Positions 1 through 64,000 of a stretch of 64,000 nt of DNA are shown one piece after another (position 1 is the first letter of the stretch; each line of letters begins with the position of its first letter). The notes beneath the pieces were generated by a model. That model ran no database searches. It was given only the letters and a program-made list of their open reading frames with translations, and was not told where the DNA came from. Both the position numbers and the translations under genes were made by a program. Source of the DNA: Campylobacter sp. CN_NE2 (lineage in GTDB: Bacteria > Campylobacterota > Campylobacteria > Campylobacterales > Campylobacteraceae); NCBI RefSeq assembly GCF_027797465.1, contig NZ_CP115608.1:1302001-1366000 (forward strand). Reading direction: 5' to 3'.

Positions 1-750
<750 letters not shown>

Positions 751-1017
751 TTAAGCATTACTTCCTTGTTAAGGATAAAACTTGCTTCGTCTTGTGGCAA
801 TCTTTGTATGAGTTTCGTTGTTCGCTTCCTTGCGACGCACGATAAAGTGCGTCTCAGTCGCTCACAACTCACAACATACAAATCTTGCTCACAATACTCG
901 CAACTTTAAATTTGAATAAATCAAATTTAATCCTTACGAGCAAAATTATTTTTATTAAGCTTGATGACTTTTGCAGTGTTAATTAAGCAAACTTTATAAG
1001 TTTCCTTAATTAACACT
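751..1017 (+). other. 23S-5S internal transcribed spacer with hairpins
   Basis: No tRNA or protein gene is seen between 23S and 5S. The spacer holds a large imperfect stem whose outer arms are TTTGTATG (803-810) and CATACAAA (875-882), with an inner GACGCAC/GTGCGTC hairpin (834-840 and 847-853). A second, separate hairpin abuts the 5S gene and is listed on its own. These are likely processing stems of the rRNA precursor, which is an inference from position and complementarity. Confidence 0.6.
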
Positions 1018-1018
1018 G
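974..1018 (+). other. Long hairpin directly before the 5S rRNA
   Basis: CAGTGTTAATTAAG (974-987) and CTTAATTAACACTG (1005-1018) are a perfect 14 bp inverted repeat. After one C-C mismatch the stem continues with AAACTT (989-994) and AAGTTT (998-1003), leaving a 3 nt loop. The 3' arm ends on the first base of the 5S rRNA. A double-stranded stem in this position fits an RNase III-type processing site or an antiterminator element; the sequence does not distinguish these. Confidence 0.7.
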
Positions 1019-1133
1019 TCCGTGACTATACAGATGAGGAAACGCCTTGCTCCATACCGAACCAAGAAGCTAAGCTCATCATGGCTGATGATACTATCCC
1101 TTACTGGGACGGGGAAAGTAGGTCGTTGCGGAC
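1018..1133 (+). rRNA. rrf: 5S ribosomal RNA
   Basis: GTCCGTGAC at the start pairs with the end GCGGAC to form helix I. The body carries the conserved CCGAACCAAGAAGC segment of loop C and GGGAAAGTAGGTCG near the 3' end, and the length of about 116 nt is normal for bacterial 5S. It completes the rRNA operon. The following 220 bases are T-rich (several runs of 7-13 T) but show no clear hairpin terminator. Confidence 0.95.
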
Positions 1134-1308
1134 TTTGTTGTTTATACTTTGTCTTTTTTTTGTCTTTCTTTCAAATTTCTTATCTTTTTTAAAATCTGAG
1201 GTTATTCGAAGTTTTTTTTCTTTCTTTTAAATTTATTATTATTTTTTGTTCTCAATTTTTTACATTTTAATTTATTTCAGCTGTTTTAATAGCATTATTT
1301 ACTATCCG

Positions 1309-1321
1309 TTTTTTTTTTTTT
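1309..1321 (+). repeat. Thirteen-T homopolymer upstream of the island
   Basis: An uninterrupted run of 13 T lies 33 bp before the ATG at 1355, in the presumed promoter region of the four-gene island. Homopolymer runs of this length slip during replication in Campylobacter. Whether it alters promoter spacing is inference; no strong -10 box was identified just downstream. Confidence 0.6.
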
Positions 1322-1354
1322 GTATCCTTACGCTTAAATTTATAAAGAAGTAAT

Positions 1355-1969
1355 ATGTTTGATTTATTTAAAAAAACAATAAAAAATGACAAAAAAGATA
1401 ATAGTAAAATACAATTTATTGTCATAACTGGCTTTGCTGGTAGTGGAAAGACAACTCTTGGTAAAGAGTTGGCAAAAAAGCTTGATTATGTTTATATAGA
1501 TAAAGATACTGCTACTAGGCAATATACCGATTATGTATTGACACAAAACAATTCCGGTCCTTATGATAGAGAGAGTGAATTTTATGTGAATAATTTGAGA
1601 AATTTAGAATATGAAATTAGTTTTAAACTTTGTGATGAAAATTTAGAATTAGGTAAAGGCGTAATTTTAACAATACCTTTCATAGGAAAAATTCAAAATT
1701 ATGATGATTTCAAAAATGAGATAGAAAAATATATTTCATTAGGGATAGATATAAGATTTATATGGATTTTACATAATGCAGAGTTAGAAAAAGAGAGAAT
1801 TTATAATAGAAATGCAATTAGAGATCATAATAAGATGAAAGATTGGGATAAATATCAGTCTGGTATAGAAAAAATTACTCCCGACGAACGATACGGCGCT
1901 TTTATATTTAATAATGATATAGATATAAACTTTGATGAAGCAATTTTAGAGGTCATAAAATGGCTTTAA
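1355..1969 (+). CDS. Small P-loop kinase-like ATPase
   Basis: This 204 aa protein has a Walker A motif GFAGSGKT at residues 26-33 after a hydrophobic strand (FIVIT), preceded by a short lysine-rich N-terminus. An Asp-containing strand (VYIDKDTA) follows, as in shikimate-kinase and AAA_33-type kinases. The C-terminal half has a lid-like arginine segment with RNAIRD around residues 152-157. The family kinase fold is clear; the substrate is not. ATG at 1355 follows AAGAAG. It is the first of four co-directional genes with unusually low GC, and its end overlaps the next gene by 10 bp, so the two are very probably translated together. I see no helix-turn-helix or toxin hallmark. Confidence 0.75.
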   Translation: MFDLFKKTIKNDKKDNSKIQFIVITGFAGSGKTTLGKELAKKLDYVYIDKDTATRQYTDYVLTQNNSGPYDRESEFYVNNLRNLEYEISFKLCDENLELGKGVILTIPFIGKIQNYDDFKNEIEKYISLGIDIRFIWILHNAELEKERIYNRNAIRDHNKMKDWDKYQSGIEKITPDERYGAFIFNNDIDINFDEAILEVIKWL

Positions 1970-2529
1970 TTATTTTTAGTGGTATGCCGGCTAGCGGAAA
2001 GGATACTATAACGGAACTTTTGATAAAAGATGATAATTTTATAGCATTCAAAAAACATAAAAGTGTTGAAAGTAGTGATATTTTAAAAGATACTTATTAT
2101 AATATTTCAAAGTTGGAATTTGAGAAAAAAATAAAAAATAACGATTTTTTGCAATTTCATGAGAGATACGGACATTATTATGGTGTTGAGCGTAATGAGA
2201 TTATGAAAAATATAGATAAACATCAAATAATTCATATAGGTAGAATTGAAAATTATTATATTTTAAAAGATAATATTTCTAAAATTCCAAATTCACCGAA
2301 AATTTATCATTTTTTACTTTGTGAAAATGCAGAACTATTAAAAGAAAGAATAATAAATAGAGAAAAAAATCAAAATGAAATGCAAAAACGAATTTTGGCA
2401 TTAGAACAAGAATTTGATGATTTAAAAGATATTTTGCGTCAGATGCCTTTTGATTTGGTTATTAAAAATACAGATCAAATTAAAACAACAAATCTTATAA
2501 AAAAATTTATAAAAATAGATGAATCTTAA
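1960..2529 (+). CDS. Guanylate-kinase-like P-loop protein
   Basis: This 189 aa protein opens with a hydrophobic strand and the P-loop GMPASGKD (residues 8-15). The central part follows the layout of guanylate kinase and PhnN: a phenylalanine/lysine segment, then FLQFHERYGHYYGV (about residues 66-79), matching the FLE-G-YYG signature that binds the nucleotide in Gmk, and later an arginine-rich lid (LLKERIINRE). It overlaps the upstream gene by 10 bp and the downstream one by 11 bp. It is unlikely to be the housekeeping Gmk because the sequence is divergent and lies in an accessory block. Role unknown: a nucleotide or small-molecule kinase is inferred. Confidence 0.7.
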   Translation: MALIIFSGMPASGKDTITELLIKDDNFIAFKKHKSVESSDILKDTYYNISKLEFEKKIKNNDFLQFHERYGHYYGVERNEIMKNIDKHQIIHIGRIENYYILKDNISKIPNSPKIYHFLLCENAELLKERIINREKNQNEMQKRILALEQEFDDLKDILRQMPFDLVIKNTDQIKTTNLIKKFIKIDES

Positions 2530-3568
2530 TAATATCGATATGAAAGAATTACCAAATTTAAGAACAAAAATTGAAAAATTTGAAAATGATATTATAGAAA
2601 ATAAAATTTTTGAAGACGAGCTAGAAATATATAAATTGAAAAATAATATCAAATTTAAAGATTGTAAATTTAAAAATTTTATAATTTTTAAAAATTGCAG
2701 AAATAAAATAAAATTTGAAAACTGTGAAATTCATAAAATTTCTTTTTATAGTATTGATGGAGAGAGTGTTTTTAATAATTGTAAAATTGAAATTTTCAGT
2801 ATAGAAGATAGTAAAAAAACTAAAAAGATAGAATTTGAAAAAAGCGAAATTCAAAAATTTGTATCCGTAAATTCTTGCATAGAAAAACTAAATTTTCAAA
2901 TGAATTCGTTTTGTGATAGTTGTGAATTTAAGAAAAGTTCGAAAGTGGATGATTTTATAATATCAAATTCTGTGATAAGCAAATTGTATAGCGAAAATTT
3001 TATTAGGATTAATATAAAAAGCAATGGAAAAATAGAAAAGTATTTTACAAATAAAATTGATTATCAACAAATAAGAGAATATATAAATTCCGCCTTTAAA
3101 GAAAAAAATAGGCAACATAGTATTAGTTCTCTTAAATATAATTATATGCTTACAAACGCAATTTACTTAGCAGCAAAAGATAGCAATAATTTCGTTCAAT
3201 CTGATAATTGCTTGTGTTTTATCAGAAAATTAAATAGTTTAATTTATATAAAAGAAAATAAAAGTATATTCAAAAAAATTTTTGGTTTTTTAAATATTGC
3301 TATTTTACAAACAGTGTTTGGATGGGGTATAAAAATAACAAACAATATAATTAGTGCCATTGTGGTAATGGTGATTTTTGCAATTTTGTATAATAATTTT
3401 TCAAAACTAAATTTTATACAATCGTTGGAAATTTCTATAAATCGTTTTTTTAATATTTCAGATAATAATATAAAAATTTTACCTATTTTTGATACTTCCG
3501 AAAATATTATAGGCATTATATTGTTGGCGATTATAACCAGCGTTTTAGTAAGAAAAATAATAAGGTAA
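2519..3568 (+). CDS. Pentapeptide-like membrane protein with degenerate K+-channel-like C-terminus
   Basis: Residues about 40-170 are short repeats rich in phenylalanine, cysteine and asparagine (FKDCKFKNFIIFKNC and similar) recalling pentapeptide or beta-helical repeats. The C-terminal 100 residues hold two membrane segments: one after FGWGIK (IISAIVVMVIFAILY) and one before the terminal RKIIR (IIGIILLAIITSVLV). This matches the layout of pentapeptide proteins fused to a two-TM ion-channel domain, in which a pore loop sits between the helices. Here the loop reads SLEISINRFFNIS and lacks the TVGYG selectivity filter. Length 349 aa. It overlaps the kinase-like gene upstream by 11 bp. Function unknown; a membrane sensor or effector is inferred. 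Confidence 0.65.
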   Translation: MNLNNIDMKELPNLRTKIEKFENDIIENKIFEDELEIYKLKNNIKFKDCKFKNFIIFKNCRNKIKFENCEIHKISFYSIDGESVFNNCKIEIFSIEDSKKTKKIEFEKSEIQKFVSVNSCIEKLNFQMNSFCDSCEFKKSSKVDDFIISNSVISKLYSENFIRINIKSNGKIEKYFTNKIDYQQIREYINSAFKEKNRQHSISSLKYNYMLTNAIYLAAKDSNNFVQSDNCLCFIRKLNSLIYIKENKSIFKKIFGFLNIAILQTVFGWGIKITNNIISAIVVMVIFAILYNNFSKLNFIQSLEISINRFFNISDNNIKILPIFDTSENIIGIILLAIITSVLVRKIIR

Positions 3569-3573
3569 AAACA

Positions 3574-4512
3574 ATGAAAATAGTTTTAAAATTAAGACGA
3601 GAAGATAGTATTTGGCAAAAATATATAAAAAAATTAGAAAAATTCGGCGAAGTTTATATTATATTTGAAAATAAAATATATGAAAATTTAGTGCTTTTTA
3701 TGAAATGCGATATTTTAATTACAACTAATTTAAGTATCGATTTATTAAATAAAATGCAAAATTTAAAGGCTTTATTTATATTTAAAAGTGGTTTTGAGAA
3801 TATACCTGTTAATGAATTAAAAAGAAGAAACATAGTATTTTTTAATTCTAATGCAAATTCAAAAAATATAGCAGAACACGCCATTGCCTTAGCCTTATCG
3901 CTTTTACACAGAATAAACGAATTTCATAGTGATTTACAAAATGGAATTTGGTATAGTGATACAAAAAATTATTTTTGGAAAAGTATTGGTGATTTAAATG
4001 TAGGTATTTTAGGATATGGCTCTATCGGTTCTGAAATTTACAAAATGCTTTCTAGTATGGTCAAGAAAATTTACATTATCAATCGTGGTAAAAAATATCC
4101 AAAAGGAATAAAACTTGTAGATGAATTAGATGAATTAATAAACAAATGCAATCTTGTATTTATTTCTTTACCGCTAAATGATGAAAATGTGAATTTGCTG
4201 TGTGAAGAAAAGTTAAAAATGTTTAAAGATAAGTATATTATAAATATTTCTAGGGCTCATATATGTGATGAATATTATCTTTTTAAATTGCTAGAAAACG
4301 GATATATAAAGGGCTTTGCTAGTGATGTTTGGTATAAAGAGGCTAATAAAAACGATAAAAAAGATAGAATTTTACCATCAAAATATGATTTTCATAAATT
4401 GCCAAATGTGCTTATGTCGCCACATTGTGCCACACATGAATATATGTCGCACGAAAAATATATTAGCGATATTATGAAAAAATGTTTAAATTTTTTAAAA
4501 AATTGTAAATAA
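3574..4512 (+). CDS. D-isomer-specific 2-hydroxyacid dehydrogenase
   Basis: A 312 aa NAD(P)-dependent dehydrogenase. The Rossmann dinucleotide motif GILGYGSIG is at residues 144-152. The catalytic trio of the family is in place: Arg227 (NISRAH), Glu256 (DVWYKE) and His284 (SPHCATHE). The two-domain length is normal for the family, which reduces 2-keto acids or oxidises D-2-hydroxyacids. The substrate cannot be read. It starts 5 bp after the membrane-protein gene with SD-like AAGGTAAAAAC, so it belongs to the same four-gene unit. Codon use is as AT-rich as its neighbours and unlike serA-type housekeeping genes, suggesting shared acquisition. Confidence 0.85.
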   Translation: MKIVLKLRREDSIWQKYIKKLEKFGEVYIIFENKIYENLVLFMKCDILITTNLSIDLLNKMQNLKALFIFKSGFENIPVNELKRRNIVFFNSNANSKNIAEHAIALALSLLHRINEFHSDLQNGIWYSDTKNYFWKSIGDLNVGILGYGSIGSEIYKMLSSMVKKIYIINRGKKYPKGIKLVDELDELINKCNLVFISLPLNDENVNLLCEEKLKMFKDKYIINISRAHICDEYYLFKLLENGYIKGFASDVWYKEANKNDKKDRILPSKYDFHKLPNVLMSPHCATHEYMSHEKYISDIMKKCLNFLKNCK

Positions 4513-4598
4513 TTATTTCTAACTTTAATAAAAATTTAACTAAATTTAAACTTTTAAAAGTTAGAATCTAACTTTAATTTTCAGATAAAGGATTTAAA

Positions 4599-5117
4599 AT
4601 GAAATTATCAAAAATTCTAGTTCTAGTTACGGCGGTGGCGAGCTTTGCGTTTGCGCAGATAAACCTTAACACAGCTACAAAAAAAGAACTTATGATGCTA
4701 CCGGGTATTGGCGCAGGAAAAGCAGAAGCTATCATAGAATATAGAAAATCAAATAAATTTGAAAGAATTGAAGATATAAAAAACATAAAAGGTATCGGAA
4801 ATAAAAGATTTGAAATGCTAAAAGATGATTTGAGCGTTAGTGGCGAAACCGATACGACAAATTTAAAATCAGTTGCCCAAAAAGAAAAAGCAAAAGCCGA
4901 AAGAAAGGCAAAAGCAAAAGCCAAAAAAACAGAAAAAAATGTCAAAAAGGCAAAAGATGAAGCCAAAGAAATGACAAAAGAAGCAAAAGATAGCACTAAA
5001 AAGGCTAAAAGCGAAACAAAAGAAAAAGTTAAAAAAGTAAAAGAAAAATCAGAAAAAACTGCAAATAAAGCAAAAGACGAAGTAAAAGAAAACGTTAAAA
5101 AAGCAAAAAAAGATTAA
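4599..5117 (+). CDS. Exported ComEA-like helix-hairpin-helix protein with Lys/Ala-rich tail
   Basis: The 172 aa product starts with a signal peptide (MKLSKILVLVTAVASFAFA, cleavage near residue 19). Residues 20-80 form a double helix-hairpin-helix DNA-binding module (INLNTATKKELMMLPGIG and IKGIGNKRFEML), the ComEA fold that binds double-stranded DNA in the periplasm during natural transformation. Residues 90-172 are almost only Lys, Ala, Glu, Asp and Thr in KAK/KSE repeats, resembling a histone-H1-like tail, which is unusual on a secreted HhH domain. SD AAAGG precedes the ATG. It is monocistronic between the AT-rich island and a hairpin at 5141-5171. Confidence 0.8.
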   Translation: MKLSKILVLVTAVASFAFAQINLNTATKKELMMLPGIGAGKAEAIIEYRKSNKFERIEDIKNIKGIGNKRFEMLKDDLSVSGETDTTNLKSVAQKEKAKAERKAKAKAKKTEKNVKKAKDEAKEMTKEAKDSTKKAKSETKEKVKKVKEKSEKTANKAKDEVKENVKKAKKD

Positions 5118-5590
5118 TTTTTATCAATAAATTTATAAATCTTGGCAAATTCAGACTTTAAATTTGCCAAGATTGCATTAGAATTTTCATTACGATAGTG
5201 TGAAAGTTTTGGATAAGTAAAAGTTAGAGCGTGTAAAATTTCTTGTTAAATTTATTGTGCTACAAAACGAGCGTAAAGAAGTATTTAGTTTTACAATATA
5301 AAATAAAAGTGCAAAAAATATTTGCTTTATTTTTCAGCCTCCAAACGAAACTATGGTTGCGTCGTGTTTTGCTAGATATTTGGAAAAAACGACCATTTTA
5401 AAAGTAGATAATTAATTTCATTACTGTTATGAGTGAAAATTTATTAGTTAAATTTATAGTAAGCTCTTTTGTTGTAAAATTTGATTATAGTTATTATTTT
5501 ATATTATCAAAATATATTAAATATTGATAAGATAAATTTAAGTTTTTTTGTTGTAAATTTTCAAAATAATTTCGTTTTAAAGGAGAAAAA
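5118..5590. other. Intergenic region without a supported gene
   Basis: The region begins with a hairpin (5141-5171). Around 5330-5416 one frame reads IFQPPNETMVASCFARYLEK and stays open to a stop at 5416, with no start codon or SD of its own, so it may be the tail of a decayed gene; I do not recognise it. The last 100 bases are very AT-rich and contain the likely ferritin promoter (TATATTAAATATTGATAAGATAA around 5511-5533), with the SD AAAGGAG at 5579-5585. Confidence 0.5.
5141..5171 (+). terminator. Hairpin after the HhH gene
   Basis: CTTGGCAAATT (5141-5151) and AATTTGCCAAG (5161-5171) form a perfect 11 bp stem with a 9 nt loop, 24 bases past the stop codon. No strong T-run follows, so termination strength is uncertain. 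Confidence 0.5.
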
Positions 5591-6073
5591 ATGAAAAAAA
5601 ATATAGCAAAAGCTATGAGCGAGCATGCGGTCTTTGAGATGTATTCAGGTTACATTTATTTACAAGCTTCTTTGGTTATGGAGCGTGAAAACTACAAAGG
5701 TTATGCCGCGTGGTTATTTCAGCATTACAAAGAAGAATTTTCTCACGCAGAAGATTTTATTGCATTTTTGCAAAAACGCGACATCACGCCTGAGCTTGGG
5801 GATATTAAATTTAGCCCAGTCGATGTCAAAACTCCGCTTGAAGTAGCAAAACTTATCCTAGAACACGAGCAAAAAGTTACCGCTCGTATTTCAAAACTGC
5901 TCGAATTAGCTAGAAAAGAGGGCGATTACGCTACTGAGATTTTCTTACACTCTTACATAAGCGAACAAATCGAAGAAGAAGACATCGCTAAAAATAATCT
6001 TGATAGATTTGTATTGGCCGGGGACAATGTATCTGCTAGACTTAGCGTAGATCTGACATTTTCTGGCAAATAA
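5591..6073 (+). CDS. ftn: Non-haem ferritin
   Basis: A 160 aa four-helix-bundle iron-storage protein. The ferroxidase residues of bacterial ferritins are visible: the first-helix Glu in FEMYSGYIYLQAS (about residue 16), EEFSHAEDF with Glu and His (about 49-53), the third-helix Glu in LEHEQKV (about 94) and Gln/Glu in SEQIEEED (about 127-130). It oxidises Fe(II) and stores it in a 24-mer cavity in the cytoplasm. A clear AAAGGAG SD precedes the ATG. It stands alone, ends in a strong bidirectional hairpin, and is probably iron-controlled, though no unambiguous Fur box was identified. Confidence 0.93.
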   Translation: MKKNIAKAMSEHAVFEMYSGYIYLQASLVMERENYKGYAAWLFQHYKEEFSHAEDFIAFLQKRDITPELGDIKFSPVDVKTPLEVAKLILEHEQKVTARISKLLELARKEGDYATEIFLHSYISEQIEEEDIAKNNLDRFVLAGDNVSARLSVDLTFSGK

Positions 6074-6090
6074 AGGCTAACTTGGCGTAT

Positions 6091-6129
6091 AAATTCCGCT
6101 TGGCTTTTGAATTTAGCTGGGCGGAATTT
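6091..6129 (+). terminator. GC-containing hairpin after ferritin
   Basis: AAATTCCGC (6091-6099) pairs with GCGGAATTT (6121-6129), 18 bases after the ferritin stop. TTTTACAAAAAA follows. It stands just ahead of a second stronger hairpin, so the two may act together. Confidence 0.55.
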
Positions 6130-6132
6130 TAC

Positions 6133-6169
6133 AAAAAAGATTTAAATTTATCAAATTTAAATCTTTTTT
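6133..6169. terminator. Bidirectional Rho-independent terminator
   Basis: A perfect 17 bp inverted repeat (AAAAAAGATTTAAATTT at 6133-6149 and its complement at 6153-6169) with a 3 nt loop. The terminal A6/T6 runs give a U-tract in either direction. It separates ferritin from the tRNA-Phe promoter. Confidence 0.8.
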
Positions 6170-6183
6170 AAGCACTCTTTGAA

Positions 6184-6189
6184 TATAAT
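6184..6189 (+). promoter_or_regulatory. -10 box of the tRNA-Phe promoter
   Basis: TATAAT at 6184-6189 lies 16 bp before the mature tRNA. It is the only good promoter sequence seen before the APE genes that follow the tRNA. Confidence 0.7.
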
Positions 6190-6205
6190 AATTTTTCTTT
6201 TTCGT

Positions 6206-6281
6206 GGTTGGATAGCTCAGTCGGTAGAGCAGCAGACTGAAAATCTGCGTGTCGGCAGTTCGATTCTGCCTCTAACCACCA
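6206..6281 (+). tRNA. tRNA-Phe (GAA)
   Basis: A 76 nt cloverleaf with encoded CCA. The acceptor stem GGTTGGA pairs with TCTAACC (one G-U), the D arm contains AGCTCAGTCGGTAGAGC, the anticodon loop is CTGAAAA with anticodon GAA, and the T arm is GGCAG-TTCGATT-CTGCC. The first APE gene starts 21 nt after it. Confidence 0.97.
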
Positions 6282-6302
6282 CTTTTTATTTCAGATAAAA
6301 TT

Positions 6303-6848
6303 ATGCAACGATTTGAAATACACATTAGCGATAAAATCTTTAAATTTGATAAATCAAAGCTAGATAAAAAAGACAAAAAATCATACAAATCCCGTAAAAA
6401 TTCTGCTGATTTTTTGCTTTCTCGTTCTATTAAATCACGCATTAAAAAACGGGGCAAGTTTTGCATTTCGCATAAAAAATTTGATAGAAATTTGCAAAAT
6501 TTCCATATCGCAGCTGTTGGCTTTTCAAATAAAAAATTTGGGATTGATTTGGAAATTTTAGCGGAGCGAGATTTTGACAGCGTGATTGATTTTTGTTTTA
6601 ACGAATTTGAAAAAAATTTAATGCAAATTTGCGATAAAAGCGAAAAAACAATCCTTTTTTATCAAATTTACACCATCAAAGAAGCTATCATTAAGCTAGA
6701 AAATCTCGCATTTAGCGACCTTGCAAGGGTCGGGCTAAGCACAAATCAAAACGAAATCAAAGCCAAAAACCACAAAGGCAAATTTATAAATTTTAAAACT
6801 TATTTACTTTATAATAGATTTTTGATTTCTGTTTGTTTCAAGGAGTAA
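6303..6848 (+). CDS. 4'-phosphopantetheinyl transferase, Sfp type
   Basis: The 181 aa protein carries the Sfp-family signatures in order: CISHKK (about 54-59, equivalent to the SHS segment that contacts CoA), FGIDLE (79-84) with the metal-binding Asp and Glu, RD (89-90), and IYTIKEAIIKL (122-132) with the WT-KEA motif. It transfers phosphopantetheine from CoA to the Ser of carrier proteins, here most likely the two ACPs at 22788 and 23047. PPTases are regular members of APE clusters. The start lies 21 nt after tRNA-Phe with no obvious promoter and no good SD, so read-through from the tRNA promoter is possible. It is 3 bp from the next gene. Confidence 0.85.
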   Translation: MQRFEIHISDKIFKFDKSKLDKKDKKSYKSRKNSADFLLSRSIKSRIKKRGKFCISHKKFDRNLQNFHIAAVGFSNKKFGIDLEILAERDFDSVIDFCFNEFEKNLMQICDKSEKTILFYQIYTIKEAIIKLENLAFSDLARVGLSTNQNEIKAKNHKGKFINFKTYLLYNRFLISVCFKE

Positions 6849-6851
6849 AAA

Positions 6852-8078
6852 ATGTATGATGCTTTGGTAATTGGTGCTGGACCAAGTGGTAGCGTGACGG
6901 CGGCATTTTTGCACAAAGCCGGTCTTAAAGTGCGAGTTTTGGAAAAAGAAACCATGCCAAAATTCGTCATTGGCGAGAGTTTGCTCTCAAACTGCAACAA
7001 CATCCTTGAAGAAGCAGGTCTATTAGACGCTGTTTATAACTACGGATTTCAATACAAAAACGGCGCAGCTTTTTCGTGGGGCGAAAAATACACATATATC
7101 GATTTTTGCGATAAATCAAGCGTTGGAAGCGGGACGACTTTTCAAGTCCCAAGGGCTGATTTTGACAAGCTTTTAATCGATGAAGTTCAAAAGTTGGGCG
7201 TAGAAGTAACCTACAAATGCGAAGTAAAAGCAGTCGATTTTAGCGGACAAAATGCAGTTTTAAGCGTGGAAAATAACGGCATTAGCGAAAATTTGCAAAG
7301 CAAATTTGTCCTTGATGCAAGTGGATACGGACGGATTTTGCCGACACTTTTAAATTTAGAAACGCCGTCGCATTTGCCACCTAGAAGTGCGTATTTTACG
7401 CATATAGAGGATAATATAACCGAGCCGCTTTATGATAGAAATAAGATTTTAATCACCACTCACCCCGTTCATAGAGATGTTTGGATTTGGTTGATTCCGT
7501 TTTCAAATGGGCGTTGTTCTATCGGCGTGGTTGGCGAAAAACATATCATAAATCCATCAAATTTAGAAATAAATTCTGAAAATAACGCCGAAATTCTTAA
7601 AAAATGCGTTTATGAATGCCCTATGCTAAAAAGGCTTTTAAACAATGCTCTCTGGGATACGCCTGTGCGAAATCTCAACGGATATTCAAAAAATGTAAGC
7701 CGTCTGTATGGCGATAAATACGCACTTTTGGGCAATGCGACTGAGTTTTTAGATCCTGTATTTAGCTCAGGCGTTACGATTGCATTGTATTCAGCTAAAA
7801 TCGCCGCAAAATGCGTGATAGACGAGATCAAAAACGGCAAGGCTGATTGGGAAAATGATTACGCAAAAGAGCTAATGAGCGGCGTTGATACATTTAGAGT
7901 TTATGTCGATGGCTGGTATGATGGCAAATTCCAAGATGTGATTTATTATCCGAAAAAAGATCACAAAATCAAACGCTACATAAGCTCGGTTTTAGCGGGT
8001 TATGCGTGGGATAAAAGCAATCCATTTGTAAAAGATGCAAAAAGGCATTTAGATACCTTAGCTGAGCTTTGCAAATGA
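6852..8078 (+). CDS. Flavin-dependent oxidoreductase, halogenase-like (APE cluster)
   Basis: This 408 aa FAD protein has GAGPSG (8-13) in an N-terminal Rossmann fold, GESLL (41-45), a Lys in FQYKNGAAF (about residue 69) and WIWLIP at 211-216. The last fits the WxWxIP motif of flavin-dependent halogenases. Related proteins occur in APE, flexirubin and xanthomonadin clusters, where some act on the aromatic head. Whether this one halogenates or is a hydroxylase or reductase cannot be decided from sequence. SD AAGGAG lies before ATG 6852. It follows the PPTase by 3 bp and overlaps the next start (ATGA), so it is translationally coupled in the first APE block. Confidence 0.8.
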   Translation: MYDALVIGAGPSGSVTAAFLHKAGLKVRVLEKETMPKFVIGESLLSNCNNILEEAGLLDAVYNYGFQYKNGAAFSWGEKYTYIDFCDKSSVGSGTTFQVPRADFDKLLIDEVQKLGVEVTYKCEVKAVDFSGQNAVLSVENNGISENLQSKFVLDASGYGRILPTLLNLETPSHLPPRSAYFTHIEDNITEPLYDRNKILITTHPVHRDVWIWLIPFSNGRCSIGVVGEKHIINPSNLEINSENNAEILKKCVYECPMLKRLLNNALWDTPVRNLNGYSKNVSRLYGDKYALLGNATEFLDPVFSSGVTIALYSAKIAAKCVIDEIKNGKADWENDYAKELMSGVDTFRVYVDGWYDGKFQDVIYYPKKDHKIKRYISSVLAGYAWDKSNPFVKDAKRHLDTLAELCK

Positions 8079-8464
8079 GATTTTTGATTGCCGTTTTTTT
8101 GGTTTTTTTGTTTTTTGGGTGTGCTGCTAAATTTACACTTAGCGATACGCCCAAATTTAGCCAAAAGCATTTTTTAGTAGAAAAGGACGGCGTAAAAAGC
8201 CAAATTTTTGCTAGAAGCGGCGATGGATTTTATCATTTTATCTGGCTTGATATGCTAAAAGCCCCGATTGCAAGGAAATTTTTGCATTTAAATAATTGCG
8301 GTGAAAAAATTTGCGCAGAATTTGAAAACGACGGATTTTTGCCGCCAAATAAATGGGCTGAAAATTTATTTTTGAATTTGCTTGAAAATATCGAAAAAAG
8401 CGAATTTGAGATAAATTTGCAAGGTCAAATTTACAAGGTCAAAAATGCAAATTTATCTAAGTAG
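8075..8464 (+). CDS. APE-cluster lipoprotein (DUF3261-like)
   Basis: The 129 aa product has a lipoprotein signal peptide ending in the lipobox LFFGC (Cys about residue 16) and a short beta-rich body, the size and position expected for the DUF3261 lipoprotein of APE clusters, thought to assist transfer of the polyene lipid to the outer membrane. I chose ATG 8075, which overlaps the upstream stop as ATGA, over TTG 8069. Its 3' end overlaps the ketosynthase gene by 20 bp. Family assignment is by context, size and lipobox. Confidence 0.65.
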   Translation: MRFLIAVFLVFLFFGCAAKFTLSDTPKFSQKHFLVEKDGVKSQIFARSGDGFYHFIWLDMLKAPIARKFLHLNNCGEKICAEFENDGFLPPNKWAENLFLNLLENIEKSEFEINLQGQIYKVKNANLSK

Positions 8465-9593
8465 CCCAGGTCTTATAAGCTCTGCCGGAAATGATACAAA
8501 CGCCGTATTTAAGGCAGTTTGCGACAAAAACTCAGCCATAAAAAAAATAGAAAATTTTTATAATAACAAAAGCTTTGTTTTGGGCAAAATTTCGCAAAAT
8601 TTAGATCAAATTTGCCCTAAATTTAAAGGAGATTTTGCAAATCGCACAAATCAAATTTTGTTTCTTGCTTTTATGCAGATTGAAAATGAGATTAAAAATG
8701 CGATTGCTAAATTTGGTTCGCACCGCGTCGGTGTGGTCATTGGCACGACCGTAACAGGCGTGCAAAGCAATTTTAAAGCCTTTGAAAATCACGCAAAAAC
8801 GGGCGAATTTAAAGGATACAACACAGAGCAAAACTCTCAGGGAAATCCTGCGAATTTCGTGAGAGATTTTTTTGGCTTAAAAAGCGTTGCGGTGGGGATT
8901 TCGTCAGCTTGCACTAGCGGAAATAAAGCCGTAATCGAAGCTGCAAGGCTTATAAAAAGCGGGATTTGCGACGCTGTGATTTGCGGTGGGAGCGACGGGA
9001 TCGATACTTTGACCGTCTTGGGATTTGAGAGTCTTGGAGTGCTAAGCGATGAGAGATTAAATCCGTTCTCTCTTAACCGAAAAGGCACGAATTTGGGCGA
9101 AGGAGCGGGAGTTTTTTTGCTAAGCCGTGATGAGATTTCAGACATTGCTTTGCTATCATACCACGCAAACTCGGACGCTTTTCATATAACCAAACCAAAT
9201 CCAAATGCCACTATGCAAATTGAGGCGATAAATTTAGCCTTGCAAAAAGCGGGTTTGGACGAAGTGGATTATGTAAATTTACACGGCACAGGCACAAATG
9301 CAAACGACATTATGGAAAGCGTGGCGATAAGTTCGACGCTAAAAAACACGCCGTGTAGTTCGAGTAAGCCGATTTTTGGGCATACGCTAGGAGCTGCCGG
9401 TGCTATTGAACTTGGAATTTGCTTTCAAGCCATAAAAAACGGCATTTTGCCACCTCAAATTTACGATAAAGAGCAAATTTTGCCAAAAATAAATATAATA
9501 GATGAAAAAATACAGACAAACATAAAAACTGCGATGAATTTAAGCTTTGCTTTTGGCGGAGACAACGCAGTTAGCGTGATAGGAAAAATATGA
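8445..9593 (+). CDS. apeO: Beta-ketoacyl-ACP synthase, ApeO-like
   Basis: A 382 aa condensing enzyme with the full Cys-His-His triad: Cys156 in SSACTSGN, His280 in VNLHGTGTNAND and His313 in IFGHTLGAAGA. The order KS-DH-KR-KS that starts here equals the apeO-P-Q-R order of known APE clusters, in which ApeO elongates the polyene with a chain-length-factor partner (ApeC; a match is encoded at 21384). The gene overlaps the lipoprotein gene by 20 bp and the dehydratase gene by 4 bp, so the block is one operon. Confidence 0.85.
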   Translation: MQIYLSSPGLISSAGNDTNAVFKAVCDKNSAIKKIENFYNNKSFVLGKISQNLDQICPKFKGDFANRTNQILFLAFMQIENEIKNAIAKFGSHRVGVVIGTTVTGVQSNFKAFENHAKTGEFKGYNTEQNSQGNPANFVRDFFGLKSVAVGISSACTSGNKAVIEAARLIKSGICDAVICGGSDGIDTLTVLGFESLGVLSDERLNPFSLNRKGTNLGEGAGVFLLSRDEISDIALLSYHANSDAFHITKPNPNATMQIEAINLALQKAGLDEVDYVNLHGTGTNANDIMESVAISSTLKNTPCSSSKPIFGHTLGAAGAIELGICFQAIKNGILPPQIYDKEQILPKINIIDEKIQTNIKTAMNLSFAFGGDNAVSVIGKI

Positions 9594-10015
9594 ATATAAA
9601 ATCAATTTTGCCCCAAAGCGGATATATGGTTTTTTTGGACGAAATCAAAGAAATCAGGCAAGGCGAGATAGTTTGTGGTGTGAAAATTCCACCCAATTCG
9701 CCATTTGTAGAAAACGGACGACTTGAAAGCTGCACATATATCGAAATAATGGCACAATCAATCGCGGCGTATGCAGGAAGCAACGATAAAATCGAGCTTG
9801 GATTTTTGCTAAGTTGTCGCAAAATGGATATTTTCCGCCCTTTTGTAAATGTGGGCGATGAGCTAATCATAAAGGCAGTCGAGAGTCTAAGCGACGGGGC
9901 CGGAATGTTTGTGTTTGATTGTGAAATTTTGCTTAGCAATGAGTGCGTTGCAAGGGCGAGTTTGAGTGTGTTAAATCCAAGCAAAGAATTTTTAGATAAG
10001 GCGATAAATGAATAG
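9590..10015 (+). CDS. apeP: 3-hydroxyacyl-ACP dehydratase, ApeP-like hotdog protein
   Basis: The 141 aa product has the hotdog-fold layout of APE dehydratases: an N-terminal LPQSGYMVFLDEI segment, the long central helix CTYIEIMAQSIAAYAG, then LGFLLSCRKMDIF. In APE synthesis ApeP acts with ApeI to remove water from the beta-hydroxyacyl-ACP and leave the conjugated double bond. The matching ApeI-type domain is fused to the AMP-ligase at 23845. ATG overlaps the KS stop (ATGA) and its end overlaps the KR start by 8 bp. Confidence 0.75.
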   Translation: MNIKSILPQSGYMVFLDEIKEIRQGEIVCGVKIPPNSPFVENGRLESCTYIEIMAQSIAAYAGSNDKIELGFLLSCRKMDIFRPFVNVGDELIIKAVESLSDGAGMFVFDCEILLSNECVARASLSVLNPSKEFLDKAINE

Positions 10016-10733
10016 GCGGGTTTTGATTACAGGTTCTAGTGCTGGGATCGGCAAGGCGTGTGCTTTAAGACTAGCAAAAGCCGGTTATGAAGTGGTTTTG
10101 CACGGGCGAAATTTGATAAATTTACAAGCCGTAGCGGATGAAATTTGCAAATTTAGCGGCAAAAAGCCTGAAATTTTAAATTTTGATGTCGCAGATACTG
10201 AGGGGGCAAAAGAAATTCTTACAAAAGATTTGCAAAACGGCGTGTATTACGGCGTGATTTTAAACGCAGGAATCACGCGAGATAACACATTTGCAGGGCT
10301 TGAAGAGATTGAGTGGAAAAGCGTAATTGATACAAATTTAAATAGTTTTTACAATGTGCTAAATCCCGTGCTAATGCCGATGATAAGGGCAAAAAGTCCG
10401 GCTAGAATAATCGTAATGAGCTCAGTTAGCGCAATCATGGGAAATCGCGGACAGAGCAATTACGCCGCTAGTAAAGCAGGCCTTATCGCAGCGGCAAAAT
10501 CTTTGGCGATTGAGCTTGCAAGCAGGAAAATAACCGTTAATTGCATAGCACCGGGGCTAATAGATACGGCGATGACGGATTTGGGCGAATTAAAAGATGA
10601 GATAATCAAGCAAATTCCGGCTCGTCGCATCGGGGAAGCAGACGAAGTGGCGGCTTTGGCTGAGTTTTTGCTAAGCGAAAATGCTAGCTATATCACAAGA
10701 CAAGTAATAGGAGTAAATGGCGGATTATGTTAA
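10008..10733 (+). CDS. apeQ: 3-ketoacyl-ACP reductase (FabG family), ApeQ-like
   Basis: A 241 aa short-chain dehydrogenase. It shows the NADPH motif TGSSAGIG (8-15), NAGITRDN (about 86-93), the catalytic Ser in SSVSAIMGN and the Tyr-x3-Lys pair in SNYAASKAG, and the C-terminal VNGG. It reduces the beta-keto group of the ACP-bound chain. Placement between two KS/DH genes and 7-8 bp overlaps on both sides mark it as part of the APE pathway rather than housekeeping FabG. Confidence 0.9.
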   Translation: MNRRVLITGSSAGIGKACALRLAKAGYEVVLHGRNLINLQAVADEICKFSGKKPEILNFDVADTEGAKEILTKDLQNGVYYGVILNAGITRDNTFAGLEEIEWKSVIDTNLNSFYNVLNPVLMPMIRAKSPARIIVMSSVSAIMGNRGQSNYAASKAGLIAAAKSLAIELASRKITVNCIAPGLIDTAMTDLGELKDEIIKQIPARRIGEADEVAALAEFLLSENASYITRQVIGVNGGLC

Positions 10734-11956
10734 ATAGGGTTGTTGTTACTGGTTTTGGAAATGTTTGTGCGTTTGGGCGTGAGTGGAGCGAGATAAGAGC
10801 TAAATTTGAAGCTAAGCAAAATGCCGTTAAATTTATGAGCGAGTGGGATAGATTTGGGAGTGAATTAAATACTCGCTTAGCCGCTCCGATAATAAACTAC
10901 GCACCGCCTTCGCAGTGGGATAGAAAACAACTTCGCTCTTTGGGGATAGTTTCTCAATACGCCGTCGAAGCAGCAGGACTAGCCTTAAAAGATGCTGGAC
11001 TTTTAGATGATGAGAGCATAAAAGACGGGCGAATGGGCGTGGCAGCAGGGTCAAGCACAGGAAGCACAGAAGCCATGTCTCAGGCGGTTACTTTGCTACT
11101 TGGCATGGAGAGCAATTTTAATGCAAACACATATATAAGAATGATGCCACACACCACAGCAGCAAATATTTCTATTTTTTATGGGCTAAAAGGTCGCATG
11201 ATTCCGACAAGTTCGGCTTGTACGAGTGCAAGTCATGCCATAGGATACTCTTATGAAGCCATAAAATACGGACAAATCGATATGATGTTAGCAGGTGGCG
11301 CAGAAGAGCTTTGTCCTAGCGAAGCCTTTGTTTTTGATAGATTGTTTGCGACAAGTTGCAAAAATGATGCGCCAAAAACCGCTCCTGCGCCGTTTGATGC
11401 GGATAGAGACGGGCTAGTTTTGGGCGAAGGCGGATCGATGCTAGTTTTAGAGAGTTTAGAAAGTGCAAAAAAAAGAAATGCCAAAATTTACGCTGAAATT
11501 GTAGGTTTTGGATCAAGTTGTGATGGCACTCACATCACTAGACCGCAAAGTGCCACGATGAAAGAAGCTATGCGTTTAGCTTTAAAAGATGCAAATTTGA
11601 CGCCTGAAAAAATCGGCTACATAAACGCTCACGCCACAGCTACCAAACAAGGCGACATTGCAGAAAGCCATGCTACAAATGAGCTTTTTGGAGATAAAGT
11701 AGCAATTAGCTCACTTAAAAGCTATCTTGGCCATACTTTGGGGGCGTGCGGGGCATTGGAGAGTTTTTTTAGTATAATGATGATGAAACAAAGTAGGTTT
11801 TATCCAAATTTAAATTTAAATAAAGTAGATTGCGAGTGCGCAAATTTAAACTATTTGCGCGATATTACTGAGATAAAAACCGAATTTGTAATGAATAATA
11901 ATTTCGCATTTGGCGGGGTTAATACATCTTTGATTTTTAGAGATTTTAAAGAGTAA
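10727..11956 (+). CDS. apeR: Beta-ketoacyl-ACP synthase, ApeR-like
   Basis: A 409 aa KAS II-type condensing enzyme with Cys165 (SSACTSASH), a His in INAHATATKQGD and a His in SYLGHTLGACGALE. In APE systems the second KS is thought to act at chain initiation. It is longer than the ApeO-like KS and clearly a distinct paralogue, not a duplicate. It overlaps the KR gene by 7 bp and is followed after 16 bp by a small exported protein gene with its own good SD (AAAGGAG). Confidence 0.85.
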   Translation: MLNRVVVTGFGNVCAFGREWSEIRAKFEAKQNAVKFMSEWDRFGSELNTRLAAPIINYAPPSQWDRKQLRSLGIVSQYAVEAAGLALKDAGLLDDESIKDGRMGVAAGSSTGSTEAMSQAVTLLLGMESNFNANTYIRMMPHTTAANISIFYGLKGRMIPTSSACTSASHAIGYSYEAIKYGQIDMMLAGGAEELCPSEAFVFDRLFATSCKNDAPKTAPAPFDADRDGLVLGEGGSMLVLESLESAKKRNAKIYAEIVGFGSSCDGTHITRPQSATMKEAMRLALKDANLTPEKIGYINAHATATKQGDIAESHATNELFGDKVAISSLKSYLGHTLGACGALESFFSIMMMKQSRFYPNLNLNKVDCECANLNYLRDITEIKTEFVMNNNFAFGGVNTSLIFRDFKE

Positions 11957-11972
11957 ATTTAAAGGAGACAAA

Positions 11973-12395
11973 ATGAAAAAATTTGTTTTATTTTTAGGTG
12001 CAATGCTACTTACTAGCAGTGTTTGGGCGAAAAATGATGTAATGCGATTTTCTATTCAGGGTGCATTAAACGACCCAAGAGCAAAAGAGGTGCTAGATCC
12101 TAGCATTAAGTTATATTTTGGTAAAGACGGCGGTAAAGCTAAAAAAATTACCCAGCAGCTCTCAGCCAACAAAAAGACAAACGGCGTAGGCAAAAGCGAT
12201 GAAGCAGCCTGCAACTGGGCGTTTTTATCTGCGATTAAGACTTTTCAAGAAAGAGCCAAAAGAGAAGGCGGAAGCAAGGTTGTAAATCTTTCTAGCTACT
12301 ATTATAAAAATGAATTTATAAGCAGTAAAGAATTTGAGTGCGGTGTCGGAAATATAATGGTCGGCGTTACACTTCGTGGCTATATTGCAAAATAA
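11973..12395 (+). CDS. Small exported APE-associated protein ('excinuclease ATPase subunit' family)
   Basis: The 140 aa product has a signal peptide (MKKFVLFLGAMLLTSSVWA) and the conserved body of a family often misnamed excinuclease ATPase subunit: a YFGKDGG segment, then DEAACNWAFLSAIKTFQERAK, GGSKVVNLSSYY and a C-terminal EFECGVGNIMVGVTLRG with a likely Cys-Cys disulfide pair (CNW and FECG). Members are found in APE clusters and act in the periplasm or outer membrane, but the molecular role is not known. It is the last gene of the first APE block and is followed by a hairpin. Confidence 0.75.
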   Translation: MKKFVLFLGAMLLTSSVWAKNDVMRFSIQGALNDPRAKEVLDPSIKLYFGKDGGKAKKITQQLSANKKTNGVGKSDEAACNWAFLSAIKTFQERAKREGGSKVVNLSSYYYKNEFISSKEFECGVGNIMVGVTLRGYIAK

Positions 12396-12402
12396 ATTTA
12401 GT

Positions 12403-12440
12403 AAATTCGGTGCGATATTGTATCAAATTGCACCGAATTT
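12403..12440 (+). terminator. Hairpin after APE block 1
   Basis: AAATTCGGTGC (12403-12413) and GCACCGAATTT (12430-12440) form a perfect 11 bp stem, 8 bases past the upstream stop. There is no T-run after it, so this may be a weak or Rho-assisted terminator. Confidence 0.55.
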
Positions 12441-12548
12441 GATATGTTAAATTCGCAAATTTACATTATCGTTAAAAACTTAAAAATATGATTATTTGGT
12501 TATTTTAGCTATATTTTTTATAAATAAATATTGTAAAAATAATTTTTT

Positions 12549-12569
12549 TGTTACGCAAATTTTGTAACA
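12549..12569. promoter_or_regulatory. Palindromic operator candidate upstream of hyfA
   Basis: TGTTAC (12549-12554), a 9 bp spacer, GTAACA (12564-12569): a 21 bp dyad about 195 bp before hyfA. Such a palindrome fits a dimeric regulator, possibly of the CRP/FNR superfamily, but the regulator is unknown and the distance to the promoter cannot be set. Confidence 0.4.
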
Positions 12570-12761
12570 TTGTTGAAATTTTTGATTTTGATAAATTTAA
12601 AAATAGTTTTTTAATCTTTTTTTATTCTTAAAGATTGTGATTATACCGATACTTTAATAAAATTTTAAGAATTTAGCTAAAATATTAAGTTAAATTTTAT
12701 TAAATTTAAAGTAAATTTTGTCAAATAAAATTTAAAATAATCTCCAAATAAAGGTGATTCT

Positions 12762-13478
12762 TTGAGTAAAACACATCAATTTGTCATTACAAATCCCGGT
12801 CTTTGTATAGGCTGTAAGGCCTGTGAAAAGGCTTGCGTTAAAGAATCTATAAAACGCGGAAAGTTAGGGATTACCAGAATTAAGGTTTCCAAAGTAGAAA
12901 AAACTTCTTCTACAAATCAGTGTCGTCAGTGCGACGATGCTCCGTGTGCGGTCGTTTGTCCTAGCGGTGCTTTACAAAATTTGGGCGATTTCGTCCATTT
13001 AAATGAGCATTTATGTATAGGCTGTGGGCTTTGCACGGTAGCATGTCCGTATGGTGCGATTAGTCTTGATTGTATGGATGTTTTTGGCGTAGATAGAGAT
13101 GAAAGCGATCTATCTCAGCCCGGATTTCCTAATATCGCCGTAAAATGCGATATTTGCGACGGTAGAGTCGAAGGTTCTGCTTGTGTTGAAGCCTGTCCAA
13201 AAGGTGCTATTATTATGCTGGATTTTAAAGACAACCATAAATTCGGCAAAAAGCTAAAAGATACGGAAAATATGCAGGAATTTATCCACGCAATAAGCGG
13301 AAAAAAGGTAGATGTAGAAAAATTTGTGCCAAAAGCACCGCCAAAACCTGCACCTGCAACTCCTAATGCAGAAGCTGCAAATTCCGAAACTTCTGCAAAT
13401 TCGCAAGAAAAACCGAAAAAAGACGAGAATTCGGCGAATTTGCAAAATCCAACGGATAACAAGGAAGACAATGCTTAA
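12762..13478 (+). CDS. hyfA: Hydrogenase-4 component A, 4Fe-4S ferredoxin subunit
   Basis: The 238 aa protein is a HycB/HyfA-type iron-sulfur protein with four Cys clusters: CIGCKACEKAC (16-26), CRQCDDAPCAVVCP (about 54-67), CIGCGLCTVACP (about 86-97) and CDICDGRVEGSACVEACP (about 127-144). Such a subunit links an electron-donating dehydrogenase to the membrane hydrogenase. The last 50 residues are a Pro/Ala/Asn-rich tail without cysteines. Translation starts at TTG 12762 behind SD AAAGGTGAT. Its 3' end overlaps hyfB by 8 bp. No formate dehydrogenase gene lies beside it, so the electron donor is not shown by the window. Confidence 0.9.
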   Translation: MSKTHQFVITNPGLCIGCKACEKACVKESIKRGKLGITRIKVSKVEKTSSTNQCRQCDDAPCAVVCPSGALQNLGDFVHLNEHLCIGCGLCTVACPYGAISLDCMDVFGVDRDESDLSQPGFPNIAVKCDICDGRVEGSACVEACPKGAIIMLDFKDNHKFGKKLKDTENMQEFIHAISGKKVDVEKFVPKAPPKPAPATPNAEAANSETSANSQEKPKKDENSANLQNPTDNKEDNA

Positions 13479-15351
13479 ATTTCTATTTTTTTCTTATTTA
13501 TGTGTCGGAATAATAAGCTTAATTCTTTATAAATCCAAAAAAATAGCTTTTTATTTTGGATTTGTTTCAAATGCGCTTATTTCGCTTTTAGGTGCGCTTT
13601 ATTTTATAACAAATCTAAACTCGAAATATGAATTTAGCTTAAAAGGATTTTTGTTTGAACCAAATTTTATGCTAACGCCGTTTGGGGCTTTTTTTAGCTT
13701 TATAATCTGCTTTATAGGGGCGATGAGTGCAATTTATTCGCTTGGATACCTAAAAAATTTCAAGGTAAATTTTGCAGTTTTTTCATCACTATTTAGCTTT
13801 TTTATGCTTAGCATGTTAATGGTTCTAAATAGCAACGATGTGTTTGGATTTATCGTGCTTTGGGAATTAATGACATTAGTATCTGCACTAATGCTTAAAT
13901 TTAACGATACCCCAAGCTCAAATTACAGCGTTATGCTCTATCTTGGGGTAGCACAAGTCGGTGCATTTTGTTTAGTTATTGCAATGCTTATTATGGCAAA
14001 TACTAGCGGAAGTTTGCATTTTAGTGATTGGAATTTTAATTCTCCATCTCTTTTTATCTGCATTTTGCTTTTTATAGGATTTGGCACGAAAGCAGGTCTA
14101 GCGCCTTTTCATGTATGGAGTCCGATAGTTTATCCGCATGTAAATTCAAATGTTTCGGCACTTTTTAGCTCTGCTATGAGCAAAGTTGCGATTTTTGGTT
14201 TGATTAAATTTATGCTGATTGCAAAAATTCCTGCTTCTTTTGCCTTAGCTATGATGATTTTGGGTGGATTTGGAGCGATTTGGGGCATAATTTTTGCTAC
14301 ACTTCAAAACGAGTATAAAAAGCTTATCGCTTATAGTTCGGTTGAAAATATGGGCATAATTTTACTTGCTCTTGGTGCCGGGCTTTACGGACTTAGCACA
14401 CAAAATGCTATTTTAACGGCATTTGGCTTAGCAGGAGCGATTTTTCATAGTCTAAACCACAGCGTTTTTAAAGCAATTTTGTTTTTTGCGGCAGGAAATG
14501 TATATGTCGCAAGCAAAAAACTAAAAATCAACTCACTTGGCGGTTTAGCCAAATTTATGCCAATAAGTGCGATATGTGCTTTGGTTGCAATTTTTAGTGC
14601 GGTTGCGATTCCGCTGTTTAACGGATTTGCAAGTGAGTGGTTGATTTATAAAGCCTTACTTACAAATACAGGTTCGTTTTATTCTAAACTAATCTTTGCG
14701 ATTTCGACTATCGCTTTAACATTAGCTGGTGTGCTTTGTGCGTTTGCCTTTGTTAAATTTTATGGACTTGTTTTTAGCGGAAAAGAAAAAGAAGATTCTT
14801 ATAGGGAAGCTTCGATTTTTTCACTGATTCCTATGGTGATACTATCTGCATTTTGTGTTATTTTTGCTCTAATTTCACCGATACTAATCAAAGAAATTTG
14901 CAGCTTTTTGCCGACTAATGCAGACGCCACAACGATGTCATTTTCGCTACTTTGGCTATGTTTGATTGCTATGCTTATTTTGCCGTTTGCGATTTTACTA
15001 GCTTTTAAATCGCCATTTGAGAAACCAAAATTAAGCGATCCGTGGGCAAACGGATTTAAATTCCAGAGTGAATTTTTACCAAATTCAAACACAGCCGTAG
15101 GCGATTTAAGACGAGTTTTGGCTAAATTTATGTGCATAAAAATGCGTAAAAAAGGTGCGTCTTATAGCATTGTCGTAAAAGATGTTTTTATGGAGTATAT
15201 CTATAAGCCTATAATCGATATTAATATGAAAATAGCCGATAAAATCGCCATTATGCAAAACGGCAAGAGTGCGACTTACGCATTTTATATGGTGCTTTAC
15301 CTTGGCATTTTAGGTTTGGGAATATTTTACTTTTTTGGAGGCAAACTATGA
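13471..15351 (+). CDS. hyfB: Hydrogenase-4 membrane subunit B (NuoL/Mrp antiporter family)
   Basis: A 626 aa polytopic protein of the proton-translocating NuoL/M/N family; conserved features include WELMTL (about residue 130), the GFGTKAGLAPFHVW segment with its Lys, and the SVENMGIIL-FHSLNHSVFKA helix with His/Lys residues used in ion transfer. It makes up part of the membrane arm that couples H2 evolution to ion pumping. ATG 13471 has SD AAGGAAG; an upstream in-frame extension to 13324 would run through hyfA and is rejected. It overlaps hyfC by 4 bp. Confidence 0.92.
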   Translation: MLKFLFFSYLCVGIISLILYKSKKIAFYFGFVSNALISLLGALYFITNLNSKYEFSLKGFLFEPNFMLTPFGAFFSFIICFIGAMSAIYSLGYLKNFKVNFAVFSSLFSFFMLSMLMVLNSNDVFGFIVLWELMTLVSALMLKFNDTPSSNYSVMLYLGVAQVGAFCLVIAMLIMANTSGSLHFSDWNFNSPSLFICILLFIGFGTKAGLAPFHVWSPIVYPHVNSNVSALFSSAMSKVAIFGLIKFMLIAKIPASFALAMMILGGFGAIWGIIFATLQNEYKKLIAYSSVENMGIILLALGAGLYGLSTQNAILTAFGLAGAIFHSLNHSVFKAILFFAAGNVYVASKKLKINSLGGLAKFMPISAICALVAIFSAVAIPLFNGFASEWLIYKALLTNTGSFYSKLIFAISTIALTLAGVLCAFAFVKFYGLVFSGKEKEDSYREASIFSLIPMVILSAFCVIFALISPILIKEICSFLPTNADATTMSFSLLWLCLIAMLILPFAILLAFKSPFEKPKLSDPWANGFKFQSEFLPNSNTAVGDLRRVLAKFMCIKMRKKGASYSIVVKDVFMEYIYKPIIDINMKIADKIAIMQNGKSATYAFYMVLYLGILGLGIFYFFGGKL

Positions 15352-16229
15352 TATTACAACTACTTTTAGCTCTTGCCTTGATGCCACTATTTGACGGTAT
15401 TTGTCGAAGTTTGCGTGCAAAAATCCAGTCTCGCCAAGGACCGCCGATTTGGCAAACTTATTATGATTTGTTAAAACTTTTGCGCAGAAAGCGAACGGCT
15501 CCAAATTCAGCCCATTTTGTCTTTAAATGGACGCCGTATCTACTTGTGGCAATCGGAGCGTTTTTGGTAATGCTAACGGCTGCTAGGTGTGAGAGCATTT
15601 CAGATTTAATTGTTATTGTTTATCTGCTTGTCGCATTTAGATTTATCCTAAATTTAGCAGCATTTGATAGTCTTAACCCATTTGCGGCAATCGGCGCAAA
15701 CAGAGAAAATATGCTAGCGTTATATGCTGAGCCTATTATGATTTGCGGTTTGATTGTGGTTTGTGTAATGTTTGGAACTACAAATTTAACCACTATTCAT
15801 AATGCAGTCATTAACGGCGAAATTGGATTTAAAATTTCATTTATAATAGCAGGAATTGTATTGTTATGGTCTGTTTATATCGAAATGTCAAGAAAGCCTT
15901 TTGATATAGCAGAAGCAGAACAAGAGGTTCAAGAAGGCGTCGTGGCTGAATTTAGCGGTAGAGATTTAGCACTCATCGACATTGGCGCTATGCTAAAACA
16001 ATTTGCCGTAATTTGCTTATTTGTTAAAATTTTTATCCCTTTTGGGTTTAATAATTTACTACTAGATTGCATTTTTACGGTGATTTTGGTCGAATTTGCC
16101 ACAACGGCTGCTGTGTTAATCGATAACTTCGGTCCTAGGTATGCAATGCTTTCGACTTTGAAATTAAACGCTTCGTGGATGTTAGGACTTGGCATTTTAA
16201 GCGTGATTTTGTTTGCTGCGGGGGTTTAA
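15348..16229 (+). CDS. hyfC: Hydrogenase-4 membrane subunit C (NuoH family)
   Basis: The 293 aa polytopic protein is the NuoH/HycD homologue that anchors the peripheral hydrogenase to the membrane arm. RAKIQSRQGPPIWQTYYDLLKLL (about 23-45) is the family signature, along with the acidic EMSRKPFDIAEAEQEVQEG loop (about 178-196) that lies at the quinone/ferredoxin-side cavity in complex I. It is translationally coupled to hyfB (4 bp overlap) and followed at once by hyfE. Confidence 0.93.
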   Translation: MILQLLLALALMPLFDGICRSLRAKIQSRQGPPIWQTYYDLLKLLRRKRTAPNSAHFVFKWTPYLLVAIGAFLVMLTAARCESISDLIVIVYLLVAFRFILNLAAFDSLNPFAAIGANRENMLALYAEPIMICGLIVVCVMFGTTNLTTIHNAVINGEIGFKISFIIAGIVLLWSVYIEMSRKPFDIAEAEQEVQEGVVAEFSGRDLALIDIGAMLKQFAVICLFVKIFIPFGFNNLLLDCIFTVILVEFATTAAVLIDNFGPRYAMLSTLKLNASWMLGLGILSVILFAAGV

Positions 16230-16230
16230 T

Positions 16231-16866
16231 ATGGAAGCATTTGCAATACTTTTAATGATGATTTCTTTGGCGGTATTTTCGTTTAGGGATTATAAAATTT
16301 CAATTTCTCTTTATGCGTTAAATACTGTTTGTTTGGTAACTCTATTTTTTATTATGGCAGCTAAATTTGATGCTCATGAGCTTCGTTCTTGGGCGGTAAT
16401 TGCGATTATTACAAAGGTTATTTTGGTTCCTGCGATTTTGTTTTATGCTCTTAGTAAAATCGATATGCGTTATGAAAATGATCCATATACAGGATTTTTC
16501 TTATCGCCTGTGATAGCTTTTGCATTTTCGCTTGGATTGGCACTTCTTTTAACGCCGATATTTATGAAATTTGCAATTATTCAAAATGAAGTGGTTATTT
16601 GTGCTGCGATTTTTACATTTTGGATTGGGGTTTGCGGATTTATTTTAAGAAGGTCGTTTTTAAAACAAATTTTGGCTTATTGTTTGATAGAAAACGCGGT
16701 TCATCTAAATTTAGCCACAAACGCTTGTAATGCTAGTTCGCTAGTCGAGCTTGGAATTTTAAGCGACGCTGTGTTTGGAATCGCGATTATGGCTATTTTG
16801 GCAGTTAGATACAAAGAGGTCTTTGGTAGCCAAAATACGAATTTAGCCAGTGAGTTAAAGGGTTAA
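16231..16866 (+). CDS. hyfE: Hydrogenase-4 membrane subunit E
   Basis: A 211 aa protein with about six hydrophobic segments; its C-terminal part holds the NuoK-like AYCLIENAVHLNLA segment with the membrane Glu. HyfE is specific to hydrogenase-4-type complexes and absent from the simple hydrogenase-3 complex, so it sets the class. ATG 16231 follows hyfC by one base; an in-frame TTG 18 bases earlier is less likely. hyfD, normally found between hyfC and hyfE in E. coli, is absent here. Confidence 0.88.
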   Translation: MEAFAILLMMISLAVFSFRDYKISISLYALNTVCLVTLFFIMAAKFDAHELRSWAVIAIITKVILVPAILFYALSKIDMRYENDPYTGFFLSPVIAFAFSLGLALLLTPIFMKFAIIQNEVVICAAIFTFWIGVCGFILRRSFLKQILAYCLIENAVHLNLATNACNASSLVELGILSDAVFGIAIMAILAVRYKEVFGSQNTNLASELKG

Positions 16867-16867
16867 T

Positions 16868-18289
16868 ATGATAATATATTTAATGCTTATTTTGCCGTTA
16901 ATATGTGCGGCGTTGATTTATTTCGTGCCTGATAGGCTGATAAAAATCGCAAATTTAGCCTTTGCGCTCGTTATTTGTGCGGTTATATTTAAAGCTATCT
17001 CTTTGATAGGCTTTACTCCGCTTTTCGCGCTAAATAAAATGCTGTTTTTAGATAGCTTGGGTGGAATTTATCTGACAATCATCGGCATTACAGGGACTTT
17101 GGTAACGCTATATTTTCCTACCTATCTTGGTTGGAGAGATGAAAGCCCTAAAAAAATCAAAAAAATGCTAGTTTTAGCCTATATCACGACATTTGCTATG
17201 ATACTTTCTGCCGTGGCAAATGATATTGCTATCATGTGGGCGGCTGTCGAAGCGACAACGCTAAGTAGTGTTTTTATGGTTGTTTATAACAAGAAAAAAC
17301 AAATCGTAGAAGCCGGTTATAAATATGTAATGGTCTGCTCTCTTGGTCTAGCATTTGCTATGCTGGCTACTATTTTGCTTTATTCAAGCGGCGGGATTTT
17401 ATTTACAGATTTGATTGATAAAAAAATCGATCCGCTTACGATGAAAGTTATTTTTATCCTAGCTCTTGTGGGATTTGGCACAAAAGCAGGTCTTGTTCCA
17501 ACTCATACTTGGCTTCCTGATGCTCACGCGCAAGGTCCATCTCCAACTTCTGCCGTGCTTAGCGGTATCGTGCTAAAAGTGGCAATGCTAGCTCTCATTA
17601 GATACTATTTTATCGCTGCAAATTCAGTCGGTATGGAGTTTGTAATGGATACTATGCTTGTAAGTGGCGTGATTACTCTTTATGTGGCTGGGTATTTCTT
17701 GGTAACTCAACACGATGTAAAACGCATGCTTGCTTATCACAGCGTAGTTCATATGGGCGTTATCGCATTTGCTTTGGGAGTTGGCGGAAAAATCGGCGTA
17801 GCGGCAGCACTTTTCCATTGCCTAGCTCACAGCCTTACAAAAGCCCTAGCTTTCCTTACCACAGGAAATACTTGGAGAATTTACCAAACAAACAACATGC
17901 ACAAAATGGGTGGTCTAGCCTACACTGCACCGCTTACTTGTGTATTCTTTGGAATTTCGATTTGCTCACTTGTTGGAGTTCCAGCTTTTGCGATTTTCGT
18001 AAGCGAATTTATGACTTTTACACAAGCAATTTTGACAGAGCGATATGTCGTAGCGATTATTTTTGCGATTGCATTAGCAGTTATTTTCATAGCAGACTTT
18101 TCACACTTTTTCTTAGCTTCATTTGGCAAAAACCAAAGCGAGCTAAAATACGATAAAGAGATGAGTTTGTTCGAAAATTTACCACTTATATTTTTGGGCT
18201 TTTTTGTTATCGCTTTTGGACTTTGGAAGTTTGAGTTTTTCTGGAATTTGCTTGATTTGAGCGTGAATTTAATAAAGGATTTAAGATGA
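16868..18289 (+). CDS. hyfF: Hydrogenase-4 membrane subunit F (NuoL/N family)
   Basis: A 473 aa antiporter-like subunit. It has the WAAVEATTLSSVF helix with the essential Glu (about residue 125), GFGTKAGLVPTHTWLPDAHAQGPSPTSAVLSG (about 203-234), the best-conserved stretch of the family, and MLAYHSVVHMGVIA and HCLAHSLTKALAFL. Together with HyfB it gives two ion channels beside HyfC/E, the number expected for a hydrogenase-4 that lacks HyfD. It overlaps hyfG by 4 bp. Confidence 0.93.
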   Translation: MIIYLMLILPLICAALIYFVPDRLIKIANLAFALVICAVIFKAISLIGFTPLFALNKMLFLDSLGGIYLTIIGITGTLVTLYFPTYLGWRDESPKKIKKMLVLAYITTFAMILSAVANDIAIMWAAVEATTLSSVFMVVYNKKKQIVEAGYKYVMVCSLGLAFAMLATILLYSSGGILFTDLIDKKIDPLTMKVIFILALVGFGTKAGLVPTHTWLPDAHAQGPSPTSAVLSGIVLKVAMLALIRYYFIAANSVGMEFVMDTMLVSGVITLYVAGYFLVTQHDVKRMLAYHSVVHMGVIAFALGVGGKIGVAAALFHCLAHSLTKALAFLTTGNTWRIYQTNNMHKMGGLAYTAPLTCVFFGISICSLVGVPAFAIFVSEFMTFTQAILTERYVVAIIFAIALAVIFIADFSHFFLASFGKNQSELKYDKEMSLFENLPLIFLGFFVIAFGLWKFEFFWNLLDLSVNLIKDLR

Positions 18290-19989
18290 TAGGTGATTTA
18301 TACATTAGTCAAATCGAAAGCGAATTTAACATATTTGAAACCACTAGACAAACCGATAAACAAATAACGATTTTGGTCGATAGAAACGACCTGCCTGCTG
18401 TGGTAAATAAGCTATATTATGGTATCGGCGGTTGGTTAGTGACGATGGTAGCAAACGATGAAAGGTCTATAAATAAACATTTTGCGCTTTATTATGTGCT
18501 TTCTATGGAGGGTTCTAAATTTAGCCAAGATGATGAATTAGAAGAGAAATGCTTTATAACCGTTAAAACTCTAATTCCGGCCGATGATCCTGTTTATCCA
18601 TCAGTTACGCCACTCGTTAAGGCTGCTGTTTGGTATGAAAGAGAGGCTTTCGATCTCTTTGGGCTTAGAGCAGAAGGGCTAATAGATCCAAGAAGACTTG
18701 CCATGAGCGATGATTGGCCACTAGATTTATATCCGCTTAGAAAAGATGAGATGAATTATAAATTTCGTCCAGATCCACTAAGCGTGGAGCCTGATTATGA
18801 ATTTAAAAAGCCAAAGGGCGTAAATACCCAAGCCATTCCGCTTGGACCACTTCATATCACGGCTGATGAACCGGGGCATTTTAGGCTCTATTGTGACGGC
18901 GATACGATTGTAGATGCGGATTATAGGCTGTATTATGAGCACAGGGGCATGGAAAAACTAGCCGAAAATCGTATGAACTACACTCAAATGGCATTTTTAG
19001 CCGAGAGAGTTTGTGGGATTTGCGGTTTTGCGCACTCTATCGCTATGGCAAGAGCCACAGAAAACGCTATGGGGTTAGAAATCCCTGAACGAGCAAAAGC
19101 TCTTAGAGTTATGAGTGCAGAAGTTGAAAGACTTCACTCAAACTTGCTAAATATCGGTTTAGCGTGTGAAGTTACAGGAAACTACACCGCATTTATGCAT
19201 GTTTTTAGAATTCGTGAATATACGCTTGATTTAGCTCAAATCATTACAGGCGGTCGTAAAACTTACGGAACTGTTGCCGTTGGCGGTATGAGAAGAGATA
19301 TTAGAGCAAAAGAGATAAAACAAATGCTTCATTTGCTTGTTAAAATAGAACAAGAATTTGACGAAATTTGGGATGTTATCATAAATGATGAAAGACAAAT
19401 GTCTCGCTGGAAGGGAATCGGCGTTTTAGATCCGCAGGTTGGCAGGGATTACGGCTCAGTAGGACCTACTATAAGAGCTAGCGGATTTAAAAGAGATGTT
19501 CGTTATGATCACCCTGATGATTTTACGAAAAAACTTAAATTTAATATCAATACCGAAACCAGTTGCGATGTTTATGGTAGAGTAAAAGTTCGTTATCACG
19601 ATACGATAGATGCTATCAGTATAATTAGACAATGTATTGACTTGATGCCGGGCGGCGATATTATCGTAAGTAGTGATTATCGTATAACGCCAAATAGCTA
19701 TGCAATCGGCTGTATTGAAGCACCACGCGGCGAAGACATACACTGGATAATGCAAAGCGGAAGCCAAAAGGTTTATAGATGGCGCGTTAAGGCTCCTACA
19801 TTTAGCAACTGGCCAGCCCTAGCTCATCAGCTTCGTGGTTACACTGTCGCCGATGCCGCGCTTATCGTATGCAGCTTAGATCCATGCTATTCATGCACCG
19901 AAAGGCTAACCGTAGTCGATATAAAAAGCGGAAAAAGCAAGATTTTAAGCGGAAAAGAGCTTAAAAGCATTTGCCAAAAAGGAAATTAG
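18286..19989 (+). CDS. hyfG: Hydrogenase-4 [NiFe] large subunit (NuoC-NuoD fusion)
   Basis: The 567 aa protein joins a NuoC-like N-terminal domain (about 1-170; WYEREAFDLFGL) to the Ni-binding large subunit. Both Ni-ligand motifs are intact: RVCGICGFAHS (about 238-248) and DPCYSC (about 531-536). A 30-residue tail after CTER is the usual peptide cut off by a HycI-type protease once nickel is in. The enzyme is therefore a catalytic hydrogenase, not a complex I relic. The maturation protease and hypABCDEF are not in this window. Confidence 0.95.
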   Translation: MIGDLYISQIESEFNIFETTRQTDKQITILVDRNDLPAVVNKLYYGIGGWLVTMVANDERSINKHFALYYVLSMEGSKFSQDDELEEKCFITVKTLIPADDPVYPSVTPLVKAAVWYEREAFDLFGLRAEGLIDPRRLAMSDDWPLDLYPLRKDEMNYKFRPDPLSVEPDYEFKKPKGVNTQAIPLGPLHITADEPGHFRLYCDGDTIVDADYRLYYEHRGMEKLAENRMNYTQMAFLAERVCGICGFAHSIAMARATENAMGLEIPERAKALRVMSAEVERLHSNLLNIGLACEVTGNYTAFMHVFRIREYTLDLAQIITGGRKTYGTVAVGGMRRDIRAKEIKQMLHLLVKIEQEFDEIWDVIINDERQMSRWKGIGVLDPQVGRDYGSVGPTIRASGFKRDVRYDHPDDFTKKLKFNINTETSCDVYGRVKVRYHDTIDAISIIRQCIDLMPGGDIIVSSDYRITPNSYAIGCIEAPRGEDIHWIMQSGSQKVYRWRVKAPTFSNWPALAHQLRGYTVADAALIVCSLDPCYSCTERLTVVDIKSGKSKILSGKELKSICQKGN

Positions 19990-20520
19990 ATGAAAATAAT
20001 TGATTTATTGAAAAAAAGCGGCGTAGTTACAAGCCCGTATCCGTTGCAACCTTATGAAGTAAGTGAAAATTTTCGTGGCAAACCCGAATATAACTACTCT
20101 TTTTGCATAGGCTGTGCCGCATGTGGCATTGCTTGTCCGCCAAATGCCATAAGTGTTAAAATAGAAGACAAAAGCGTAGTATGGAGATATAACACAGGCA
20201 GATGTATTTTTTGTGGTCGATGTGAAGAAGTTTGCCCGACAGGAGCCATAAAATTAAGCGATAAATTTGAACTAGGCGTAAATTTTAACAAAAACGACTT
20301 GTTGGTTCAAGGCGAAATGGAAGCTCAAATTTGCACCAAATGCGAAAAACCTTTTACTTCAAAAAGGTTTATAAAATCGGCATTAAATAAAATAAATTCG
20401 TCAAATATGAGTAGCAAACGAAAAAAATTAGCGCTAAGCTATACGCAAATTTGCCCTGATTGCAAACGAGAGATTACTTCTACGGCAATGCGTGAAAAAG
20501 ATTATCAAAGGATTGAGTGA
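19990..20520 (+). CDS. hyfH: Hydrogenase-4 component H, 2x[4Fe-4S] protein
   Basis: The 176 aa NuoI/HycF-type subunit has two complete ferredoxin motifs, [12 protein letters not shown] (about 38-49) and [12 protein letters not shown] (about 74-85), which carry electrons from HyfA towards HyfI. A C-terminal pair of CxxC motifs (CTKC and CPDC) is also typical for HycF/HyfH and may bind a metal. Start follows the hyfG stop with no gap and its end overlaps hyfI by 4 bp. Confidence 0.93.
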
Positions 20521-21290
20521 TGAGCGGTGATGATAAATTAAAATTTTTAAAACAAATTAGACGCAGTTTTAGCGTTTTTCGTGTGGATTGTGGCGGTTGT
20601 AATGGTTGCGAGATAGAGATTTTTGCAGGAATTTCTCCGCTTTGGGATCCTGAAAGATTTGGTTTTAAACTTGTCGCAAACCCGCGCCACGCCGATATTT
20701 TGCTTGTAACGGGTCCTGTTACAAGGCAGATGTATTATCCGCTTTTAAGAGCTTATGAAGCAGTTCCTGAACCAAAAATAGTAGTAGCCTTAGGCGCATG
20801 TGGCATAAGTGGCGGAATTTTCCATGATAGTTACGGCGTTTGGGGCGGTGTGCAAAATATAATTCCGGTTGATGTTTTTATTCCGGGCTGTCCGCCGCAT
20901 CCAGCCGGTATCATTTATGGTTTGGCAAATGCGCTTGGGCTAGTCGAACAAAAACAAAAAGAAGAAAAATTTGATAAAGATGACGAATTTGTAAATTTAG
21001 AACAAAAATCGTTAATCGGCGATACAAATTTTGAAAAATTAGTTCTACAAAAGGCAAAATTTTTGATGAGCTATGTTCATGCGAAAGAGCTTTATGAAAA
21101 ATTTATTTCTGCTTTGGGTAGTTGCGATGACACAAAAGATAGCTCAAAGGCAAAAGAAGCTATCTTACAAGCTATCGAAAAAGAAGACGATCCGCGTTTT
21201 AAAGAGTGCATGGGTATTATTTTTAACGATGTTTATGCGAAATTTATACAAAGCGAAAATATAGATTTAAAATCGATTTCATGGTCGTAA
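20517..21290 (+). CDS. hyfI: Hydrogenase-4 small subunit (NuoB family)
   Basis: A 257 aa subunit that holds the proximal [4Fe-4S] cluster: [13 protein letters not shown] (about 22-34), GACGISGG (about 87-94) and [10 protein letters not shown] (about 123-132) supply the ligands. It pairs with HyfG. The region after residue 140 is a polar helix-rich extension, as in HycG/HyfI. It is the last gene of an eight-gene operon with overlaps of 4-8 bp almost throughout; its stop codon lies inside a hairpin. Confidence 0.93.
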
Positions 21291-21313
21291 ATTTGCATTT
21301 TTGCAAATTTACG
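21286..21313 (+). terminator. Hairpin at the end of hyfI
   Basis: CGTAAATTTGCA (21286-21297) and TGCAAATTTACG (21302-21313) form a perfect 12 bp stem with a 4 nt loop. The hyfI stop lies in the first arm. No T-run follows. It separates hyf from APE block 2. Confidence 0.6.
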
Positions 21314-21350
21314 CCGATTTATAACAATTTAAGATTAAGAGATATTTTGC

Positions 21351-21356
21351 TATAAT
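21351..21356 (+). promoter_or_regulatory. Extended -10 promoter of APE block 2
   Basis: GATATTTTGCTATAATTTTA: a TATAAT box with the T-rich TG(C) extension typical of Campylobacter housekeeping promoters, 27 bp before the TTG start of the chain-length-factor gene. This gives the second APE block its own transcription start. Confidence 0.75.
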
Positions 21357-21383
21357 TTTAGCCATTTTAATTTAGGGGTTAAA

Positions 21384-22064
21384 TTGCAAAATAAAGTCTA
21401 TTTTAATATTTCCAAATTCGACGCTATTATCGATACTGGCGCGAATTTAGGTGAGCTTGAAATTTACAAAAAAAGTCCAGATTTAACGCATATCGCCCCT
21501 ATTGAGCGAAGAAGACTTAGTAAGGGGGCTAGATTTTGCATTTCGCTCTTAAAAGAGTGCGATGAAATGCCTGTGATTTTTAGCTCAAAGCACGGCGAGA
21601 TAAATCGCTGTTTTTCTTTGCAATCTAGCCTAGCTAGACTTGAACCGCTCTCTCCTGCTTCATTTTGCATTAGCGTTCATAATGCGATTGTGGCACAAAA
21701 TGCGATTTTTGCCAAAAACAGGGCTGAAATTTCAGCGATTTCTACAAATTTAAGCCTAGAAAACGGAATTTTAAATGCCGTAGCTAAATTTGATGAATTT
21801 GATAAAATAGCGATTATTAGCTATTTTGAGAGCATAAATAATGAACTTATGAACGAAAATGATTTGATTTATGCGATTTTGGTTGTAGTAGAAAAAGGCA
21901 AAAATTTTAGCATTGAAATTTCACCAAATAACGAGCCAAATTTAGCAAATTTGACTAAAAATAGCGATTTTGAATTTTTGCTAAATCTAAAAAATCACAA
22001 AAAATCTTGGGTTACAAAAGAGCAAGATTTAAGCTGGAAATGGGTCGATGAAACTGCTATTTAG
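21384..22064 (+). CDS. apeC: Chain-length-factor-like ketosynthase, ApeC-like
   Basis: The 226 aa product resembles the short ketoacyl-synthase N-terminal family (Ketoacyl-synt_2) found as ApeC in APE clusters: LTHIAPIERRRLSKGARFCISLLKEC, a SSKHGEI segment, then LEPLSPASFCISVHNAI. There is no catalytic SACTS motif, as expected for a chain-length factor that dimerises with the active KS (ApeO). TTG start at 21384 with SD AGGGG. Overlaps the acyltransferase gene by 17 bp. First gene of APE block 2. Confidence 0.8.
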   Translation: MQNKVYFNISKFDAIIDTGANLGELEIYKKSPDLTHIAPIERRRLSKGARFCISLLKECDEMPVIFSSKHGEINRCFSLQSSLARLEPLSPASFCISVHNAIVAQNAIFAKNRAEISAISTNLSLENGILNAVAKFDEFDKIAIISYFESINNELMNENDLIYAILVVVEKGKNFSIEISPNNEPNLANLTKNSDFEFLLNLKNHKKSWVTKEQDLSWKWVDETAI

Positions 22065-22791
22065 GCGAATTTGCGTAGCGTTATGCTTTGCAAGTTTTGG
22101 CATTATTTGCATGGTTGGAAATCTCTTTTTTATTCCCGTAATAATACTGCGATTAAACAAATTTAAAATCATAGAAAATTTCGCTAGGGATTTGGTTTTT
22201 GTGGCTTGGCGAGTGTTTTTGTATTTGATTGTGTTTTATGGATACGCAAAAATAGATTTTAGAGCAAAATTTGTTCGCAAAGATAGCGCTATCATCATCA
22301 TCGCAAACCACCCGTCCTTGCTCGATGTTGTGTTGCTTTTATCTCACATACGCAGGGCAAATTGCATAGTAAAGGCAAGTTTAGCAAAAAATATTTTTTT
22401 ATTTGGGGCGATAAAATCGGCAAATTATATTTTAAATACAGAAAATGAAAAAATGCTAGAACTATCAAAAAAAGCGTTGCAAAATGGAGAAAATTTGATT
22501 ATTTTTCCAGAAGGCACTCGCACGAAGGATAAAATTTACATGCAAAAAGGCGCATTTTATATAGCCATAAACTGCGCAAAAGAGCTAATTGCGCTAGGCA
22601 TAAAAATGTCGCCAAAAAGCTTAAAAAAAGGACAATCGTGGTATGATACGCCACAAAATAAGATAAAATATGAAGTGGATATTTTAGAAAATTTAGATTT
22701 GAGCAAATTTGAAAAATCTCGTTCAAATCCGATTCGAGTTAGATTATTACACGAAAAAATGCAAAATTTATATGAAAGGCAAGATTTATGA
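22048..22791 (+). CDS. PlsC-like 1-acyl-glycerol-3-phosphate acyltransferase (APE cluster)
   Basis: A 247 aa membrane-bound acyltransferase with N-terminal hydrophobic segments, the catalytic HX4D motif in ANHPSLLDVVLL (about 88-99) and FPEGTRT (about 152-158). In APE clusters a protein of this type occupies the apeD position and is thought to help attach the acyl chain to a lipid acceptor. It overlaps apeC by 17 bp and the first ACP by 4 bp. Confidence 0.85.
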   Translation: MKLLFRRICVALCFASFGIICMVGNLFFIPVIILRLNKFKIIENFARDLVFVAWRVFLYLIVFYGYAKIDFRAKFVRKDSAIIIIANHPSLLDVVLLLSHIRRANCIVKASLAKNIFLFGAIKSANYILNTENEKMLELSKKALQNGENLIIFPEGTRTKDKIYMQKGAFYIAINCAKELIALGIKMSPKSLKKGQSWYDTPQNKIKYEVDILENLDLSKFEKSRSNPIRVRLLHEKMQNLYERQDL

Positions 22792-23045
22792 GTGATCTTA
22801 TTTTAGAGATTAAAGAGATGATTATCTCAGGGCTTAACCTTGAAGATATGAGCGTGAGCGACATCGACGAAAATGCACCGCTTTTTGGAGAAGGACTTGG
22901 GCTCGATAGCGTCGATGCGCTTGAACTTGGACTTTTGATCCAAAAAAAATATGACATTGTTATAAACTCAAAAACTGAAAATGTCAAAGAAATTTTCGCA
23001 AATGTCGTAAATTTGGCAGATTTTATATCAAAAAATAGGAAATAA
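22788..23045 (+). CDS. apeE: Acyl carrier protein 1 (ApeE-like)
   Basis: The 85 aa acidic protein has the phosphopantetheine site GLGLDSVDALEL with Ser41. It is overlapped by 4 bp with the acyltransferase gene. In APE systems one ACP carries the aryl starter and chain; two dissimilar ACPs in tandem are a hallmark of these clusters. Confidence 0.88.
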   Translation: MSDLILEIKEMIISGLNLEDMSVSDIDENAPLFGEGLGLDSVDALELGLLIQKKYDIVINSKTENVKEIFANVVNLADFISKNRK

Positions 23046-23046
23046 A

Positions 23047-23298
23047 ATGGATAAAAATCAGATTTTTGAAATTCTAAAACAGGCTTTGGTTGAGCTTTTT
23101 GAGATAGATGAAAGCAAAATTTCGCTTGATGCTAAGATTTATGAAGACTTAGACATAGATAGCATTGATGCGATTGATTTGGTTGATTTTGTCAAAAAAC
23201 AAACAGGTCATAAACTAATGCCAGAAGACTTCAAAGCCATAAAAACGCTTGGCGATATTGTTGAGGTCGTGGCGAAAAAATACCAAATCGGCGAGTAA
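23047..23298 (+). CDS. apeF: Acyl carrier protein 2 (ApeF-like)
   Basis: The 83 aa acidic carrier protein has DLDIDSIDAIDL with Ser39 as the phosphopantetheine site. It starts 1 bp after ACP 1. The sequence is closer to standard ACPs than ACP 1 and clearly not a recent copy of it. It is the second substrate of the PPTase encoded at 6303. Confidence 0.88.
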   Translation: MDKNQIFEILKQALVELFEIDESKISLDAKIYEDLDIDSIDAIDLVDFVKKQTGHKLMPEDFKAIKTLGDIVEVVAKKYQIGE

Positions 23299-23300
23299 AT

Positions 23301-23852
23301 TTGAAAACTTTTTTAAAGGCGATAATTACGCTTTTTAGCGTGATTTATCCTTTTGGAATTGTCTTTTTTAGAGAGTTTAGCCTTTATTTATTGATTATAA
23401 TGGCGATTTTATGGGGACTGCGCGGGATTTTGGAATTTGGCTTTGAGAGCAAAAATTTAAGCGAATTTGGTAAATTTAGTTTTGTTATGTGCGGTTTTTT
23501 CGCACTTTGTGCGGTTTTTAGTGCTTATGGGATAAAATATCTTTATCCTGTGCTAATAAATGCTTTTTTGGGGGCAGTTTTTTATTTTAGCTTAGCTAAC
23601 ACGCCGATGATAACTAAATTTGCTATGTTAAAAGAAAGAAATTTAGAGCCAAAAGCTTTGATTTATACTAGAAATTTAACCAAAATTTGGATAGGATTTT
23701 TTATTTTTAACGGGCTTATAAGTGCGATTTTGGCGTGTTTTGAAAACAAAATTTATTGGGGTGTTTATTGTGGGGCGATTTCTTATGTTTTGGTAGGAGC
23801 GTTGCTTTTTGGCGAGATTATTTTTAGGAAGTTTTATATAAAAAATGCGTGA
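23301..23852 (+). CDS. APE-cluster integral membrane protein (COG4648-like)
   Basis: The 183 aa protein has about five hydrophobic segments and matches by size and position the COG4648 membrane protein that follows the ACPs in APE clusters (apeG position). Function unknown. TTG 23301 directly follows the ACP stop; the end overlaps the AMP-ligase start by 8 bp. The identification is mainly by context. Confidence 0.7.
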   Translation: MKTFLKAIITLFSVIYPFGIVFFREFSLYLLIIMAILWGLRGILEFGFESKNLSEFGKFSFVMCGFFALCAVFSAYGIKYLYPVLINAFLGAVFYFSLANTPMITKFAMLKERNLEPKALIYTRNLTKIWIGFFIFNGLISAILACFENKIYWGVYCGAISYVLVGALLFGEIIFRKFYIKNA

Positions 23853-25371
23853 ATTTATACAAAATTTAAGTGAAATTTCGGAGCAAATTTGCAAATTTGC
23901 AGCTGTTTTAAAAAATAAAAACATAAAGCGAACTCAAATTTTCCTAAGCGATATGAGTGAGTTTAAAATCGCCTTTTTTGGGGCGATGCTAGCAGGGACA
24001 AAACCTGAACTTTTAAGAGATAATCATTTTGAAGACGGTTTTTTTGGCATTGATGATGAAAAATTTGCCAAGATTTGTGCTGAGTTTGAAAATTTGAGCG
24101 AATTTGGCGAATTAAATTTAAACGGAAGCGAGATTTTTTATCTAAAAACTTCGGGAAGCACAGGCAAACCAAAAAACATTCAAAAGTCGCTTTTGGATAT
24201 GGTCTTAGAAGCAAAGCATTTAGCAAAAGCCCTAAATTTAAGCTCCCAAGAGCAGTTTTTAGCCAGTGTAACTCACCAAAATATGTTTGGGCTGACATTT
24301 AAGTTTTTTTTGCCGTTAGTTTTGGACGCGAAGTCTTATAAGGGCGAATACAACTACCCTGAAATTATTTTTGATCAAAGCCTAAATGGCTCTATTTTGA
24401 TCTCATCGCCTACGATTTTAAACGCACTTTATCAGCACAAAAACGCCAAAAAAATAGCAAATTTAAAAATGATAATCTCAGCAGGAGCTAGGCTTCCGCA
24501 AAATTTGCGAGATGAATTAAATAAAATCACAAATGCTAAAATCGTCGATATTTACGGATCTAGCGAAACGGGCGTTGTAGGGGCAAATTTAGGAATGGGG
24601 CTTAAAAAATTTGAGCCTGTGAATTTAGAAGTGGGCAGTAAAGGCGAACTCATCATAACTTCGCCTTGGTGCAAAAGGTTCGAAAGTAGCGATAGCGGCG
24701 AGATTAGAGGCGATGATATTATTTTGCACGGACGGCTTGATAGGATTGTTAAATTTAGCGAAAAGCGCGTAAATTTAGACGCCATAGAAGAAAAATTAAA
24801 TCAAAATGAACTTATAAAAGACTGCAAACTAGGGCTTCACCCAAAATTTGAGCGAATTTTGGCTTTGATAGTTTTAAGCGAGAGCGGCGAAGAAGAGTTT
24901 AGAAAAAACGGCAAAAAAAGCGTCGTAGAAAACTTAAAAAAATATCTAAAATATGATTTTGGCTCGGTTGTAAGGTATTTTAAAATAGTCAGCAAAGTCC
25001 CGTATTCTGCGCAAAGTAAGGTAAAAAAAGATGATTTCATAAAAGCTTATGAAACCTACGAAATGCCTGAATTTACGCAAATTTCGCAAAATGAATTCAA
25101 GGCAAAGATTAAGCCAAGTGATTTTTATTTTGACGGACATTTTGCGAGTTTTCCTGTGGTACCGGGCTTTATGCAGTTTAAATTTGCTAGGATTTGCGCA
25201 GAAAAATTAGGATATGATTTGCAAAATTTAAGCCATATTCCAAGCATAAAATTTATGCACTTTATCCGTCCAAATGACGAAATAATCGTATCGTTTGAGA
25301 AAAAAGAAAAAACGCTAAGTTTTAAAATCAAAAGTCAAAAAGAGTGTTGCAATGGAAAAATCAGCCTTTAA
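23845..25371 (+). CDS. apeH: Aryl-ACP AMP-ligase fused to a 3-hydroxyacyl-ACP dehydratase (ApeH-ApeI)
   Basis: Residues 1-400 are an adenylate-forming ligase: KTSGSTGKPK (about 103-112) P-loop, DIYGSSETG (about 233-241), HGRLDRIVKF (about 292-301) hinge and an acidic-basic C-terminal domain ending near SKVPYSAQSKVKKDDF. Residues about 410-508 are a hotdog dehydratase domain with FYFDGHFASFPVVPGFMQ, the FabZ/ApeI signature with its catalytic His. The ligase activates the aryl starter acid for loading on ACP. In E. coli-type clusters these are two genes, here one 508 aa protein. It overlaps the glycosyltransferase gene by 20 bp. Confidence 0.85.
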   Translation: MREFIQNLSEISEQICKFAAVLKNKNIKRTQIFLSDMSEFKIAFFGAMLAGTKPELLRDNHFEDGFFGIDDEKFAKICAEFENLSEFGELNLNGSEIFYLKTSGSTGKPKNIQKSLLDMVLEAKHLAKALNLSSQEQFLASVTHQNMFGLTFKFFLPLVLDAKSYKGEYNYPEIIFDQSLNGSILISSPTILNALYQHKNAKKIANLKMIISAGARLPQNLRDELNKITNAKIVDIYGSSETGVVGANLGMGLKKFEPVNLEVGSKGELIITSPWCKRFESSDSGEIRGDDIILHGRLDRIVKFSEKRVNLDAIEEKLNQNELIKDCKLGLHPKFERILALIVLSESGEEEFRKNGKKSVVENLKKYLKYDFGSVVRYFKIVSKVPYSAQSKVKKDDFIKAYETYEMPEFTQISQNEFKAKIKPSDFYFDGHFASFPVVPGFMQFKFARICAEKLGYDLQNLSHIPSIKFMHFIRPNDEIIVSFEKKEKTLSFKIKSQKECCNGKISL

Positions 25372-26071
25372 GCCTGTTTTTTTGGTGCCTTACTACAACC
25401 ACCCCGCTAAAATCGCCGTTTTAGTAGAAAATTTATCAAAAATGGGCGAGATTTTAATCATCGATGACGGCAGTGATGAAGTTAGCAAAAATGCACTAAT
25501 CGGCTTAAAAGCTGAAATTTTTACTCGCGAAAACAACGGCGGCAAGGGCGCTGCACTCAAAGACGGATTTAAAATCGCTTTGCAAAAAGGCTACACTCAC
25601 GCATTTCAAATCGATGCTGATTTTCAGCATGATATTTCAAAATGCGACGATTTTTTGCAAATCGCACAAATAAATCCGCACTCGCTAATATGCGCCAATC
25701 CGATTTACGATGAAAATGCACCAAAAAGCCGTTTTTACGGACGCAAAATAACAAATTTTTGGTGCGCCATAAATTCTCTTTCAAGCGACATAAAAGACGG
25801 CATGTGCGGGTTTAGAATTTATCCCTTAAAAGAGATTTGCGAAATTTTACCAAGCGTAAAAGATGATCGCATGGGCTTTGATATCGAAATTTTGGTTCAA
25901 GCTTACAGAGCGAAAATAAACCTAAAATGGATTGAGCTGAAAGTTCGCTACGAGAAGGGCGGGGTTAGCCATTTTCGCATGTTTAGGGATAATTTTCAAA
26001 TTTCACTAACCCACGCAAGGCTGTTTTTCACGCTTCCCTTATGGTTGGTAAAAAGGGCATTTCATGGCTAA
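25352..26071 (+). CDS. Family 2 glycosyltransferase (APE cluster)
   Basis: A 239 aa GT-A enzyme of the dolichyl-phosphate-mannose-synthase type: VFLVPYYNH start, IIDDGSDE (about 35-42), ENNGGKGAALKDG (about 60-72) and the metal-binding IDADFQHD (about 86-93). In many APE clusters this domain is the N-terminal half of one protein with the acyltransferase encoded just downstream; here they are separate with an 8 bp overlap. It probably adds the sugar that bears the polyene ester. Confidence 0.82.
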   Translation: MEKSAFKPVFLVPYYNHPAKIAVLVENLSKMGEILIIDDGSDEVSKNALIGLKAEIFTRENNGGKGAALKDGFKIALQKGYTHAFQIDADFQHDISKCDDFLQIAQINPHSLICANPIYDENAPKSRFYGRKITNFWCAINSLSSDIKDGMCGFRIYPLKEICEILPSVKDDRMGFDIEILVQAYRAKINLKWIELKVRYEKGGVSHFRMFRDNFQISLTHARLFFTLPLWLVKRAFHG

Positions 26072-26969
26072 GCACTGGGCAGAGCAAAACGAAGTCGCAC
26101 CAAGTTTATTTTTAAAAGCGACATTTTTTTTGGTTACAAAACTGCCTAGTTTTATCGTTAAGTGTATCGTATTTATCGTGGTTAGCGTCTATTTTTTGTT
26201 TTTAAAAAATCAAAGAGAAAATATAATAAATTTTAGAAAAAATGTCGCACAAAGTGGCGGAAAAATAAGCGGAAACGCGTATGCGAATTTTTATAATTTT
26301 GGCGTTGCAATCTGCGATAAAATCGCCATTTGGACAAATAAAAAGGGAATAGAAATCGACCGAACAAATTTAGAAAAAATTCGCTCACAGCTCGACGGCG
26401 TAAAACGGGGCAAAATTTTGCTAACTAGCCATTATGGCAATATCGAAGTGGCAAAAGCCCTTGTGAGCGAACTTGGTCGCACGAAAATAAATATCTTTAT
26501 GTATCGCGCAAACAATGCTAAATTTAACGAATTTATGGATAAAGTCAGTGGCGGGAAAATCAATGTCTTTTGGGTCGATGAACTAAATATTGAAACTATG
26601 CTAAATTTGGGAAATTTGCTAGATAACGGCGAACATATCGCTATAATGGCAGATCGTGTGCCGATAAAAAGCGAAAAGGTCGCAAGTGCCAAATTTTTGG
26701 GAAAAACGGCGAATTTTAGCATTGGAGCGTATCTCATAGCAGGGATTTTAAAGGCTGAAATTTACTCATTTTGGTGTTACAAAGTAGGCAAAAAATATAC
26801 TTTTGAAACGAAAAAACTGCCAAGCGTGGAGCTAAAAAGCGATAAAATCGCTTCTGTAATGCCTGCTTTGAGAGCGTATGTGGCGGATTTAGAGAGCAAA
26901 TGCGTAAGCGATCCCGCGCAATGGTATAATTTTTTTGATTTTTGGGGGCAAGGTGAAAAAGAGCTATAA
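26064..26969 (+). CDS. LpxL/HtrB-like acyltransferase (COG4261, APE cluster)
   Basis: The 301 aa protein has one N-terminal membrane anchor (about 22-48), the HX4E catalytic motif in SHYGNIEV (about 125-132), an ADRVP segment (about 196) and a C-terminal PAQWYNFFDFWG, as in lysophospholipid and lipid A late acyltransferases. It is the predicted enzyme that joins the finished polyene or a fatty acid to the sugar lipid. It overlaps both neighbours. Confidence 0.82.
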   Translation: MAKHWAEQNEVAPSLFLKATFFLVTKLPSFIVKCIVFIVVSVYFLFLKNQRENIINFRKNVAQSGGKISGNAYANFYNFGVAICDKIAIWTNKKGIEIDRTNLEKIRSQLDGVKRGKILLTSHYGNIEVAKALVSELGRTKINIFMYRANNAKFNEFMDKVSGGKINVFWVDELNIETMLNLGNLLDNGEHIAIMADRVPIKSEKVASAKFLGKTANFSIGAYLIAGILKAEIYSFWCYKVGKKYTFETKKLPSVELKSDKIASVMPALRAYVADLESKCVSDPAQWYNFFDFWGQGEKEL

Positions 26970-27357
26970 ATTTAGAGTTGAGTTTTATGATACCGACAGC
27001 ATGGGCGTAGTGTGGCACGGAAACTATGTCAAATACTGCGAAATGGCGCGGTGTGCGTTTTTGCGCGAGATCGGCTACACTTATATCGATATGAAAAATG
27101 ACGGATACGCTTATCCGATTGTGAAAATGGATTTTAAATTTGTGCGTCCTGCGATGTTTGATGATGAAATTTGTGTTGAAGTAGAATTGAGCGAATTTGA
27201 AAGCTTACTTAAATTTAAATACACCATAAAAAACGCTGATACGGGCGAAATTTTATGCAAGGCAACCACTGCCCAAGCAGCGGTAAATTTAGAAAATATG
27301 GAAACCTGCTTTTATCTACCTGAGATTTTAAAAGAAAAATTAAAGGGACTAAAATAA
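26953..27357 (+). CDS. apeK: YbgC/4HBT-type thioesterase (ApeK-like)
   Basis: The 134 aa hotdog thioesterase shows the family signature YDTDSMGVVWHGNYVKYCEMAR near its N-terminus, with the catalytic Asp and the following His. I chose GTG 26953, which has a strong SD (GGGGGCAAG) and starts with KKSYKFRVEFYD; the frame is open from TTG 26935. It overlaps the acyltransferase by 17 bp and ends APE block 2. It likely hydrolyses stalled or finished thioesters from the ACPs. Confidence 0.85.
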   Translation: MKKSYKFRVEFYDTDSMGVVWHGNYVKYCEMARCAFLREIGYTYIDMKNDGYAYPIVKMDFKFVRPAMFDDEICVEVELSEFESLLKFKYTIKNADTGEILCKATTAQAAVNLENMETCFYLPEILKEKLKGLK

Positions 27358-27379
27358 AATTGGATAAACATATAAATTT

Positions 27380-27399
27380 GGTGGGCAAGGATACCCACC
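27380..27399. terminator. GC-rich hairpin between convergent genes
   Basis: GGTGGG (27380-27385) and CCCACC (27394-27399) enclose CAAGGATA, followed by CTACGGTCC. This is the only GC-rich stretch in the area and lies between the converging thioesterase and the minus-strand small-protein gene. Similar GGTGGG-CCCACC repeats are widespread in bacteria. Confidence 0.55.
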
Positions 27400-27420
27400 C
27401 TACGGTCCTTAAATAAAAAT

Positions 27421-27714
27421 TCACCTGCAACCACCGAACCAACTATCACCGTGCGTGCAATCAGATTTTTTAGATTGAGTTTGTTTCTTCGAGGCTGTTT
27501 TCTTTTGAGTCACTTTTTTTTGACCTAGTTTCTTTTTCAATTGCTCATTCTCATATTTTAGTTTATCGTTTTCTTCCATTAGCTGATCAACAGCCTCTCG
27601 CCATTTTGCACTATTTTCTGCAAGTTGTGCTTCGCAACTATCTGCCATAGCAAATGAAGCAGAACCCATTAATAAGCCTAATGCTAAACCAACTTTTACA
27701 AAACTTTTTGTCAT
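27421..27714 (-). CDS. Small secreted coiled-coil protein
   Basis: The 97 aa product has a signal peptide (about 1-24, ending SFAMA), then a coiled coil (about 30-66) with ENDKLKYENEQLKKKLG-type heptads, a Lys/Thr/Ser/Gln-rich segment, and a C-terminal DSWFGGCR with two cysteines near the end (three Cys in all). The cysteine and glycine pattern suggests a surface or periplasmic role, but I do not recognise a family. SD AAGGAG precedes the ATG. A 14-G tract lies 48 bp upstream, at the position of a -35 element, so expression may be phase variable. Confidence 0.7.
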   Translation of the reverse strand: MTKSFVKVGLALGLLMGSASFAMADSCEAQLAENSAKWREAVDQLMEENDKLKYENEQLKKKLGQKKVTQKKTASKKQTQSKKSDCTHGDSWFGGCR

Positions 27715-27761
27715 TTTTGACTCCTTGTAGAAAATTTTATAAAAAATTATCCATAATTTTA

Positions 27762-27775
27762 CCCCCCCCCCCCCC
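27762..27775 (-). repeat. Poly-G tract (14 G on the minus strand)
   Basis: Fourteen uninterrupted C on the plus strand (G on the minus strand). On the minus strand it precedes a TATAAA (27741-27736) by about 20 bp and the ATG at 27714 by 48 bp. In Campylobacter, G tracts of this length change length frequently and switch genes on and off. It lies outside any supported coding frame, so an effect on promoter spacing is the likely mode. Confidence 0.85.
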
Positions 27776-27896
27776 TAATAAAAACTTAAATTTTCAATTT
27801 TTTTTGAAAAAAATGAAAAATTTGATGATTTTTTCTAAATTTTGATAAAAAAATAGAGAATTTAAAAAATATTTTGTGTTTTTTTGTCAAAGAAGT

Positions 27897-28841
27897 TTAT
27901 GAAATAGATTTAAAACGAATTCTCTCAATAGGTTTTTCGATGAATTTATAAGCTAAAAGTCCGAATAAAAATGAAGAAATAATCATAAAAGTTATGTTTA
28001 GTTCATCAAATTTCCACATACAGATACAATAAAACAGTGCGTGGTTTAAAAATATGTGATAGCTTAAAGCCCCGCAAACGCTATTAAATTTGGCTTTAAA
28101 TTTGATTTGTGATAGCTCATAAACAAGCGGAATGCCGACTAATACGGCAAAAGGTAATTCAAAAGAAACAGCATCACAATAATATATATTTACAATAAGT
28201 TCTATAAACAATATAGCCCACCAAATTCTAAGTTCTTTTAGTTTCTTTTCTCTGATTAATTTGCCTATATAAAAAACAAAAAACACTCCCCAAAAATATC
28301 TATAATCCCACATATAAATCATTTCATTATCTATAAGCACCAAATTTGATATAGTGAAAATAATAAATGAAATAATGGCTAAAATTTTCATAAATTTCTC
28401 TTTTTTCAGGGCAAATAAAAGCGCAAAGATAAAATAAATTTGGACTTCAAGAGCTAATGAAAAAGCAGGCGGTAAAATTATATCACTCTTATCATTGACT
28501 ACACTTACTACTCCAATATCAAATATTAGATTGTAATTTAACGGAATAAGCGTAAAATGTGCGAGTGTCCTTAATAAGGTTGTTCTAAATTCCCAAAAAC
28601 CACTAAAATAAAAAAATAAAAATGCTAAACTTATATAAAGGAAAAACACAGGATAAATGCGTAAAAATCTATCTTTAAGATATTCTTTTGGAGAGTATAA
28701 ATTTAGTAATTTTGTGCTAACAGAACCTGCTAAAATATAAAAAATAAATACACAAAATGGACCAAAATTTATCAATGGTTTATCAAGTATGTGATGAAAC
28801 ATTACACCACAAGCTAAAATAAGTCGCAAATATCCTATCAT
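27897..28841 (-). CDS. Acyltransferase family 3 membrane protein (OafA-like)
   Basis: The 314 aa protein has about ten hydrophobic helices and the family features YLRLILACGVMFHH (His17 region, the catalytic His pair zone), the RFLRIYPVFFLY motif (about 58-69) and a typical final helix with FIEKPIERIR. Family members O-acetylate surface sugars. It is slightly short for the family but shows both ends. Its strand and very AT-rich sequence differ from the APE genes around it. With the small secreted protein it forms the insert that splits the thioesterase from the carrier/exporter genes. Confidence 0.82.
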   Translation of the reverse strand: MIGYLRLILACGVMFHHILDKPLINFGPFCVFIFYILAGSVSTKLLNLYSPKEYLKDRFLRIYPVFFLYISLAFLFFYFSGFWEFRTTLLRTLAHFTLIPLNYNLIFDIGVVSVVNDKSDIILPPAFSLALEVQIYFIFALLFALKKEKFMKILAIISFIIFTISNLVLIDNEMIYMWDYRYFWGVFFVFYIGKLIREKKLKELRIWWAILFIELIVNIYYCDAVSFELPFAVLVGIPLVYELSQIKFKAKFNSVCGALSYHIFLNHALFYCICMWKFDELNITFMIISSFLFGLLAYKFIEKPIERIRFKSIS

Positions 28842-28912
28842 TTTTTAAAAATCCTTTGTGAAATGTTACTTTTTGAAACTTAAAAATTATTTATATTAAA
28901 GTTGCTAACAAG

Positions 28913-28962
28913 TTTAAAATTTCGGCGCAGTATCTAAGATTGCGTTAGCGTGAAATTTTAAA
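28913..28962. repeat. Palindromic intergenic element
   Basis: TTTAAAATTTC (28913-28923) and GAAATTTTAAA (28952-28962) are perfect 11 bp arms around a centre GGCGCAGTATCTAAGATTGCGTTAGCGT that itself folds (CGCA-ATCT with AGAT-TGCG). It occupies the gap between the divergent acyltransferase-3 gene and the LolA-like gene. Its build recalls the larger element at 44867-44946. Confidence 0.55.
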
Positions 28963-29068
28963 TTTTAAAAGAAATTTGACCCAAAATAGCACTTTTACAA
29001 AATTTAGCAATATTTATTTTATGAGTTATAGTAAAATTAATAAATTTTTTTGATTATCAAGGAATAAA

Positions 29069-29587
29069 ATGAGAATTTTGCTTTCGTTTTTGGCATTTTG
29101 TGGTTTGGTTTTTGGCTTGGAAGTGGGCGAGTTAAATCTCAAAACCGACAACATAAGCGGTAAATTTAACGAAGAGATGATTTTGGGCGGATTTGACGAG
29201 CCGATTAAAAGTAGTGGCGAGTTTGAAATAAAAAACAAAGAGCTTATTTGGCATATAAAAGAACCGCTCGAAAGTAGCGTTAAAATCGCACAAAATGGCA
29301 TTTTTAGCCTAGAAAACGGCAAATGGGAACTGCAAAAAAACTCACTCATGGATAAAGAGCTTTTTTTGGCGATTTTTTCTTTGGATTTTGGCGTTTTGCA
29401 AAAAGATTTTGACATTTCGCTAAGTGGCGAAAGTGGCGCATGGGAGCTAAATTTAAGCCCAAAAGGGACGCTTTTTAAAGAAATTTTTAAAAACATTATC
29501 ATAAAAGGTGGCGAAATGGTGCGAGAAATCGCCATTACTAACGCGCAGGGCGATGAAACAAGGACTTTGTTTAGCGATGTTAAATAA
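29069..29587 (+). CDS. LolA-like periplasmic carrier protein (APE cluster)
   Basis: The 172 aa product has a signal peptide (MRILLSFLAFCGLVFG) and the beta-rich pattern of LolA-type lipid carriers, with FEIKNKELIWHIKEPLES (about 50-67) matching the LolA strand in which the cargo is bound. APE clusters regularly encode a LolA-like protein before the MMPL exporter, and the pair moves the polyene lipid to the outer membrane. It overlaps the exporter gene by 11 bp. Confidence 0.78.
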   Translation: MRILLSFLAFCGLVFGLEVGELNLKTDNISGKFNEEMILGGFDEPIKSSGEFEIKNKELIWHIKEPLESSVKIAQNGIFSLENGKWELQKNSLMDKELFLAIFSLDFGVLQKDFDISLSGESGAWELNLSPKGTLFKEIFKNIIIKGGEMVREIAITNAQGDETRTLFSDVK

Positions 29588-31712
29588 AGCCGTTTTTGCC
29601 ATAACTTTTGCCATAATGAGCGTTTTTATCGCTTTGAATTTGGGCAAAATAAATTCCGATATTTACGGCTTAATCGGGTTCGATAAAGAAAGCAAGGAAA
29701 TTTTTACCAACCTAAATAATAGTTTAAGAGATGAGATAATTTTTGCTTCAAATGATAAAATGAAATTTGAAAATTTTATCGCAGAGTGCGAAAATAGCGG
29801 GATTTTTAGCGAAATTTTATATAAGATAAATTCGATAAAAGATTATCAAAAAGAGCTTGAAATTTACAAAATCGCACTTTTGGACGATGAGAGCGTAAAT
29901 TTACTCGAAAACGATGCTACTGCCTTTTTTGCGCGAAGTCAGGCGGATTTTTTCAATAAATTTAAGCCGTTAAGTGCTTCGCAGGATTTTTTTTCATTGA
30001 CTCTTCACTCAGAGATTTTAAAAGGCGGCGGCGGGATTAAATTTGATATGAGTGAAAATCGATTTTACGGCGAGATCGAAAGCCAAAAATATTATTTTGC
30101 CAAAGCAAAATTAGAGCAAATTTATGATGAAAATGTGCTTTTAAATTTAACCCAAATCGCAAAAAATAGCGAAATTCTTATAAGCGGCGGTGCGATTTAC
30201 TCGGCACTTGGGAAAAATTCGGCTAAATTTGAAAGTGCGTTTATGGGAAGTTTTTCGCTGATAATCTGCGCTATTTTGCTATTTTTGGCTTTTAAAAACG
30301 CTAGAATTTTTGCCGTTACTGGCGTAGTGGCTTTTGGGCTAGTTAGCGGGGTGTTTGCGTTATTTTTGTTTTTTGAGAGCGTTCATAGCATAAGCGTGGT
30401 GATTTCGACTAGCTTAATCGGACTAATGCTCGATTTTAGCGCACATTGGCTTGGCTCAAATGCAAATTCGCTGGTAAAAAAACAGAGCATAAAAGATATG
30501 AAAAAAATCTTTTTGTTAGGCTTTTTTATTACCGCTGGGGGATACGCTGTATTTTTGTTTTCGTCGTTTGATTTGCTTTTGCAAATTGCGGTGTTTGCGA
30601 TATTTGCGCTTTTGGGAGCGTTTTTATTTTCTTATTTTATGTTGCCTGAAATTTTTGATAATTGCGAATTCAAAAGCTCTAAAATTTGGGATAAATTTTT
30701 GCAAATTTTGATTAAATTCTCTGCTAAATTTAAATTCGTAAATTTGAAATTTAATCTTGTTTGCATAGCGATTTTAACGCTATTTTTGTATAATTTTGCC
30801 GTTTTTAAAGACGACATTAGCGAGTATTCTAGTATGGATAAAACGCTTTTGCAAATGAGCGCTAAACTATCCACGCTAAGCTCTCAAAGTTATGATTTGG
30901 CGGTTTTAGATAGTGGCTCAAATGTGCCAAATACGCTTCTTTCTAACGAAATCATCGGCTCGTATTTGAGTGCGGAAAAATTTATCCAAAGCCCAAAAAC
31001 GCAAGAAAAAATAATTCAAATTTTTGCAAATTCCAATGCAGATTTGATGAAAGGCATAAATCCAAATTTGGTTCAAAAAGAGCTTGACAAACTCGCAAAT
31101 TCGCAGGTCTTCACGCAAAATGAAGTTTTAAATTCATCGCTTTTTTTAAATTTAAAAAATTTGCAAATAGATGATAAAAATATCGTTTTTTTATACGATA
31201 TAAAAGATAAAATCGCATTAAAAAATGCCATTTTAGCAGGTGGCGGAGCGTATTTAAGCTTCAAAGATAGCGCAAATTCGGCATTTTTAAACATTAAGAT
31301 AAATGCGATTTACCTTAAAATCATCGCTTACGCCTTAGCCTTTGCGCTTTTGTGTTATTTTTTCGGATTAAAAATCAGTGCAAATATCGTCACGGCGGTA
31401 TTTTTATCAAATTTAATAACACTTTTTATCCTTAGTATTTTTGGTTTTTCTATCAATATTTTTGTGATTTTTGGGCTAATTTTAGCGGGGGCTGTGGGGG
31501 TTGATTATATGATTTTTGCGTTAAATTCGCACCTTCAAACAGCCAAAAAAACCTTTGGCATAAGCGTTGCGGCTCTTACTAGCATGGTTTCATTTTTTGC
31601 TCTTAGTTTTAGTGGGACTGCGGCGGTAGCGGTTTTTGGGCTAAGTGTGGCGATAAACATCGCGATTTGTGCGTTTTTAGCAGGAATTTACGCCAATAAA
31701 TTCACTGCCTAA
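29577..31712 (+). CDS. MMPL/RND-family exporter (APE cluster)
   Basis: A polytopic transporter of about 711 aa with the duplicated layout of MMPL proteins: one N-terminal helix, a large periplasmic domain (about 30-210), a helix block that holds STSLIGLMLDFSAHW with the membrane Asp, a second periplasmic domain (about 410-570) and a final block with LAGAVGVDYMIFAL. I start at ATG 29577, where the first helix begins (MLNKAVFAIT); ATG 29553 is also possible. It is the predicted exporter of the aryl polyene lipid and ends the APE locus. It converges on pldA, overlapping it by 11 bp. Confidence 0.85.
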   Translation: MLNKAVFAITFAIMSVFIALNLGKINSDIYGLIGFDKESKEIFTNLNNSLRDEIIFASNDKMKFENFIAECENSGIFSEILYKINSIKDYQKELEIYKIALLDDESVNLLENDATAFFARSQADFFNKFKPLSASQDFFSLTLHSEILKGGGGIKFDMSENRFYGEIESQKYYFAKAKLEQIYDENVLLNLTQIAKNSEILISGGAIYSALGKNSAKFESAFMGSFSLIICAILLFLAFKNARIFAVTGVVAFGLVSGVFALFLFFESVHSISVVISTSLIGLMLDFSAHWLGSNANSLVKKQSIKDMKKIFLLGFFITAGGYAVFLFSSFDLLLQIAVFAIFALLGAFLFSYFMLPEIFDNCEFKSSKIWDKFLQILIKFSAKFKFVNLKFNLVCIAILTLFLYNFAVFKDDISEYSSMDKTLLQMSAKLSTLSSQSYDLAVLDSGSNVPNTLLSNEIIGSYLSAEKFIQSPKTQEKIIQIFANSNADLMKGINPNLVQKELDKLANSQVFTQNEVLNSSLFLNLKNLQIDDKNIVFLYDIKDKIALKNAILAGGGAYLSFKDSANSAFLNIKINAIYLKIIAYALAFALLCYFFGLKISANIVTAVFLSNLITLFILSIFGFSINIFVIFGLILAGAVGVDYMIFALNSHLQTAKKTFGISVAALTSMVSFFALSFSGTAAVAVFGLSVAINIAICAFLAGIYANKFTA

Positions 31713-32703
31713 ATGCCACTCCAAGTCCGATTTTATCGACATGGCGGTTGTAGTCCGCTAGGCTTTCGCCGTATCCGCTAAAATACTGCAAATAGCCGTA
31801 AAATCCGCTATTAAATATCGGAAAAAACCAATCAAACTGCACAGCGCCTTTATTATCAGCGTTAAATTTAAGATTATTTCTAAGTTTTAAAGCAAAGTTT
31901 TGTCTAGCGTAATCATAGCTAAGTTTTAGCTCGCCATGTCCCATATATCGGCGTATGTCGTCGTTTGTGGCGTCAAAATAAAAGCTATGCCAAATGCGTG
32001 GCGTTATGCTAAGGTTACCAAAATTTAGCGAAGTCTCAGCGTAAGCCTTATTCCACGAGCGAGAATTTGCCCCGTCCTTGCCGTTTGATTCGTGCATTAG
32101 CCCAAATTTTGCATACTCTATGAAATCAAATGATGAAATCGGTATTTGCATGAAAATTTCGGGCTGATAGTTGCTCTCGCGAAACGGCATAGAATCTTGC
32201 GTTACTTGCCACCACGAAGTTTGCGTGTATGCAAGTGAAATTTTTTCATTAAGCCCGAAAAAATCGTAAAGCATAGGGCGTTCAAGGCTAAAACTAAATT
32301 TTAGTTCGTTTCTTTTGCGATCTTCTTTGCTCTTAAAATCGTGCGTCCAAAGCACATAAATCGGCTCGTAAGCTTTAAGCCCCAAAAATAGCTCGTTTTG
32401 CTCTGAATTTGTAGAATTTTCGGAGATATTTTGCAAATTTAAATTTTCCGAATTTGGTGAATTTTCCACGATACTTTGCGGATTTAAATTTGACGAATTT
32501 TGTGAATTTTGAGTAGTTTGAATTTGCGAATTTTGCTCTAAATTTAGCGATATTTCGGCGATTTTTTTATAAATTTGCATTGCGTTTTGTATTTCGCCAT
32601 TTTTTTCAAATTCGTTTGCTTTTTGATAAAGTTCAAGCAAATTTTCATTTGCACTCAAAATACAAAATATCGCCAAAAGCCCAAAAATAGCCTTTTTCAT
32701 CAA
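31702..32703 (-). CDS. pldA: Outer membrane phospholipase A
   Basis: The 333 aa protein has a signal peptide and a C-terminal 12-strand barrel of the OMPLA family. The catalytic segment GLMHESNGKDG with His and Ser (about 203-213) and RSWNKAY is intact, and ELKFSFSLERPM and WWQVTQDSMPFRESNY are family blocks. It hydrolyses phospholipids in the outer leaflet. Between the signal peptide and the barrel lies an Asn/Ser-rich linker (about 58-108) containing a 15-residue tandem repeat beginning NLNPQS and NLNLQN. It overlaps mobA by 4 bp. Confidence 0.92.
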   Translation of the reverse strand: MMKKAIFGLLAIFCILSANENLLELYQKANEFEKNGEIQNAMQIYKKIAEISLNLEQNSQIQTTQNSQNSSNLNPQSIVENSPNSENLNLQNISENSTNSEQNELFLGLKAYEPIYVLWTHDFKSKEDRKRNELKFSFSLERPMLYDFFGLNEKISLAYTQTSWWQVTQDSMPFRESNYQPEIFMQIPISSFDFIEYAKFGLMHESNGKDGANSRSWNKAYAETSLNFGNLSITPRIWHSFYFDATNDDIRRYMGHGELKLSYDYARQNFALKLRNNLKFNADNKGAVQFDWFFPIFNSGFYGYLQYFSGYGESLADYNRHVDKIGLGVAFRQ

Positions 32704-33275
32704 ATTTCCTTTTTTAAAAGCAAGACCGCTTTTTCGTAATCAGATTTATCATTTATGTTGTGAAATTGCGTAGAATTATCAAATTTGAGTGCTTTAAATT
32801 TAACCCAGCTGAATAAATTTGCGATTTTATGATTATTTCTTTTGTAAAATTTAAGTGCAGTTGCGGCGACAGAAGTATCAAAAAAACCGCATAAATTATG
32901 CTGTTTAAATTTATCACTAGCTACGCAAATATCGCAGTTTCCCATATTTTCATAAAGCTCGTAAATAGTAGAAATTTCCACAAACGGCATATCGCAGGGG
33001 ATTATAAAAACCTTGTCATTTTTAAAATTTTTTAAAATGCTATAAACCGCCCCCATTGGCGAAAATTCACTAAATTCGTCCGTTAAAACAGGAAGCGGCG
33101 GGTCGAATTTTTGCGACTTTGCCGAGATAAAAACGCTCTTAAAAATCTCGCTCATTTTGGCAAACTGAAAGTGCGTCAAATCGCCAAATTCGCCAAATTC
33201 CATAAGCGTTTTATCCTGCCCCATACGAGAGCTTTTTCCGCCACATAAAATCACGCAAACAGGGAGCTTATTCAT
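32700..33275 (-). CDS. mobA: Molybdenum cofactor guanylyltransferase
   Basis: A 191 aa nucleotidyltransferase with the signature LCGGKSSRMGQDK (about 10-22) and IIPCDMPFV (about 91-99) for metal binding. It joins GMP to molybdopterin to make the MGD cofactor of formate dehydrogenase, nitrate reductase and related enzymes. A moeA gene is found at 57118 in the same window. The mobA-pldA pair is 4 bp overlapped, as commonly seen in Campylobacter. Confidence 0.92.
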   Translation of the reverse strand: MNKLPVCVILCGGKSSRMGQDKTLMEFGEFGDLTHFQFAKMSEIFKSVFISAKSQKFDPPLPVLTDEFSEFSPMGAVYSILKNFKNDKVFIIPCDMPFVEISTIYELYENMGNCDICVASDKFKQHNLCGFFDTSVAATALKFYKRNNHKIANLFSWVKFKALKFDNSTQFHNINDKSDYEKAVLLLKKEI

Positions 33276-33286
33276 TGTTATGATTT

Positions 33287-34171
33287 TTACCGAGTTATAT
33301 TTATGTCTATTGCTAATGGTTTTTCTATTGTTTTATTAGAAATATTATTGCAAATGTAATATATTGCTGAGCCAACAAATATGATACTAAAAAATATAAC
33401 AAATGCGAAAAACGGTGCTTTAAAAGAAAATTTCTTATTGTTTAATTTTAAGATAAACCAAAATAAAGAAAAAATAATTGTGCCAATAAAAATAGCAATT
33501 ACACTAATTATCATGAGTAATATAGAAAAATCAAATTTTCCAATATTGCTTAATATTTGATTTGAAAATCCAATACCACTTGTAAATGAAATTATAATTG
33601 CACTAAAAATACCAAGAATTGTTACATGGTTTGTTTTTGAAATTTCTAAATTTTTATTTAATTTTTCTGCTTCTTTGTTTAAATTACTAGTTTCTGTTTT
33701 TAATTTTTCTGCTTCTCTGTTCAGCTTGCTAGTTTCTGTTTCTATTTTTTTTATATCGCTACCATATTTTTTCGATATGTATTCATGTCTAATTATTTCC
33801 AAATCAATATGGTCTTTTAATTTGAATATTTTTTTTATTTCATCTTTATTTTTATTATTATCATCTTTTTGTATGGCTTCTATGATTTTTTCAATATTAC
33901 TGGTAATTATAGATAAATTTTCAAATTTTTCTTCTTTATCTTGTTTAACTAAATTTATCAAAAATTGACTTATATCTGCGTAACTATGTCTAAAAGTATT
34001 ATCTTTATATATTTCAAATATTTCAGCGATTTTCTTTTCAATATCACTTTCGGCTATAATTTCTTTTGAAATGGATTCTATAAATTTTATTAGCTTTGTT
34101 TGTTTTGATAAATTTTCGTTTTGTTGAGTTGATTTTAAAATATCTTTCTGAAAATTATCTGGTTTTATCAT
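33287..34171 (-). CDS. Coiled-coil membrane protein, candidate toxin partner of a DUF4065 antitoxin
   Basis: The 294 aa protein has an alpha-helical, highly charged N-terminal half, a coiled coil (about 150-190) containing a 14-residue tandem repeat (TETSKLNREAEKLK then TETSNLNKEAEKLN), and three C-terminal membrane helices (about 195-215, 225-255, 258-280) followed by a short polar tail. No enzyme motif was found. It starts 2 bp after the stop of the DUF4065 gene, so the two are co-expressed. By analogy with Panacea-type systems it would be the toxin, acting at the membrane; this is inference. The pair sits between leuC and mobA and is much more AT-rich than either. Confidence 0.6.
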   Translation of the reverse strand: MIKPDNFQKDILKSTQQNENLSKQTKLIKFIESISKEIIAESDIEKKIAEIFEIYKDNTFRHSYADISQFLINLVKQDKEEKFENLSIITSNIEKIIEAIQKDDNNKNKDEIKKIFKLKDHIDLEIIRHEYISKKYGSDIKKIETETSKLNREAEKLKTETSNLNKEAEKLNKNLEISKTNHVTILGIFSAIIISFTSGIGFSNQILSNIGKFDFSILLMIISVIAIFIGTIIFSLFWFILKLNNKKFSFKAPFFAFVIFFSIIFVGSAIYYICNNISNKTIEKPLAIDINITR

Positions 34172-34173
34172 AG

Positions 34174-34629
34174 TTATTGCTTAGGAAAAAAAATTAAAGC
34201 ATCTTTTTTAATATCTTCATAACTAATTTCAGCTCTTTTATAGGGATTATTTATATCAAAAGTTTTATCCCAAGCACCACCTTTATAATGGCTATAATCA
34301 ACTAGTGTCCACACATTAGCTTTGTATAGCATAACAAGTACATTTTTTGTCTCTTCATCTAGCATTTCTCTTGTTTTATTATAAAAGGTTTCATCGTTTT
34401 CAAGATAAATTCTATTAGAACCATTTATAGAATATTCATCGTAAATTTCTCTAATTACTGGTCCAAATTGCCAAGCTTCAAAAGACTCATCAATTAAATT
34501 TGTATCATTTTTTGAAATATAAAACATGTTTGTGAAATAAAGGACTTTTTGCAATTGTAGATTGCTTACTGGATAACCAATTTTAGCCGAATCCAATATG
34601 ATATATTTTGCCAAATCCAATGCTTTCAT
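34174..34629 (-). CDS. DUF4065 / Panacea (SocA-like) domain antitoxin candidate
   Basis: The 151 aa product is a single Panacea (PAD1, DUF4065) domain: KALDLAKYIILDSAKIG, then SNLQLQKVLYFTNMFY (the LQKLLY-Y signature), FEAWQFGPVIREIYDEY (the WxxGPVxxxxY signature) and a helical C-terminus. Panacea domains neutralise unrelated toxins encoded beside them and include the proteolytic adaptor SocA. I prefer ATG 34629, which has SD AAAGGATGG, over ATG 34638. The operon runs from a promoter overlapped by a 13 bp inverted repeat, as expected for autoregulation. Confidence 0.85.
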   Translation of the reverse strand: MKALDLAKYIILDSAKIGYPVSNLQLQKVLYFTNMFYISKNDTNLIDESFEAWQFGPVIREIYDEYSINGSNRIYLENDETFYNKTREMLDEETKNVLVMLYKANVWTLVDYSHYKGGAWDKTFDINNPYKRAEISYEDIKKDALIFFPKQ

Positions 34630-34680
34630 CTTCGCCATCCTTTATCCATTTCCTTTAAAAAGTGTAAAACACAAGAATAT

Positions 34681-34722
34681 AATATCACATTTTTTTTGAT
34701 ATTTATATTAAAATGTGATATT
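34681..34722. promoter_or_regulatory. Inverted repeat over the promoter of the DUF4065 operon
   Basis: AATATCACATTTT (34681-34693) and AAAATGTGATATT (34710-34722) are perfect 13 bp arms 16 bp apart. On the minus strand the inner sequence GATATTATATTC gives a possible -10 box about 50 bp before the antitoxin ATG. It could be an operator for autoregulation. It also lies 22 bp past the leuC stop, so a transcript-end hairpin is the alternative, but there is no T-run after it. Confidence 0.5.
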
Positions 34723-34743
34723 ATTATAAATTTTTCTTAAATT

Positions 34744-36009
34744 TTATAAATCTCTTGGATCGACGATTTTTCCTGCGATTGCAGACGCTGCCACGACGGC
34801 AGAATTCGCTAAATAAACTTCGCTTGTGCGATCGCCCATGCGACCGACGAAGTTGCGATTTGTCGTGCTTATACAGCGTTCGTGTTCGCCTAAAATCCCC
34901 ATATATCCGCCCAAACACGCTCCACAGGTCGGGTTACTCACCACCGCTCCTGCGTCGATGAAAATATCCATTAGCCCTTCCGCCCACGCTGCACGGGCGA
35001 TTTTTTGCGTTGCAGGTGTGATGATAAGCCTTGTTTTTTTAGCGACCTTTTTGCCTTTTAAAATCCCAGCAGCAATTCGTAGGTCGCTTAGTCGCCCGTT
35101 TGTGCAACTTCCGATAAAAGCTTGATCTACTGCTAGGTCGTCTTTTACCGCTTCTCTCACGCTTTTGCCGTTGCTTGGCAAGAAAGGATAAGCAATAACC
35201 GGGTCTAAATTCGCCGTGTCGATTTCGATGATTTTATCGTATTTTGCGCCATCGTCTGAGTAGTGAAATTTTGGCTTGCTTCGTAGCGTTCGTCCTGCCA
35301 AAAATTCTTTTGTTATCTCATCACAGGCGACGATTCCGCTTTTAGCACCTGCTTCGATAGCCATATTGCAAAGTGAAAATCTGCTATCCATATCAAGGTA
35401 TGAAATTGCTTCACCTGTGAATTCCAAAGCCTTATATAACGCACCATCAACGCCGATTTGGCGGATAACTTCAAGTATCAAATCCTTGCCGTAAATGTGT
35501 GCGCCCGGTTTGCCTTTGAAAACAACCTTTATGCTTTCTGGCACCTTAAACCAGTTTTTGCCCGTAATCATCGCATAAGCTAAATCCGTGCTTCCCATAC
35601 CGGTAGAAAACGCCCCAAGTGCGCCGTGCGTGCAGGTATGCGAGTCGGCACCGATGATGACATCGCCGGGTACGACTAGCCCTTTTTCAGGCATTAGGGC
35701 GTGTTCTATTCCCATATCTTTTTCGTCAAAATAGTTTTTTAGGTTGTGTTTGTAGGCAAATTCGCGTGAAATTTTGGCTTGATTTGCGCTTAAAATGTCC
35801 TTTGTAGGAATATAGTGATCCATTACAATCGCAAAGCCGTCTGGATTTGCCAAAGCCTTTGCGCCGCTTAGCTCAAACTGCTTTATCGAAATCGGCGTTG
35901 TGATGTCGTTGCCGATGACCATATCGATTTTGCTCTCTACGATTTGCCCTGCACTGACCGCCTCGCCCACATGTTCGCTGAAAATTTTTTCTGTGATAGT
36001 TTGTTTCAT
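34744..36009 (-). CDS. leuC: 3-isopropylmalate dehydratase large subunit
   Basis: The 421 aa aconitase-family enzyme of leucine synthesis converts 2-isopropylmalate to 3-isopropylmalate. The [4Fe-4S] cysteines are in GSCTNGR (about 300) and NPTCGACLGG (about 358-367), and GADSHTCTHGALG is present. ATG 36009 with SD GGATC begins MKQTITEKIF; the frame is open 72 bases further upstream but that part does not match the family. The small subunit leuD is not downstream: instead the DUF4065 pair follows. Confidence 0.95.
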   Translation of the reverse strand: MKQTITEKIFSEHVGEAVSAGQIVESKIDMVIGNDITTPISIKQFELSGAKALANPDGFAIVMDHYIPTKDILSANQAKISREFAYKHNLKNYFDEKDMGIEHALMPEKGLVVPGDVIIGADSHTCTHGALGAFSTGMGSTDLAYAMITGKNWFKVPESIKVVFKGKPGAHIYGKDLILEVIRQIGVDGALYKALEFTGEAISYLDMDSRFSLCNMAIEAGAKSGIVACDEITKEFLAGRTLRSKPKFHYSDDGAKYDKIIEIDTANLDPVIAYPFLPSNGKSVREAVKDDLAVDQAFIGSCTNGRLSDLRIAAGILKGKKVAKKTRLIITPATQKIARAAWAEGLMDIFIDAGAVVSNPTCGACLGGYMGILGEHERCISTTNRNFVGRMGDRTSEVYLANSAVVAASAIAGKIVDPRDL

Positions 36010-36053
36010 AGTGATCCTTGAAAAATTTTTAGCTGATTTTACTGAATTTTTGC

Positions 36054-36059
36054 TAAAAT
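36054..36059 (+). promoter_or_regulatory. -10 box abutting the NFACT gene start
   Basis: TTTTTGCTAAAATAGCGTTT: TAAAAT at 36054-36059 with the T-rich TGC extension. A transcript starting 7-8 bases later would begin at or next to the ATG at 36067, and no SD is present. Confidence 0.55.
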
Positions 36060-36066
36060 AGCGTTT

Positions 36067-37383
36067 ATGAAATACCAACACCTAATCCAAATTTGCGAAT
36101 TTTTACAAAAATTTAAAACGCTTAGCCACATAAAGCGTGTCGGCGATAACCTTTTTAAGCTAAGCTTTGATAGTTATGAGCTGTTTTTTGATATGAATAA
36201 AACCGCTTGTAATATCCACAAAAACGGCAATTTCGTGGAAAATAAAATTTATAAAGCACCATTTGATGGGGTTTTAGCCAAACGGCTAGTGAAATCAAAA
36301 ATCGTGCAAATAAGAGTCCCTGAAAATAACCGAATTTTGTATATCAAAACTGAGCTAAAAGCAAGTTACAAGGCGTTTATCTCAAATTTATATTTTGAAT
36401 TTACGGGGCGTTTTACAAATGTGATAATAACTGATGAAAATAGCATCATACTCGAAGCGCTTAGGCATTTGGATAATGATATTAGAAGTATCCGTGTAGG
36501 GCGAGTTTTGGTGCCACTACCGCCAACTAAAATAAAAGAAAAAGAAGCTGAAAAAATAGAGAATTTCGATGAATTTTTTGTGAGCGAATTTGAAAAGCTA
36601 AATTCGCAAAATTTAGTCCAAACCAAAAATTCAAAATTAATGCAAATTGATAAAAAACTAGAAATTTTGCGTGAAAATTTAGCGTCCGTGCCAAAACCTG
36701 ACGAGCTTTTGCGAGATGCCGAAAATTTGGCTTATCGTGGGCAAATTTTATCTGCGAATTTATATAATTTAAAAGATTATCAAAGGGAATTTTCTTTGCA
36801 AGATGAAAACGGCGAGAGCGTGGAATTTAATCTAGAAAATTCGCCAAAAATAGCGATGAACGAATTTTTTAATGGTGCCAAAAAAATGCGTCAAAAAGCC
36901 GCAAATTCGCATAAACAAAGCGAAAATTTAAACGAAAAAATCGAATTTTATGAAAATTTAAAAAATTTAATTACAAACGCAAAAACATGCGAAGAGCTTG
37001 AAATTTTGCTTCCAAAAAAGCGAATTAGCGCAAATTTAAAGGAAAAAAACGCCGAATTTGTGCAGAGCTTTTATATCGGTGAGTTTAAAATCAGCGTGGG
37101 CAAAAACGAGAAAGGCAATGAATTTTTGCTAAAAAACAGCGCAAAAAACGACTTTTGGTTTCATTTAAAAGATATTCCAAGTGCGCATGTCATCGTCCAA
37201 ACAAACAAACAAAACCTAAATGATGAAATTTGCGAATTCGCAGCTAAAATTTGCGTGAATTTTAGCGTGAAAGAAGCAGGAAATTATCTTGTAGATTACA
37301 CAAAACGCCTAAATGTAAGCCCCGTAAAAGGCTCGTTTGTGCATTATGTAAATTTCAAAACAATAGCCGTTTTAAAGCCCTAA
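36067..37383 (+). CDS. NFACT-family RqcH-like protein
   Basis: The 438 aa protein has an NFACT-N domain (about 1-180) with NDIRSIRVGR including the DxR motif needed for ribosome rescue in RqcH, a central coiled coil (about 265-310) and a C-terminal NFACT-R domain (about 335-438) with FYIGEFKISVGKNEKGNEFL and DFWFHLKDIPSAHVIV. RqcH adds alanine tails to peptides stuck on 50S subunits; the family was earlier called fibronectin-binding protein. It is shorter than the 570 aa of Firmicute RqcH. It probably has a leaderless or very short-leader mRNA. Confidence 0.85.
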   Translation: MKYQHLIQICEFLQKFKTLSHIKRVGDNLFKLSFDSYELFFDMNKTACNIHKNGNFVENKIYKAPFDGVLAKRLVKSKIVQIRVPENNRILYIKTELKASYKAFISNLYFEFTGRFTNVIITDENSIILEALRHLDNDIRSIRVGRVLVPLPPTKIKEKEAEKIENFDEFFVSEFEKLNSQNLVQTKNSKLMQIDKKLEILRENLASVPKPDELLRDAENLAYRGQILSANLYNLKDYQREFSLQDENGESVEFNLENSPKIAMNEFFNGAKKMRQKAANSHKQSENLNEKIEFYENLKNLITNAKTCEELEILLPKKRISANLKEKNAEFVQSFYIGEFKISVGKNEKGNEFLLKNSAKNDFWFHLKDIPSAHVIVQTNKQNLNDEICEFAAKICVNFSVKEAGNYLVDYTKRLNVSPVKGSFVHYVNFKTIAVLKP

Positions 37384-37428
37384 ATAAGCAAGTTTTTTAT
37401 ATAATTTTGCAAATTTTTAGGAGTGAAA

Positions 37429-38190
37429 ATGAAAGAGAGATTGACAACGGGGCTTATTTTACTTGCGGTTTTTGTTGCTTTAATTTGGATAAATAGTTTT
37501 GTTTTAAATTTTTTGATTTTTGCGGCAATGCTTGTTTGTGCGTTCTTTGAGAGCGTAAAAATTTACAAATTAAAAAAAGAGAGCAAATATTTGGTTTTGG
37601 TTGCGCTTGGTTTTTTTGCCGTAATGCCGTTTTTGACGCTTGAAGAACCGTTTTCGGCTTCTATTAAATTAAGCGTTTTAATGGTCATCTCTGTCGCTTC
37701 GATTATAGCTTTTACCAAGTATCCGACGATGAAAATTTTACTTCCTTTCATCTACCCTTGTGTGCCGATTTTTATTATGTTTGGACTTTATAGCGATTTG
37801 GGAATTTTTTATTTTGTTTGGATGATTTTTATCGTTATTGCTAGTGATAGCGGTGCGTATTTTGTCGGAAAAGCGTTTGGGCGTATCGAATTTAGCAAAA
37901 GCTCCCCAAATAAAACGCTAGAAGGCGTTATCGGCGGATTTGTTTTTGCGCTTGTTGTAAGCTTTATTTATGCCAAAATTTTTACGAATTTAGAAGTCAA
38001 AGAGATTTTAGCTACTACTATCGTGGTTTCTGTTTTTGGCGTGTTTGGCGATTTGTTTGAAAGTTATTTAAAACGCAGAGCAAATGTCAAAGACAGCGGA
38101 ACGATTTTCCCGGGTCATGGTGGAGTGCTAGACCGCATAGACGGATATATGTTTGGCGCGATTGCGATGTTTTTGATTTATTCTTGGTAA
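37429..38190 (+). CDS. cdsA: Phosphatidate cytidylyltransferase
   Basis: A 253 aa polytopic enzyme that makes CDP-diacylglycerol from phosphatidic acid and CTP. The family signature SYLKRRANVKDSGTIFPGHG followed by GVLDRIDG is complete at the C-terminus (about 209-236). ATG 37429 lies 5 bases after AGGAG; GTG 37423 overlaps the SD and is less likely. A TATAAT (37400-37405) may give an own promoter. Followed by dxr after one base. Confidence 0.95.
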   Translation: MKERLTTGLILLAVFVALIWINSFVLNFLIFAAMLVCAFFESVKIYKLKKESKYLVLVALGFFAVMPFLTLEEPFSASIKLSVLMVISVASIIAFTKYPTMKILLPFIYPCVPIFIMFGLYSDLGIFYFVWMIFIVIASDSGAYFVGKAFGRIEFSKSSPNKTLEGVIGGFVFALVVSFIYAKIFTNLEVKEILATTIVVSVFGVFGDLFESYLKRRANVKDSGTIFPGHGGVLDRIDGYMFGAIAMFLIYSW

Positions 38191-38191
38191 G

Positions 38192-39277
38192 ATGATAGTT
38201 CTTGGCTCCACCGGCAGTATCGGGCGAAATTCGCTCGAACTTGCACGAAAATTCGGTATCAAAGTAGAAGCGTTAAGTTGTAATAAAAATTATAAATTAC
38301 TAAACGCTCAAATCGCCGAATTCAAGCCAAAATTCGTCTGTATCGGCGATGAAAATTTAAAAAATTTAATCACTCACGATAAGGTTTTTTGCGGAGCGGA
38401 CGGCATTTTAGAAATGCTTGAAATGTGTGAGAGCAAATTTGTCATAAACGCTCTTGTGGGTTTTGCCGGACTACGCCCAAGCATAAAAACGCAAAGTTTA
38501 GGCAAAACCTTAGCTCTTGCAAACAAAGAAAGCTTGGTTGTTGGGGGTAAATTTTTAAAAACAAAAGAGATTAGGGCGATTGATAGCGAACATTTTGGCT
38601 TGAAATTTTTGCTTGAAAATCCCACAAAAGTAGCAAATTTAATCATCACAGCAAGTGGCGGAGCATTTTATCAAACGCCCGTTAAAGCCCTAAATTCAGT
38701 AACGCCACAAATGGCACTAAAACACCCAAACTGGGATATGGGCGCAAAAATCACAATTGATAGCGCCACAATGGCAAACAAGCTTTTTGAAATTATCGAA
38801 GCGTATCATCTTTACGGCGTAAAAAGCGTCGAAGCCGTGATAGAATGCACTTCTATGGTTCATGCCTTAATAAATTTTATTGACGGCTCGACTACGGCGC
38901 ATTTAAGCAGAGCCGATATGAAACTAGCCATTGCGTGGGCGATTTGTGGCAGAGTAAAAGAGCAAATTTTAAAGCCCCTAAATTTATGCGAGCTAGCAAA
39001 AATCAAATTTAAAAAAATCAGCCTAAAAAAATATCCGATTTTTTCGCTTAAAGATGAGTTGCTAAACAACCCTGATTTAGGCGTCATAATAAACGCTTCA
39101 AATGAAATTGGAGTTGAGAATTTTTTAAATTCAAAGTGTAAATTTACAGATATTTCAAAAATCGTTTTTAAAAGTTTGGATAAATTTGGTGAAGTTAAAC
39201 CAAATTCAGTGCAAGAACTTTGCGAGATTGATAAAAAAGTGCGAGAATTCGCGAAAAATGAGTTAAAAGGAAACTAA
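38192..39277 (+). CDS. dxr: 1-deoxy-D-xylulose 5-phosphate reductoisomerase
   Basis: A 361 aa enzyme of the MEP isoprenoid pathway. It shows the NADPH motif LGSTGSIGRNSLEL (3-16), ANKESLVVGG (about 110-119), the metal-binding EHFGL (about 133-137) and SGGAF, and the conserved GAKITIDSATMANK. It directly follows cdsA, the usual order in Campylobacter. Confidence 0.95.
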   Translation: MIVLGSTGSIGRNSLELARKFGIKVEALSCNKNYKLLNAQIAEFKPKFVCIGDENLKNLITHDKVFCGADGILEMLEMCESKFVINALVGFAGLRPSIKTQSLGKTLALANKESLVVGGKFLKTKEIRAIDSEHFGLKFLLENPTKVANLIITASGGAFYQTPVKALNSVTPQMALKHPNWDMGAKITIDSATMANKLFEIIEAYHLYGVKSVEAVIECTSMVHALINFIDGSTTAHLSRADMKLAIAWAICGRVKEQILKPLNLCELAKIKFKKISLKKYPIFSLKDELLNNPDLGVIINASNEIGVENFLNSKCKFTDISKIVFKSLDKFGEVKPNSVQELCEIDKKVREFAKNELKGN

Positions 39278-40552
39278 ATGTCGGAGCGATATGAGGGTTA
39301 TAATTTTCGTCTAAAAGATTCACTTTTAGGCGTTCAGTTTTTATTTGTTGCGTTTGGTGCGCTTGTTTTAGTGCCGATTTTAACAGGACTTGATACAAAT
39401 GTCGCGCTTTTTACGGCAGGGATTGGAACGCTTGTTTTTCAAATTTGCACTCGCAAACAAGTCGTGCCGATATTTTTGGCTAGTTCGTTTGCGTTTATTG
39501 CGCCCATTACTTTTAGCGTGTCGCATTGGGGTATGAGTGCGACCATGGGCGGACTTATGGCAGCCGGACTTTTGTATGTGATTTTGAGTTTTATCGTTCG
39601 TTTTAAAGGCGAAGGCTTTATCCATAAGCTCTTACCGCCTGTTGTCGTGGGTCCTGTTATCATGGCGATTGGTCTTATTTTAAGCCCGACAGCCGTAAAT
39701 ATGGCAACTGCAAAAGGCATAGAAGGCATTTCTGAGACCACTGCGCTCATAGTCGCTGGAATTTCGCTCGTTGCGACGATTATAGCCATAATGTTTGGAA
39801 AAGGCATTATTAAGCTTATTCCGATACTATCGGGCATTTTTGTGGGATACATAGCTTCGCTATTTTTTGGGATTGTTGATTTTTCGCCGATCGCAAAAGC
39901 TAGTTGGTTTTCTGTACCAAATTTCACGGCTCCTAGCTTTAATCTAAATGCGATTTTATATATGCTTCCAATCGCAATCGCCCCTACAATCGAGCATATC
40001 GGCGATATTTTAGCAATCAGTAATGTTACAAAAGAAAATTTTCTAAAAAATCCGGGGCTAAAAAACACGCTCTTAGGCGATGGTTTAGCGACAACGGCGG
40101 CTGCGTGTTTTGGCGGTCCGCCAAATACCACTTATAGTGAAGTAACGGGCGCGGTTCGTCTAACAAAAGCTTTTAATCCTGCCATTATGACTTGGACTGC
40201 TATAACTGCGATTTTGTTGGCTTTTGTCGGTAAAATCGGCGCATTTATCGCTACAATTCCTGTTCCGGTAATCGGCGGAATTATGATTTTGTTGTTTGGT
40301 ATTATCGCTTCTGTGGGTATGGAATCGATGATAAAAGCCAAAGTCGATTTGGCAAATCCGCGAAATATGGTAATCATCTCGCTTATTTTAGTTGTTTCCA
40401 TAGGTGGGCTAGTTTTGGATTTTTCTTATGCCAAATTTAGCGGAATTGGTCTAGGGGCGATTGTCGGCGTGGTTTTAAATTTAGTCTTGCCAAAAACCGA
40501 AAAATTGCAAGATTTAGACTACGAGCAACTAAAAGGCGAAGAAGAAAAATGA
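39278..40552 (+). CDS. uraA: Uracil/xanthine permease (NAT/NCS2 family)
   Basis: The 424 aa transporter has about 12-14 helices. The NCS2 signature is GGPPNTTYSEVTGAV (about 278-292), which with the TM8 Glu in APTIEHIGD (about 238-246) builds the nucleobase site, and agrees more with the uracil branch (UraA) than the xanthine branch. It starts with no gap after dxr and overlaps tsaD by 4 bp, so a nucleobase transporter lies between housekeeping genes. Confidence 0.88.
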   Translation: MSERYEGYNFRLKDSLLGVQFLFVAFGALVLVPILTGLDTNVALFTAGIGTLVFQICTRKQVVPIFLASSFAFIAPITFSVSHWGMSATMGGLMAAGLLYVILSFIVRFKGEGFIHKLLPPVVVGPVIMAIGLILSPTAVNMATAKGIEGISETTALIVAGISLVATIIAIMFGKGIIKLIPILSGIFVGYIASLFFGIVDFSPIAKASWFSVPNFTAPSFNLNAILYMLPIAIAPTIEHIGDILAISNVTKENFLKNPGLKNTLLGDGLATTAAACFGGPPNTTYSEVTGAVRLTKAFNPAIMTWTAITAILLAFVGKIGAFIATIPVPVIGGIMILLFGIIASVGMESMIKAKVDLANPRNMVIISLILVVSIGGLVLDFSYAKFSGIGLGAIVGVVLNLVLPKTEKLQDLDYEQLKGEEEK

Positions 40553-41628
40553 TTTTAGGGATTGAGAGCAGCTGCGATGATAGTTCGGTTGCTCTTTTGG
40601 ATTCGGCAAATTTAAAGCTAATTTATCATAAAAAAATTTCGCAAGAGTGCGAACACTCCAAATTTGGCGGAGTTGTGCCCGAACTGGCTGCAAGGCTTCA
40701 TACGGCGGCACTTCCTGCACTTTTGGACGAAATTAAACCATATTTTTCGCAAATAAAAGCAATCGCCGTTACAAACGAACCGGGGCTTTCGGTGAGTTTA
40801 GTCGGCGGCGTTAGCATGGCAAAAGCCCTTGCTATCGCTCTTAGAGTGCCACTTATCGGCGTAAATCACCTTGTAGGGCATATTTATTCGCTTTTTATCG
40901 AAAGCAAGGCTGTTTTTCCGCTTGGCGTTTTGCTCGTTAGCGGCGGACATACGCTTGTTTTAAATATCGATAAATTCGGCAAAGCCACGATTTTAGCGAC
41001 CACTACCGATGATAGTTTTGGCGAAAGTTTTGATAAGGTTGCTAAGATGATGAATTTAGGCTACCCGGGCGGGGCTACTATTGAAAAATTAGCCAAATTT
41101 GGCGATGAAAATAGATTTGAATTTACAATTCCTATTAAAGATAAAAATCGCCTAGAATACAGCTTTTCAGGGCTTAAAAATCAAATTCGCACCCAAATAG
41201 AAAAACTAAAACAAAATGCAAATTTAGACAAAATTCAAAGCGAAAATTTACCAAATTTAGCTGAAATTTTGGGTTTTTCGCCGAATTTAGAGCTAAATTT
41301 AGCTGATATTTGCGATATTTCGGCGAGTTTTGAAAAAACGGCGATTTTGCATATTATGGATAAATTAAAATTAATTTTTAAAGAGCATAAATTTGCAAAT
41401 TTTGCCGTTGTGGGCGGGGCTAGTGCGAATTTATTTTTACGCAAAGAGATTGAGAATTTATGTCAAATTCATAGCTCAAATTTACTTCTTGCACCTTTGA
41501 AATTTTGTTCTGATAATGCTGCTATGATTGCTCGTGCTGGGTTAGCGAAATTTAAACGGGGCGAATTTAGCCAGTATAATACCTTGCAAATCAACCCAAC
41601 CTGCGACTTTGAGAATTTGAATTTGTAA
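40549..41628 (+). CDS. tsaD: tRNA N6-adenosine threonylcarbamoyltransferase
   Basis: The 359 aa ASKHA-fold enzyme transfers the threonylcarbamoyl group to A37 of ANN-decoding tRNAs. It has MILGIESSCDD, the metal-binding HTAALPALLDE (about 47-57; in this enzyme AARLHTAA) and VNHLVGHIYS (about 105-114), VSGGHT (about 125-130), and GGASANLFLR (about 291-300). It is a bit longer than average because of a Lys/Asn/Leu-rich insertion at about 222-260. Confidence 0.95.
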   Translation: MILGIESSCDDSSVALLDSANLKLIYHKKISQECEHSKFGGVVPELAARLHTAALPALLDEIKPYFSQIKAIAVTNEPGLSVSLVGGVSMAKALAIALRVPLIGVNHLVGHIYSLFIESKAVFPLGVLLVSGGHTLVLNIDKFGKATILATTTDDSFGESFDKVAKMMNLGYPGGATIEKLAKFGDENRFEFTIPIKDKNRLEYSFSGLKNQIRTQIEKLKQNANLDKIQSENLPNLAEILGFSPNLELNLADICDISASFEKTAILHIMDKLKLIFKEHKFANFAVVGGASANLFLRKEIENLCQIHSSNLLLAPLKFCSDNAAMIARAGLAKFKRGEFSQYNTLQINPTCDFENLNL

Positions 41629-41632
41629 TAGA

Positions 41633-41734
41633 GTTCAGCCTAGCTTTGCCGAGAGTTTGCAAATTTCTCCTTCGATAGGCGACTAGCCTTATCTCAGTCG
41701 AAATTTGCTTCACAACTCGACAAATCGTCGGCAT
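41633..41734 (+). repeat. Structured intergenic repeat, copy A
   Basis: Left end AGCCTAGCTTT and right end AATCGTCGGCAT are shared with copies B and C. Inside, GAGTTTGCAAATTTC pairs with GAAATTTG and further with CAACTC, and the apical hairpin is GATAGGC-GACTA-GCC-T-TATC with a one-base bulge. It starts 4 bases after the tsaD stop. Confidence 0.7.
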
Positions 41735-41753
41735 AAGTTGTTTAGTTGAAATT

Positions 41754-41840
41754 GAGTTTAGCCTAGCTTTTTCGCGTGTCAAACTCGGACAGACGAATTT
41801 AGTCTAGTCCATCGTTTGCCACGCAAAAAATCGTCGGCAT
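41754..41840 (+). repeat. Structured intergenic repeat, copy B
   Basis: Same ends as copy A (AGCCTAGCTTT and AATCGTCGGCAT) but different arms: GCGTGTCAAAC pairs with GTTTGCCACGC (one mismatch), and the apical hairpin GGAC-AGAC pairs with GTCT-A-GTCC with the same one-base bulge. Length 87 bp. Confidence 0.7.
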
Positions 41841-41888
41841 TTGTTATTCAAATTTGCATTGAATTATTTTTAAAAAATTAAATAATGT

Positions 41889-41915
41889 GTCATTCTGAGC
41901 GAAGCGAAAAATCTC
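41889..41915 (+). repeat. GTCATTCTGAGCGAAGCGAA repeat, copy 1
   Basis: The 27-base motif is found again on the other strand at 44747-44773 with one base changed, and a related GTCATTGCGAG form lies at 56932-56972. It lies 48 bp past the right end of structured copy B. Confidence 0.7.
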
Positions 41916-42060
41916 AAATTTAAACTTAAAATTTTGCGAAAAATTTTATTACAGCAAATTCTTAAAAAGAATTTAAAGAAAAATTCTATTTTCAAAATCG
42001 CTTCATTTTGTAATTATTTTAAAGATATAATTGCTCCGAATTTATAAATCAAGGCAAAAA

Positions 42061-43257
42061 ATGAAAAAAATTTTGATTTTAGGTGGTGGTTATGCAGGGC
42101 TAAAATGTGCCGTTACGCTAGAAAAAAAGCTAAAAAACGACGAATTTAGCGTAACTTTGATAAGTCGCCACGACTACCACTACCAAACTACCTTGCTTCA
42201 CAAGGTCGCAAGCGGCACATATAGCGCACGAAAAGCGCGAATTTTTTATCGAAATTTGCTAAAAAGGGTCGAATTTATCAAAGATATTGCAAACAAGATT
42301 GATTTGCAAAATCGTCGCGTCGAGTGTGTGCGTGGCGTTTATGAATACGATTATTTGGTGGTTTGCGTTGGATTTAGACCGAACGATTTCGGTATTAAGG
42401 GTGTTGGCGAATATGCACATAAAATTCAGTCCATAAATTCAGCCCTAAAAATTCGCAAAAATTTAGAACTGAATTTTAAAGATTTCCCATTTAAAGGCGA
42501 TTTAGATGACCTTAGCGTGGCGGTTTGCGGTAGCGGTTTTACAGGCGTTGAATTCGCTGCTGAGTTTGCAAAACAGGCAGATAGCCTTTGCAAAATTTGC
42601 GGAATCGATAGAAATTTAGTCAAAATTTATCTTATCGGCAGGGGGGACCGAATTTTGCCGATGTTTGATGAAAAATTAAGCCGTGTCGCCGAAGATAAAC
42701 TGCGTAAAATCGGAGTTACGCTAGTTCGTGGCGATGTCGTAGAGTGCATGAAAGACGGCGTAGTGGTAAAAAGTGGTGAAAAACAGGAGAAAATTCAGGC
42801 AAATACGGTTGTTTGGAGCGCCGGGGTTTTAGGCAATGAGCTGATAAAAAATTCGCAAATTCCAAACAAAAATAGCCGTGTGGAAGTAAATGAATTTTTG
42901 CAAATGCCAGATAAGCCCGAAGTTTTCGTCATCGGCGATAGCGCCATCGCCAACGAACGCGACATAATCCACGCCCCCACAGCTCAACTAGCTTCGCAAA
43001 TGGGCGAGTATTGCGCCAAAAATTTGGTAAAAATCTCGCAAAATAAGCCCTTAAATGAAAAATTTCACTTTATCCACAGGGGAACGGTTTGCGCTATCGG
43101 GCATACTGACGGTGTTGGCGTGGCGTATGGCGTGAATTTAAAGGGCGAAGCGGCGGCGTTTTTAAAAAATATTATCGAAAATCGCTGGATACTCTCGGTT
43201 TCAAATCTCGCAACGGTGCTGAAAAAAGGGCAGTTTAGATTTAGAAGTAGTGATTAG
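42061..43257 (+). CDS. Type II NADH:quinone oxidoreductase-like flavoprotein
   Basis: A 398 aa two-dinucleotide-fold enzyme: FAD motif LILGGGYAGLKCA (4-16), HDYHYQTTLLHKVASG (about 41-56) typical of NDH-2, NAD motif VAVCGSGFTGVEFAAE (about 155-170) and the FAD-binding FVIGDSA (about 293-299). NDH-2 passes electrons from NADH to menaquinone without pumping. I chose ATG 42061; a 30-base upstream extension lacks family similarity. It lacks obvious C-terminal membrane helix beyond residues 375-390. Confidence 0.85.
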   Translation: MKKILILGGGYAGLKCAVTLEKKLKNDEFSVTLISRHDYHYQTTLLHKVASGTYSARKARIFYRNLLKRVEFIKDIANKIDLQNRRVECVRGVYEYDYLVVCVGFRPNDFGIKGVGEYAHKIQSINSALKIRKNLELNFKDFPFKGDLDDLSVAVCGSGFTGVEFAAEFAKQADSLCKICGIDRNLVKIYLIGRGDRILPMFDEKLSRVAEDKLRKIGVTLVRGDVVECMKDGVVVKSGEKQEKIQANTVVWSAGVLGNELIKNSQIPNKNSRVEVNEFLQMPDKPEVFVIGDSAIANERDIIHAPTAQLASQMGEYCAKNLVKISQNKPLNEKFHFIHRGTVCAIGHTDGVGVAYGVNLKGEAAAFLKNIIENRWILSVSNLATVLKKGQFRFRSSD

Positions 43258-43268
43258 AATTTGTCTAT

Positions 43269-43877
43269 TTACGGAAATCCGCAACCGCTCGTAATGTTAC
43301 TCTGTCTAAATTCAAACACGACATTATCTTTATAATATTGAAGCAAACAATCATCGGTTTGTTTTAAAATTTCGTTTTTGCTTACATCATTGTCATAAAT
43401 TTTGAAAAAATACATATCCAAAAATGTCCTATAAATGCCGATTGTTGCAAAATTATCACCATAAAATTTATGTTCGTAAGATATACAATTAGCTTCTTTT
43501 AGTTTGTCTTTTAATAAATTTAAAGTCTCATCGTCCCAGTCAAGAATTTGCAAAAATTCATCTTTGTTTCTATTTTGCTCCCAACCTGTTTGGTCGTATA
43601 TTCTAAACCAAAATTTAGAATATTCATCTTCAAATTCTATTTGGAATTTGATATTTTTTGTATTGTTTTTGGCGACAAAATCCACAAGTTCAATGATTTG
43701 ATTTTTGTATTTTTCGTAGTGGTTTGAGAGTTTTTCTGTGTGATTTATAGGCGTCGTATTATCAAATTTTAGCCAAATAAATATTATTAATACAAGTGTA
43801 ATCATAAAAGATATAATGACTAAAAAAAATATTGATAAAAATTTAGGAAACAAGCTTGTTTGCACATCTATTTTCAC
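43269..43877 (-). CDS. Hypothetical membrane-anchored protein
   Basis: The 202 aa protein has one strong N-terminal membrane helix (about 12-37) and a polar, Asp/Asn/Lys-rich soluble part that would lie in the periplasm, with two Cys near residues 148 and 171 and a C-terminal CGFP. I do not recognise the family. It overlaps the start of murB by 4 bp on the same strand and thus may be co-expressed, while its AT-rich codon use suggests an accessory gene. Confidence 0.65.
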   Translation of the reverse strand: MKIDVQTSLFPKFLSIFFLVIISFMITLVLIIFIWLKFDNTTPINHTEKLSNHYEKYKNQIIELVDFVAKNNTKNIKFQIEFEDEYSKFWFRIYDQTGWEQNRNKDEFLQILDWDDETLNLLKDKLKEANCISYEHKFYGDNFATIGIYRTFLDMYFFKIYDNDVSKNEILKQTDDCLLQYYKDNVVFEFRQSNITSGCGFP

Positions 43878-44650
43878 AATACCACCACTTCTTCTTGCAA
43901 ATTTATGCCAAATTGCTCATAAACTCGCTTTTTGGCGAGATTTATAAGTGCGATTGCTTCGTCAAATTTGCTGTTGCCGTAGTTGATAAGAAAATTTGCG
44001 TGGATTTCACTAAATCCGCACCCGCCGATACGAAAGCCCTTTAAGCCTACTGCTTCGATGAGCCTGCCAGCGCTATCGCCCCCTGGGTTTTTAAAACAGC
44101 TTCCAAAACTTGCACCCTTTGGTTGATTTGCCCTTTTTTGCGCGATTTGTTCGCTAAGGGTTGCATTAAATCCATGCGAAACTCTAAATTTCGCTTCCAA
44201 AATAATGCCGTTAATTTCGCTGTGGCGATAGGCGAAATTTAACTCGTCTTTGCCAAATTCGCCAAGATTTGTGCGAACGCTTAGCAAATTTTGGCTAATT
44301 TCAAAGCCCATAAGTCCTGCGTTCATCGTTATTAGACCGCCCAGAGTGCCCGGGATATTTTTTAAAAACTCGAAATTTGCGAGATTTTGGCGTTTTGCGA
44401 AGTTGTAAATTTTACCGCTTTTTGTGCGACCACCGACTTGCAAAATGTCGCCATCAAGCGTGATAAAATCAAATTTATCGCTTAAAATTCCAAGTTTTGG
44501 CGGATTTGGCGAGATTAAAAGATTATTTGCGCCACCCACGACAAAGCCGTTAAATTCGCTGTTTTCGTCTAAAACTTCAACTTTTTCCACGCCACCGATT
44601 TTAACCGAACTATATTTCGAAAAGTCAATTTCCTTATAAATTTTTGCCAC
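43874..44650 (-). CDS. murB: UDP-N-acetylenolpyruvoylglucosamine reductase
   Basis: The 258 aa flavoenzyme reduces UDP-GlcNAc-enolpyruvate to UDP-MurNAc for peptidoglycan. VVGGANNLLISP (about 32-43) binds FAD, LKNIPGTLGGLITMNAGLMG (about 95-114) holds the conserved GxxG segment, and GSCFKNPGGDSAGRLIE (about 182-198) carries the catalytic Ser and its context. The short form typical of Campylobacterota. It ends in the small hypothetical gene. Confidence 0.95.
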   Translation of the reverse strand: MAKIYKEIDFSKYSSVKIGGVEKVEVLDENSEFNGFVVGGANNLLISPNPPKLGILSDKFDFITLDGDILQVGGRTKSGKIYNFAKRQNLANFEFLKNIPGTLGGLITMNAGLMGFEISQNLLSVRTNLGEFGKDELNFAYRHSEINGIILEAKFRVSHGFNATLSEQIAQKRANQPKGASFGSCFKNPGGDSAGRLIEAVGLKGFRIGGCGFSEIHANFLINYGNSKFDEAIALINLAKKRVYEQFGINLQEEVVVL

Positions 44651-44746
44651 AATAATGCCTTAAAATTTTTGCGTTATTATACAATATTTTAAAATTTGCT
44701 AACAAGATTTTGCTACATAAAAATTCTCGCAATGGCAGATTGAATT

Positions 44747-44773
44747 GAGATTCTTCGCTTCGCTCAGAATGAC
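44747..44773 (-). repeat. GTCATTCTGAGCGAAGCGAA repeat, copy 2
   Basis: The reverse complement of these 27 bases equals copy 1 at 41889-41915 except one base. As in the other loci it lies beyond the CGTCGGCAT end of a structured-repeat relic (30 bp gap). Confidence 0.7.
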
Positions 44774-44866
44774 GAAAAACTCAACTTAAATTTTGATAAC
44801 CAAATGCCGACGATTTCGCAAATTTGTTTAATTTCACAAAAAATATTCAAGACGAAATAGGCGCAG

Positions 44867-44946
44867 TAAGGCACAAATTTAGGTAATTTCAAGCGAAGTT
44901 ACCTATGTCGGTAATGAGCGTAGAAATTACCTAAATTTGTGCCTTA
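44867..44946. repeat. Palindromic element with a perfect 23 bp stem
   Basis: The 23 bases at 44867-44889 (starting TAAGGCACAAATTTAGG) are the exact reverse complement of 44924-44946. The 34-base centre contains a second hairpin, TTACC-TATGTC-GGTAA. It stands 28 bp downstream (minus-strand sense) of nothing coding and just past the mqnD stop at 44975, so it could end the mqnD transcript, but such a long perfect stem is unusual for that role. Confidence 0.65.
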
Positions 44947-44974
44947 ATCCGTTCAAGTTTGGGGAATTAAATTT

Positions 44975-45838
44975 TTACAAATTCCTAATTTCCTTATACT
45001 CCGTCGGTATCAGCATATCTCTCGCACAAATTTGCTCCGAGTAAAAGCCATTTTCAAAGCCCAAATCAAAGAGCTTTTGTACCGCTTTTAGTTGCGTTTC
45101 GCCCATCGTAATCGAATTTTCGTTCGCATAAAGCCCAAGATAGGTTTTTAGTTTTTCATCATCGACTCGCACCAAATTTCGCTCAATCAGCATTTTTGAA
45201 AGCAAAGATTTATTTGCGTGAGCGACCCGCACAGCATCAGTTAGCACCCTTTCGCATTCAATCGCGTCAGTTAGTGGCAGTGAGCGGCGAAGCGCCATAC
45301 CGCCAAGCGGAAGTGGTAAATTTTCGCCGTTTAATTCGCTCCAAATGTCCCAAATTTCGCGCTCCACACACAAATCACTAGAAAAATCCAAAATGCTTTC
45401 ATGTATCAGCACCCCAGCATCGACCTCGCCGCTAAGCACGGCGTTTTCGATCTCTAAGAAATTTTTATACACAATCCTAGCACTTGGGTAAGCAATGCGA
45501 AAAATCATCGCATTTGTCGTGTGTTCGCCACTTAGGGCGACTTTGAAATTCGGTTTTAGCTTCACGCCTTTTTTCTTTATCAGTTTTGGACCATAGCCTT
45601 CGCCAAAGCTCACAGCCGTGCGAAGTAGAGCATAATCGGCGTAAATTTTTGGATACAATGCAAAAGAGATCGCGCAAACATCATAAGTCCCAGCAAGACT
45701 TGCCAAATTTAGTGTTTGAATATCGTCCGCGTGGTTAGAAAATCTCAGCCACGAAGAACCAACCCAGCCAAATTTTATCGCCATATACATAAAAATATCG
45801 TCCGCATCGGGCGAGTGAGCAACGCTAATGTTTTTCAA
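44975..45838 (-). CDS. mqnD: 1,4-dihydroxy-6-naphthoate synthase (menaquinone, futalosine pathway)
   Basis: The 287-288 aa protein has the MqnD hallmark ISVAHSPDADDIFMYMAI at its N-terminus, then SLAGTYDVCAISFALYP and SGEHTTNAMIFRIAYP with the catalytic His region, and LPLGGMALRR. It converts cyclic dehypoxanthine futalosine to dihydroxynaphthoate. I start at TTG 45838 with SD AAAGG; the frame is open to ATG 45964, but that would run into the recA promoter and adds unmatched residues. Confidence 0.9.
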   Translation of the reverse strand: MKNISVAHSPDADDIFMYMAIKFGWVGSSWLRFSNHADDIQTLNLASLAGTYDVCAISFALYPKIYADYALLRTAVSFGEGYGPKLIKKKGVKLKPNFKVALSGEHTTNAMIFRIAYPSARIVYKNFLEIENAVLSGEVDAGVLIHESILDFSSDLCVEREIWDIWSELNGENLPLPLGGMALRRSLPLTDAIECERVLTDAVRVAHANKSLLSKMLIERNLVRVDDEKLKTYLGLYANENSITMGETQLKAVQKLFDLGFENGFYSEQICARDMLIPTEYKEIRNL

Positions 45839-45939
45839 ATTCAAACCTTTATAAATTTTTGCATAATGATAGCTAAATCTAGCTAAATTTTTTAAGATAT
45901 TTTTTGGTAAAATGATGAGAAATTTTTTAAAGGTAACGC

Positions 45940-48233
<2,294 letters not shown>

Positions 48234-48248
48234 TTTTTGGGCTAAAAA

Positions 48249-48548
48249 TTGAGCGAAATTTCACGCGAAGACGAAATTTTAGACGAAATCGAAACGGGGC
48301 TAGATAGAGACATTCTAGCTCCGTTTAAACAAATTTTTGTGTTTTTGGCACTTGCCGTTTTTGTCATTTTTATCGGAATTTTTATCGGCGATGCACTTTT
48401 TGGCAAACGCTCGTTTGAAGTTTTGCGAGATTTGCAAAAGGAAAAGGCGTTTTTATACCAAGACACCGAACGCCTAAAAAAAGAAAATGCCGAGCTTCAA
48501 CGCAACTATTTGGAGCGAAAATCGCTTGATCCGGACTTTGCAAAATGA
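48249..48548 (+). CDS. FtsB/DivIC-like septum protein
   Basis: The 99 aa product has a cytoplasmic N-terminus, one membrane helix (about 28-50) and a periplasmic coiled coil (LRDLQKEKAFLYQDTERLKK) ending DPDFAK, the layout of septum formation initiator proteins that bind FtsL and FtsQ in the divisome. TTG start at 48249. It lies between eno and an AMIN-domain gene, as in other Campylobacter, and overlaps the latter by 4 bp. Confidence 0.7.
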   Translation: MSEISREDEILDEIETGLDRDILAPFKQIFVFLALAVFVIFIGIFIGDALFGKRSFEVLRDLQKEKAFLYQDTERLKKENAELQRNYLERKSLDPDFAK

Positions 48549-49378
48549 AAAAAATTTTCAAATTTAGTGTTTTTTTGGTTTTTTTAAATTTAGCTTTTGC
48601 TGATACCACGCCAAATTTAAAGACGCCAAAAAATTCGCAAAATGCCGTTAAAAGCGAGAAAAATTCATCAAATTTAGAAAATAACAAGAGCGAATTTAAT
48701 CTTACAAATTACAAAATTCCGCTTCCTGCAAATTTAACTTCAAATTTGGCAAATTTGGATAAAAACGAAACAAACCAGACGGCTATTTTAAACAAGCCAA
48801 AGTTGGAAATGTTTGAAAATTTAAATTTTAATATGCCAAGCGATGCAGCGATTTTAAATCAAATCATCGTTCGCTATACAGACGGCACGGGCGCGTTAAA
48901 TGAGAAAATTTTAGAGATAAATAAAACCATAAACTGGCAACACGATTTTAGCGTCGTAAGTCGCGAAAGACCGAATTTATCAAAGGCAATCGATGTTTCA
49001 GTTACTTCAAAAGATCCGAATTTAAAAGAAAATAGCGCCACAAGCGCCGTTAGCTCGCTTATCACGCCACAATTTGAACTTCCGATTGAAACTTTGAAAT
49101 TTGATGACGAGCTTAAATTTATCATCAAAAATCGTAGCATTCGCCTAGTAACGCAAGACTCGATAAAATCAAATTCCTTTAAAAACGGCGTTTTAAGGGC
49201 TGAGTTTTTTCGTATGGAAATTCCTTTGTCATTTGTGAGTTTTCGCCTAAATAAAGGCGGTTTTAGCGATATAAATATTACCAGAAATGACGGATTTTAC
49301 ACAATCGAAATCGGCACAAAAGAAGGAAATTTAAGTATCGAAAAAATCGAAAACGGATACGATGTTTTTATCCGTTAA
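48545..49378 (+). CDS. Exported AMIN-domain protein
   Basis: The 277 aa protein has a signal peptide (MKKIFKFSVFLVFLNLAFA), a low-complexity Asn/Lys/Ser linker (about 25-100) and a C-terminal AMIN-like beta domain (about 190-277) with IKNRSIRLVTQDSIKSNSF and IEIGTKEGN. AMIN domains direct periplasmic proteins to septal or polar peptidoglycan. The gene is overlapped with the FtsB-like gene by 4 bp, which fits a role in cell-envelope division work. Confidence 0.75.
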   Translation: MKKIFKFSVFLVFLNLAFADTTPNLKTPKNSQNAVKSEKNSSNLENNKSEFNLTNYKIPLPANLTSNLANLDKNETNQTAILNKPKLEMFENLNFNMPSDAAILNQIIVRYTDGTGALNEKILEINKTINWQHDFSVVSRERPNLSKAIDVSVTSKDPNLKENSATSAVSSLITPQFELPIETLKFDDELKFIIKNRSIRLVTQDSIKSNSFKNGVLRAEFFRMEIPLSFVSFRLNKGGFSDINITRNDGFYTIEIGTKEGNLSIEKIENGYDVFIR

Positions 49379-49404
49379 AAAATATAAATTTCAAATTTGA
49401 AAAT

Positions 49405-50385
49405 CTAGCCTACAAAATATTTTTTAATCTCATCTTTGCTTTTTAATGGCGTTGCGGTGAATTTTTTTTCATCAATTTGCACTTCATATTCTTTGCCAAA
49501 TTCGCTTTTAGCGTAAGTTAAAGCGATTTTTGCTGCCGTTTGCAAGTCGGCTTCATTAGCATTTTTGCTTATCAAACTACACGCTCCGATTAATGGAATT
49601 TTAATCTCGGTAAATTTTTCATTTGCGATTTGACGCAGTTTTTCGTTATCGGTTTCATCTTTTCCGACAACCATTTTTGCGCCATTTTCTAAGCGTAAAT
49701 GGCGACCGAATTTAAGAATTTCGGTATCTTTCGAAGTCTCGATTTTTTCAAATTTAATCATATCTCTTATTTTTTCGGCAAAACTTTCAATCGTCAGCAA
49801 ACACCCACCGCCCGGCGTTTCATAGTCGCTAAAACCATAAATTTTAGCAAGCTCCATTTGACGCGTCCTACTGCGACCGCTAATATCAAGCAGTTTTTCT
49901 CTATCGACCCAGCCGTTGATTTCAGCCATGCTTGGCTTTAAAAGTTTGGCGCAAAGTGGTCGCAAAATAAGATTTTGTGTATCGCCACTAACGCCTAAAA
50001 CCTGATTTAACGCAGCACTTCGCTGACTCATCGGGCGTTGCCCGACTACTTCGCCTGTGATGATAAATTTTGCTTCTTCGCTTTCTAGCATAGATAAAGC
50101 CGTTTTTAGCATAAATCCATGACAATCAATGCAAGGATTAAAATGCTTTCCGTAGCCGTATTTTGGGCTAAAAAGCACCTTTTGGAGATATTCGTTGCGA
50201 ATATCAACTAGCTTAAAATCGCCACCTGCTTGGTTCGCTCTTTTTTTCATAATCTCGCTTTTATCTTCTTTTCCGCCAAAGCCTATGTTAAAGTGAAGCG
50301 CAGTTACGCTGATACCAAGATCGCTGATAGTTTTTATCGCTAACATAGAATCTAACCCGCCGCTAAAAAGTGCTAAACATTTCAT
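49405..50385 (-). CDS. PP-loop ATPase of the tRNA-thiolation type
   Basis: A 326 aa protein with the PP-loop SGGLDS (8-13) and cysteines in FNPCIDCHGF (84 and 87) and PGGGCLLT (195), a set-up like MnmA/ThiI/TtuA-type tRNA sulfur-transfer enzymes in which two cysteines or an iron-sulfur cluster handle the sulfur. A C-terminal region (about 225-326) resembles an NFACT-R-like domain. It has been labelled argininosuccinate synthase domain or ThiI-like in related genomes. The exact modified base is not clear. It ends against the AMIN gene convergently and follows dnaG by 3 bp. Confidence 0.75.
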   Translation of the reverse strand: MKCLALFSGGLDSMLAIKTISDLGISVTALHFNIGFGGKEDKSEIMKKRANQAGGDFKLVDIRNEYLQKVLFSPKYGYGKHFNPCIDCHGFMLKTALSMLESEEAKFIITGEVVGQRPMSQRSAALNQVLGVSGDTQNLILRPLCAKLLKPSMAEINGWVDREKLLDISGRSRTRQMELAKIYGFSDYETPGGGCLLTIESFAEKIRDMIKFEKIETSKDTEILKFGRHLRLENGAKMVVGKDETDNEKLRQIANEKFTEIKIPLIGACSLISKNANEADLQTAAKIALTYAKSEFGKEYEVQIDEKKFTATPLKSKDEIKKYFVG

Positions 50386-50388
50386 ATT

Positions 50389-52074
50389 TTACCTTAATTT
50401 TTTTGATTTTAACGCTCGTATGAGATTTTCAAGCTTCATTATTTTGCTTAATTTATCCGAATCATCTGAGTGTTTTAGAATTTCGATTTCGTCTCGATAG
50501 CGATTTTCACGCAGAATTTTAAGTGCCATGATAAATTTATCATCTTCGCTAAATTCCAAAATATTTTCATCGAGTGCAAGATTGCGAAAAATCGCCTTGT
50601 TTTCGTCATTTTCATCGCCCGATAAAACTATACCAAGCAAATCTTTATGCGCCTTAAAATCATCATTTTCGCCGTAATCATAAAAAAGTTGCAAATAATC
50701 TTTATTTAAAATCATCGATTTTAAAATTTGCAACTCGTTTATATCTTTTTGGCGTGAAAATGCACCATTTTGCACCGAATTTTGAGTTTTTTCGTTTTTA
50801 AATTCGCTAAAATTTGTGTTTTGTTGCGAATTTTTGGTAAGCCTAAACGAATTTATCGGAATTTTTAGCAAATTTGCTACCAAATCCTGATACGATCCTG
50901 CTACAATCGGATTTAGCGTGGTAGTATAGGCTATGATTTCATTTAAGGCTTGATTTTTTACTATCGGGCGAGAAATGTCATAATTTTTAACGATATTTCT
51001 AATCAAAAATTCCCCGCTTTCGACCGAATTTGCATAAATTTCTTTTAGTTTTTTTATCTCGCCACGAAATACCATATCAGCAGGATCTAATCCGTCTTGT
51101 ATGATGACAACACCGCTATCTATGCCGTTTGTGCTAAGAAGTTTTGCCGATTTTATGGCTGCATTAATACCTGCGCTATCGCCGTCAAAACTAAGGATAA
51201 CTTTAAAATTTCCCCTTTTAATAAGCGGCAAATGAAGCTCGGTCAAAGCCGTGCCTAAAACCGCCACAGCGTTTGTAAATCCTGCTTTGTGGAGCATTAT
51301 GACATCCATATAGCCTTCTGTGATGATAAGTTCTTTTTTATCATAAGCCGATTTTTTAGCCAAATCAAAAGCGTAAAAAATGCGAGATTTATCAAAAACG
51401 GAGCATTGTGGCGAATTTACATATTTTGCAGGGTGATTTGAAATGGTTCGTCCCCCAAAACCTACCAAATGCCCTGTGTGATTGCAAATTGGAAATGTAA
51501 TGCGTTCTGTAAAACTAGCGTAAAAGCCCCGTTCGTTTTGTTTTATCGCGCCGACATTTAGGGCTTCACTAGGCTCGATTTCTTCGTTTTCAAGCAATCT
51601 AATCGTATTTTGCGATGCAGGAGCCCAGCCTATGCCAAATTTGCGAATAAGCTCATCGGTTATGCCACGCGAATATAGATAATTCAGCGCTTCTTGGTTC
51701 GAATAGAGCAAATTTTGATAGTATCCGTTTAAAAGCTCTAAAATTTTTTTGCTCTCTTTTTTGGTTTCGCCAAAATGGTTATTTTCGTATTCTAGCGTAA
51801 AACCGACACTTGCGGCGAGTTTTTCTATGGCTTCTGGGTAGGAAATTTTTTCATATTCCATTATAAATTTTATCGCATTTCCGCCTGCCTTGCACGAAAA
51901 GCAGTGAAAAATTCCCATTTGCGAATTTACGCTCATGCTCGGGTTTCTATCGTCGTGAAATGGGCAAATTCCCACAGAATTTCGCCCCGAACGCTTCAAA
52001 GGCACATATCTTTCTACAACTTCAACAATATCAACAATGCTAAGTAGCCGTTCTATGCTTTCTTCTTTAATCAT
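50389..52074 (-). CDS. dnaG: DNA primase
   Basis: The 561 aa primase has the N-terminal CHC2 zinc site (C37, H40, C58, C61; CPFHDDRNPS and FHCFSC), the RNA polymerase domain with VGFGGRTIS and the TOPRIM motifs ITEGYMDVI and LSFDGDSAG, and a C-terminal helicase-binding part. ATG 52074 begins MIKEESIERLLS; six extra residues upstream are not conserved. It has a divergent neighbour (TPR protein) from a shared promoter gap of 58 bp. Confidence 0.95.
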   Translation of the reverse strand: MIKEESIERLLSIVDIVEVVERYVPLKRSGRNSVGICPFHDDRNPSMSVNSQMGIFHCFSCKAGGNAIKFIMEYEKISYPEAIEKLAASVGFTLEYENNHFGETKKESKKILELLNGYYQNLLYSNQEALNYLYSRGITDELIRKFGIGWAPASQNTIRLLENEEIEPSEALNVGAIKQNERGFYASFTERITFPICNHTGHLVGFGGRTISNHPAKYVNSPQCSVFDKSRIFYAFDLAKKSAYDKKELIITEGYMDVIMLHKAGFTNAVAVLGTALTELHLPLIKRGNFKVILSFDGDSAGINAAIKSAKLLSTNGIDSGVVIIQDGLDPADMVFRGEIKKLKEIYANSVESGEFLIRNIVKNYDISRPIVKNQALNEIIAYTTTLNPIVAGSYQDLVANLLKIPINSFRLTKNSQQNTNFSEFKNEKTQNSVQNGAFSRQKDINELQILKSMILNKDYLQLFYDYGENDDFKAHKDLLGIVLSGDENDENKAIFRNLALDENILEFSEDDKFIMALKILRENRYRDEIEILKHSDDSDKLSKIMKLENLIRALKSKKLR

Positions 52075-52099
52075 AAGCCAAATTATACACAAGATTTGC

Positions 52100-52105
52100 T
52101 ATAAT
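52100..52105 (+). promoter_or_regulatory. Extended -10 promoter of the TPR-rnhA-rnc-aroC run
   Basis: AGATTTGCTATAATCC: TATAAT at 52100-52105 with the TGC extension, 28 bp before the GTG of the TPR gene. It lies in the 58 bp gap divergent to dnaG. Confidence 0.75.
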
Positions 52106-52132
52106 CCTTTTGAATTTTTTTAGGAATTTTAG

Positions 52133-53155
52133 GTGGAAAATTTTTTTGTAGAGTATCGAGATCCGATTTTTGGTTTGATTGTTTTGATTAGCATTATTTT
52201 GCTAGTTGCGGTGCTAAGCTACTTGTGGGGGATTTTTAGCAAAAATAGCGAACAAGAAAATATCGAAAAATTTATCAAAAAATTTGATATTTCTAACGGG
52301 CTTGATGACGAGCATAAAAAAATCTTGCAAAATTTGCAAGTAGGAGCCGATACACTTGGCTTTTTAGCCCTTACATTTGCCAAAAGCGGAGATTACGAAA
52401 AAGCCATAAGCGTTTATCTCATCGCCCTTGAAAAGGTAAATTCAAACAAAGAAAAAAGATTTATCCTTACAAATTTGGGGAAAATTTATTTCAAAGCAGG
52501 ATTTTTAGGTCGTGCAGAAGAGATTTTTTTAGAAAGCTTGAAACTTAGCCCACGAAACACAGAGAGCCTAACTCATCTAAGCGTGATTTATGAAAAACTT
52601 AAAAAATTTGATCGTGCGCTTGAAGTTTTAGATGCGCTAAGGGAGCTAGGAGCCGATACTAGAAGCGAAACAGATTATATAAAATCGCAAATCATCGCAA
52701 ACAATGTAAAAATGCCATTTAGCGAGAAAATAAATGAGATTTTGCTACTTGAAAACGGCTTTAAAAATGCGCCGAGATTTGCCTTAGAGCTTTGTTTGCA
52801 ACACAAAGAGCCGTTTTCAAATTTAAGCAAATTTCCGCCGCTTGAAAAATGCGTGGATATGTTAAATGATTTTAAAGAAGCCGTAAATTTAGAAGATAGC
52901 GAGTATGCAGCGTTTTTCGGTGCAAAGGGGCTTAGCAAAAATTCGCAAAAGAGCAAATTTTTTGAAATAAATGCCCTAAGAGAGCTTAAAAAATCAAATT
53001 TAAACGCTGATTTAGCCTTTGAGTTTGTCTGCACCGAGTGCAAAAATACAATCCCGCTTTTTTTCTATCGCTGTCCGATTTGCCACAAACTAGATACTTC
53101 CTGCATTATCCCAAAAATCACGGAAAAACGCATTGAAATCAGTCAAACTTTTTAG
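52133..53155 (+). CDS. Membrane-anchored TPR protein, LapB-like
   Basis: The 340 aa protein has one N-terminal membrane helix (about 12-36), several TPR units (about 77-190; DTLGFLALTFAKSGDYEKAI, then GKIYFKAGFLGRAEEIFLES), and a C-terminal rubredoxin-like zinc finger FVCTECKN-FYRCPICHKLD (about 296-322). This is the LapB/YciM layout that controls LPS synthesis through LpxC and FtsH in other Proteobacteria. GTG start at 52133. It overlaps rnhA by 23 bp. Confidence 0.8.
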   Translation: MENFFVEYRDPIFGLIVLISIILLVAVLSYLWGIFSKNSEQENIEKFIKKFDISNGLDDEHKKILQNLQVGADTLGFLALTFAKSGDYEKAISVYLIALEKVNSNKEKRFILTNLGKIYFKAGFLGRAEEIFLESLKLSPRNTESLTHLSVIYEKLKKFDRALEVLDALRELGADTRSETDYIKSQIIANNVKMPFSEKINEILLLENGFKNAPRFALELCLQHKEPFSNLSKFPPLEKCVDMLNDFKEAVNLEDSEYAAFFGAKGLSKNSQKSKFFEINALRELKKSNLNADLAFEFVCTECKNTIPLFFYRCPICHKLDTSCIIPKITEKRIEISQTF

Positions 53156-53564
53156 CGACGGAAGTTGTCTGGGGAATCCTGGCGTTGGCGGTTGGGCGTA
53201 TATTTTAGAATACGGCAAATTTAAAAAATCCCAAAGTGGCGCAAAGTCTGAAACAACAAATAATCAAATGGAGCTAACAGCCGCCATAATGGGCTTAAAA
53301 GCGCTTAAAGAACCTTGCATTGTCGAGCTTTACACAGATAGTAGCTATGTGGCAAATTCTATAAATTTGTGGCTAGATGGCTGGGTAGCAAAAAATTTCA
53401 AAAATGTAAAAAATGTGCCGTTGTGGTTGGAGTTTTTAGAAGTTTCAAAAGCCCATAAAATCACGGCTTTTTGGGTAAAAGGACATGCCGGACACCCACA
53501 AAATGAAGAGTGCGACCGCTTAGCAAGGAATCAAGCAGAAAATTTAAAAAAGGCAAATCAATGA
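53133..53564 (+). CDS. rnhA: Ribonuclease HI
   Basis: The 143 aa enzyme cuts RNA in RNA:DNA hybrids. The catalytic D-E-D-D set is in LFSDGSCLGNPG, NNQMELTAA, LYTDSSYV and ECDRLA, with the catalytic-loop His in KGHAGHPQNE. TTG start at 53133 lies inside the end of the TPR gene; its end overlaps rnc by 4 bp. Confidence 0.95.
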   Translation: MKSVKLFSDGSCLGNPGVGGWAYILEYGKFKKSQSGAKSETTNNQMELTAAIMGLKALKEPCIVELYTDSSYVANSINLWLDGWVAKNFKNVKNVPLWLEFLEVSKAHKITAFWVKGHAGHPQNEECDRLARNQAENLKKANQ

Positions 53565-54229
53565 ATTTGGAAATCTTACAAGAAAAATTGGGTTATAAAT
53601 TTAAAGACACAAAGCTTTTAAAGGCGGCGCTTACGCACAAAAGTTCAAACGCAGGATACAACAACGAACGCTTGGAATTCCTAGGCGATGCGGTTATGGA
53701 TTTAGTCGTGGCTGAGTATCTTTTTAAAAAGCTAAACACATCAGAAGGCGATCTTAGCAAACTTCGCGCTGCTTTGGTAAATGAAAAAAGCTTTTCAAAA
53801 TTTGCAAATTTGCTAAATTTGGGCGAAAATTTAATCCTTTCGCAAGCCGAAGAAAAAAACGGCGGAAGAAGCAAGGATTCTTTGCTTTCTGATGCTTTTG
53901 AAGCGATTTTTGGGGCGATTTATTTAGAAAGCGGGATTGAGCCGTGCAAGGAAATCGCCGTTAGAATTTTAGAAGAAATTTACCCAAAAATCGATCCAAA
54001 AACGCTTTTAAAAGATCACAAAACTGCACTCCAAGAGCTAACTCAGGGCGAATTTGGCGTTACGCCCGAATACCGCTTAATCGGCTCAAAGGGTCCAGAT
54101 CACATGAAAGAGTTTGAAATGGCTGTGATTTTGGGCGATAAAGAACTATCCAGAGCAGTTGGCAAAAGCAAAAAAGAAGCCGAGCAAAAGGCAGCAAAGA
54201 TTGCGATTGAAATTTTAGAAAATAATTAG
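53561..54229 (+). CDS. rnc: Ribonuclease III
   Basis: The 222 aa double-strand RNA endonuclease has the signature NERLEFLGDAVMDLVVAEYL (about 34-53), the second metal site SDAFEAIFGAIYLE (about 110-123) and a C-terminal dsRNA-binding domain (about 153-221; TALQELTQ to KKEAEQKAAKIAI). ATG 53561 matches the family start. It matures rRNA precursors such as the stem next to the 5S gene in this window. Confidence 0.96.
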   Translation: MNLEILQEKLGYKFKDTKLLKAALTHKSSNAGYNNERLEFLGDAVMDLVVAEYLFKKLNTSEGDLSKLRAALVNEKSFSKFANLLNLGENLILSQAEEKNGGRSKDSLLSDAFEAIFGAIYLESGIEPCKEIAVRILEEIYPKIDPKTLLKDHKTALQELTQGEFGVTPEYRLIGSKGPDHMKEFEMAVILGDKELSRAVGKSKKEAEQKAAKIAIEILENN

Positions 54230-54237
54230 GATGAAAA

Positions 54238-55308
54238 ATGAACACACTAGGTATAAAATTACGACTTACGACTTTTGGAGAGAGCCACGGCATGGCGATT
54301 GGTGGCGTTTTGGATGGTTTTCCAAGTGGCGTTAAAATCGATATGGATTTTTTACAAAGCGAACTGGGCAAACGCAAACCGGGCGGTAAATTTGCCACTT
54401 CTCGCAAAGAAAGCGATGAGGTGCAGATTTTAAGTGGCGTTTTCGATGGGCTTAGCACGGGCGCGCCGATAGGATTTGTGATTTACAACGCAAATCAGCA
54501 CTCAAAAGACTATGAAAATTTAAAAGAGCTTTTTCGCCCGGGACACGCTGATTTTGGCTATTTTAGCAAATACGGCATTAGGGATCACAGAGGCGGTGGC
54601 AGAAGCTCGGCAAGAGAAACGGCGATAAGGGTCGCAGGTGGCGCGTTTGCGCAGATGCTTTTAAATGAATTTGGCGTGAGCGTGAAAAGCGGAGTTTTAA
54701 GCGTGGGCGAAATAATGGCTGAGAATTTAGACTTCGCAAATGCCCAAAATAGCGAGATTTTCGCACTGGATAAAGGCGTAGAAGAAGCGCAAAAAGAGTT
54801 AATCGCAAATTTAAAGAAAAAAGGCGAGAGCGTGGGAGCAAGTGTGCTAACAATCGCTAATGGCGTGCCAAAGGGGCTTGGAGAGCCACTTTATGCTAAG
54901 GCTGACGCGTTAATCGGCGGGGCGTTCATGGGGCTAAATGGCGTAAAAGCCGTAGAGATCGGCGACGGCGTGGAAACTTCAAGCAAATTTGGCTCACAAA
55001 ATAACGATTTTATGGATAAAAATGGCTTTAAATCAAATCACGCAGGGGGCATTCTAGGCGGTATCACAACGGGCGAGCAAATCATCATAAAAACGCATTT
55101 TAAGCCGACCCCTAGCATTTTTGCCGACCAGCCGACGATTGATAAAAACGGCGATGAAACGATTTGTTCGCTTCGTGGTCGCCATGACCCTTGTATCGGA
55201 GTGCGTGGTAGTGTCGTCTGCACGGCACTTTTACGGCTAATCTTGGCTGATTTACTTTTGCTAAATGCAAGTGCAAATTTGGGGAATTTAAAGAAAATTT
55301 ATGGGTAA
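54238..55308 (+). CDS. aroC: Chorismate synthase
   Basis: The 356 aa enzyme makes chorismate from EPSP, with FMN. The three signatures are visible: [16 protein letters not shown] (about 16-31), [18 protein letters not shown] (about 119-136) and [12 protein letters not shown] (about 316-327). Chorismate could also supply the aromatic head of an aryl polyene, which is a metabolic inference only. Confidence 0.97.
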
Positions 55309-55323
55309 AATTTGAGGTTGTAA

Positions 55324-55782
55324 ATGGGAACAAAAATAAGCAAAAAAAGGAAAATTTTCAACGCTTTTTTGGTAGTTATTTTGGTATTTATAGTAATTGC
55401 ACTTTTTATACCTAGATTGCATACTGGAACGATACATCATATTATGTTTGCTAACAATGGCGAAAACAATATTACTTTACCATTGCACAGTTATGAATTT
55501 TATATACGAAATTTTGAACAAAGCAAACTTACAAGTATTCTTTCAGATGAAAATAAAGAAAATTTGCTTGTGGTTATAGACGCAGATGAGTCGTATAGTT
55601 TGACAAAAAATATAAAATGCTTTTTTAATCCGACGAGTTCGAGTGTTCCTTGCAAACATTATCTTTACAAACAAGATGGCAAATTTAAAAAAGTGGATTT
55701 TTCTGAATTTGTAAAATTATCGGAGCAAAATATCACACAAGTTATCATAAAAGAAAAATCTCGCAGGTTTCAGGATTTTTAA
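55324..55782 (+). CDS. Hypothetical membrane-anchored protein
   Basis: The 152 aa product has a basic N-terminus (GTKISKKRK), one membrane helix (about 12-30) and a soluble C-terminal part presumed periplasmic with two Cys (CFFNPTSSSVPC, about 100-111) that could form a disulfide. I do not recognise the family. Codon use is more AT-rich than in aroC. Start ATG 55324 follows GAGG. Confidence 0.6.
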   Translation: MGTKISKKRKIFNAFLVVILVFIVIALFIPRLHTGTIHHIMFANNGENNITLPLHSYEFYIRNFEQSKLTSILSDENKENLLVVIDADESYSLTKNIKCFFNPTSSSVPCKHYLYKQDGKFKKVDFSEFVKLSEQNITQVIIKEKSRRFQDF

Positions 55783-55816
55783 TTTTCGTTAAAATTCTAA
55801 ATTTTAAGGACAAACT

Positions 55817-56479
55817 ATGAAAACTCTACCAAACTGGGGCGAAATTTTCCCCTTAAAATCGGGGTTAGAAAGTGTAACTTACATTAAGCCGACTATTAAA
55901 AATAAAAATATAATCGTGGGCGAATTTAGCTACTATGCGGGGCAGGATTTTGAGAAGCAGGTTACGCACCATTATGATTTTATCGGCGACAGGCTAATCA
56001 TCGGCAAATTTTGTCAAATCGGGGCTGGGGTGGAGTTTATGATGAACGGCGCAAACCACGCTATGAGCGGGGTTAGCACATTTCCGTTTTATATTTTTAA
56101 AGGCTTTTCGCAAGACGCTCCGAGCCTTGATAAACTGCCGATTAAGGGCGACACGGTGGTCGGAAACGATGTGTGGATAGGGCAAAATTCGCTCATCTTA
56201 CCGGGAGCTAAAATCGGCGATGGCGTGATAATCGGCGCTAGTAGCGTAGTGGGTGGCGCAATCCCGCCATATAGCATAGTCGCCGGAAACCCTGCACGGC
56301 TAGTGCGAAAACGCTTCGATGATGAGATGATAAATTTGCTTTTAACTCTTAAATGGTGGGATAAAAGCGTGGAAGAAATAGAAAATTTAACGGGGATTTT
56401 ATCGAGTGATGATTTGCAAAAAGTGAAAGAAAAAATCAAAGAAATGCTTGAAAATGGCGAATTTAAGGGCGATTTATGA
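55817..56479 (+). CDS. CatB/Vat-type hexapeptide O-acetyltransferase
   Basis: The 220 aa left-handed beta-helix enzyme is of the xenobiotic acetyltransferase family: LIIGKFCQIGAGVEFMMNGANHAM (about 57-80), with the catalytic His in NGANHAMSG, and DTVVGNDVWIGQNSLILPGAKIGDGVIIGASSVV (about 112-145). Members acetylate chloramphenicol or streptogramins, but many act on unknown small molecules. The next gene overlaps it by 4 bp. Confidence 0.85.
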   Translation: MKTLPNWGEIFPLKSGLESVTYIKPTIKNKNIIVGEFSYYAGQDFEKQVTHHYDFIGDRLIIGKFCQIGAGVEFMMNGANHAMSGVSTFPFYIFKGFSQDAPSLDKLPIKGDTVVGNDVWIGQNSLILPGAKIGDGVIIGASSVVGGAIPPYSIVAGNPARLVRKRFDDEMINLLLTLKWWDKSVEEIENLTGILSSDDLQKVKEKIKEMLENGEFKGDL

Positions 56480-56865
56480 AAAAAGGCGAATATTTTATCG
56501 GAGATTTGGCGTGGATTTTGCAGTATGAAAATTTGGAGTTTGTAGGCTCGTTTGAAGACGGCGAGATTGGCAAATTTGCAGACGGAAGCGAATTTGTCAA
56601 ATTTGAAGTCGCAGTTGGCGACTACGCCGATGATACGAGCTTTTTATATAGCGTTAAAAGCGAAATTTTTGGGATAATTCCGGCTAAATTTATCGACAAA
56701 GAGTATTTAAGCGAGCAAATGCTGACGCTTAAAAACGGCGTGATTTGCAATAAATTTAGTGGTTATGCAAACGCAAAAGTGCATGAATTTAAAAGCGATT
56801 TTGCCGTAGAAAAAGGCGAGAATTTTATCAAATTTGGCGAGATAGTGGTAAATTTGACAAAATAA
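56476..56865 (+). CDS. Hypothetical protein
   Basis: The 129 aa acidic, soluble protein without membrane segments or known motifs begins MKKGEYFIGDLAWILQYENL and is rich in Phe, Gly, Asp and Lys. It overlaps the acetyltransferase gene by 4 bp and is probably made with it. Some similarity in style to small cytoplasmic immunity-like or DUF proteins, but no family is recognised. Confidence 0.6.
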   Translation: MKKGEYFIGDLAWILQYENLEFVGSFEDGEIGKFADGSEFVKFEVAVGDYADDTSFLYSVKSEIFGIIPAKFIDKEYLSEQMLTLKNGVICNKFSGYANAKVHEFKSDFAVEKGENFIKFGEIVVNLTK

Positions 56866-56931
56866 CTGTAAATTCTGACAATAAATTTGCTACGCAAATT
56901 TTAAATTGAATTGTTTGGAAATTTAAACTTT

Positions 56932-56972
56932 GGCGATTGCTTCGTTTTTGCTTTGCAAAAACTCGCAATGAC
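56932..56972 (-). repeat. GTCATTGCGAG-type repeat, copy 3
   Basis: Read on the minus strand it starts GTCATTGCGAG and ends GAAGCAATCGCC, a variant of the GTCATTCTGAGCGAAGCGAA repeats at 41889 and 44747, with an inserted TTTTTGCAAAGCAAAAA hairpin. It lies 45 bp from the CGTCGGCAT end of structured copy C. Confidence 0.6.
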
Positions 56973-57017
56973 AATGGAAGTAATTAAAAAATAATTCAAC
57001 TTAAACTCGATATGCGT

Positions 57018-57104
57018 ATGCCGACGATTTTGCACTAAATTTGCATAAGATAAGACTTGGGTTTGTCTATCGTTGCAAATTTAGTGCAAAGCTAGACTAA
57101 GTTC
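57018..57104 (-). repeat. Structured intergenic repeat, copy C
   Basis: On the minus strand it reads from AGTCTAGCTTT to AATCGTCGGCAT, the same ends as copies A and B and the same 87 bp length as B. TTGCACTAAATTTGCA pairs perfectly with TGCAAATTTAGTGCAA (16 bp), and the apical hairpin GATA-GAC pairs with GTC-T-TATC with a one-base bulge. It lies just beyond the moeA stop. Confidence 0.7.
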
Positions 57105-57117
57105 AATTTGCAAAAAT

Positions 57118-58326
57118 TTAAGGCATTTTTATGATTTTTACAATTTCGCCTTTTTTCAGTCCGTCCGTTCGCTCAGCGGGGCAAACTAGCAAATTTGCAT
57201 TTTGCAAAAGGTTGTTTAAAATCGCGCTACTTCCTTGCCTTTTGCCTTTTGTGGTGGCGTAAATTTGCCCGTTTTCGTTTATCAAACTAACGGCGCTAAA
57301 TTCCAAAAACGGCGATTTTTTGGCATAATCTTCTGCTAAAATCGCCGAAATTTCGCACTCTTCGCTCACTCCAAAAGCCGAATTTAAAAACTCACGCAAA
57401 TATAAAACGCAAGTAACCACGGCAGAAAACGGAAATCCCGGCAACGCAAAAATGTATTTTTCGCCGGTTTTGGCGATTTTTATGTGGCGACCCGGTTTTA
57501 TGGCGGATTTATCGACGATGATTTCGAAGTTTTCTTTGACGATTTCTTTGACAAAATCAAAATCCCCCACGCTCACTCCGCCCGTGCTAAGCACTATGTC
57601 GGCACTTTTTAGCGCTGAGATTATGGATTTTTCAAGCAGTTCTTTTTCGTCTTTGACAACGGGCAAAATGATACTTTCGCAGCCCATTTTTTGCACTAAA
57701 TTCGCAATCATTATGTGGTTTGAGCTATAAATTTGCGCCCCGTTTTCTAGGCTTTCGCCAAGTTCTTTGATTTCGCTTCCGGTGGAAAAAACGGCGACTT
57801 TGGGGCGAACAAAAACGCTTATATATGAAATGCCAAGTTCGGCTAAAAGCCCGATTACAGCGTAATTTATGCGTGTTCCTTTTTTGATTAGGATTTCGCC
57901 TTTGGCGTAGCTTTCGCCTATTTTTCTGACGGCAAAGCCTTGTGATACTGGCTTTATAACTTTGATAAATTCGTCCATGGCTTCGACATTTTCGATAGGA
58001 ATTAGCGTGTCAGAGCCATTAGCCATAAGTGAGCCTGTAAAGGTTTTTATGCACTCGCCGTTATGAATTTCTATGCTGTTTTGCGTTCCTGCAGGAGTTT
58101 TGCCTAAAATTTTAATTTCAGCGTTTTCTTTTAAATCGCTAAATTTAAGCGCATACCCGTCCATAGCAGCGGTTGGCTGTTTTGGGTGGTTGTGTGGGGC
58201 GATTATGTCGGTGGCTAGAACTCTATCTAATGCCTGAGTTAGGGCGATTTTTTCTATACGATCCCATTTTGTAACGCTTTTTTTGAGATTTGCGATTGTA
58301 TCTTCGAATTTCGGCAAATTTGGCAT
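57118..58326 (-). CDS. moeA: Molybdopterin molybdenumtransferase
   Basis: The 402 aa enzyme inserts molybdenum into adenylated molybdopterin. It has AMDGYAL (about 50-56), IENVEAM, VFSTGSEI (about 180-187), VLSTGGVSVGDFDFVKE (about 240-256) and LPGFPFSAVVTC (about 294-305). It acts with mobA (32700) to build cofactor for formate dehydrogenase and similar enzymes. Confidence 0.95.
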   Translation of the reverse strand: MPNLPKFEDTIANLKKSVTKWDRIEKIALTQALDRVLATDIIAPHNHPKQPTAAMDGYALKFSDLKENAEIKILGKTPAGTQNSIEIHNGECIKTFTGSLMANGSDTLIPIENVEAMDEFIKVIKPVSQGFAVRKIGESYAKGEILIKKGTRINYAVIGLLAELGISYISVFVRPKVAVFSTGSEIKELGESLENGAQIYSSNHIMIANLVQKMGCESIILPVVKDEKELLEKSIISALKSADIVLSTGGVSVGDFDFVKEIVKENFEIIVDKSAIKPGRHIKIAKTGEKYIFALPGFPFSAVVTCVLYLREFLNSAFGVSEECEISAILAEDYAKKSPFLEFSAVSLINENGQIYATTKGKRQGSSAILNNLLQNANLLVCPAERTDGLKKGEIVKIIKMP

Positions 58327-58342
58327 TTTTTTCCTTTCAAAT

Positions 58343-59650
58343 TTAGCGAGTTAGCCCTAATTTTTTTAAAATTTGGTGTTTGCTAATGCGTTTTCTATTG
58401 TATTTGACGATGAAGTTTTTTTCAGTTTCGTAGCACTCGATAATGCCGTGCGTATCGCTAAGTGCGGTAAAATCGACTTTTATGCTTTTATCGAAATATA
58501 AATTTTTAAAAATTATCGGATTTGTCAAATTTAAAAGCAAAACAAACCAAATGACGGCTAAAACGACCACGACAAGGGCAAGGTAAAAAAGCCCGATTTC
58601 TTTTAACGCAATGCCGCCAAAAACGCCACCTACAAAGCTTCCTAAAAATCCAAATGAGTTAAAAACCCCAAGCGCAGAGCCTTTTTGGTGTGATTTGGCG
58701 AATTTTGACGCTAGGCTTTGCATAATCGGCTCGTGCATGTTAAATCCGATGAAAAATAAAATCACGGCAACGATGAAAACGCCAAGCGAATTTTCTGTGG
58801 CAAAAAGTGCGTAAGAAGCGATAAAAAATGCAATGCCGCTTAGCAAAATTTCCTTTGCCAAGCCCCGTTTTTCGCCAAGTGCGCCACTTAGTCCCATAGC
58901 AACTAGCCCAAAAATCATCGCCGTAATGTAAATTTTGTAAATTTGACTTTTATCAAAGCCAAGATTATTTACCAAAATGATAGGGATTATGAAAAATGCC
59001 GTGGTCATTAGCATTTTTTGCAAAAAGTTGCTTAAATTTAAAAGCAGTAAATTTTTGTCTTTTAAAATCTCGCTAAATGGCGTTTTTTCGCTTTTTGTGG
59101 TGATTTTTGGCTCTTTTGGAACGACTGCATAAAGCAAGATTAAACAAATCAAAGTCAAAAATGCGCTTAGATTAAAAATGCTAGAAAGTCCGAATTTATC
59201 GCTTAAAATCGGGCTTAAAACGATCGCGCTTGCAAAAGCTATGCCAATCATCGCGCCCATTATGCTCATAGCTTTGCCGCGTTCTTCTTCTTTTGTAAAA
59301 TCGCTGATGAGTGCGGTGGCGACGGCTCCAACAGCTCCACAGCCTTGCAAACAGCGACCAAAAATCATAGTGTAAATTCCGCTGCTATAAGCGCAAACAA
59401 TAGAGCCAATGATAAAAATCAAAAGCCCGATAGCAAGGGCATTTTTGCGACCGATTTTATCGCTAAGGATTCCAAATGGAGTTTGAAGTGCCATTTGCAT
59501 AAAGGCATAAATTCCGATTAAAAAACCGACTAGTTTTTCGTCTGCTCCGTCCAAATTTAGAGCATAAAGGCTTAAAACGGGCAGAACTATAAAAAGCCCG
59601 AAAAACCTCGTTGCAACAATAAAACTTAAAGGTAAAACATTTTTTATCAT
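58343..59650 (-). CDS. MFS transporter with C-terminal YAM-like domain (YajR type)
   Basis: The 435 aa protein has 12 membrane helices in the MFS fold, with the motif A loop GILSDKIGRKNALAIG (about 59-74), followed by a cytoplasmic ferredoxin-like domain of about 65 residues (FKNLYFDKSIKVDF to LGLTR), the YAM domain that marks YajR-type transporters. The substrate is unknown. SD AAAGG lies before the ATG. It is 17 bp upstream of moeA, so the two may be co-transcribed. Confidence 0.85.
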   Translation of the reverse strand: MIKNVLPLSFIVATRFFGLFIVLPVLSLYALNLDGADEKLVGFLIGIYAFMQMALQTPFGILSDKIGRKNALAIGLLIFIIGSIVCAYSSGIYTMIFGRCLQGCGAVGAVATALISDFTKEEERGKAMSIMGAMIGIAFASAIVLSPILSDKFGLSSIFNLSAFLTLICLILLYAVVPKEPKITTKSEKTPFSEILKDKNLLLLNLSNFLQKMLMTTAFFIIPIILVNNLGFDKSQIYKIYITAMIFGLVAMGLSGALGEKRGLAKEILLSGIAFFIASYALFATENSLGVFIVAVILFFIGFNMHEPIMQSLASKFAKSHQKGSALGVFNSFGFLGSFVGGVFGGIALKEIGLFYLALVVVVLAVIWFVLLLNLTNPIIFKNLYFDKSIKVDFTALSDTHGIIECYETEKNFIVKYNRKRISKHQILKKLGLTR

Positions 59651-59674
59651 AAAAATCCGTTGTAAAAAAATTCA

Positions 59675-59696
59675 ATCACCCGTAAATTTGGGCGAT
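59675..59696 (-). terminator. Terminator after the first solute-binding protein
   Basis: On the minus strand ATCGCCC-AAATTTAC-GGGTGAT forms a 7 bp stem (one G-U), followed by TGAATTTTTTT. It lies 10 bases past the stop at 59706. Confidence 0.7.
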
Positions 59697-59705
59697 TTTT
59701 TAAAT

Positions 59706-60479
59706 TTAAAGATTATATTTTTTTATTAAATTATCAATTGTTCCGTCGTTTTTAAGCTCCGAAATAGCCTTATTTATTCTACCTTTTAGTTCATTTTTTG
59801 AACCGTCATTAGGAAATAAAATAGAAGTTTCAGCACTACCTACATCTTCTTGATAAAGAATTTCTAAATTTTTTCCATAGCCTACACTTTCATACGCAAC
59901 AAGTTTATCTTTATCGGCTTGGCTCATGTGTTCGTAATCATTTGAAAGTATAGGCATACTTCTAGAATCAATCAAAAGAGCATCTGCTTTGCCGTCTTGC
60001 ATAGCGGTAAATAAATTTATTAGCGCATTTCTATCTCGTCTGATAGGCTTTGCACCAAAAGCTTCTATCATCTCTTTTGCTACATCATCTCCGACATAGC
60101 CGACTTTTTTACCGACTAAATCATCGGTTGAATTTATGGGGCTTCCCGAAATTTTTAGAAAAATAAATCTTGGATTATAATACGAATCACTATAATCGCA
60201 ATCTTGTGTAAATTTATCGTGCGTAAAAGCAGAGATTGCTATATCGACACTTTTTCCATTAACAGCACCACAAGCGCTATCGTGAGCTGTTTCTACAAAA
60301 GTATAGTTAAAACCTGCTTTTTGGGCGATAGCTGCGATTAGTTCAATATCAAAACCGACTAATTGATTGTTTGTATTTTTGTATTCAAATGGCGGATAAG
60401 TCGGGTCAATAGCGATTTTTAAATCTTCACCATACAAGAAATAAGTCAAAAACAAGAGCGAAAAAAGTACCTTTTTCAT
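59706..60479 (-). CDS. Family 3 amino-acid solute-binding protein (paralogue 1)
   Basis: The 257 aa periplasmic protein has a signal peptide (about 1-17) and the SBP_bac_3 pattern: IDPTYPPFEYKN (about 24-35), GFDIELIAAIAQKAG (about 43-57), AISAFTHD, a GKKVGYVGDD (about 122-131) segment and the C-terminal helix NKAISELKNDGTIDNLIKKYNL. The ligand-contact Arg/Asp typical of amino-acid binders cannot be assigned by eye. No permease or ATPase gene is adjacent. It has its own promoter and terminator and is the most diverged of three tandem paralogues. Confidence 0.88.
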   Translation of the reverse strand: MKKVLFSLLFLTYFLYGEDLKIAIDPTYPPFEYKNTNNQLVGFDIELIAAIAQKAGFNYTFVETAHDSACGAVNGKSVDIAISAFTHDKFTQDCDYSDSYYNPRFIFLKISGSPINSTDDLVGKKVGYVGDDVAKEMIEAFGAKPIRRDRNALINLFTAMQDGKADALLIDSRSMPILSNDYEHMSQADKDKLVAYESVGYGKNLEILYQEDVGSAETSILFPNDGSKNELKGRINKAISELKNDGTIDNLIKKYNL

Positions 60480-60513
60480 AATTCTTATCCTTACATTGAT
60501 TTTACAAGTTTAA

Positions 60514-60519
60514 ATTATA
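60514..60519 (-). promoter_or_regulatory. -10 box of solute-binding protein 1
   Basis: On the minus strand GTGGTATAATTT gives TATAAT at 60519-60514, 35 bp before the ATG at 60479, with T-rich sequence upstream. Confidence 0.7.
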
Positions 60520-60568
60520 CCACTTTTTTAATGAATTTTTGCAATAAATTTTTAAATTTAAATTCAAC

Positions 60569-60594
60569 GAATTTGCCGAATTTTCGGCAAATTC
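60569..60594. terminator. Hairpin after solute-binding protein 2
   Basis: GAATTTGCCGAA and TTCGGCAAATTC (60569-60580 and 60583-60594) form an 11-12 bp stem 3 bases past the stop at 60597. The same stem sequence recurs at 61646-61671. Confidence 0.65.
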
Positions 60595-60596
60595 AA

Positions 60597-61373
60597 TTAT
60601 TTCAAACCATATTTGTTAAGTAAGTTTTGTATAGTTCCGTCATTTCGCATTTGCACGATTGCTTCATCTATTTTATTTTTCAAAGCTTCTTGGCTACCGT
60701 CTTTTGGAAAAATGACGAAAGTTTCGGAATCATCAACAGGTTGTACATTGTAAATTTCAAAGTTACTCAAACCGCCGCTGATTAAATCAAGCCTGTCTCT
60801 ATCGGCATCTGATAAAGTTTCAAGCTTTCCATATAAAATAGGCGCATTGCAACTATCCAAGACTATACTATCTACTTTACCTTCGTGAAGCAAAAGTAAT
60901 GTCAAAACAAGGGTTCCTGATTTTTTAGGAACAGCTTTTCCGCCATAAGCAGTAACAACATCTTTTAAAACGCTACTATCGGCATCATAAGCAACTTTTT
61001 TACCAGCTAAATTCTCAGGGGTATTTATGTCTTTTCGACTTTTATCTTTTACAAAAAGAAGTTCGCTTTCAAAGTATGAGACTCCATGATCACAAGCCGC
61101 TGTGGCTTCATCGTCTCCAAAAGCAGAAATTCCTATATCAACTTTTTTTGCATTTACGGCATCGCAAATGCCATCGTATTCCATTTTAACGATTTCGATT
61201 TGAAATCCTGCTCGTTTTGCAAGTTCGTTAGCAAGATCAACATCAAAGCCCTTGATATTTCCTGCTTGGTCTAAGTATTCAAATGGCGGATATTGATAAT
61301 CCATACCTACTTTTATGGTATCGGCAAATAAAAAACTTCCACCAAACAGAAACAAAAATAAAACTTTTTTCAT
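60597..61373 (-). CDS. Family 3 amino-acid solute-binding protein (paralogue 2)
   Basis: The 258 aa protein has a signal peptide (about 1-17) and VGMDYQYPPFEYLDQAGNIK (about 23-42), GFDVDLANELAKRAGF, DIGISAFGDDEATAACDHGVSYF, KVAYDADSSVLKDVV and VQMRNDGTIQNLLNKYGLK. It is visibly closer to paralogue 3 (shared DATKDCDHGLSYFES-like block) than to paralogue 1. SD AAAG weak; own promoter and hairpin. Role: periplasmic receptor for an amino acid ABC importer encoded elsewhere, or a sensor; inferred. Confidence 0.9.
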   Translation of the reverse strand: MKKVLFLFLFGGSFLFADTIKVGMDYQYPPFEYLDQAGNIKGFDVDLANELAKRAGFQIEIVKMEYDGICDAVNAKKVDIGISAFGDDEATAACDHGVSYFESELLFVKDKSRKDINTPENLAGKKVAYDADSSVLKDVVTAYGGKAVPKKSGTLVLTLLLLHEGKVDSIVLDSCNAPILYGKLETLSDADRDRLDLISGGLSNFEIYNVQPVDDSETFVIFPKDGSQEALKNKIDEAIVQMRNDGTIQNLLNKYGLK

Positions 61374-61410
61374 CTATCGTTTCTCGCTTTCTTTTTGGAA
61401 TTGTTTTTAT

Positions 61411-61416
61411 ATTATA
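61411..61416 (-). promoter_or_regulatory. Extended -10 promoter of solute-binding protein 2
   Basis: Minus strand AAATGCTATAATATAAA: TATAAT with the TGC extension, 38 bp before the ATG at 61373. Confidence 0.75.
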
Positions 61417-61645
61417 GCATTTGTTTTGAAAAAATTAGACGATTTTAGTCAAAATTCACAAAAATCTCTAAATTTAGCCAATTTATAAGAAATTTCAGAT
61501 GAAAAAATATAGAAATTAAATTCATAAAAAAGAAATGAGAACAAAATAAAAAGATAAAATAGCTCTTTTTATGAATTTAAAATAAAATTTAGCTAAATTT
61601 GTTACTTTTATGCGACAGGTATAACAAAAAAATTTAAATTTGAGA

Positions 61646-61671
61646 GAATTTGCCGAAAATTCGGCAAATTC
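61646..61671. terminator. Hairpin after solute-binding protein 3
   Basis: GAATTTGCCGA (61646-61656) and TCGGCAAATTC (61661-61671) form an 11 bp stem, 14 bases past the stop at 61686. It repeats the stem found after paralogue 2, showing that the duplication unit included the terminator. Confidence 0.65.
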
Positions 61672-61685
61672 GTAGATGAAATTTT

Positions 61686-62456
61686 CTAATTAATTTTATA
61701 TTTTTCAAGTAGTTTTTTTATAAAACCATCTTGTCTCATCGACAAAATGGCGCCATTTATTTTCTTTTTTAGCTCTTCGTGTCGTCCGTCTTTTGGGAAG
61801 ATAGCAAAAGTTTCGCTATCGTATCCGTGTTGTTTATCAAAAACAGCAAAACTTTCAAGCCCACCACTAATAAATTCTAACTTATCTATATCATTTTGTG
61901 TTAAAAATTCTGTGTCGCCATGCACAACAGGCATATTTAAATCATACACCATAACGCTATCAACCTGTCCTTCGCTTAAAGAAAGCAGACTTGGTATGAT
62001 AGTTCCTGCTCTTTTTGGAATCGGTCTTGCCCCTAAATCAATTATAAAATCCTTCATTGCACTACTATCTCTATCGTAAGCAACCTTTTTATCCTTTAAA
62101 TCAGCCGCATTTTTAATATCATCTCTATTTTTATTTTTGATAAAAACATACGAAGATTCAAAATAAGAAAGCCCATGGTCGCAATCTTTCGTGGCATCAT
62201 CTGTGGCAAAAGCTGAAATTCCTATATCGACACTACCTGAATTTATGGCTGCACAAGCGTCATTGTAAGGGACATAGACTATTTGAAATTCTAGTCCTGT
62301 TCTCTTTGAGATCTCTGTTGCAAGATCAACATCAAATCCTATAATGTTGCCGTCTTTTTGATATTCAAATGGTGGAAATTCGTTATCCATGGCGACTTTA
62401 ATAGGATCAGCATATAAAAAACTTCCAAGAGCAAGAAAAAATAAAACTTTTTTCAT
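61686..62456 (-). CDS. Family 3 amino-acid solute-binding protein (paralogue 3)
   Basis: The 256 aa protein has a signal peptide (about 1-16) and VAMDNEFPPFEYQKDGNII (about 21-39), GFDVDLATEISKRTG, VDIGISAFATDDATKDCDHG, VAYDRDSSAMKDFI and AILSMRQDGFIKKLLEKYKIN. It shares motif order and many residues with paralogue 2, indicating a tandem duplication followed by divergence in the binding cleft. Preceded by a TATAAC-type -10 and SD AAAGG. Confidence 0.9.
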   Translation of the reverse strand: MKKVLFFLALGSFLYADPIKVAMDNEFPPFEYQKDGNIIGFDVDLATEISKRTGLEFQIVYVPYNDACAAINSGSVDIGISAFATDDATKDCDHGLSYFESSYVFIKNKNRDDIKNAADLKDKKVAYDRDSSAMKDFIIDLGARPIPKRAGTIIPSLLSLSEGQVDSVMVYDLNMPVVHGDTEFLTQNDIDKLEFISGGLESFAVFDKQHGYDSETFAIFPKDGRHEELKKKINGAILSMRQDGFIKKLLEKYKIN

Positions 62457-62606
62457 TTTAACTACCTTTCGTTTTTGAGATAAAATTAAGTTATAATTCT
62501 ACCAAATTTTATTTAAAATATTTTGTAAATTTGTTACTATCGTATATGTTTAACTAAAAATCACTAAATTTGGGTAAAATTATGCGAAATTTTTTAAAGG
62601 AAAAGC

Positions 62607-63230
62607 ATGAAAATTTTACTTGCAACTGGAAATTACGGAAAAGTCAAAGAGATAAAAGAATTTTACAATGAATTTGAAATTTATGCGTTAAATGAAGTTT
62701 TAGAGCCTTTTGAGATTGTTGAAGACGGAAAAACTTTTAAAGAAAATGCTTTGATAAAAGCAAGGGCGGTTTTTGAAAAACTAAAAGAGAAAAATTTGCA
62801 AGATGAATTTGTCGTGCTAAGCGATGATAGCGGTATTAGCGTAGAAGCTATTGATTGGCGACCGGGGATTTTTTCGGCTCGTTATAGTGGCGAAAATGCC
62901 ACTGACGCAACTAACCGCGCAAAGGTAATTAGCGAACTAAATTCACTAAATTTGAGCCAAAGTAGGGCATTTTACACTGCCTGTATCGCCGTTGTGAGTA
63001 AATTTGGCGAATTTAGCGCACACGGATTTATGCACGGAAAAGTGATAAACGAAGAGCGTGGAGAGCATGGCTTTGGGTATGATTTTATGTTTATTCCAAA
63101 TGGATTTTCACAAACTATTGGCGAGTTACCGATTGAAACAAAGCTAAAAATTTCGCACCGAACAAAAGGCTTAACAATAGCTAAACATATATTGGATATC
63201 CTAAATAGAATAATTTCACAAAAAATATGA
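62607..63230 (+). CDS. rdgB: dITP/XTP pyrophosphatase (RdgB/HAM1)
   Basis: The 207 aa enzyme removes non-canonical purine triphosphates. ATGNYGKVKEIKEF (5-18), the metal site VLSDDSGISVEAIDWRPGIFSARYSG (about 70-95), and GFGYDFMFIPNG (about 150-161) with SHRTKGL near the end are all present. SD AAAGG before ATG; the -10 candidate GGGTAAAATTATG (around 62573) resembles that of recA. Confidence 0.95.
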   Translation: MKILLATGNYGKVKEIKEFYNEFEIYALNEVLEPFEIVEDGKTFKENALIKARAVFEKLKEKNLQDEFVVLSDDSGISVEAIDWRPGIFSARYSGENATDATNRAKVISELNSLNLSQSRAFYTACIAVVSKFGEFSAHGFMHGKVINEERGEHGFGYDFMFIPNGFSQTIGELPIETKLKISHRTKGLTIAKHILDILNRIISQKI

Positions 63231-63329
63231 AAAATTTGAAAAAAATTTTTATTAATAAAAAGTTAATTATATTTTTTATAGTATTTTAAGTGCCTAAAAT
63301 TCGGTTGCTGTCTTGTATTTAAAAAATCG

Positions 63330-63343
63330 TTTTTTTTTTTTTT
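63330..63343 (+). repeat. Fourteen-T tract in a promoter
   Basis: T14 (63330-63343), one G, then T7 (63345-63351), directly before the extended -10 TGCTATAAT. The tract fills the -20 to -35 zone, where T-tracts replace a -35 element in Campylobacter. Its length is in the slippable range. Confidence 0.75.
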
Positions 63344-63353
63344 GTTTTTTTGC

Positions 63354-63359
63354 TATAAT
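63354..63359 (+). promoter_or_regulatory. Extended -10 promoter of the PEB1-like gene
   Basis: TTTTTTTGCTATAATTTCGCC: a textbook Campylobacter extended -10 box, with the transcription start expected at about 63366 and the ATG at 63410 behind SD AAGGAG. Confidence 0.85.
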
Positions 63360-63409
63360 TTCGCCACTAAATGCAACAATGTTATAGATCTTAGTTTAAG
63401 GAGACGGCT

Positions 63410-64000
63410 ATGAAAAAATTACTTATTTCATTGTTTGTTTTATCTTCGTTTGTTTTTTCTGCGTCGTTGCAAGAAATTCAAGAATCTAAAAAAGTTAAAA
63501 TTGGTATAAGGGCAAAACTTCCGCCGTTTTCAAACCAAGATGAAAACGGAATAAGCGATGGTTTTGAGGTTTCCTTAGCCAAGGAAATCGCCAAAAAACT
63601 TGTTGGCGAAGATGGTGAAATCGAGTTTATTGTTTTAAATGCAAAAGATAGAATTCCTATGTTAGAAAGCGGTGAAATCGACATTGCCGTGGCAAATTTC
63701 ACCAAAACACCTGAACGAGCAAAAAAAGTTGATTTTTCTACGCCGTATTTATCGAACACACAAGCAGTTATCACTCGCAAAATAGATAAAATCGAAAATA
63801 TAAAAGATTTAAGCGGTAAGCGAATGCTAGTAACCAAAGCTACCACAAGTGATGATTGGCTACAAATAAATGCTCAAAAATACGGACTTGAAGTCGTGTA
63901 TTGTAATAGCGTTAAAGAGTGTGGTCAGGCATTAGCTGATGATGAAGGCGATGGCTATATACATACAAATATCCTTAATGCTGCTGTTCCGCTTAATAAT
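63410..64000 (+). CDS. PEB1-like amino-acid solute-binding protein (partial)
   Basis: The first 197 codons lie in the window and the gene runs off its end. A signal peptide (about 1-19, ending FVFSA) is followed by KKVKIGIRAKLPPFSNQDENG (about 28-48), GFEVSLAKEIAKKL, VLNAKDRIPMLESGEIDIAVANFTKTPERAKKVDFSTPY (about 83-121) and DLSGKRMLVTKATTSDDWL. The NFTKTPER-x4-DFSTPY block is typical of Asp/Glu-binding PEB1a-type proteins. It is on the opposite strand from the three paralogues at 59706-62456 and clearly less related to them. Confidence 0.88.
   Translation, partial: MKKLLISLFVLSSFVFSASLQEIQESKKVKIGIRAKLPPFSNQDENGISDGFEVSLAKEIAKKLVGEDGEIEFIVLNAKDRIPMLESGEIDIAVANFTKTPERAKKVDFSTPYLSNTQAVITRKIDKIENIKDLSGKRMLVTKATTSDDWLQINAQKYGLEVVYCNSVKECGQALADDEGDGYIHTNILNAAVPLNN

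Follow-up and report, generated by a model that had tools for sequence, protein, structure and literature searches.

A Campylobacteraceae aryl polyene-type gene cluster split at the sec140-apeC joint, with a hydrogenase operon between its halves

We analysed a 64,000-nucleotide stretch (the window) of the single 1.54-Mb contig that makes up the genome of Campylobacter sp. CN_NE2, a rumen-type Campylobacter, and found in it an aryl polyene (APE) type biosynthetic gene cluster divided by an intact hyf hydrogenase operon. We are confident that an ancestral Campylobacteraceae cluster, once contiguous and still under selection, was cut at the joint between sec140 and apeC by a rearrangement which joined hyfI to apeC in this species. 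The rearrangement is recent and lineage-specific, and the split looks accidental. A common pigment pathway thus stays under selection although its operon has been cut in two, and the locus illustrates clearly how an operon can break where two ancestral modules meet.

Gene content of the three blocks

The APE genes lie in three co-directional blocks (6303-12395, 21384-27357 and 29069-31712), of which the first two are separated by hyf (12762-21290) and the last two by a minus-strand pair (27421-28841), and all open reading frames are intact. This is the layout, and includes every gene, described in an earlier sequence-only reading, as judged from ORF translations, profiles and BLAST. That reading had omitted the flavoprotein and sec140, both standard in Acinetobacter-type APE clusters. 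Gene names are based on Pfam/NCBIfam profiles, PDB matches, and BLAST comparison with APE proteins from E. coli and A. baumannii.

6206-6281, plus: tRNA-Phe (gaa), by ARAGORN; 5' edge of block 1
6303-6848, plus: 4'-phosphopantetheinyl transferase (PPTase); PF01648, 34.8 bits (cut-off 25); position conserved
6852-8078, plus: FAD-dependent halogenase/oxidoreductase-like tailoring enzyme; PF04820, 67.5 bits
8069-8464, plus: small lipoprotein in the ApeN (DUF3261/LolB-like) position; lipobox-like FFGC; position conserved
8445-9593, plus: ApeO-type ketosynthase (KSo); BLAST, PDB and tree
9590-10015, plus: ApeP-type dehydratase subunit; PF22817 above cut-off; alignment
10008-10733, plus: ApeQ-type ketoreductase; 52% identical to ApeQ versus 42% to FabG
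10727-11956, plus: ApeR-type ketosynthase (KSr); 54% to ApeR; NF006587, 642 bits (cut-off 470); tree
11973-12395, plus: sec140, a 140-aa secreted protein; Campylobacteraceae synteny; homologues called 'excinuclease ABC subunit A'
12762-21290, plus: hyfABCEFGHI, intact group-4 membrane [NiFe]-hydrogenase operon; Pfam and synteny
21329-21356, plus: extended -10 promoter-like site (TGCTATAAT) for block 2; consensus match only
21370-21395, plus: probable scar, the end of a former sec140 gene; match to the sec140 end of sister species G075; ATTGCAAAATAAA
21384-22064, plus: ApeC chain-length factor; PF13723, 109 bits; start codon TTG
22048-22791, plus: ApeD lysophospholipid acyltransferase; 37% to ApeD
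22788-23045, plus: ApeE acyl carrier protein (DSV); 55% to ApeE, 31% to AcpP; NF006617 above cut-off
23047-23298, plus: ApeF acyl carrier protein (DSI); 46% to ApeF; NF003757 above cut-off
23301-23852, plus: ApeG membrane protein; 39% to ApeG
23845-25371, plus: ApeH-ApeI fusion, an AMP-forming ligase with a dehydratase domain carrying the GHF His
25352-26071, plus: N-terminal half of ApeJ, GT2 glycosyltransferase; 38% to ApeJ 5-234
26064-26969, plus: C-terminal half of ApeJ, LpxL-like acyltransferase; 30% to ApeJ 247-549
26935-27357, plus: ApeK thioesterase; 40% to ApeK
27421-28841, minus: interrupting pair, a 97-aa secreted coiled coil and an acyltransferase-3
29069-29587, plus: ApeL LolA-like carrier; PF19574 above cut-off; ApeL E=2e-9
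29568-31712 (start near 29568), plus: ApeM MMPL/RND-type exporter; ApeM E=1e-16, 19% over 746 aa

In a tree of 33 ketosynthases, where several long branches limit finer reading, the two ketosynthases of the window grouped with ApeO and ApeR (100/100 each), separate from E. coli FabF and FabB and from the FabF of the same genome. KSo is 34% identical to E. coli ApeO by BLAST, scoring 227 bits against 104 to FabF, and its best PDB match is 6qsp_A; the chain-length factor matched only 6qsp_B and 7f28_A in the PDB, 6qsp being the Xenorhabdus ApeO:ApeC pair. Both acyl carrier proteins match ApeE and ApeF far better than AcpP by BLAST. A grouping of the ketosynthase and carrier protein genes with primary fatty acid synthesis, which the sequence-only reading had named as grounds for abandoning the APE assignment, was not found in the ketosynthase tree, and tree and BLAST together rule out that identity for the ketosynthases.

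Around the ApeO-type ketosynthase and ApeC-type chain-length factor the window encodes a second ketosynthase of the ApeR rather than the FabF type, an ApeQ reductase, two dedicated acyl carrier proteins, an ApeH-type AMP ligase, and a lipid attachment and export module (ApeD, J, K, G, L and M), in which ApeM is a weak match and ApeN is placed by position only. The residues of the ApeP/ApeI dehydratase pair are complementary in motif alignment, as in E. coli: the His is on the ApeI domain, while the ApeP-type subunit keeps the Glu of E-x-MAQ and lacks the catalytic His. The ApeI domain scores under its Pfam cut-off (18.5 versus 28.5 bits); the fusion as a whole aligns over 509 aa with its fused A. 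baumannii counterpart at 27% identity, and its ligase is 24-27% identical to ApeH. The least secure names are those of the lipoprotein in the ApeN position, which had no sequence match to ApeN, and of the MMPL protein, for which the Pfam search returned no match.

The flavoprotein is 50% identical to the FAD protein of the A. baumannii APE cluster and carries GxGxxG and WxWxIP motifs. No Pfam family scored above cut-off for sec140, whose homologues adjoin ApeR in APE clusters of Campylobacteraceae and Acinetobacter, lie one gene away in Pseudoalteromonas, and are frequently mis-named 'excinuclease ABC subunit A'; the protein may have a role in APE lipid handling. A flexirubin/dialkylresorcinol cluster was considered and rejected, with FlxB (233.5 versus 340 bits) and LolA2_flexi (32.9 versus 125 bits) both under cut-off. 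Judged from its genes, the locus is a genuine APE-type cluster with an ordinary gene set, and the tree, BLAST and profiles bear out the sequence-only reading in its claim that all core functions are present. Contiguity, which is usual but not strictly defining for an APE cluster, is lost here and kept in relatives.

Gene order in relatives and the origin of the split

A chain-length factor was detected in 54 of 153 Campylobacteraceae genomes, in some weakly, and 43 of the 153 have both it and a close ApeR; APE clusters of oral Campylobacter are already on record (PMC8549736). The gap between ApeR and ApeC is below 1.5 kb in 38 of the 41 genomes having both on one contig. The three exceptions are this genome, with hyf in between; G067, with a gap of 3.2 kb that contains the flavoprotein gene; and G004, whose APE order is E. 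coli-like. Nearly all loci read share the order PPT-(FAD)-N-O-P-Q-R-sec140-C-D-E-F-G-HI-GT-AT-K-L-M, in which sec140 is the usual bridge from ApeR to ApeC. The order that the sequence-only reading had called the reverse of the usual one is thus reversed only relative to E. coli and Acinetobacter; N-O-P-Q-R before C-M is the normal arrangement of the family, permuted from the Proteobacterial one, and hyf sits exactly at the permutation joint. Contiguous clusters (G075, G013, G058, G020 and others) have the genes and order of the window, the flavoprotein in some only, with no internal hyf and with sec140 and apeC adjacent or overlapping in the ones that resemble the window most closely. The comparison across genomes proposed by that reading therefore gives APE loci without hyf between the halves as the rule in Campylobacteraceae. 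A contig scan for relatives returned four, three Campylobacter MAGs and one Treponema MAG. In G044 (L049) block 1 alone was seen and no chain-length factor was detected, making this genome a candidate for true APE cluster decay.

The join of hyf to apeC occurs only in this genome and in a MAG of the same species, G073. An assembly artefact could be suspected, since the sec140-hyfA junction comes from this assembly only, but the genome is in a single contig and the hyfI-apeC junction recurs in the independent G073 assembly (99% over 121 bp), which leaves an artefact exceedingly improbable. In the sister species G075 the cluster is whole save for a 1.1-kb gap before ApeL, and its genes are mostly 92-98% identical to those of the window. 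On its 1608-kb contig hyf is found at 211.5 kb and the cluster at 1439 kb, about 0.4 Mb apart by the shorter way if the molecule is circular. There sec140 overlaps the start of apeC, and the window has two copies of the 13-bp overlap, ATTGCAAAATAAA, one at 12385 where sec140 stops and one at 21382 where apeC starts. The 14 nt 5' of the apeC TTG match the G075 sec140 end at 12 of 14 positions, although they also hold an AGGGG ribosome site and 5 of the 63986 14-mers of the window match equally well.

A transposon-like insertion of hyf, with the 13-bp repeat on both sides, was rejected: most of the repeat belongs to the coding sequence of the two genes, and inspection by eye revealed no terminal inverted repeats. 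In the hyfI-apeC spacer, 30 bp (21343-21372) are 97% identical to the 5' end of lemA of G074/G075, and lemA was not found at the DNA level in this species; the match is AT-rich, similar chance matches occur, and we did not accept it as a remnant.

Rearrangements, which we traced by single probes, extend beyond the hyfI-apeC join. Block 1 of G073 adjoins pckA, and the ferritin gene is inverted beside hyfA. The 3' end of tRNA-Phe (6268-6284) forms a 17-bp repeat at which an insert sits in G073, with ferritin and tRNA on one side and the PPTase gene on the other. Since G073 shares the hyfI-apeC junction yet differs in block 1, ferritin and the tRNA flanks, this spot has been rearranged more than once. 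The G073 insert (L034 1-2305; L035 16694-18484) contains a tyrosine-integrase gene and foreign sequence and has the appearance of an integrative element inserted at tRNA-Phe. G013 has yet another arrangement, unlike that of the window, with hyf downstream of ApeM at a distance of 62 bp. The idea that APE clusters host a hydrogenase is not supported by this comparison: a single species has the arrangement, G075 carries both loci intact and apart, and G073 is differently rearranged. Subscription journals aside, we found no report of hyf or a hydrogenase inside an APE cluster in the literature on APE and Campylobacter or Epsilonproteobacteria.

The site of the second gap is variable, its pair being swapped for unrelated genes in G075 and G013 having none. 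Beside the pair, an intergenic run of about 14 C (27762-27776) is a possible phase-variable tract. At the window's start, positions 1-772 form a repeat with another copy at 118 kb of the same genome and three copies in G075; comEA-like genes come next at two sites of this genome. The repeat is likely the end of an rRNA operon and a possible substrate for rearrangements.

Selection and the relation to hyf

HyfG carries both CxxC nickel-ligand motifs and belongs with the group 4 [NiFe]-hydrogenases. The Hyf of C. concisus evolves H2, and its hyfB is needed for H2 evolution and dispensable for growth (PMC6155014). The label 'respiratory hydrogenase' given by the sequence-only reading is thus misplaced, the C. 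concisus enzyme being non-essential and distinct from the respiratory uptake hydrogenase (PMC6155014). The C. concisus genes are also annotated as a hyf operon; in this genome hyf lies inside the APE cluster instead. Compared with G075 (L038), the operon is mosaic, with protein identities of 91-98% for hyfC-hyfG and 71-83% for hyfA, hyfB, hyfH and hyfI, which suggests recombination within the operon.

Across 17 APE genes, dN/dS against G073 ranged from 0 to 0.37 with a median of 0.10, comparable with hyf. By this measure both halves are still under selection, and the pigment genes still look functional. Inactivation of the pathway by the split, with its genes now decaying, would fit a cluster in three blocks for which no starter source was found; it is very unlikely, however, as neither split genome has a broken APE ORF within the reach of its contigs and dN/dS is low throughout. 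Recombination has occurred: sequence identity varies in a mosaic pattern across the region, and the KSo tree and the KSr tree differ as to which of G073 and G075 is closer. Part of the divergence between the two split genomes may derive from recombination with G075-like DNA, which would weaken the inference that all of the selection is post-split.

Alternatively, recruitment of hyf may have served to tie block 2 to the hydrogenase, through a shared transcript or similar regulation. This view draws on the 93 bp between the hyfI stop and the apeC start on the same strand with no strong terminator found between them, on the conservation of this join in two genomes, and on the position of hyf just downstream of ApeM in G013. 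The two genomes with the join, however, belong to one species, G075 keeps hyf and the APE genes far apart, and block 1 of G073 is no longer beside hyf. With the extended -10 promoter-like site in front of apeC, block 2 could be expressed independently of hyf, although such sites were no more numerous in our scan than in shuffles. We found no evidence of a functional link between hydrogenase and pigment and consider coupling improbable; we prefer an accidental rearrangement within a cluster still under selection.

Predicted pathway, starter unit and known systems

In the established or proposed scheme for E. coli and Xenorhabdus, ApeH places 4-hydroxybenzoate on an acyl carrier protein, ApeO-ApeC together with Q and I/P lengthen it into a polyene, release and attachment of the product fall to K, D and J, and G, L, M and N are proposed to export it (PMC8253772). 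Each of these roles is filled by genes of the window. Our analysis shows gene identity, synteny, phylogeny and selection directly, and from the gene content we predict chemistry, product and expression. The PPTase, the predicted activator of the APE carrier proteins, would prime ApeE and ApeF, and the ApeH domain would put an aromatic acid onto the carrier. ApeO-ApeC would extend the chain, with reduction by ApeQ and dehydration by the ApeP-ApeI pair yielding the polyene. ApeK, ApeD and the two ApeJ halves would release it and attach it to lipid, and ApeG-L-M-N would carry the product, presumably a carotenoid-like aryl polyene membrane pigment, to the outer membrane. The halogenase-like flavoprotein may modify the ring, and Hyf would be an unrelated H2-evolving complex.

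No ammonia lyase or other aromatic lyase was found anywhere in this genome, which extends the sequence-only reading's statement on ammonia lyase to the whole genome. Its companion statement, that an aryl O-methyltransferase is missing, holds to the extent that an ApeB-like gene was not found in a search run without a positive control. The chorismate lyase UbiC was absent from this genome and from all 153 Campylobacteraceae genomes searched; of the 43 genomes with the cluster, 6 have an aromatic-lyase-family gene, which is distant from the cluster or lies on a different contig and in one case contains internal stops. A source of aromatic starter is usual but not strictly defining for APE, as cells could take up the acid or make it by another route.

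These absences, and a ligase with such low identity to ApeH, would suit a cluster that makes a non-aryl polyene or a special fatty acid. We think this unlikely, though less so than decay or coupling: the ligase is still fused as ApeH-ApeI, as in A. baumannii, the WxWxIP motif of the halogenase-like enzyme suggests an aromatic ring, and in E. coli 4-hydroxybenzoate comes from UbiC, with no starter gene inside the APE cluster (PMC8253772). It is also conceivable, though less likely than not, that Campylobacteraceae build their aryl polyenes on an aromatic acid which they make by neither known route, such as phenolic acids of plant origin taken up in the rumen or mouth, or that their starter is another one and possibly not aryl. 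With UbiC missing throughout and the lyase-family gene so rare, remote and in one case broken, the starter unit becomes a testable question, and this pattern across at least 43 cluster-bearing members of the family is a more useful fact than the split.

The window genes ApeC, D, E, F, G, H+I, J, K, L, M, O, P, Q and R correspond one-to-one by BLAST, and ApeN by position, to apeA-R of E. coli CFT073 (NC_004431.1); relative to that cluster the window lacks ApeA and ApeB, adds PPTase, flavoprotein and sec140, and has H and I fused and J split. The APE cluster of A. baumannii (CP035931.1, 378278-395586) reads C-D-E-F-G-HI(fused)-GT-AT-K-L-M-FAD-N-O-P-Q-R-'excinuclease'-PPTase. It differs from the window in having an aromatic amino acid lyase as its sole extra gene, the halves in the opposite order, and no hyf; it contains every gene type of the window and shares with it the fused ApeH-ApeI, the split ApeJ, the flavoprotein, the 'excinuclease' protein and the PPTase.

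Follow-up and report, generated by a model that had tools for sequence, protein, structure and literature searches.

A run of 14 Gs upstream of a gene for a small exported protein is the predicted spacer of a Campylobacter promoter. This promoter-spacer repeat separates a -35-like element, TTTAAGTTTT, from a -10 hexamer, TAAAAT (Table 1), both elements being predicted from the sequence, and changes in its length probably cause transcriptional phase variation of the exported protein. The G14 tract lies on the reverse strand of the stretch of DNA that was analyzed (the window, 64,000 nucleotides) and is the sole run of at least eight Gs or Cs in these 64 kb. Runs of at least nine As or Ts are limited to T13 (1309-1321) and T14 (63330-63343).

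A sequence-only reading of this DNA had proposed that a small exported protein is preceded by a promoter-located G tract of the kind known from contingency loci. The proposal is supported in this respect, and promoters of the same layout are found at other loci (sister promoters).

Table 1 Features of the G14 promoter and its surroundings, in window positions
Feature	Position	Strand	Basis
G14 tract (C14 on +), predicted promoter spacer	27762..27775	-	sequence
-10 hexamer TAAAAT (predicted), adjoins tract	27756..27761	-	TANNAT enrichment at offset 0, likeness to GGTAAAAT
-35-like element TTTAAGTTTT, 19 nt from -10	27781..27790	-	perfect match to consensus TTTAAGTnTT
TATAAA, -10 of the sequence-only reading	27736..27741	-	second -10 unenriched at such distance in sister promoters
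Ribosome-binding site AAGGAG	27721..27726	-	sequence position
Small exported coiled-coil protein, 97 aa, two genome copies	27421..27714	-	
336-bp block near-identical to second copy (acyltransferase end, promoter, signal peptide)	27635..27970	-	
Acyltransferase-3 family membrane protein (PF01757), upstream cassette partner	27897..28841	-	Pfam
Dispersed repeat with GGTGGGCAAGGATACCCACC hairpin, bordering the variable cassette site on one side	27354..27420	.	

Predicted anatomy of the G14 promoter

The promoter region is composed, in the 5′ to 3′ direction of the reverse strand, of TTTAAGTTTT, the five nucleotides TATTA, the G14 tract, TAAAAT, 41 nt that include AAGGAG, and the ATG. The tract is close to the ATG, as the sequence-only reading had noted, with 47 nt between them. 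The consensus of C. jejuni promoters consists of a -35 element TTTAAGTnTT, a -16 element TTTTTTTG, and a -10 element TATAAT, and promoter scans in this species use spacers of 15-19 bp (PMC3824568). The G14 promoter agrees with a Campylobacter sigma-70 promoter in five of six -10 positions, in all positions of the -35 element, and in its spacer of 19 nt (17 nt in the paralogous copy).

The -16 region TTTTTTTG and the extended -10 motif TGx are absent from the G14 promoter, and the G tract stands in their place. The -16 element is common, not universal, in C. jejuni promoters; in the cj0183 promoter, activity increased about twofold with the consensus -35 and was abolished by replacement of the -16 region (PMC3824568). 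Only the G adjoining the -10 is kept from the extended -10, as in GGTAAAAT; the C. jejuni CRISPR repeat terminates in this sequence, which resembles an extended -10 and from which transcription starts (PMC3656092). A clear -35 box of the usual type is absent from Campylobacter promoters (PMC3656092). The effect of the spacer could be mild, because the -35 regions of C. jejuni promoters are weakly conserved (PMC3656092, PMC3824568).

Tract length differs between copies and lineages

The two genome copies of the 336-bp block differ by one substitution, one A inserted or deleted in an A-run, and the length of the G tract (G14 versus G12). Outside the block, the copies are strongly diverged. Judged by its sequence, the block looks recently homogenized, with the repeats changed and almost nothing else. 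The promoter of the second copy contains G12 and has a 17-nt spacer.

Tract length varies between lineages and copies in the genome assemblies, in which homopolymer lengths can carry an error of one or two bases. The paralogs have G14 and G12, one orthologous sister promoter has G9AG9 in the source genome and G10 in a same-species genome, and a second one has G10 in the source genome and G13 in another close relative. One orthologous pair of tracts is equal in length, with G15 in both the source and the same-species genome. The paralog is the only length comparison for the G14 tract, because the cassette that carries it is absent from the site in both of the nearest genomes. A DNA search of the genus with the intergenic region returned mostly AT-rich chance matches, which ranked below the paralog. 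A search for the MutL family (PF01119) gave no match in the source genome and a match in 11 of 14 controls.

A G-rich element that does not switch, in which the Gs supply a favorable base at -13/-14 and length has little effect, would explain the resemblance of this position to the extended -10 (GGTAAAAT, PMC3656092), and many sister tracts indeed comprise only 8-9 Gs. We consider it unlikely, however, since runs of 12-15 Gs would hardly be kept for the sake of two bases in a genome with no detectable MutL, and since tract lengths differ between copies and strains.

The promoter layout recurs in Campylobacter

The source genome (1,536,821 bp, one contig) was searched for tracts by pattern and contains nine runs of at least eight Gs. 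TANNAT directly follows six of the nine runs, the backward-control pattern has no match in this genome, and TANNAT occupies 0.8% of window positions. The layout is more than chance, because only nine such runs exist and six of them abut a hexamer with so low a background. Across 14 genomes of the genus, TANNAT abuts 32 of 136 tract ends, with one match for the backward control. An unselected set, in which all tracts of four genomes were fetched regardless of their 3′ flank, has TANNAT at offset 0 in 18 of 42 tracts; because these genomes are relatives of one another and share some tracts as orthologs, the counts are not independent events. The enrichment claims rest on the source-genome and genus counts and on the unselected set, because the other loci were chosen for carrying the pattern (L040-L069 and L124-L166 were so chosen; L100-L123 are unselected).

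The offset profile of 49 non-coding tracts, which includes 14 loci chosen for the pattern, has TANNAT at offset 0 in 28 cases, at other offsets in 0-3 cases, and at offset 20 in none. This profile bears on the geometry of the sequence-only reading, in which TATAAA at 27741-27736 is the -10, and the tract lies on the -35 zone and tunes it. TATAAA is present where it was reported, and a 17-nt spacer would set a -35 hexamer on the edge of the tract. Such a geometry is nevertheless quite unlikely: TANNAT peaks after G tracts at offset 0 with nothing at offset 20, transcription started from TATAAA would leave about 15 nt of leader and put the ribosome site into its first bases, and the -35 box of the usual type that it calls for is not clear in Campylobacter promoters (PMC3656092). 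By its sequence context, the predicted -10 is almost certainly TAAAAT adjoining the tract rather than TATAAA 20 nt downstream, and TATAAA is probably mere AT-rich leader. The tract separates TTTAAGTTTT from the -10 and is not located at the -35 position.

A further 57 non-redundant promoters from the family Campylobacteraceae were selected on G8 and TANNAT followed by a Shine-Dalgarno sequence and a start codon; none was chosen for TTAAG. The hexamers of these sister promoters are mainly TAAAAT, TATAAT, TAGAAT, and TATTAT, and the start codon is mostly positioned 33-40 nt past the tract. In 36 of the 57, the 30 nt that immediately precede the tract contain TTAAG; for two control windows of 30 nt further upstream, the counts are 0 and 3. 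The distances from the end of TTAAG to the -10 fall into two clusters, 12-13 and 20-25, and the ranges 15-18 and 26-34 are empty. A distance of 20-25 equals 16-21 from the end of TTTAAGTnTT, near the published range. The 12-13 cluster lies about one helical turn nearer to the -10, consistent with the periodic signal of 10-11 bp that has been reported for C. jejuni (PMC3824568). Signal-like products are encoded downstream of 35 of the 57 promoters, versus 13 of 43 background open reading frames classified by the same crude rule.

These spacings also bear on a location of the tract in the mRNA 5′ leader, where it would act post-transcriptionally. The G-repeat of H. pylori tlpB, targeted by the small RNA RepG, provides an example of an intergenic G tract before a gene in the same phylum (PMC8295292). 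We regard a leader tract as very unlikely, as the tracts have hexamers resembling a -10 at a constant position, their downstream edge, and TTAAG at set distances upstream, an architecture that predicts a transcription start downstream of the tract.

The layout is abundant in genome G127, in which 17 of 51 tract ends abut TANNAT. About ten loci of this genome (L065, L139, L141, L145, L147, L149, L157, L159, L161, and L165) encode one long exported, coiled-coil-rich family with the N-terminus MKFSKIACVALLSASISTVALA and sizes of 487-490 aa, which are minimum sizes. Each of these loci has its own G8-11-TAAAAT promoter.

Several other tracts differ in arrangement. Two paralogous zinc-ribbon genes (L038 and L039) have G15-TATGAT and G10-TATAAT promoters. 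The upstream half of the first of these promoters precedes a different gene, that of a lipoprotein, in genome G005 (L115 and L119), as if the zinc-ribbon promoter sequence had been reused there. A C15 run (L094; G091:C29:7578-7592) and a G9 run (L092) are each located immediately before ATTGTATAAT and upstream of similar small exported proteins (MKLAN/MKLAK), and the base of the tract may, to judge from this sequence pair, be replaceable. A G18 run (G000:C1:1170316-1170333; L037:3817-3834) is positioned between convergent genes beside the inverted repeat TTAAGGGGGAAAGGGGC...GCCCCTTTCCCCCTTAA, and its layout is not that of a promoter tract.

The tract is outside coding sequence

The G14 tract lies outside any reading frame, as do repeats of the promoter-spacer class of phase-variable loci, and the sequence-only reading was right in calling it non-coding: no credible open reading frame covers it. 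Translational phase variation of a longer frame with the tract at its 5′ end is hardly credible and was rejected, for although with G14 the frame is open over the 20 codons from the tract to the ATG (117 aa in all), this stretch contains no ATG, GTG, or TTG, a TAG at the upstream edge of the tract closes the frame, all frames run into stops immediately before the tract, and a strong Shine-Dalgarno sequence and a signal peptide accompany the ATG at 27714.

The exported protein and the acyltransferase belong to a strain-specific cassette

The small exported protein begins with a typical signal peptide (MTKSFVKVGLALGLLMGSASFAMA, followed by DSC), and its body is charged and resembles a coiled coil. 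The two genome copies are 82% identical over residues 1-79. The earlier description of a secreted coiled-coil protein is borne out with regard to the signal peptide; the coiled coil rests on the charged character of the body and on matches to Pfam and NCBIfam, all of them sub-threshold coiled-coil ones. No relatives of the protein outside the source genome were found in 60 related genomes, the contigs of GTDB, the same-species genome, or viral contigs, and there is therefore no ortholog of the G14 tract for comparison.

The acyltransferase is 39% identical to the product of a plasmid gene of Campylobacter sp. RM16187, and a pattern scan of GTDB contigs found no relatives of it. A paralogous pair of acyltransferase and small gene is located at L003:4566-5501, the second copy lying at 760 kb in the genome. 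In two close relatives with flanks about 96-98% identical, the acyltransferase and the small gene are absent from the site and other small open reading frames are found instead, flanked by copies of the dispersed GGTGGGCAAGGAT(A/G)CCCACC repeat. The pair is, by sequence comparison, a strain-specific cassette, because it is replaced by other open reading frames in these two relatives. The content of the site differs among three close genomes, which suggests that the position beside the GGTGGGCAAGGATACCCACC repeat (27354-27420; L098; L099) is a hotspot of cassette exchange.

The sequence-only reading had suggested that the acyltransferase gene may belong to the same surface trait as the small gene. 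The two genes travel together, being duplicated as a pair and jointly absent from two relatives at this site; the acyltransferase gene shares the strand of the tract and lies 5′ of it, and is therefore not driven by the tract promoter. A function shared by the two products is plausible on these sequence grounds, because the genes were duplicated together.

The genes around the cassette (window 21384-31712) resemble an aryl-polyene-type lipid cluster. The cluster encodes ketosynthase-like, PlsC-like acyltransferase, AMP-binding, GT2, LpxL-like acyltransferase, 4HBT thioesterase, and LolA-like proteins, as well as a 734-aa exporter-like protein with no Pfam match. The cassette is inserted between the 4HBT thioesterase and the LolA-like gene. 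Elsewhere in the window, two tandem 42-nt units that are 88% alike (33657-33740) are located inside an open reading frame on the reverse strand (33287-34171) that has no Pfam match.

Proposed mechanism and significance

We hypothesize that the gene of the small exported protein is transcribed from a housekeeping-sigma promoter in which the G14 tract is a hypermutable spacer. Replication slippage at the tract would alter both the distance and the helical phase between TTTAAGTTTT and TAAAAT, and the Gs touching the -10 would be unchanged at whatever tract length. Tract length would set the strength of the promoter, in a graded or an on/off manner, with transcription starting about 5-7 nt past TAAAAT. 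The G12 copy, with its 17-nt spacer, would be nearer to the optimum, and the G14 copy, with 19 nt, would be near the published upper limit. Tract length would be expected to vary within a population.

On balance, we lean towards the view that a standard module, composed of TTTAAG, a short AT stretch, poly-G, and TA(T/A/G)AAT, precedes genes of exported proteins in several Campylobacter lineages, among which it would have spread by duplication and promoter reuse. The exported proteome would be varied combinatorially by transcription, not by frameshift. The layout gives many repeats outside open reading frames a concrete and testable role, that of a G-tract spacer between recognizable promoter boxes, and the length of the spacer can be read directly from the sequence. 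This arrangement suggests transcription as the main level at which some lineages switch their exported proteins.

Comparison with known systems

The type strain of C. mucosalis is reported to contain 51 GC tracts, 49 of which are hypervariable in sequencing reads (PMC11457942). The statement of the sequence-only reading that most G tracts of Campylobacter lie within reading frames needs a qualification, as promoter tracts are not unprecedented in Campylobacterota. A PhasomeIt survey placed 25% of Campylobacter simple sequence repeats outside open reading frames and left their expression state unassigned (PMC6321876), and tracts in putative or predicted promoters are known from Campylobacter capC and Helicobacter canadensis. 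In the literature that we covered, which is incomplete, we found no description of the recurrent layout of a -35 element, poly-G, and an abutting -10, and we claim no priority for it.

The autotransporter gene capC of Campylobacter resembles the locus described here in combining a G tract, a putative promoter, and an exported protein within the same bacterial family, but its product is a large autotransporter, unlike the 97-aa protein; that slippage of the tract affects capC expression is described there as no more than conceivable (PMC7168839). The H. canadensis tracts (G13-G16) lie in predicted promoters, as the G14 tract does, and vary in sequencing reads, but they belong to another genus (PMC2823697).

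The tlpB gene of H. pylori is likewise preceded by a non-coding, variable G repeat, which is however located in the mRNA leader and bound by a small RNA, whereas the G14 tract is predicted to lie upstream of the start site (PMC8295292). The sabA gene of H. pylori, also an Epsilonproteobacterium, has a promoter-proximal repeat, a T-tract that acts as a rheostat, its length shifting the alignment of upstream elements relative to the core promoter; the T-tract is beside the -35, whereas the G tract touches the -10 (PMC4081817). The C-stretch of Bordetella fim2, fim3, and fimX is a homopolymer in a promoter as well, and a change of one base in fimX altered transcript levels 3.8-fold. The fim promoters are, however, activator-dependent, and the distance concerned is that from the activator site to the -10 (PMC1891110).

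The closest resemblance is to Neisseria porA, opc, and fetA, in which an unstable homopolymer is located between the -10 and the -35 (PMC2791445 and references there). The two systems share a poly-G/C spacer between promoter elements, the length of which should determine how strongly a surface or exported protein is transcribed. The relation of length to expression has been proven for the three Neisseria genes, whereas here it is a prediction. The upstream element is the Neisseria -35 box in one case and the Campylobacter TTTAAGTnTT element in the other. Unlike the Neisseria spacers, the G14 tract touches the -10 directly, and its layout recurs at many loci.
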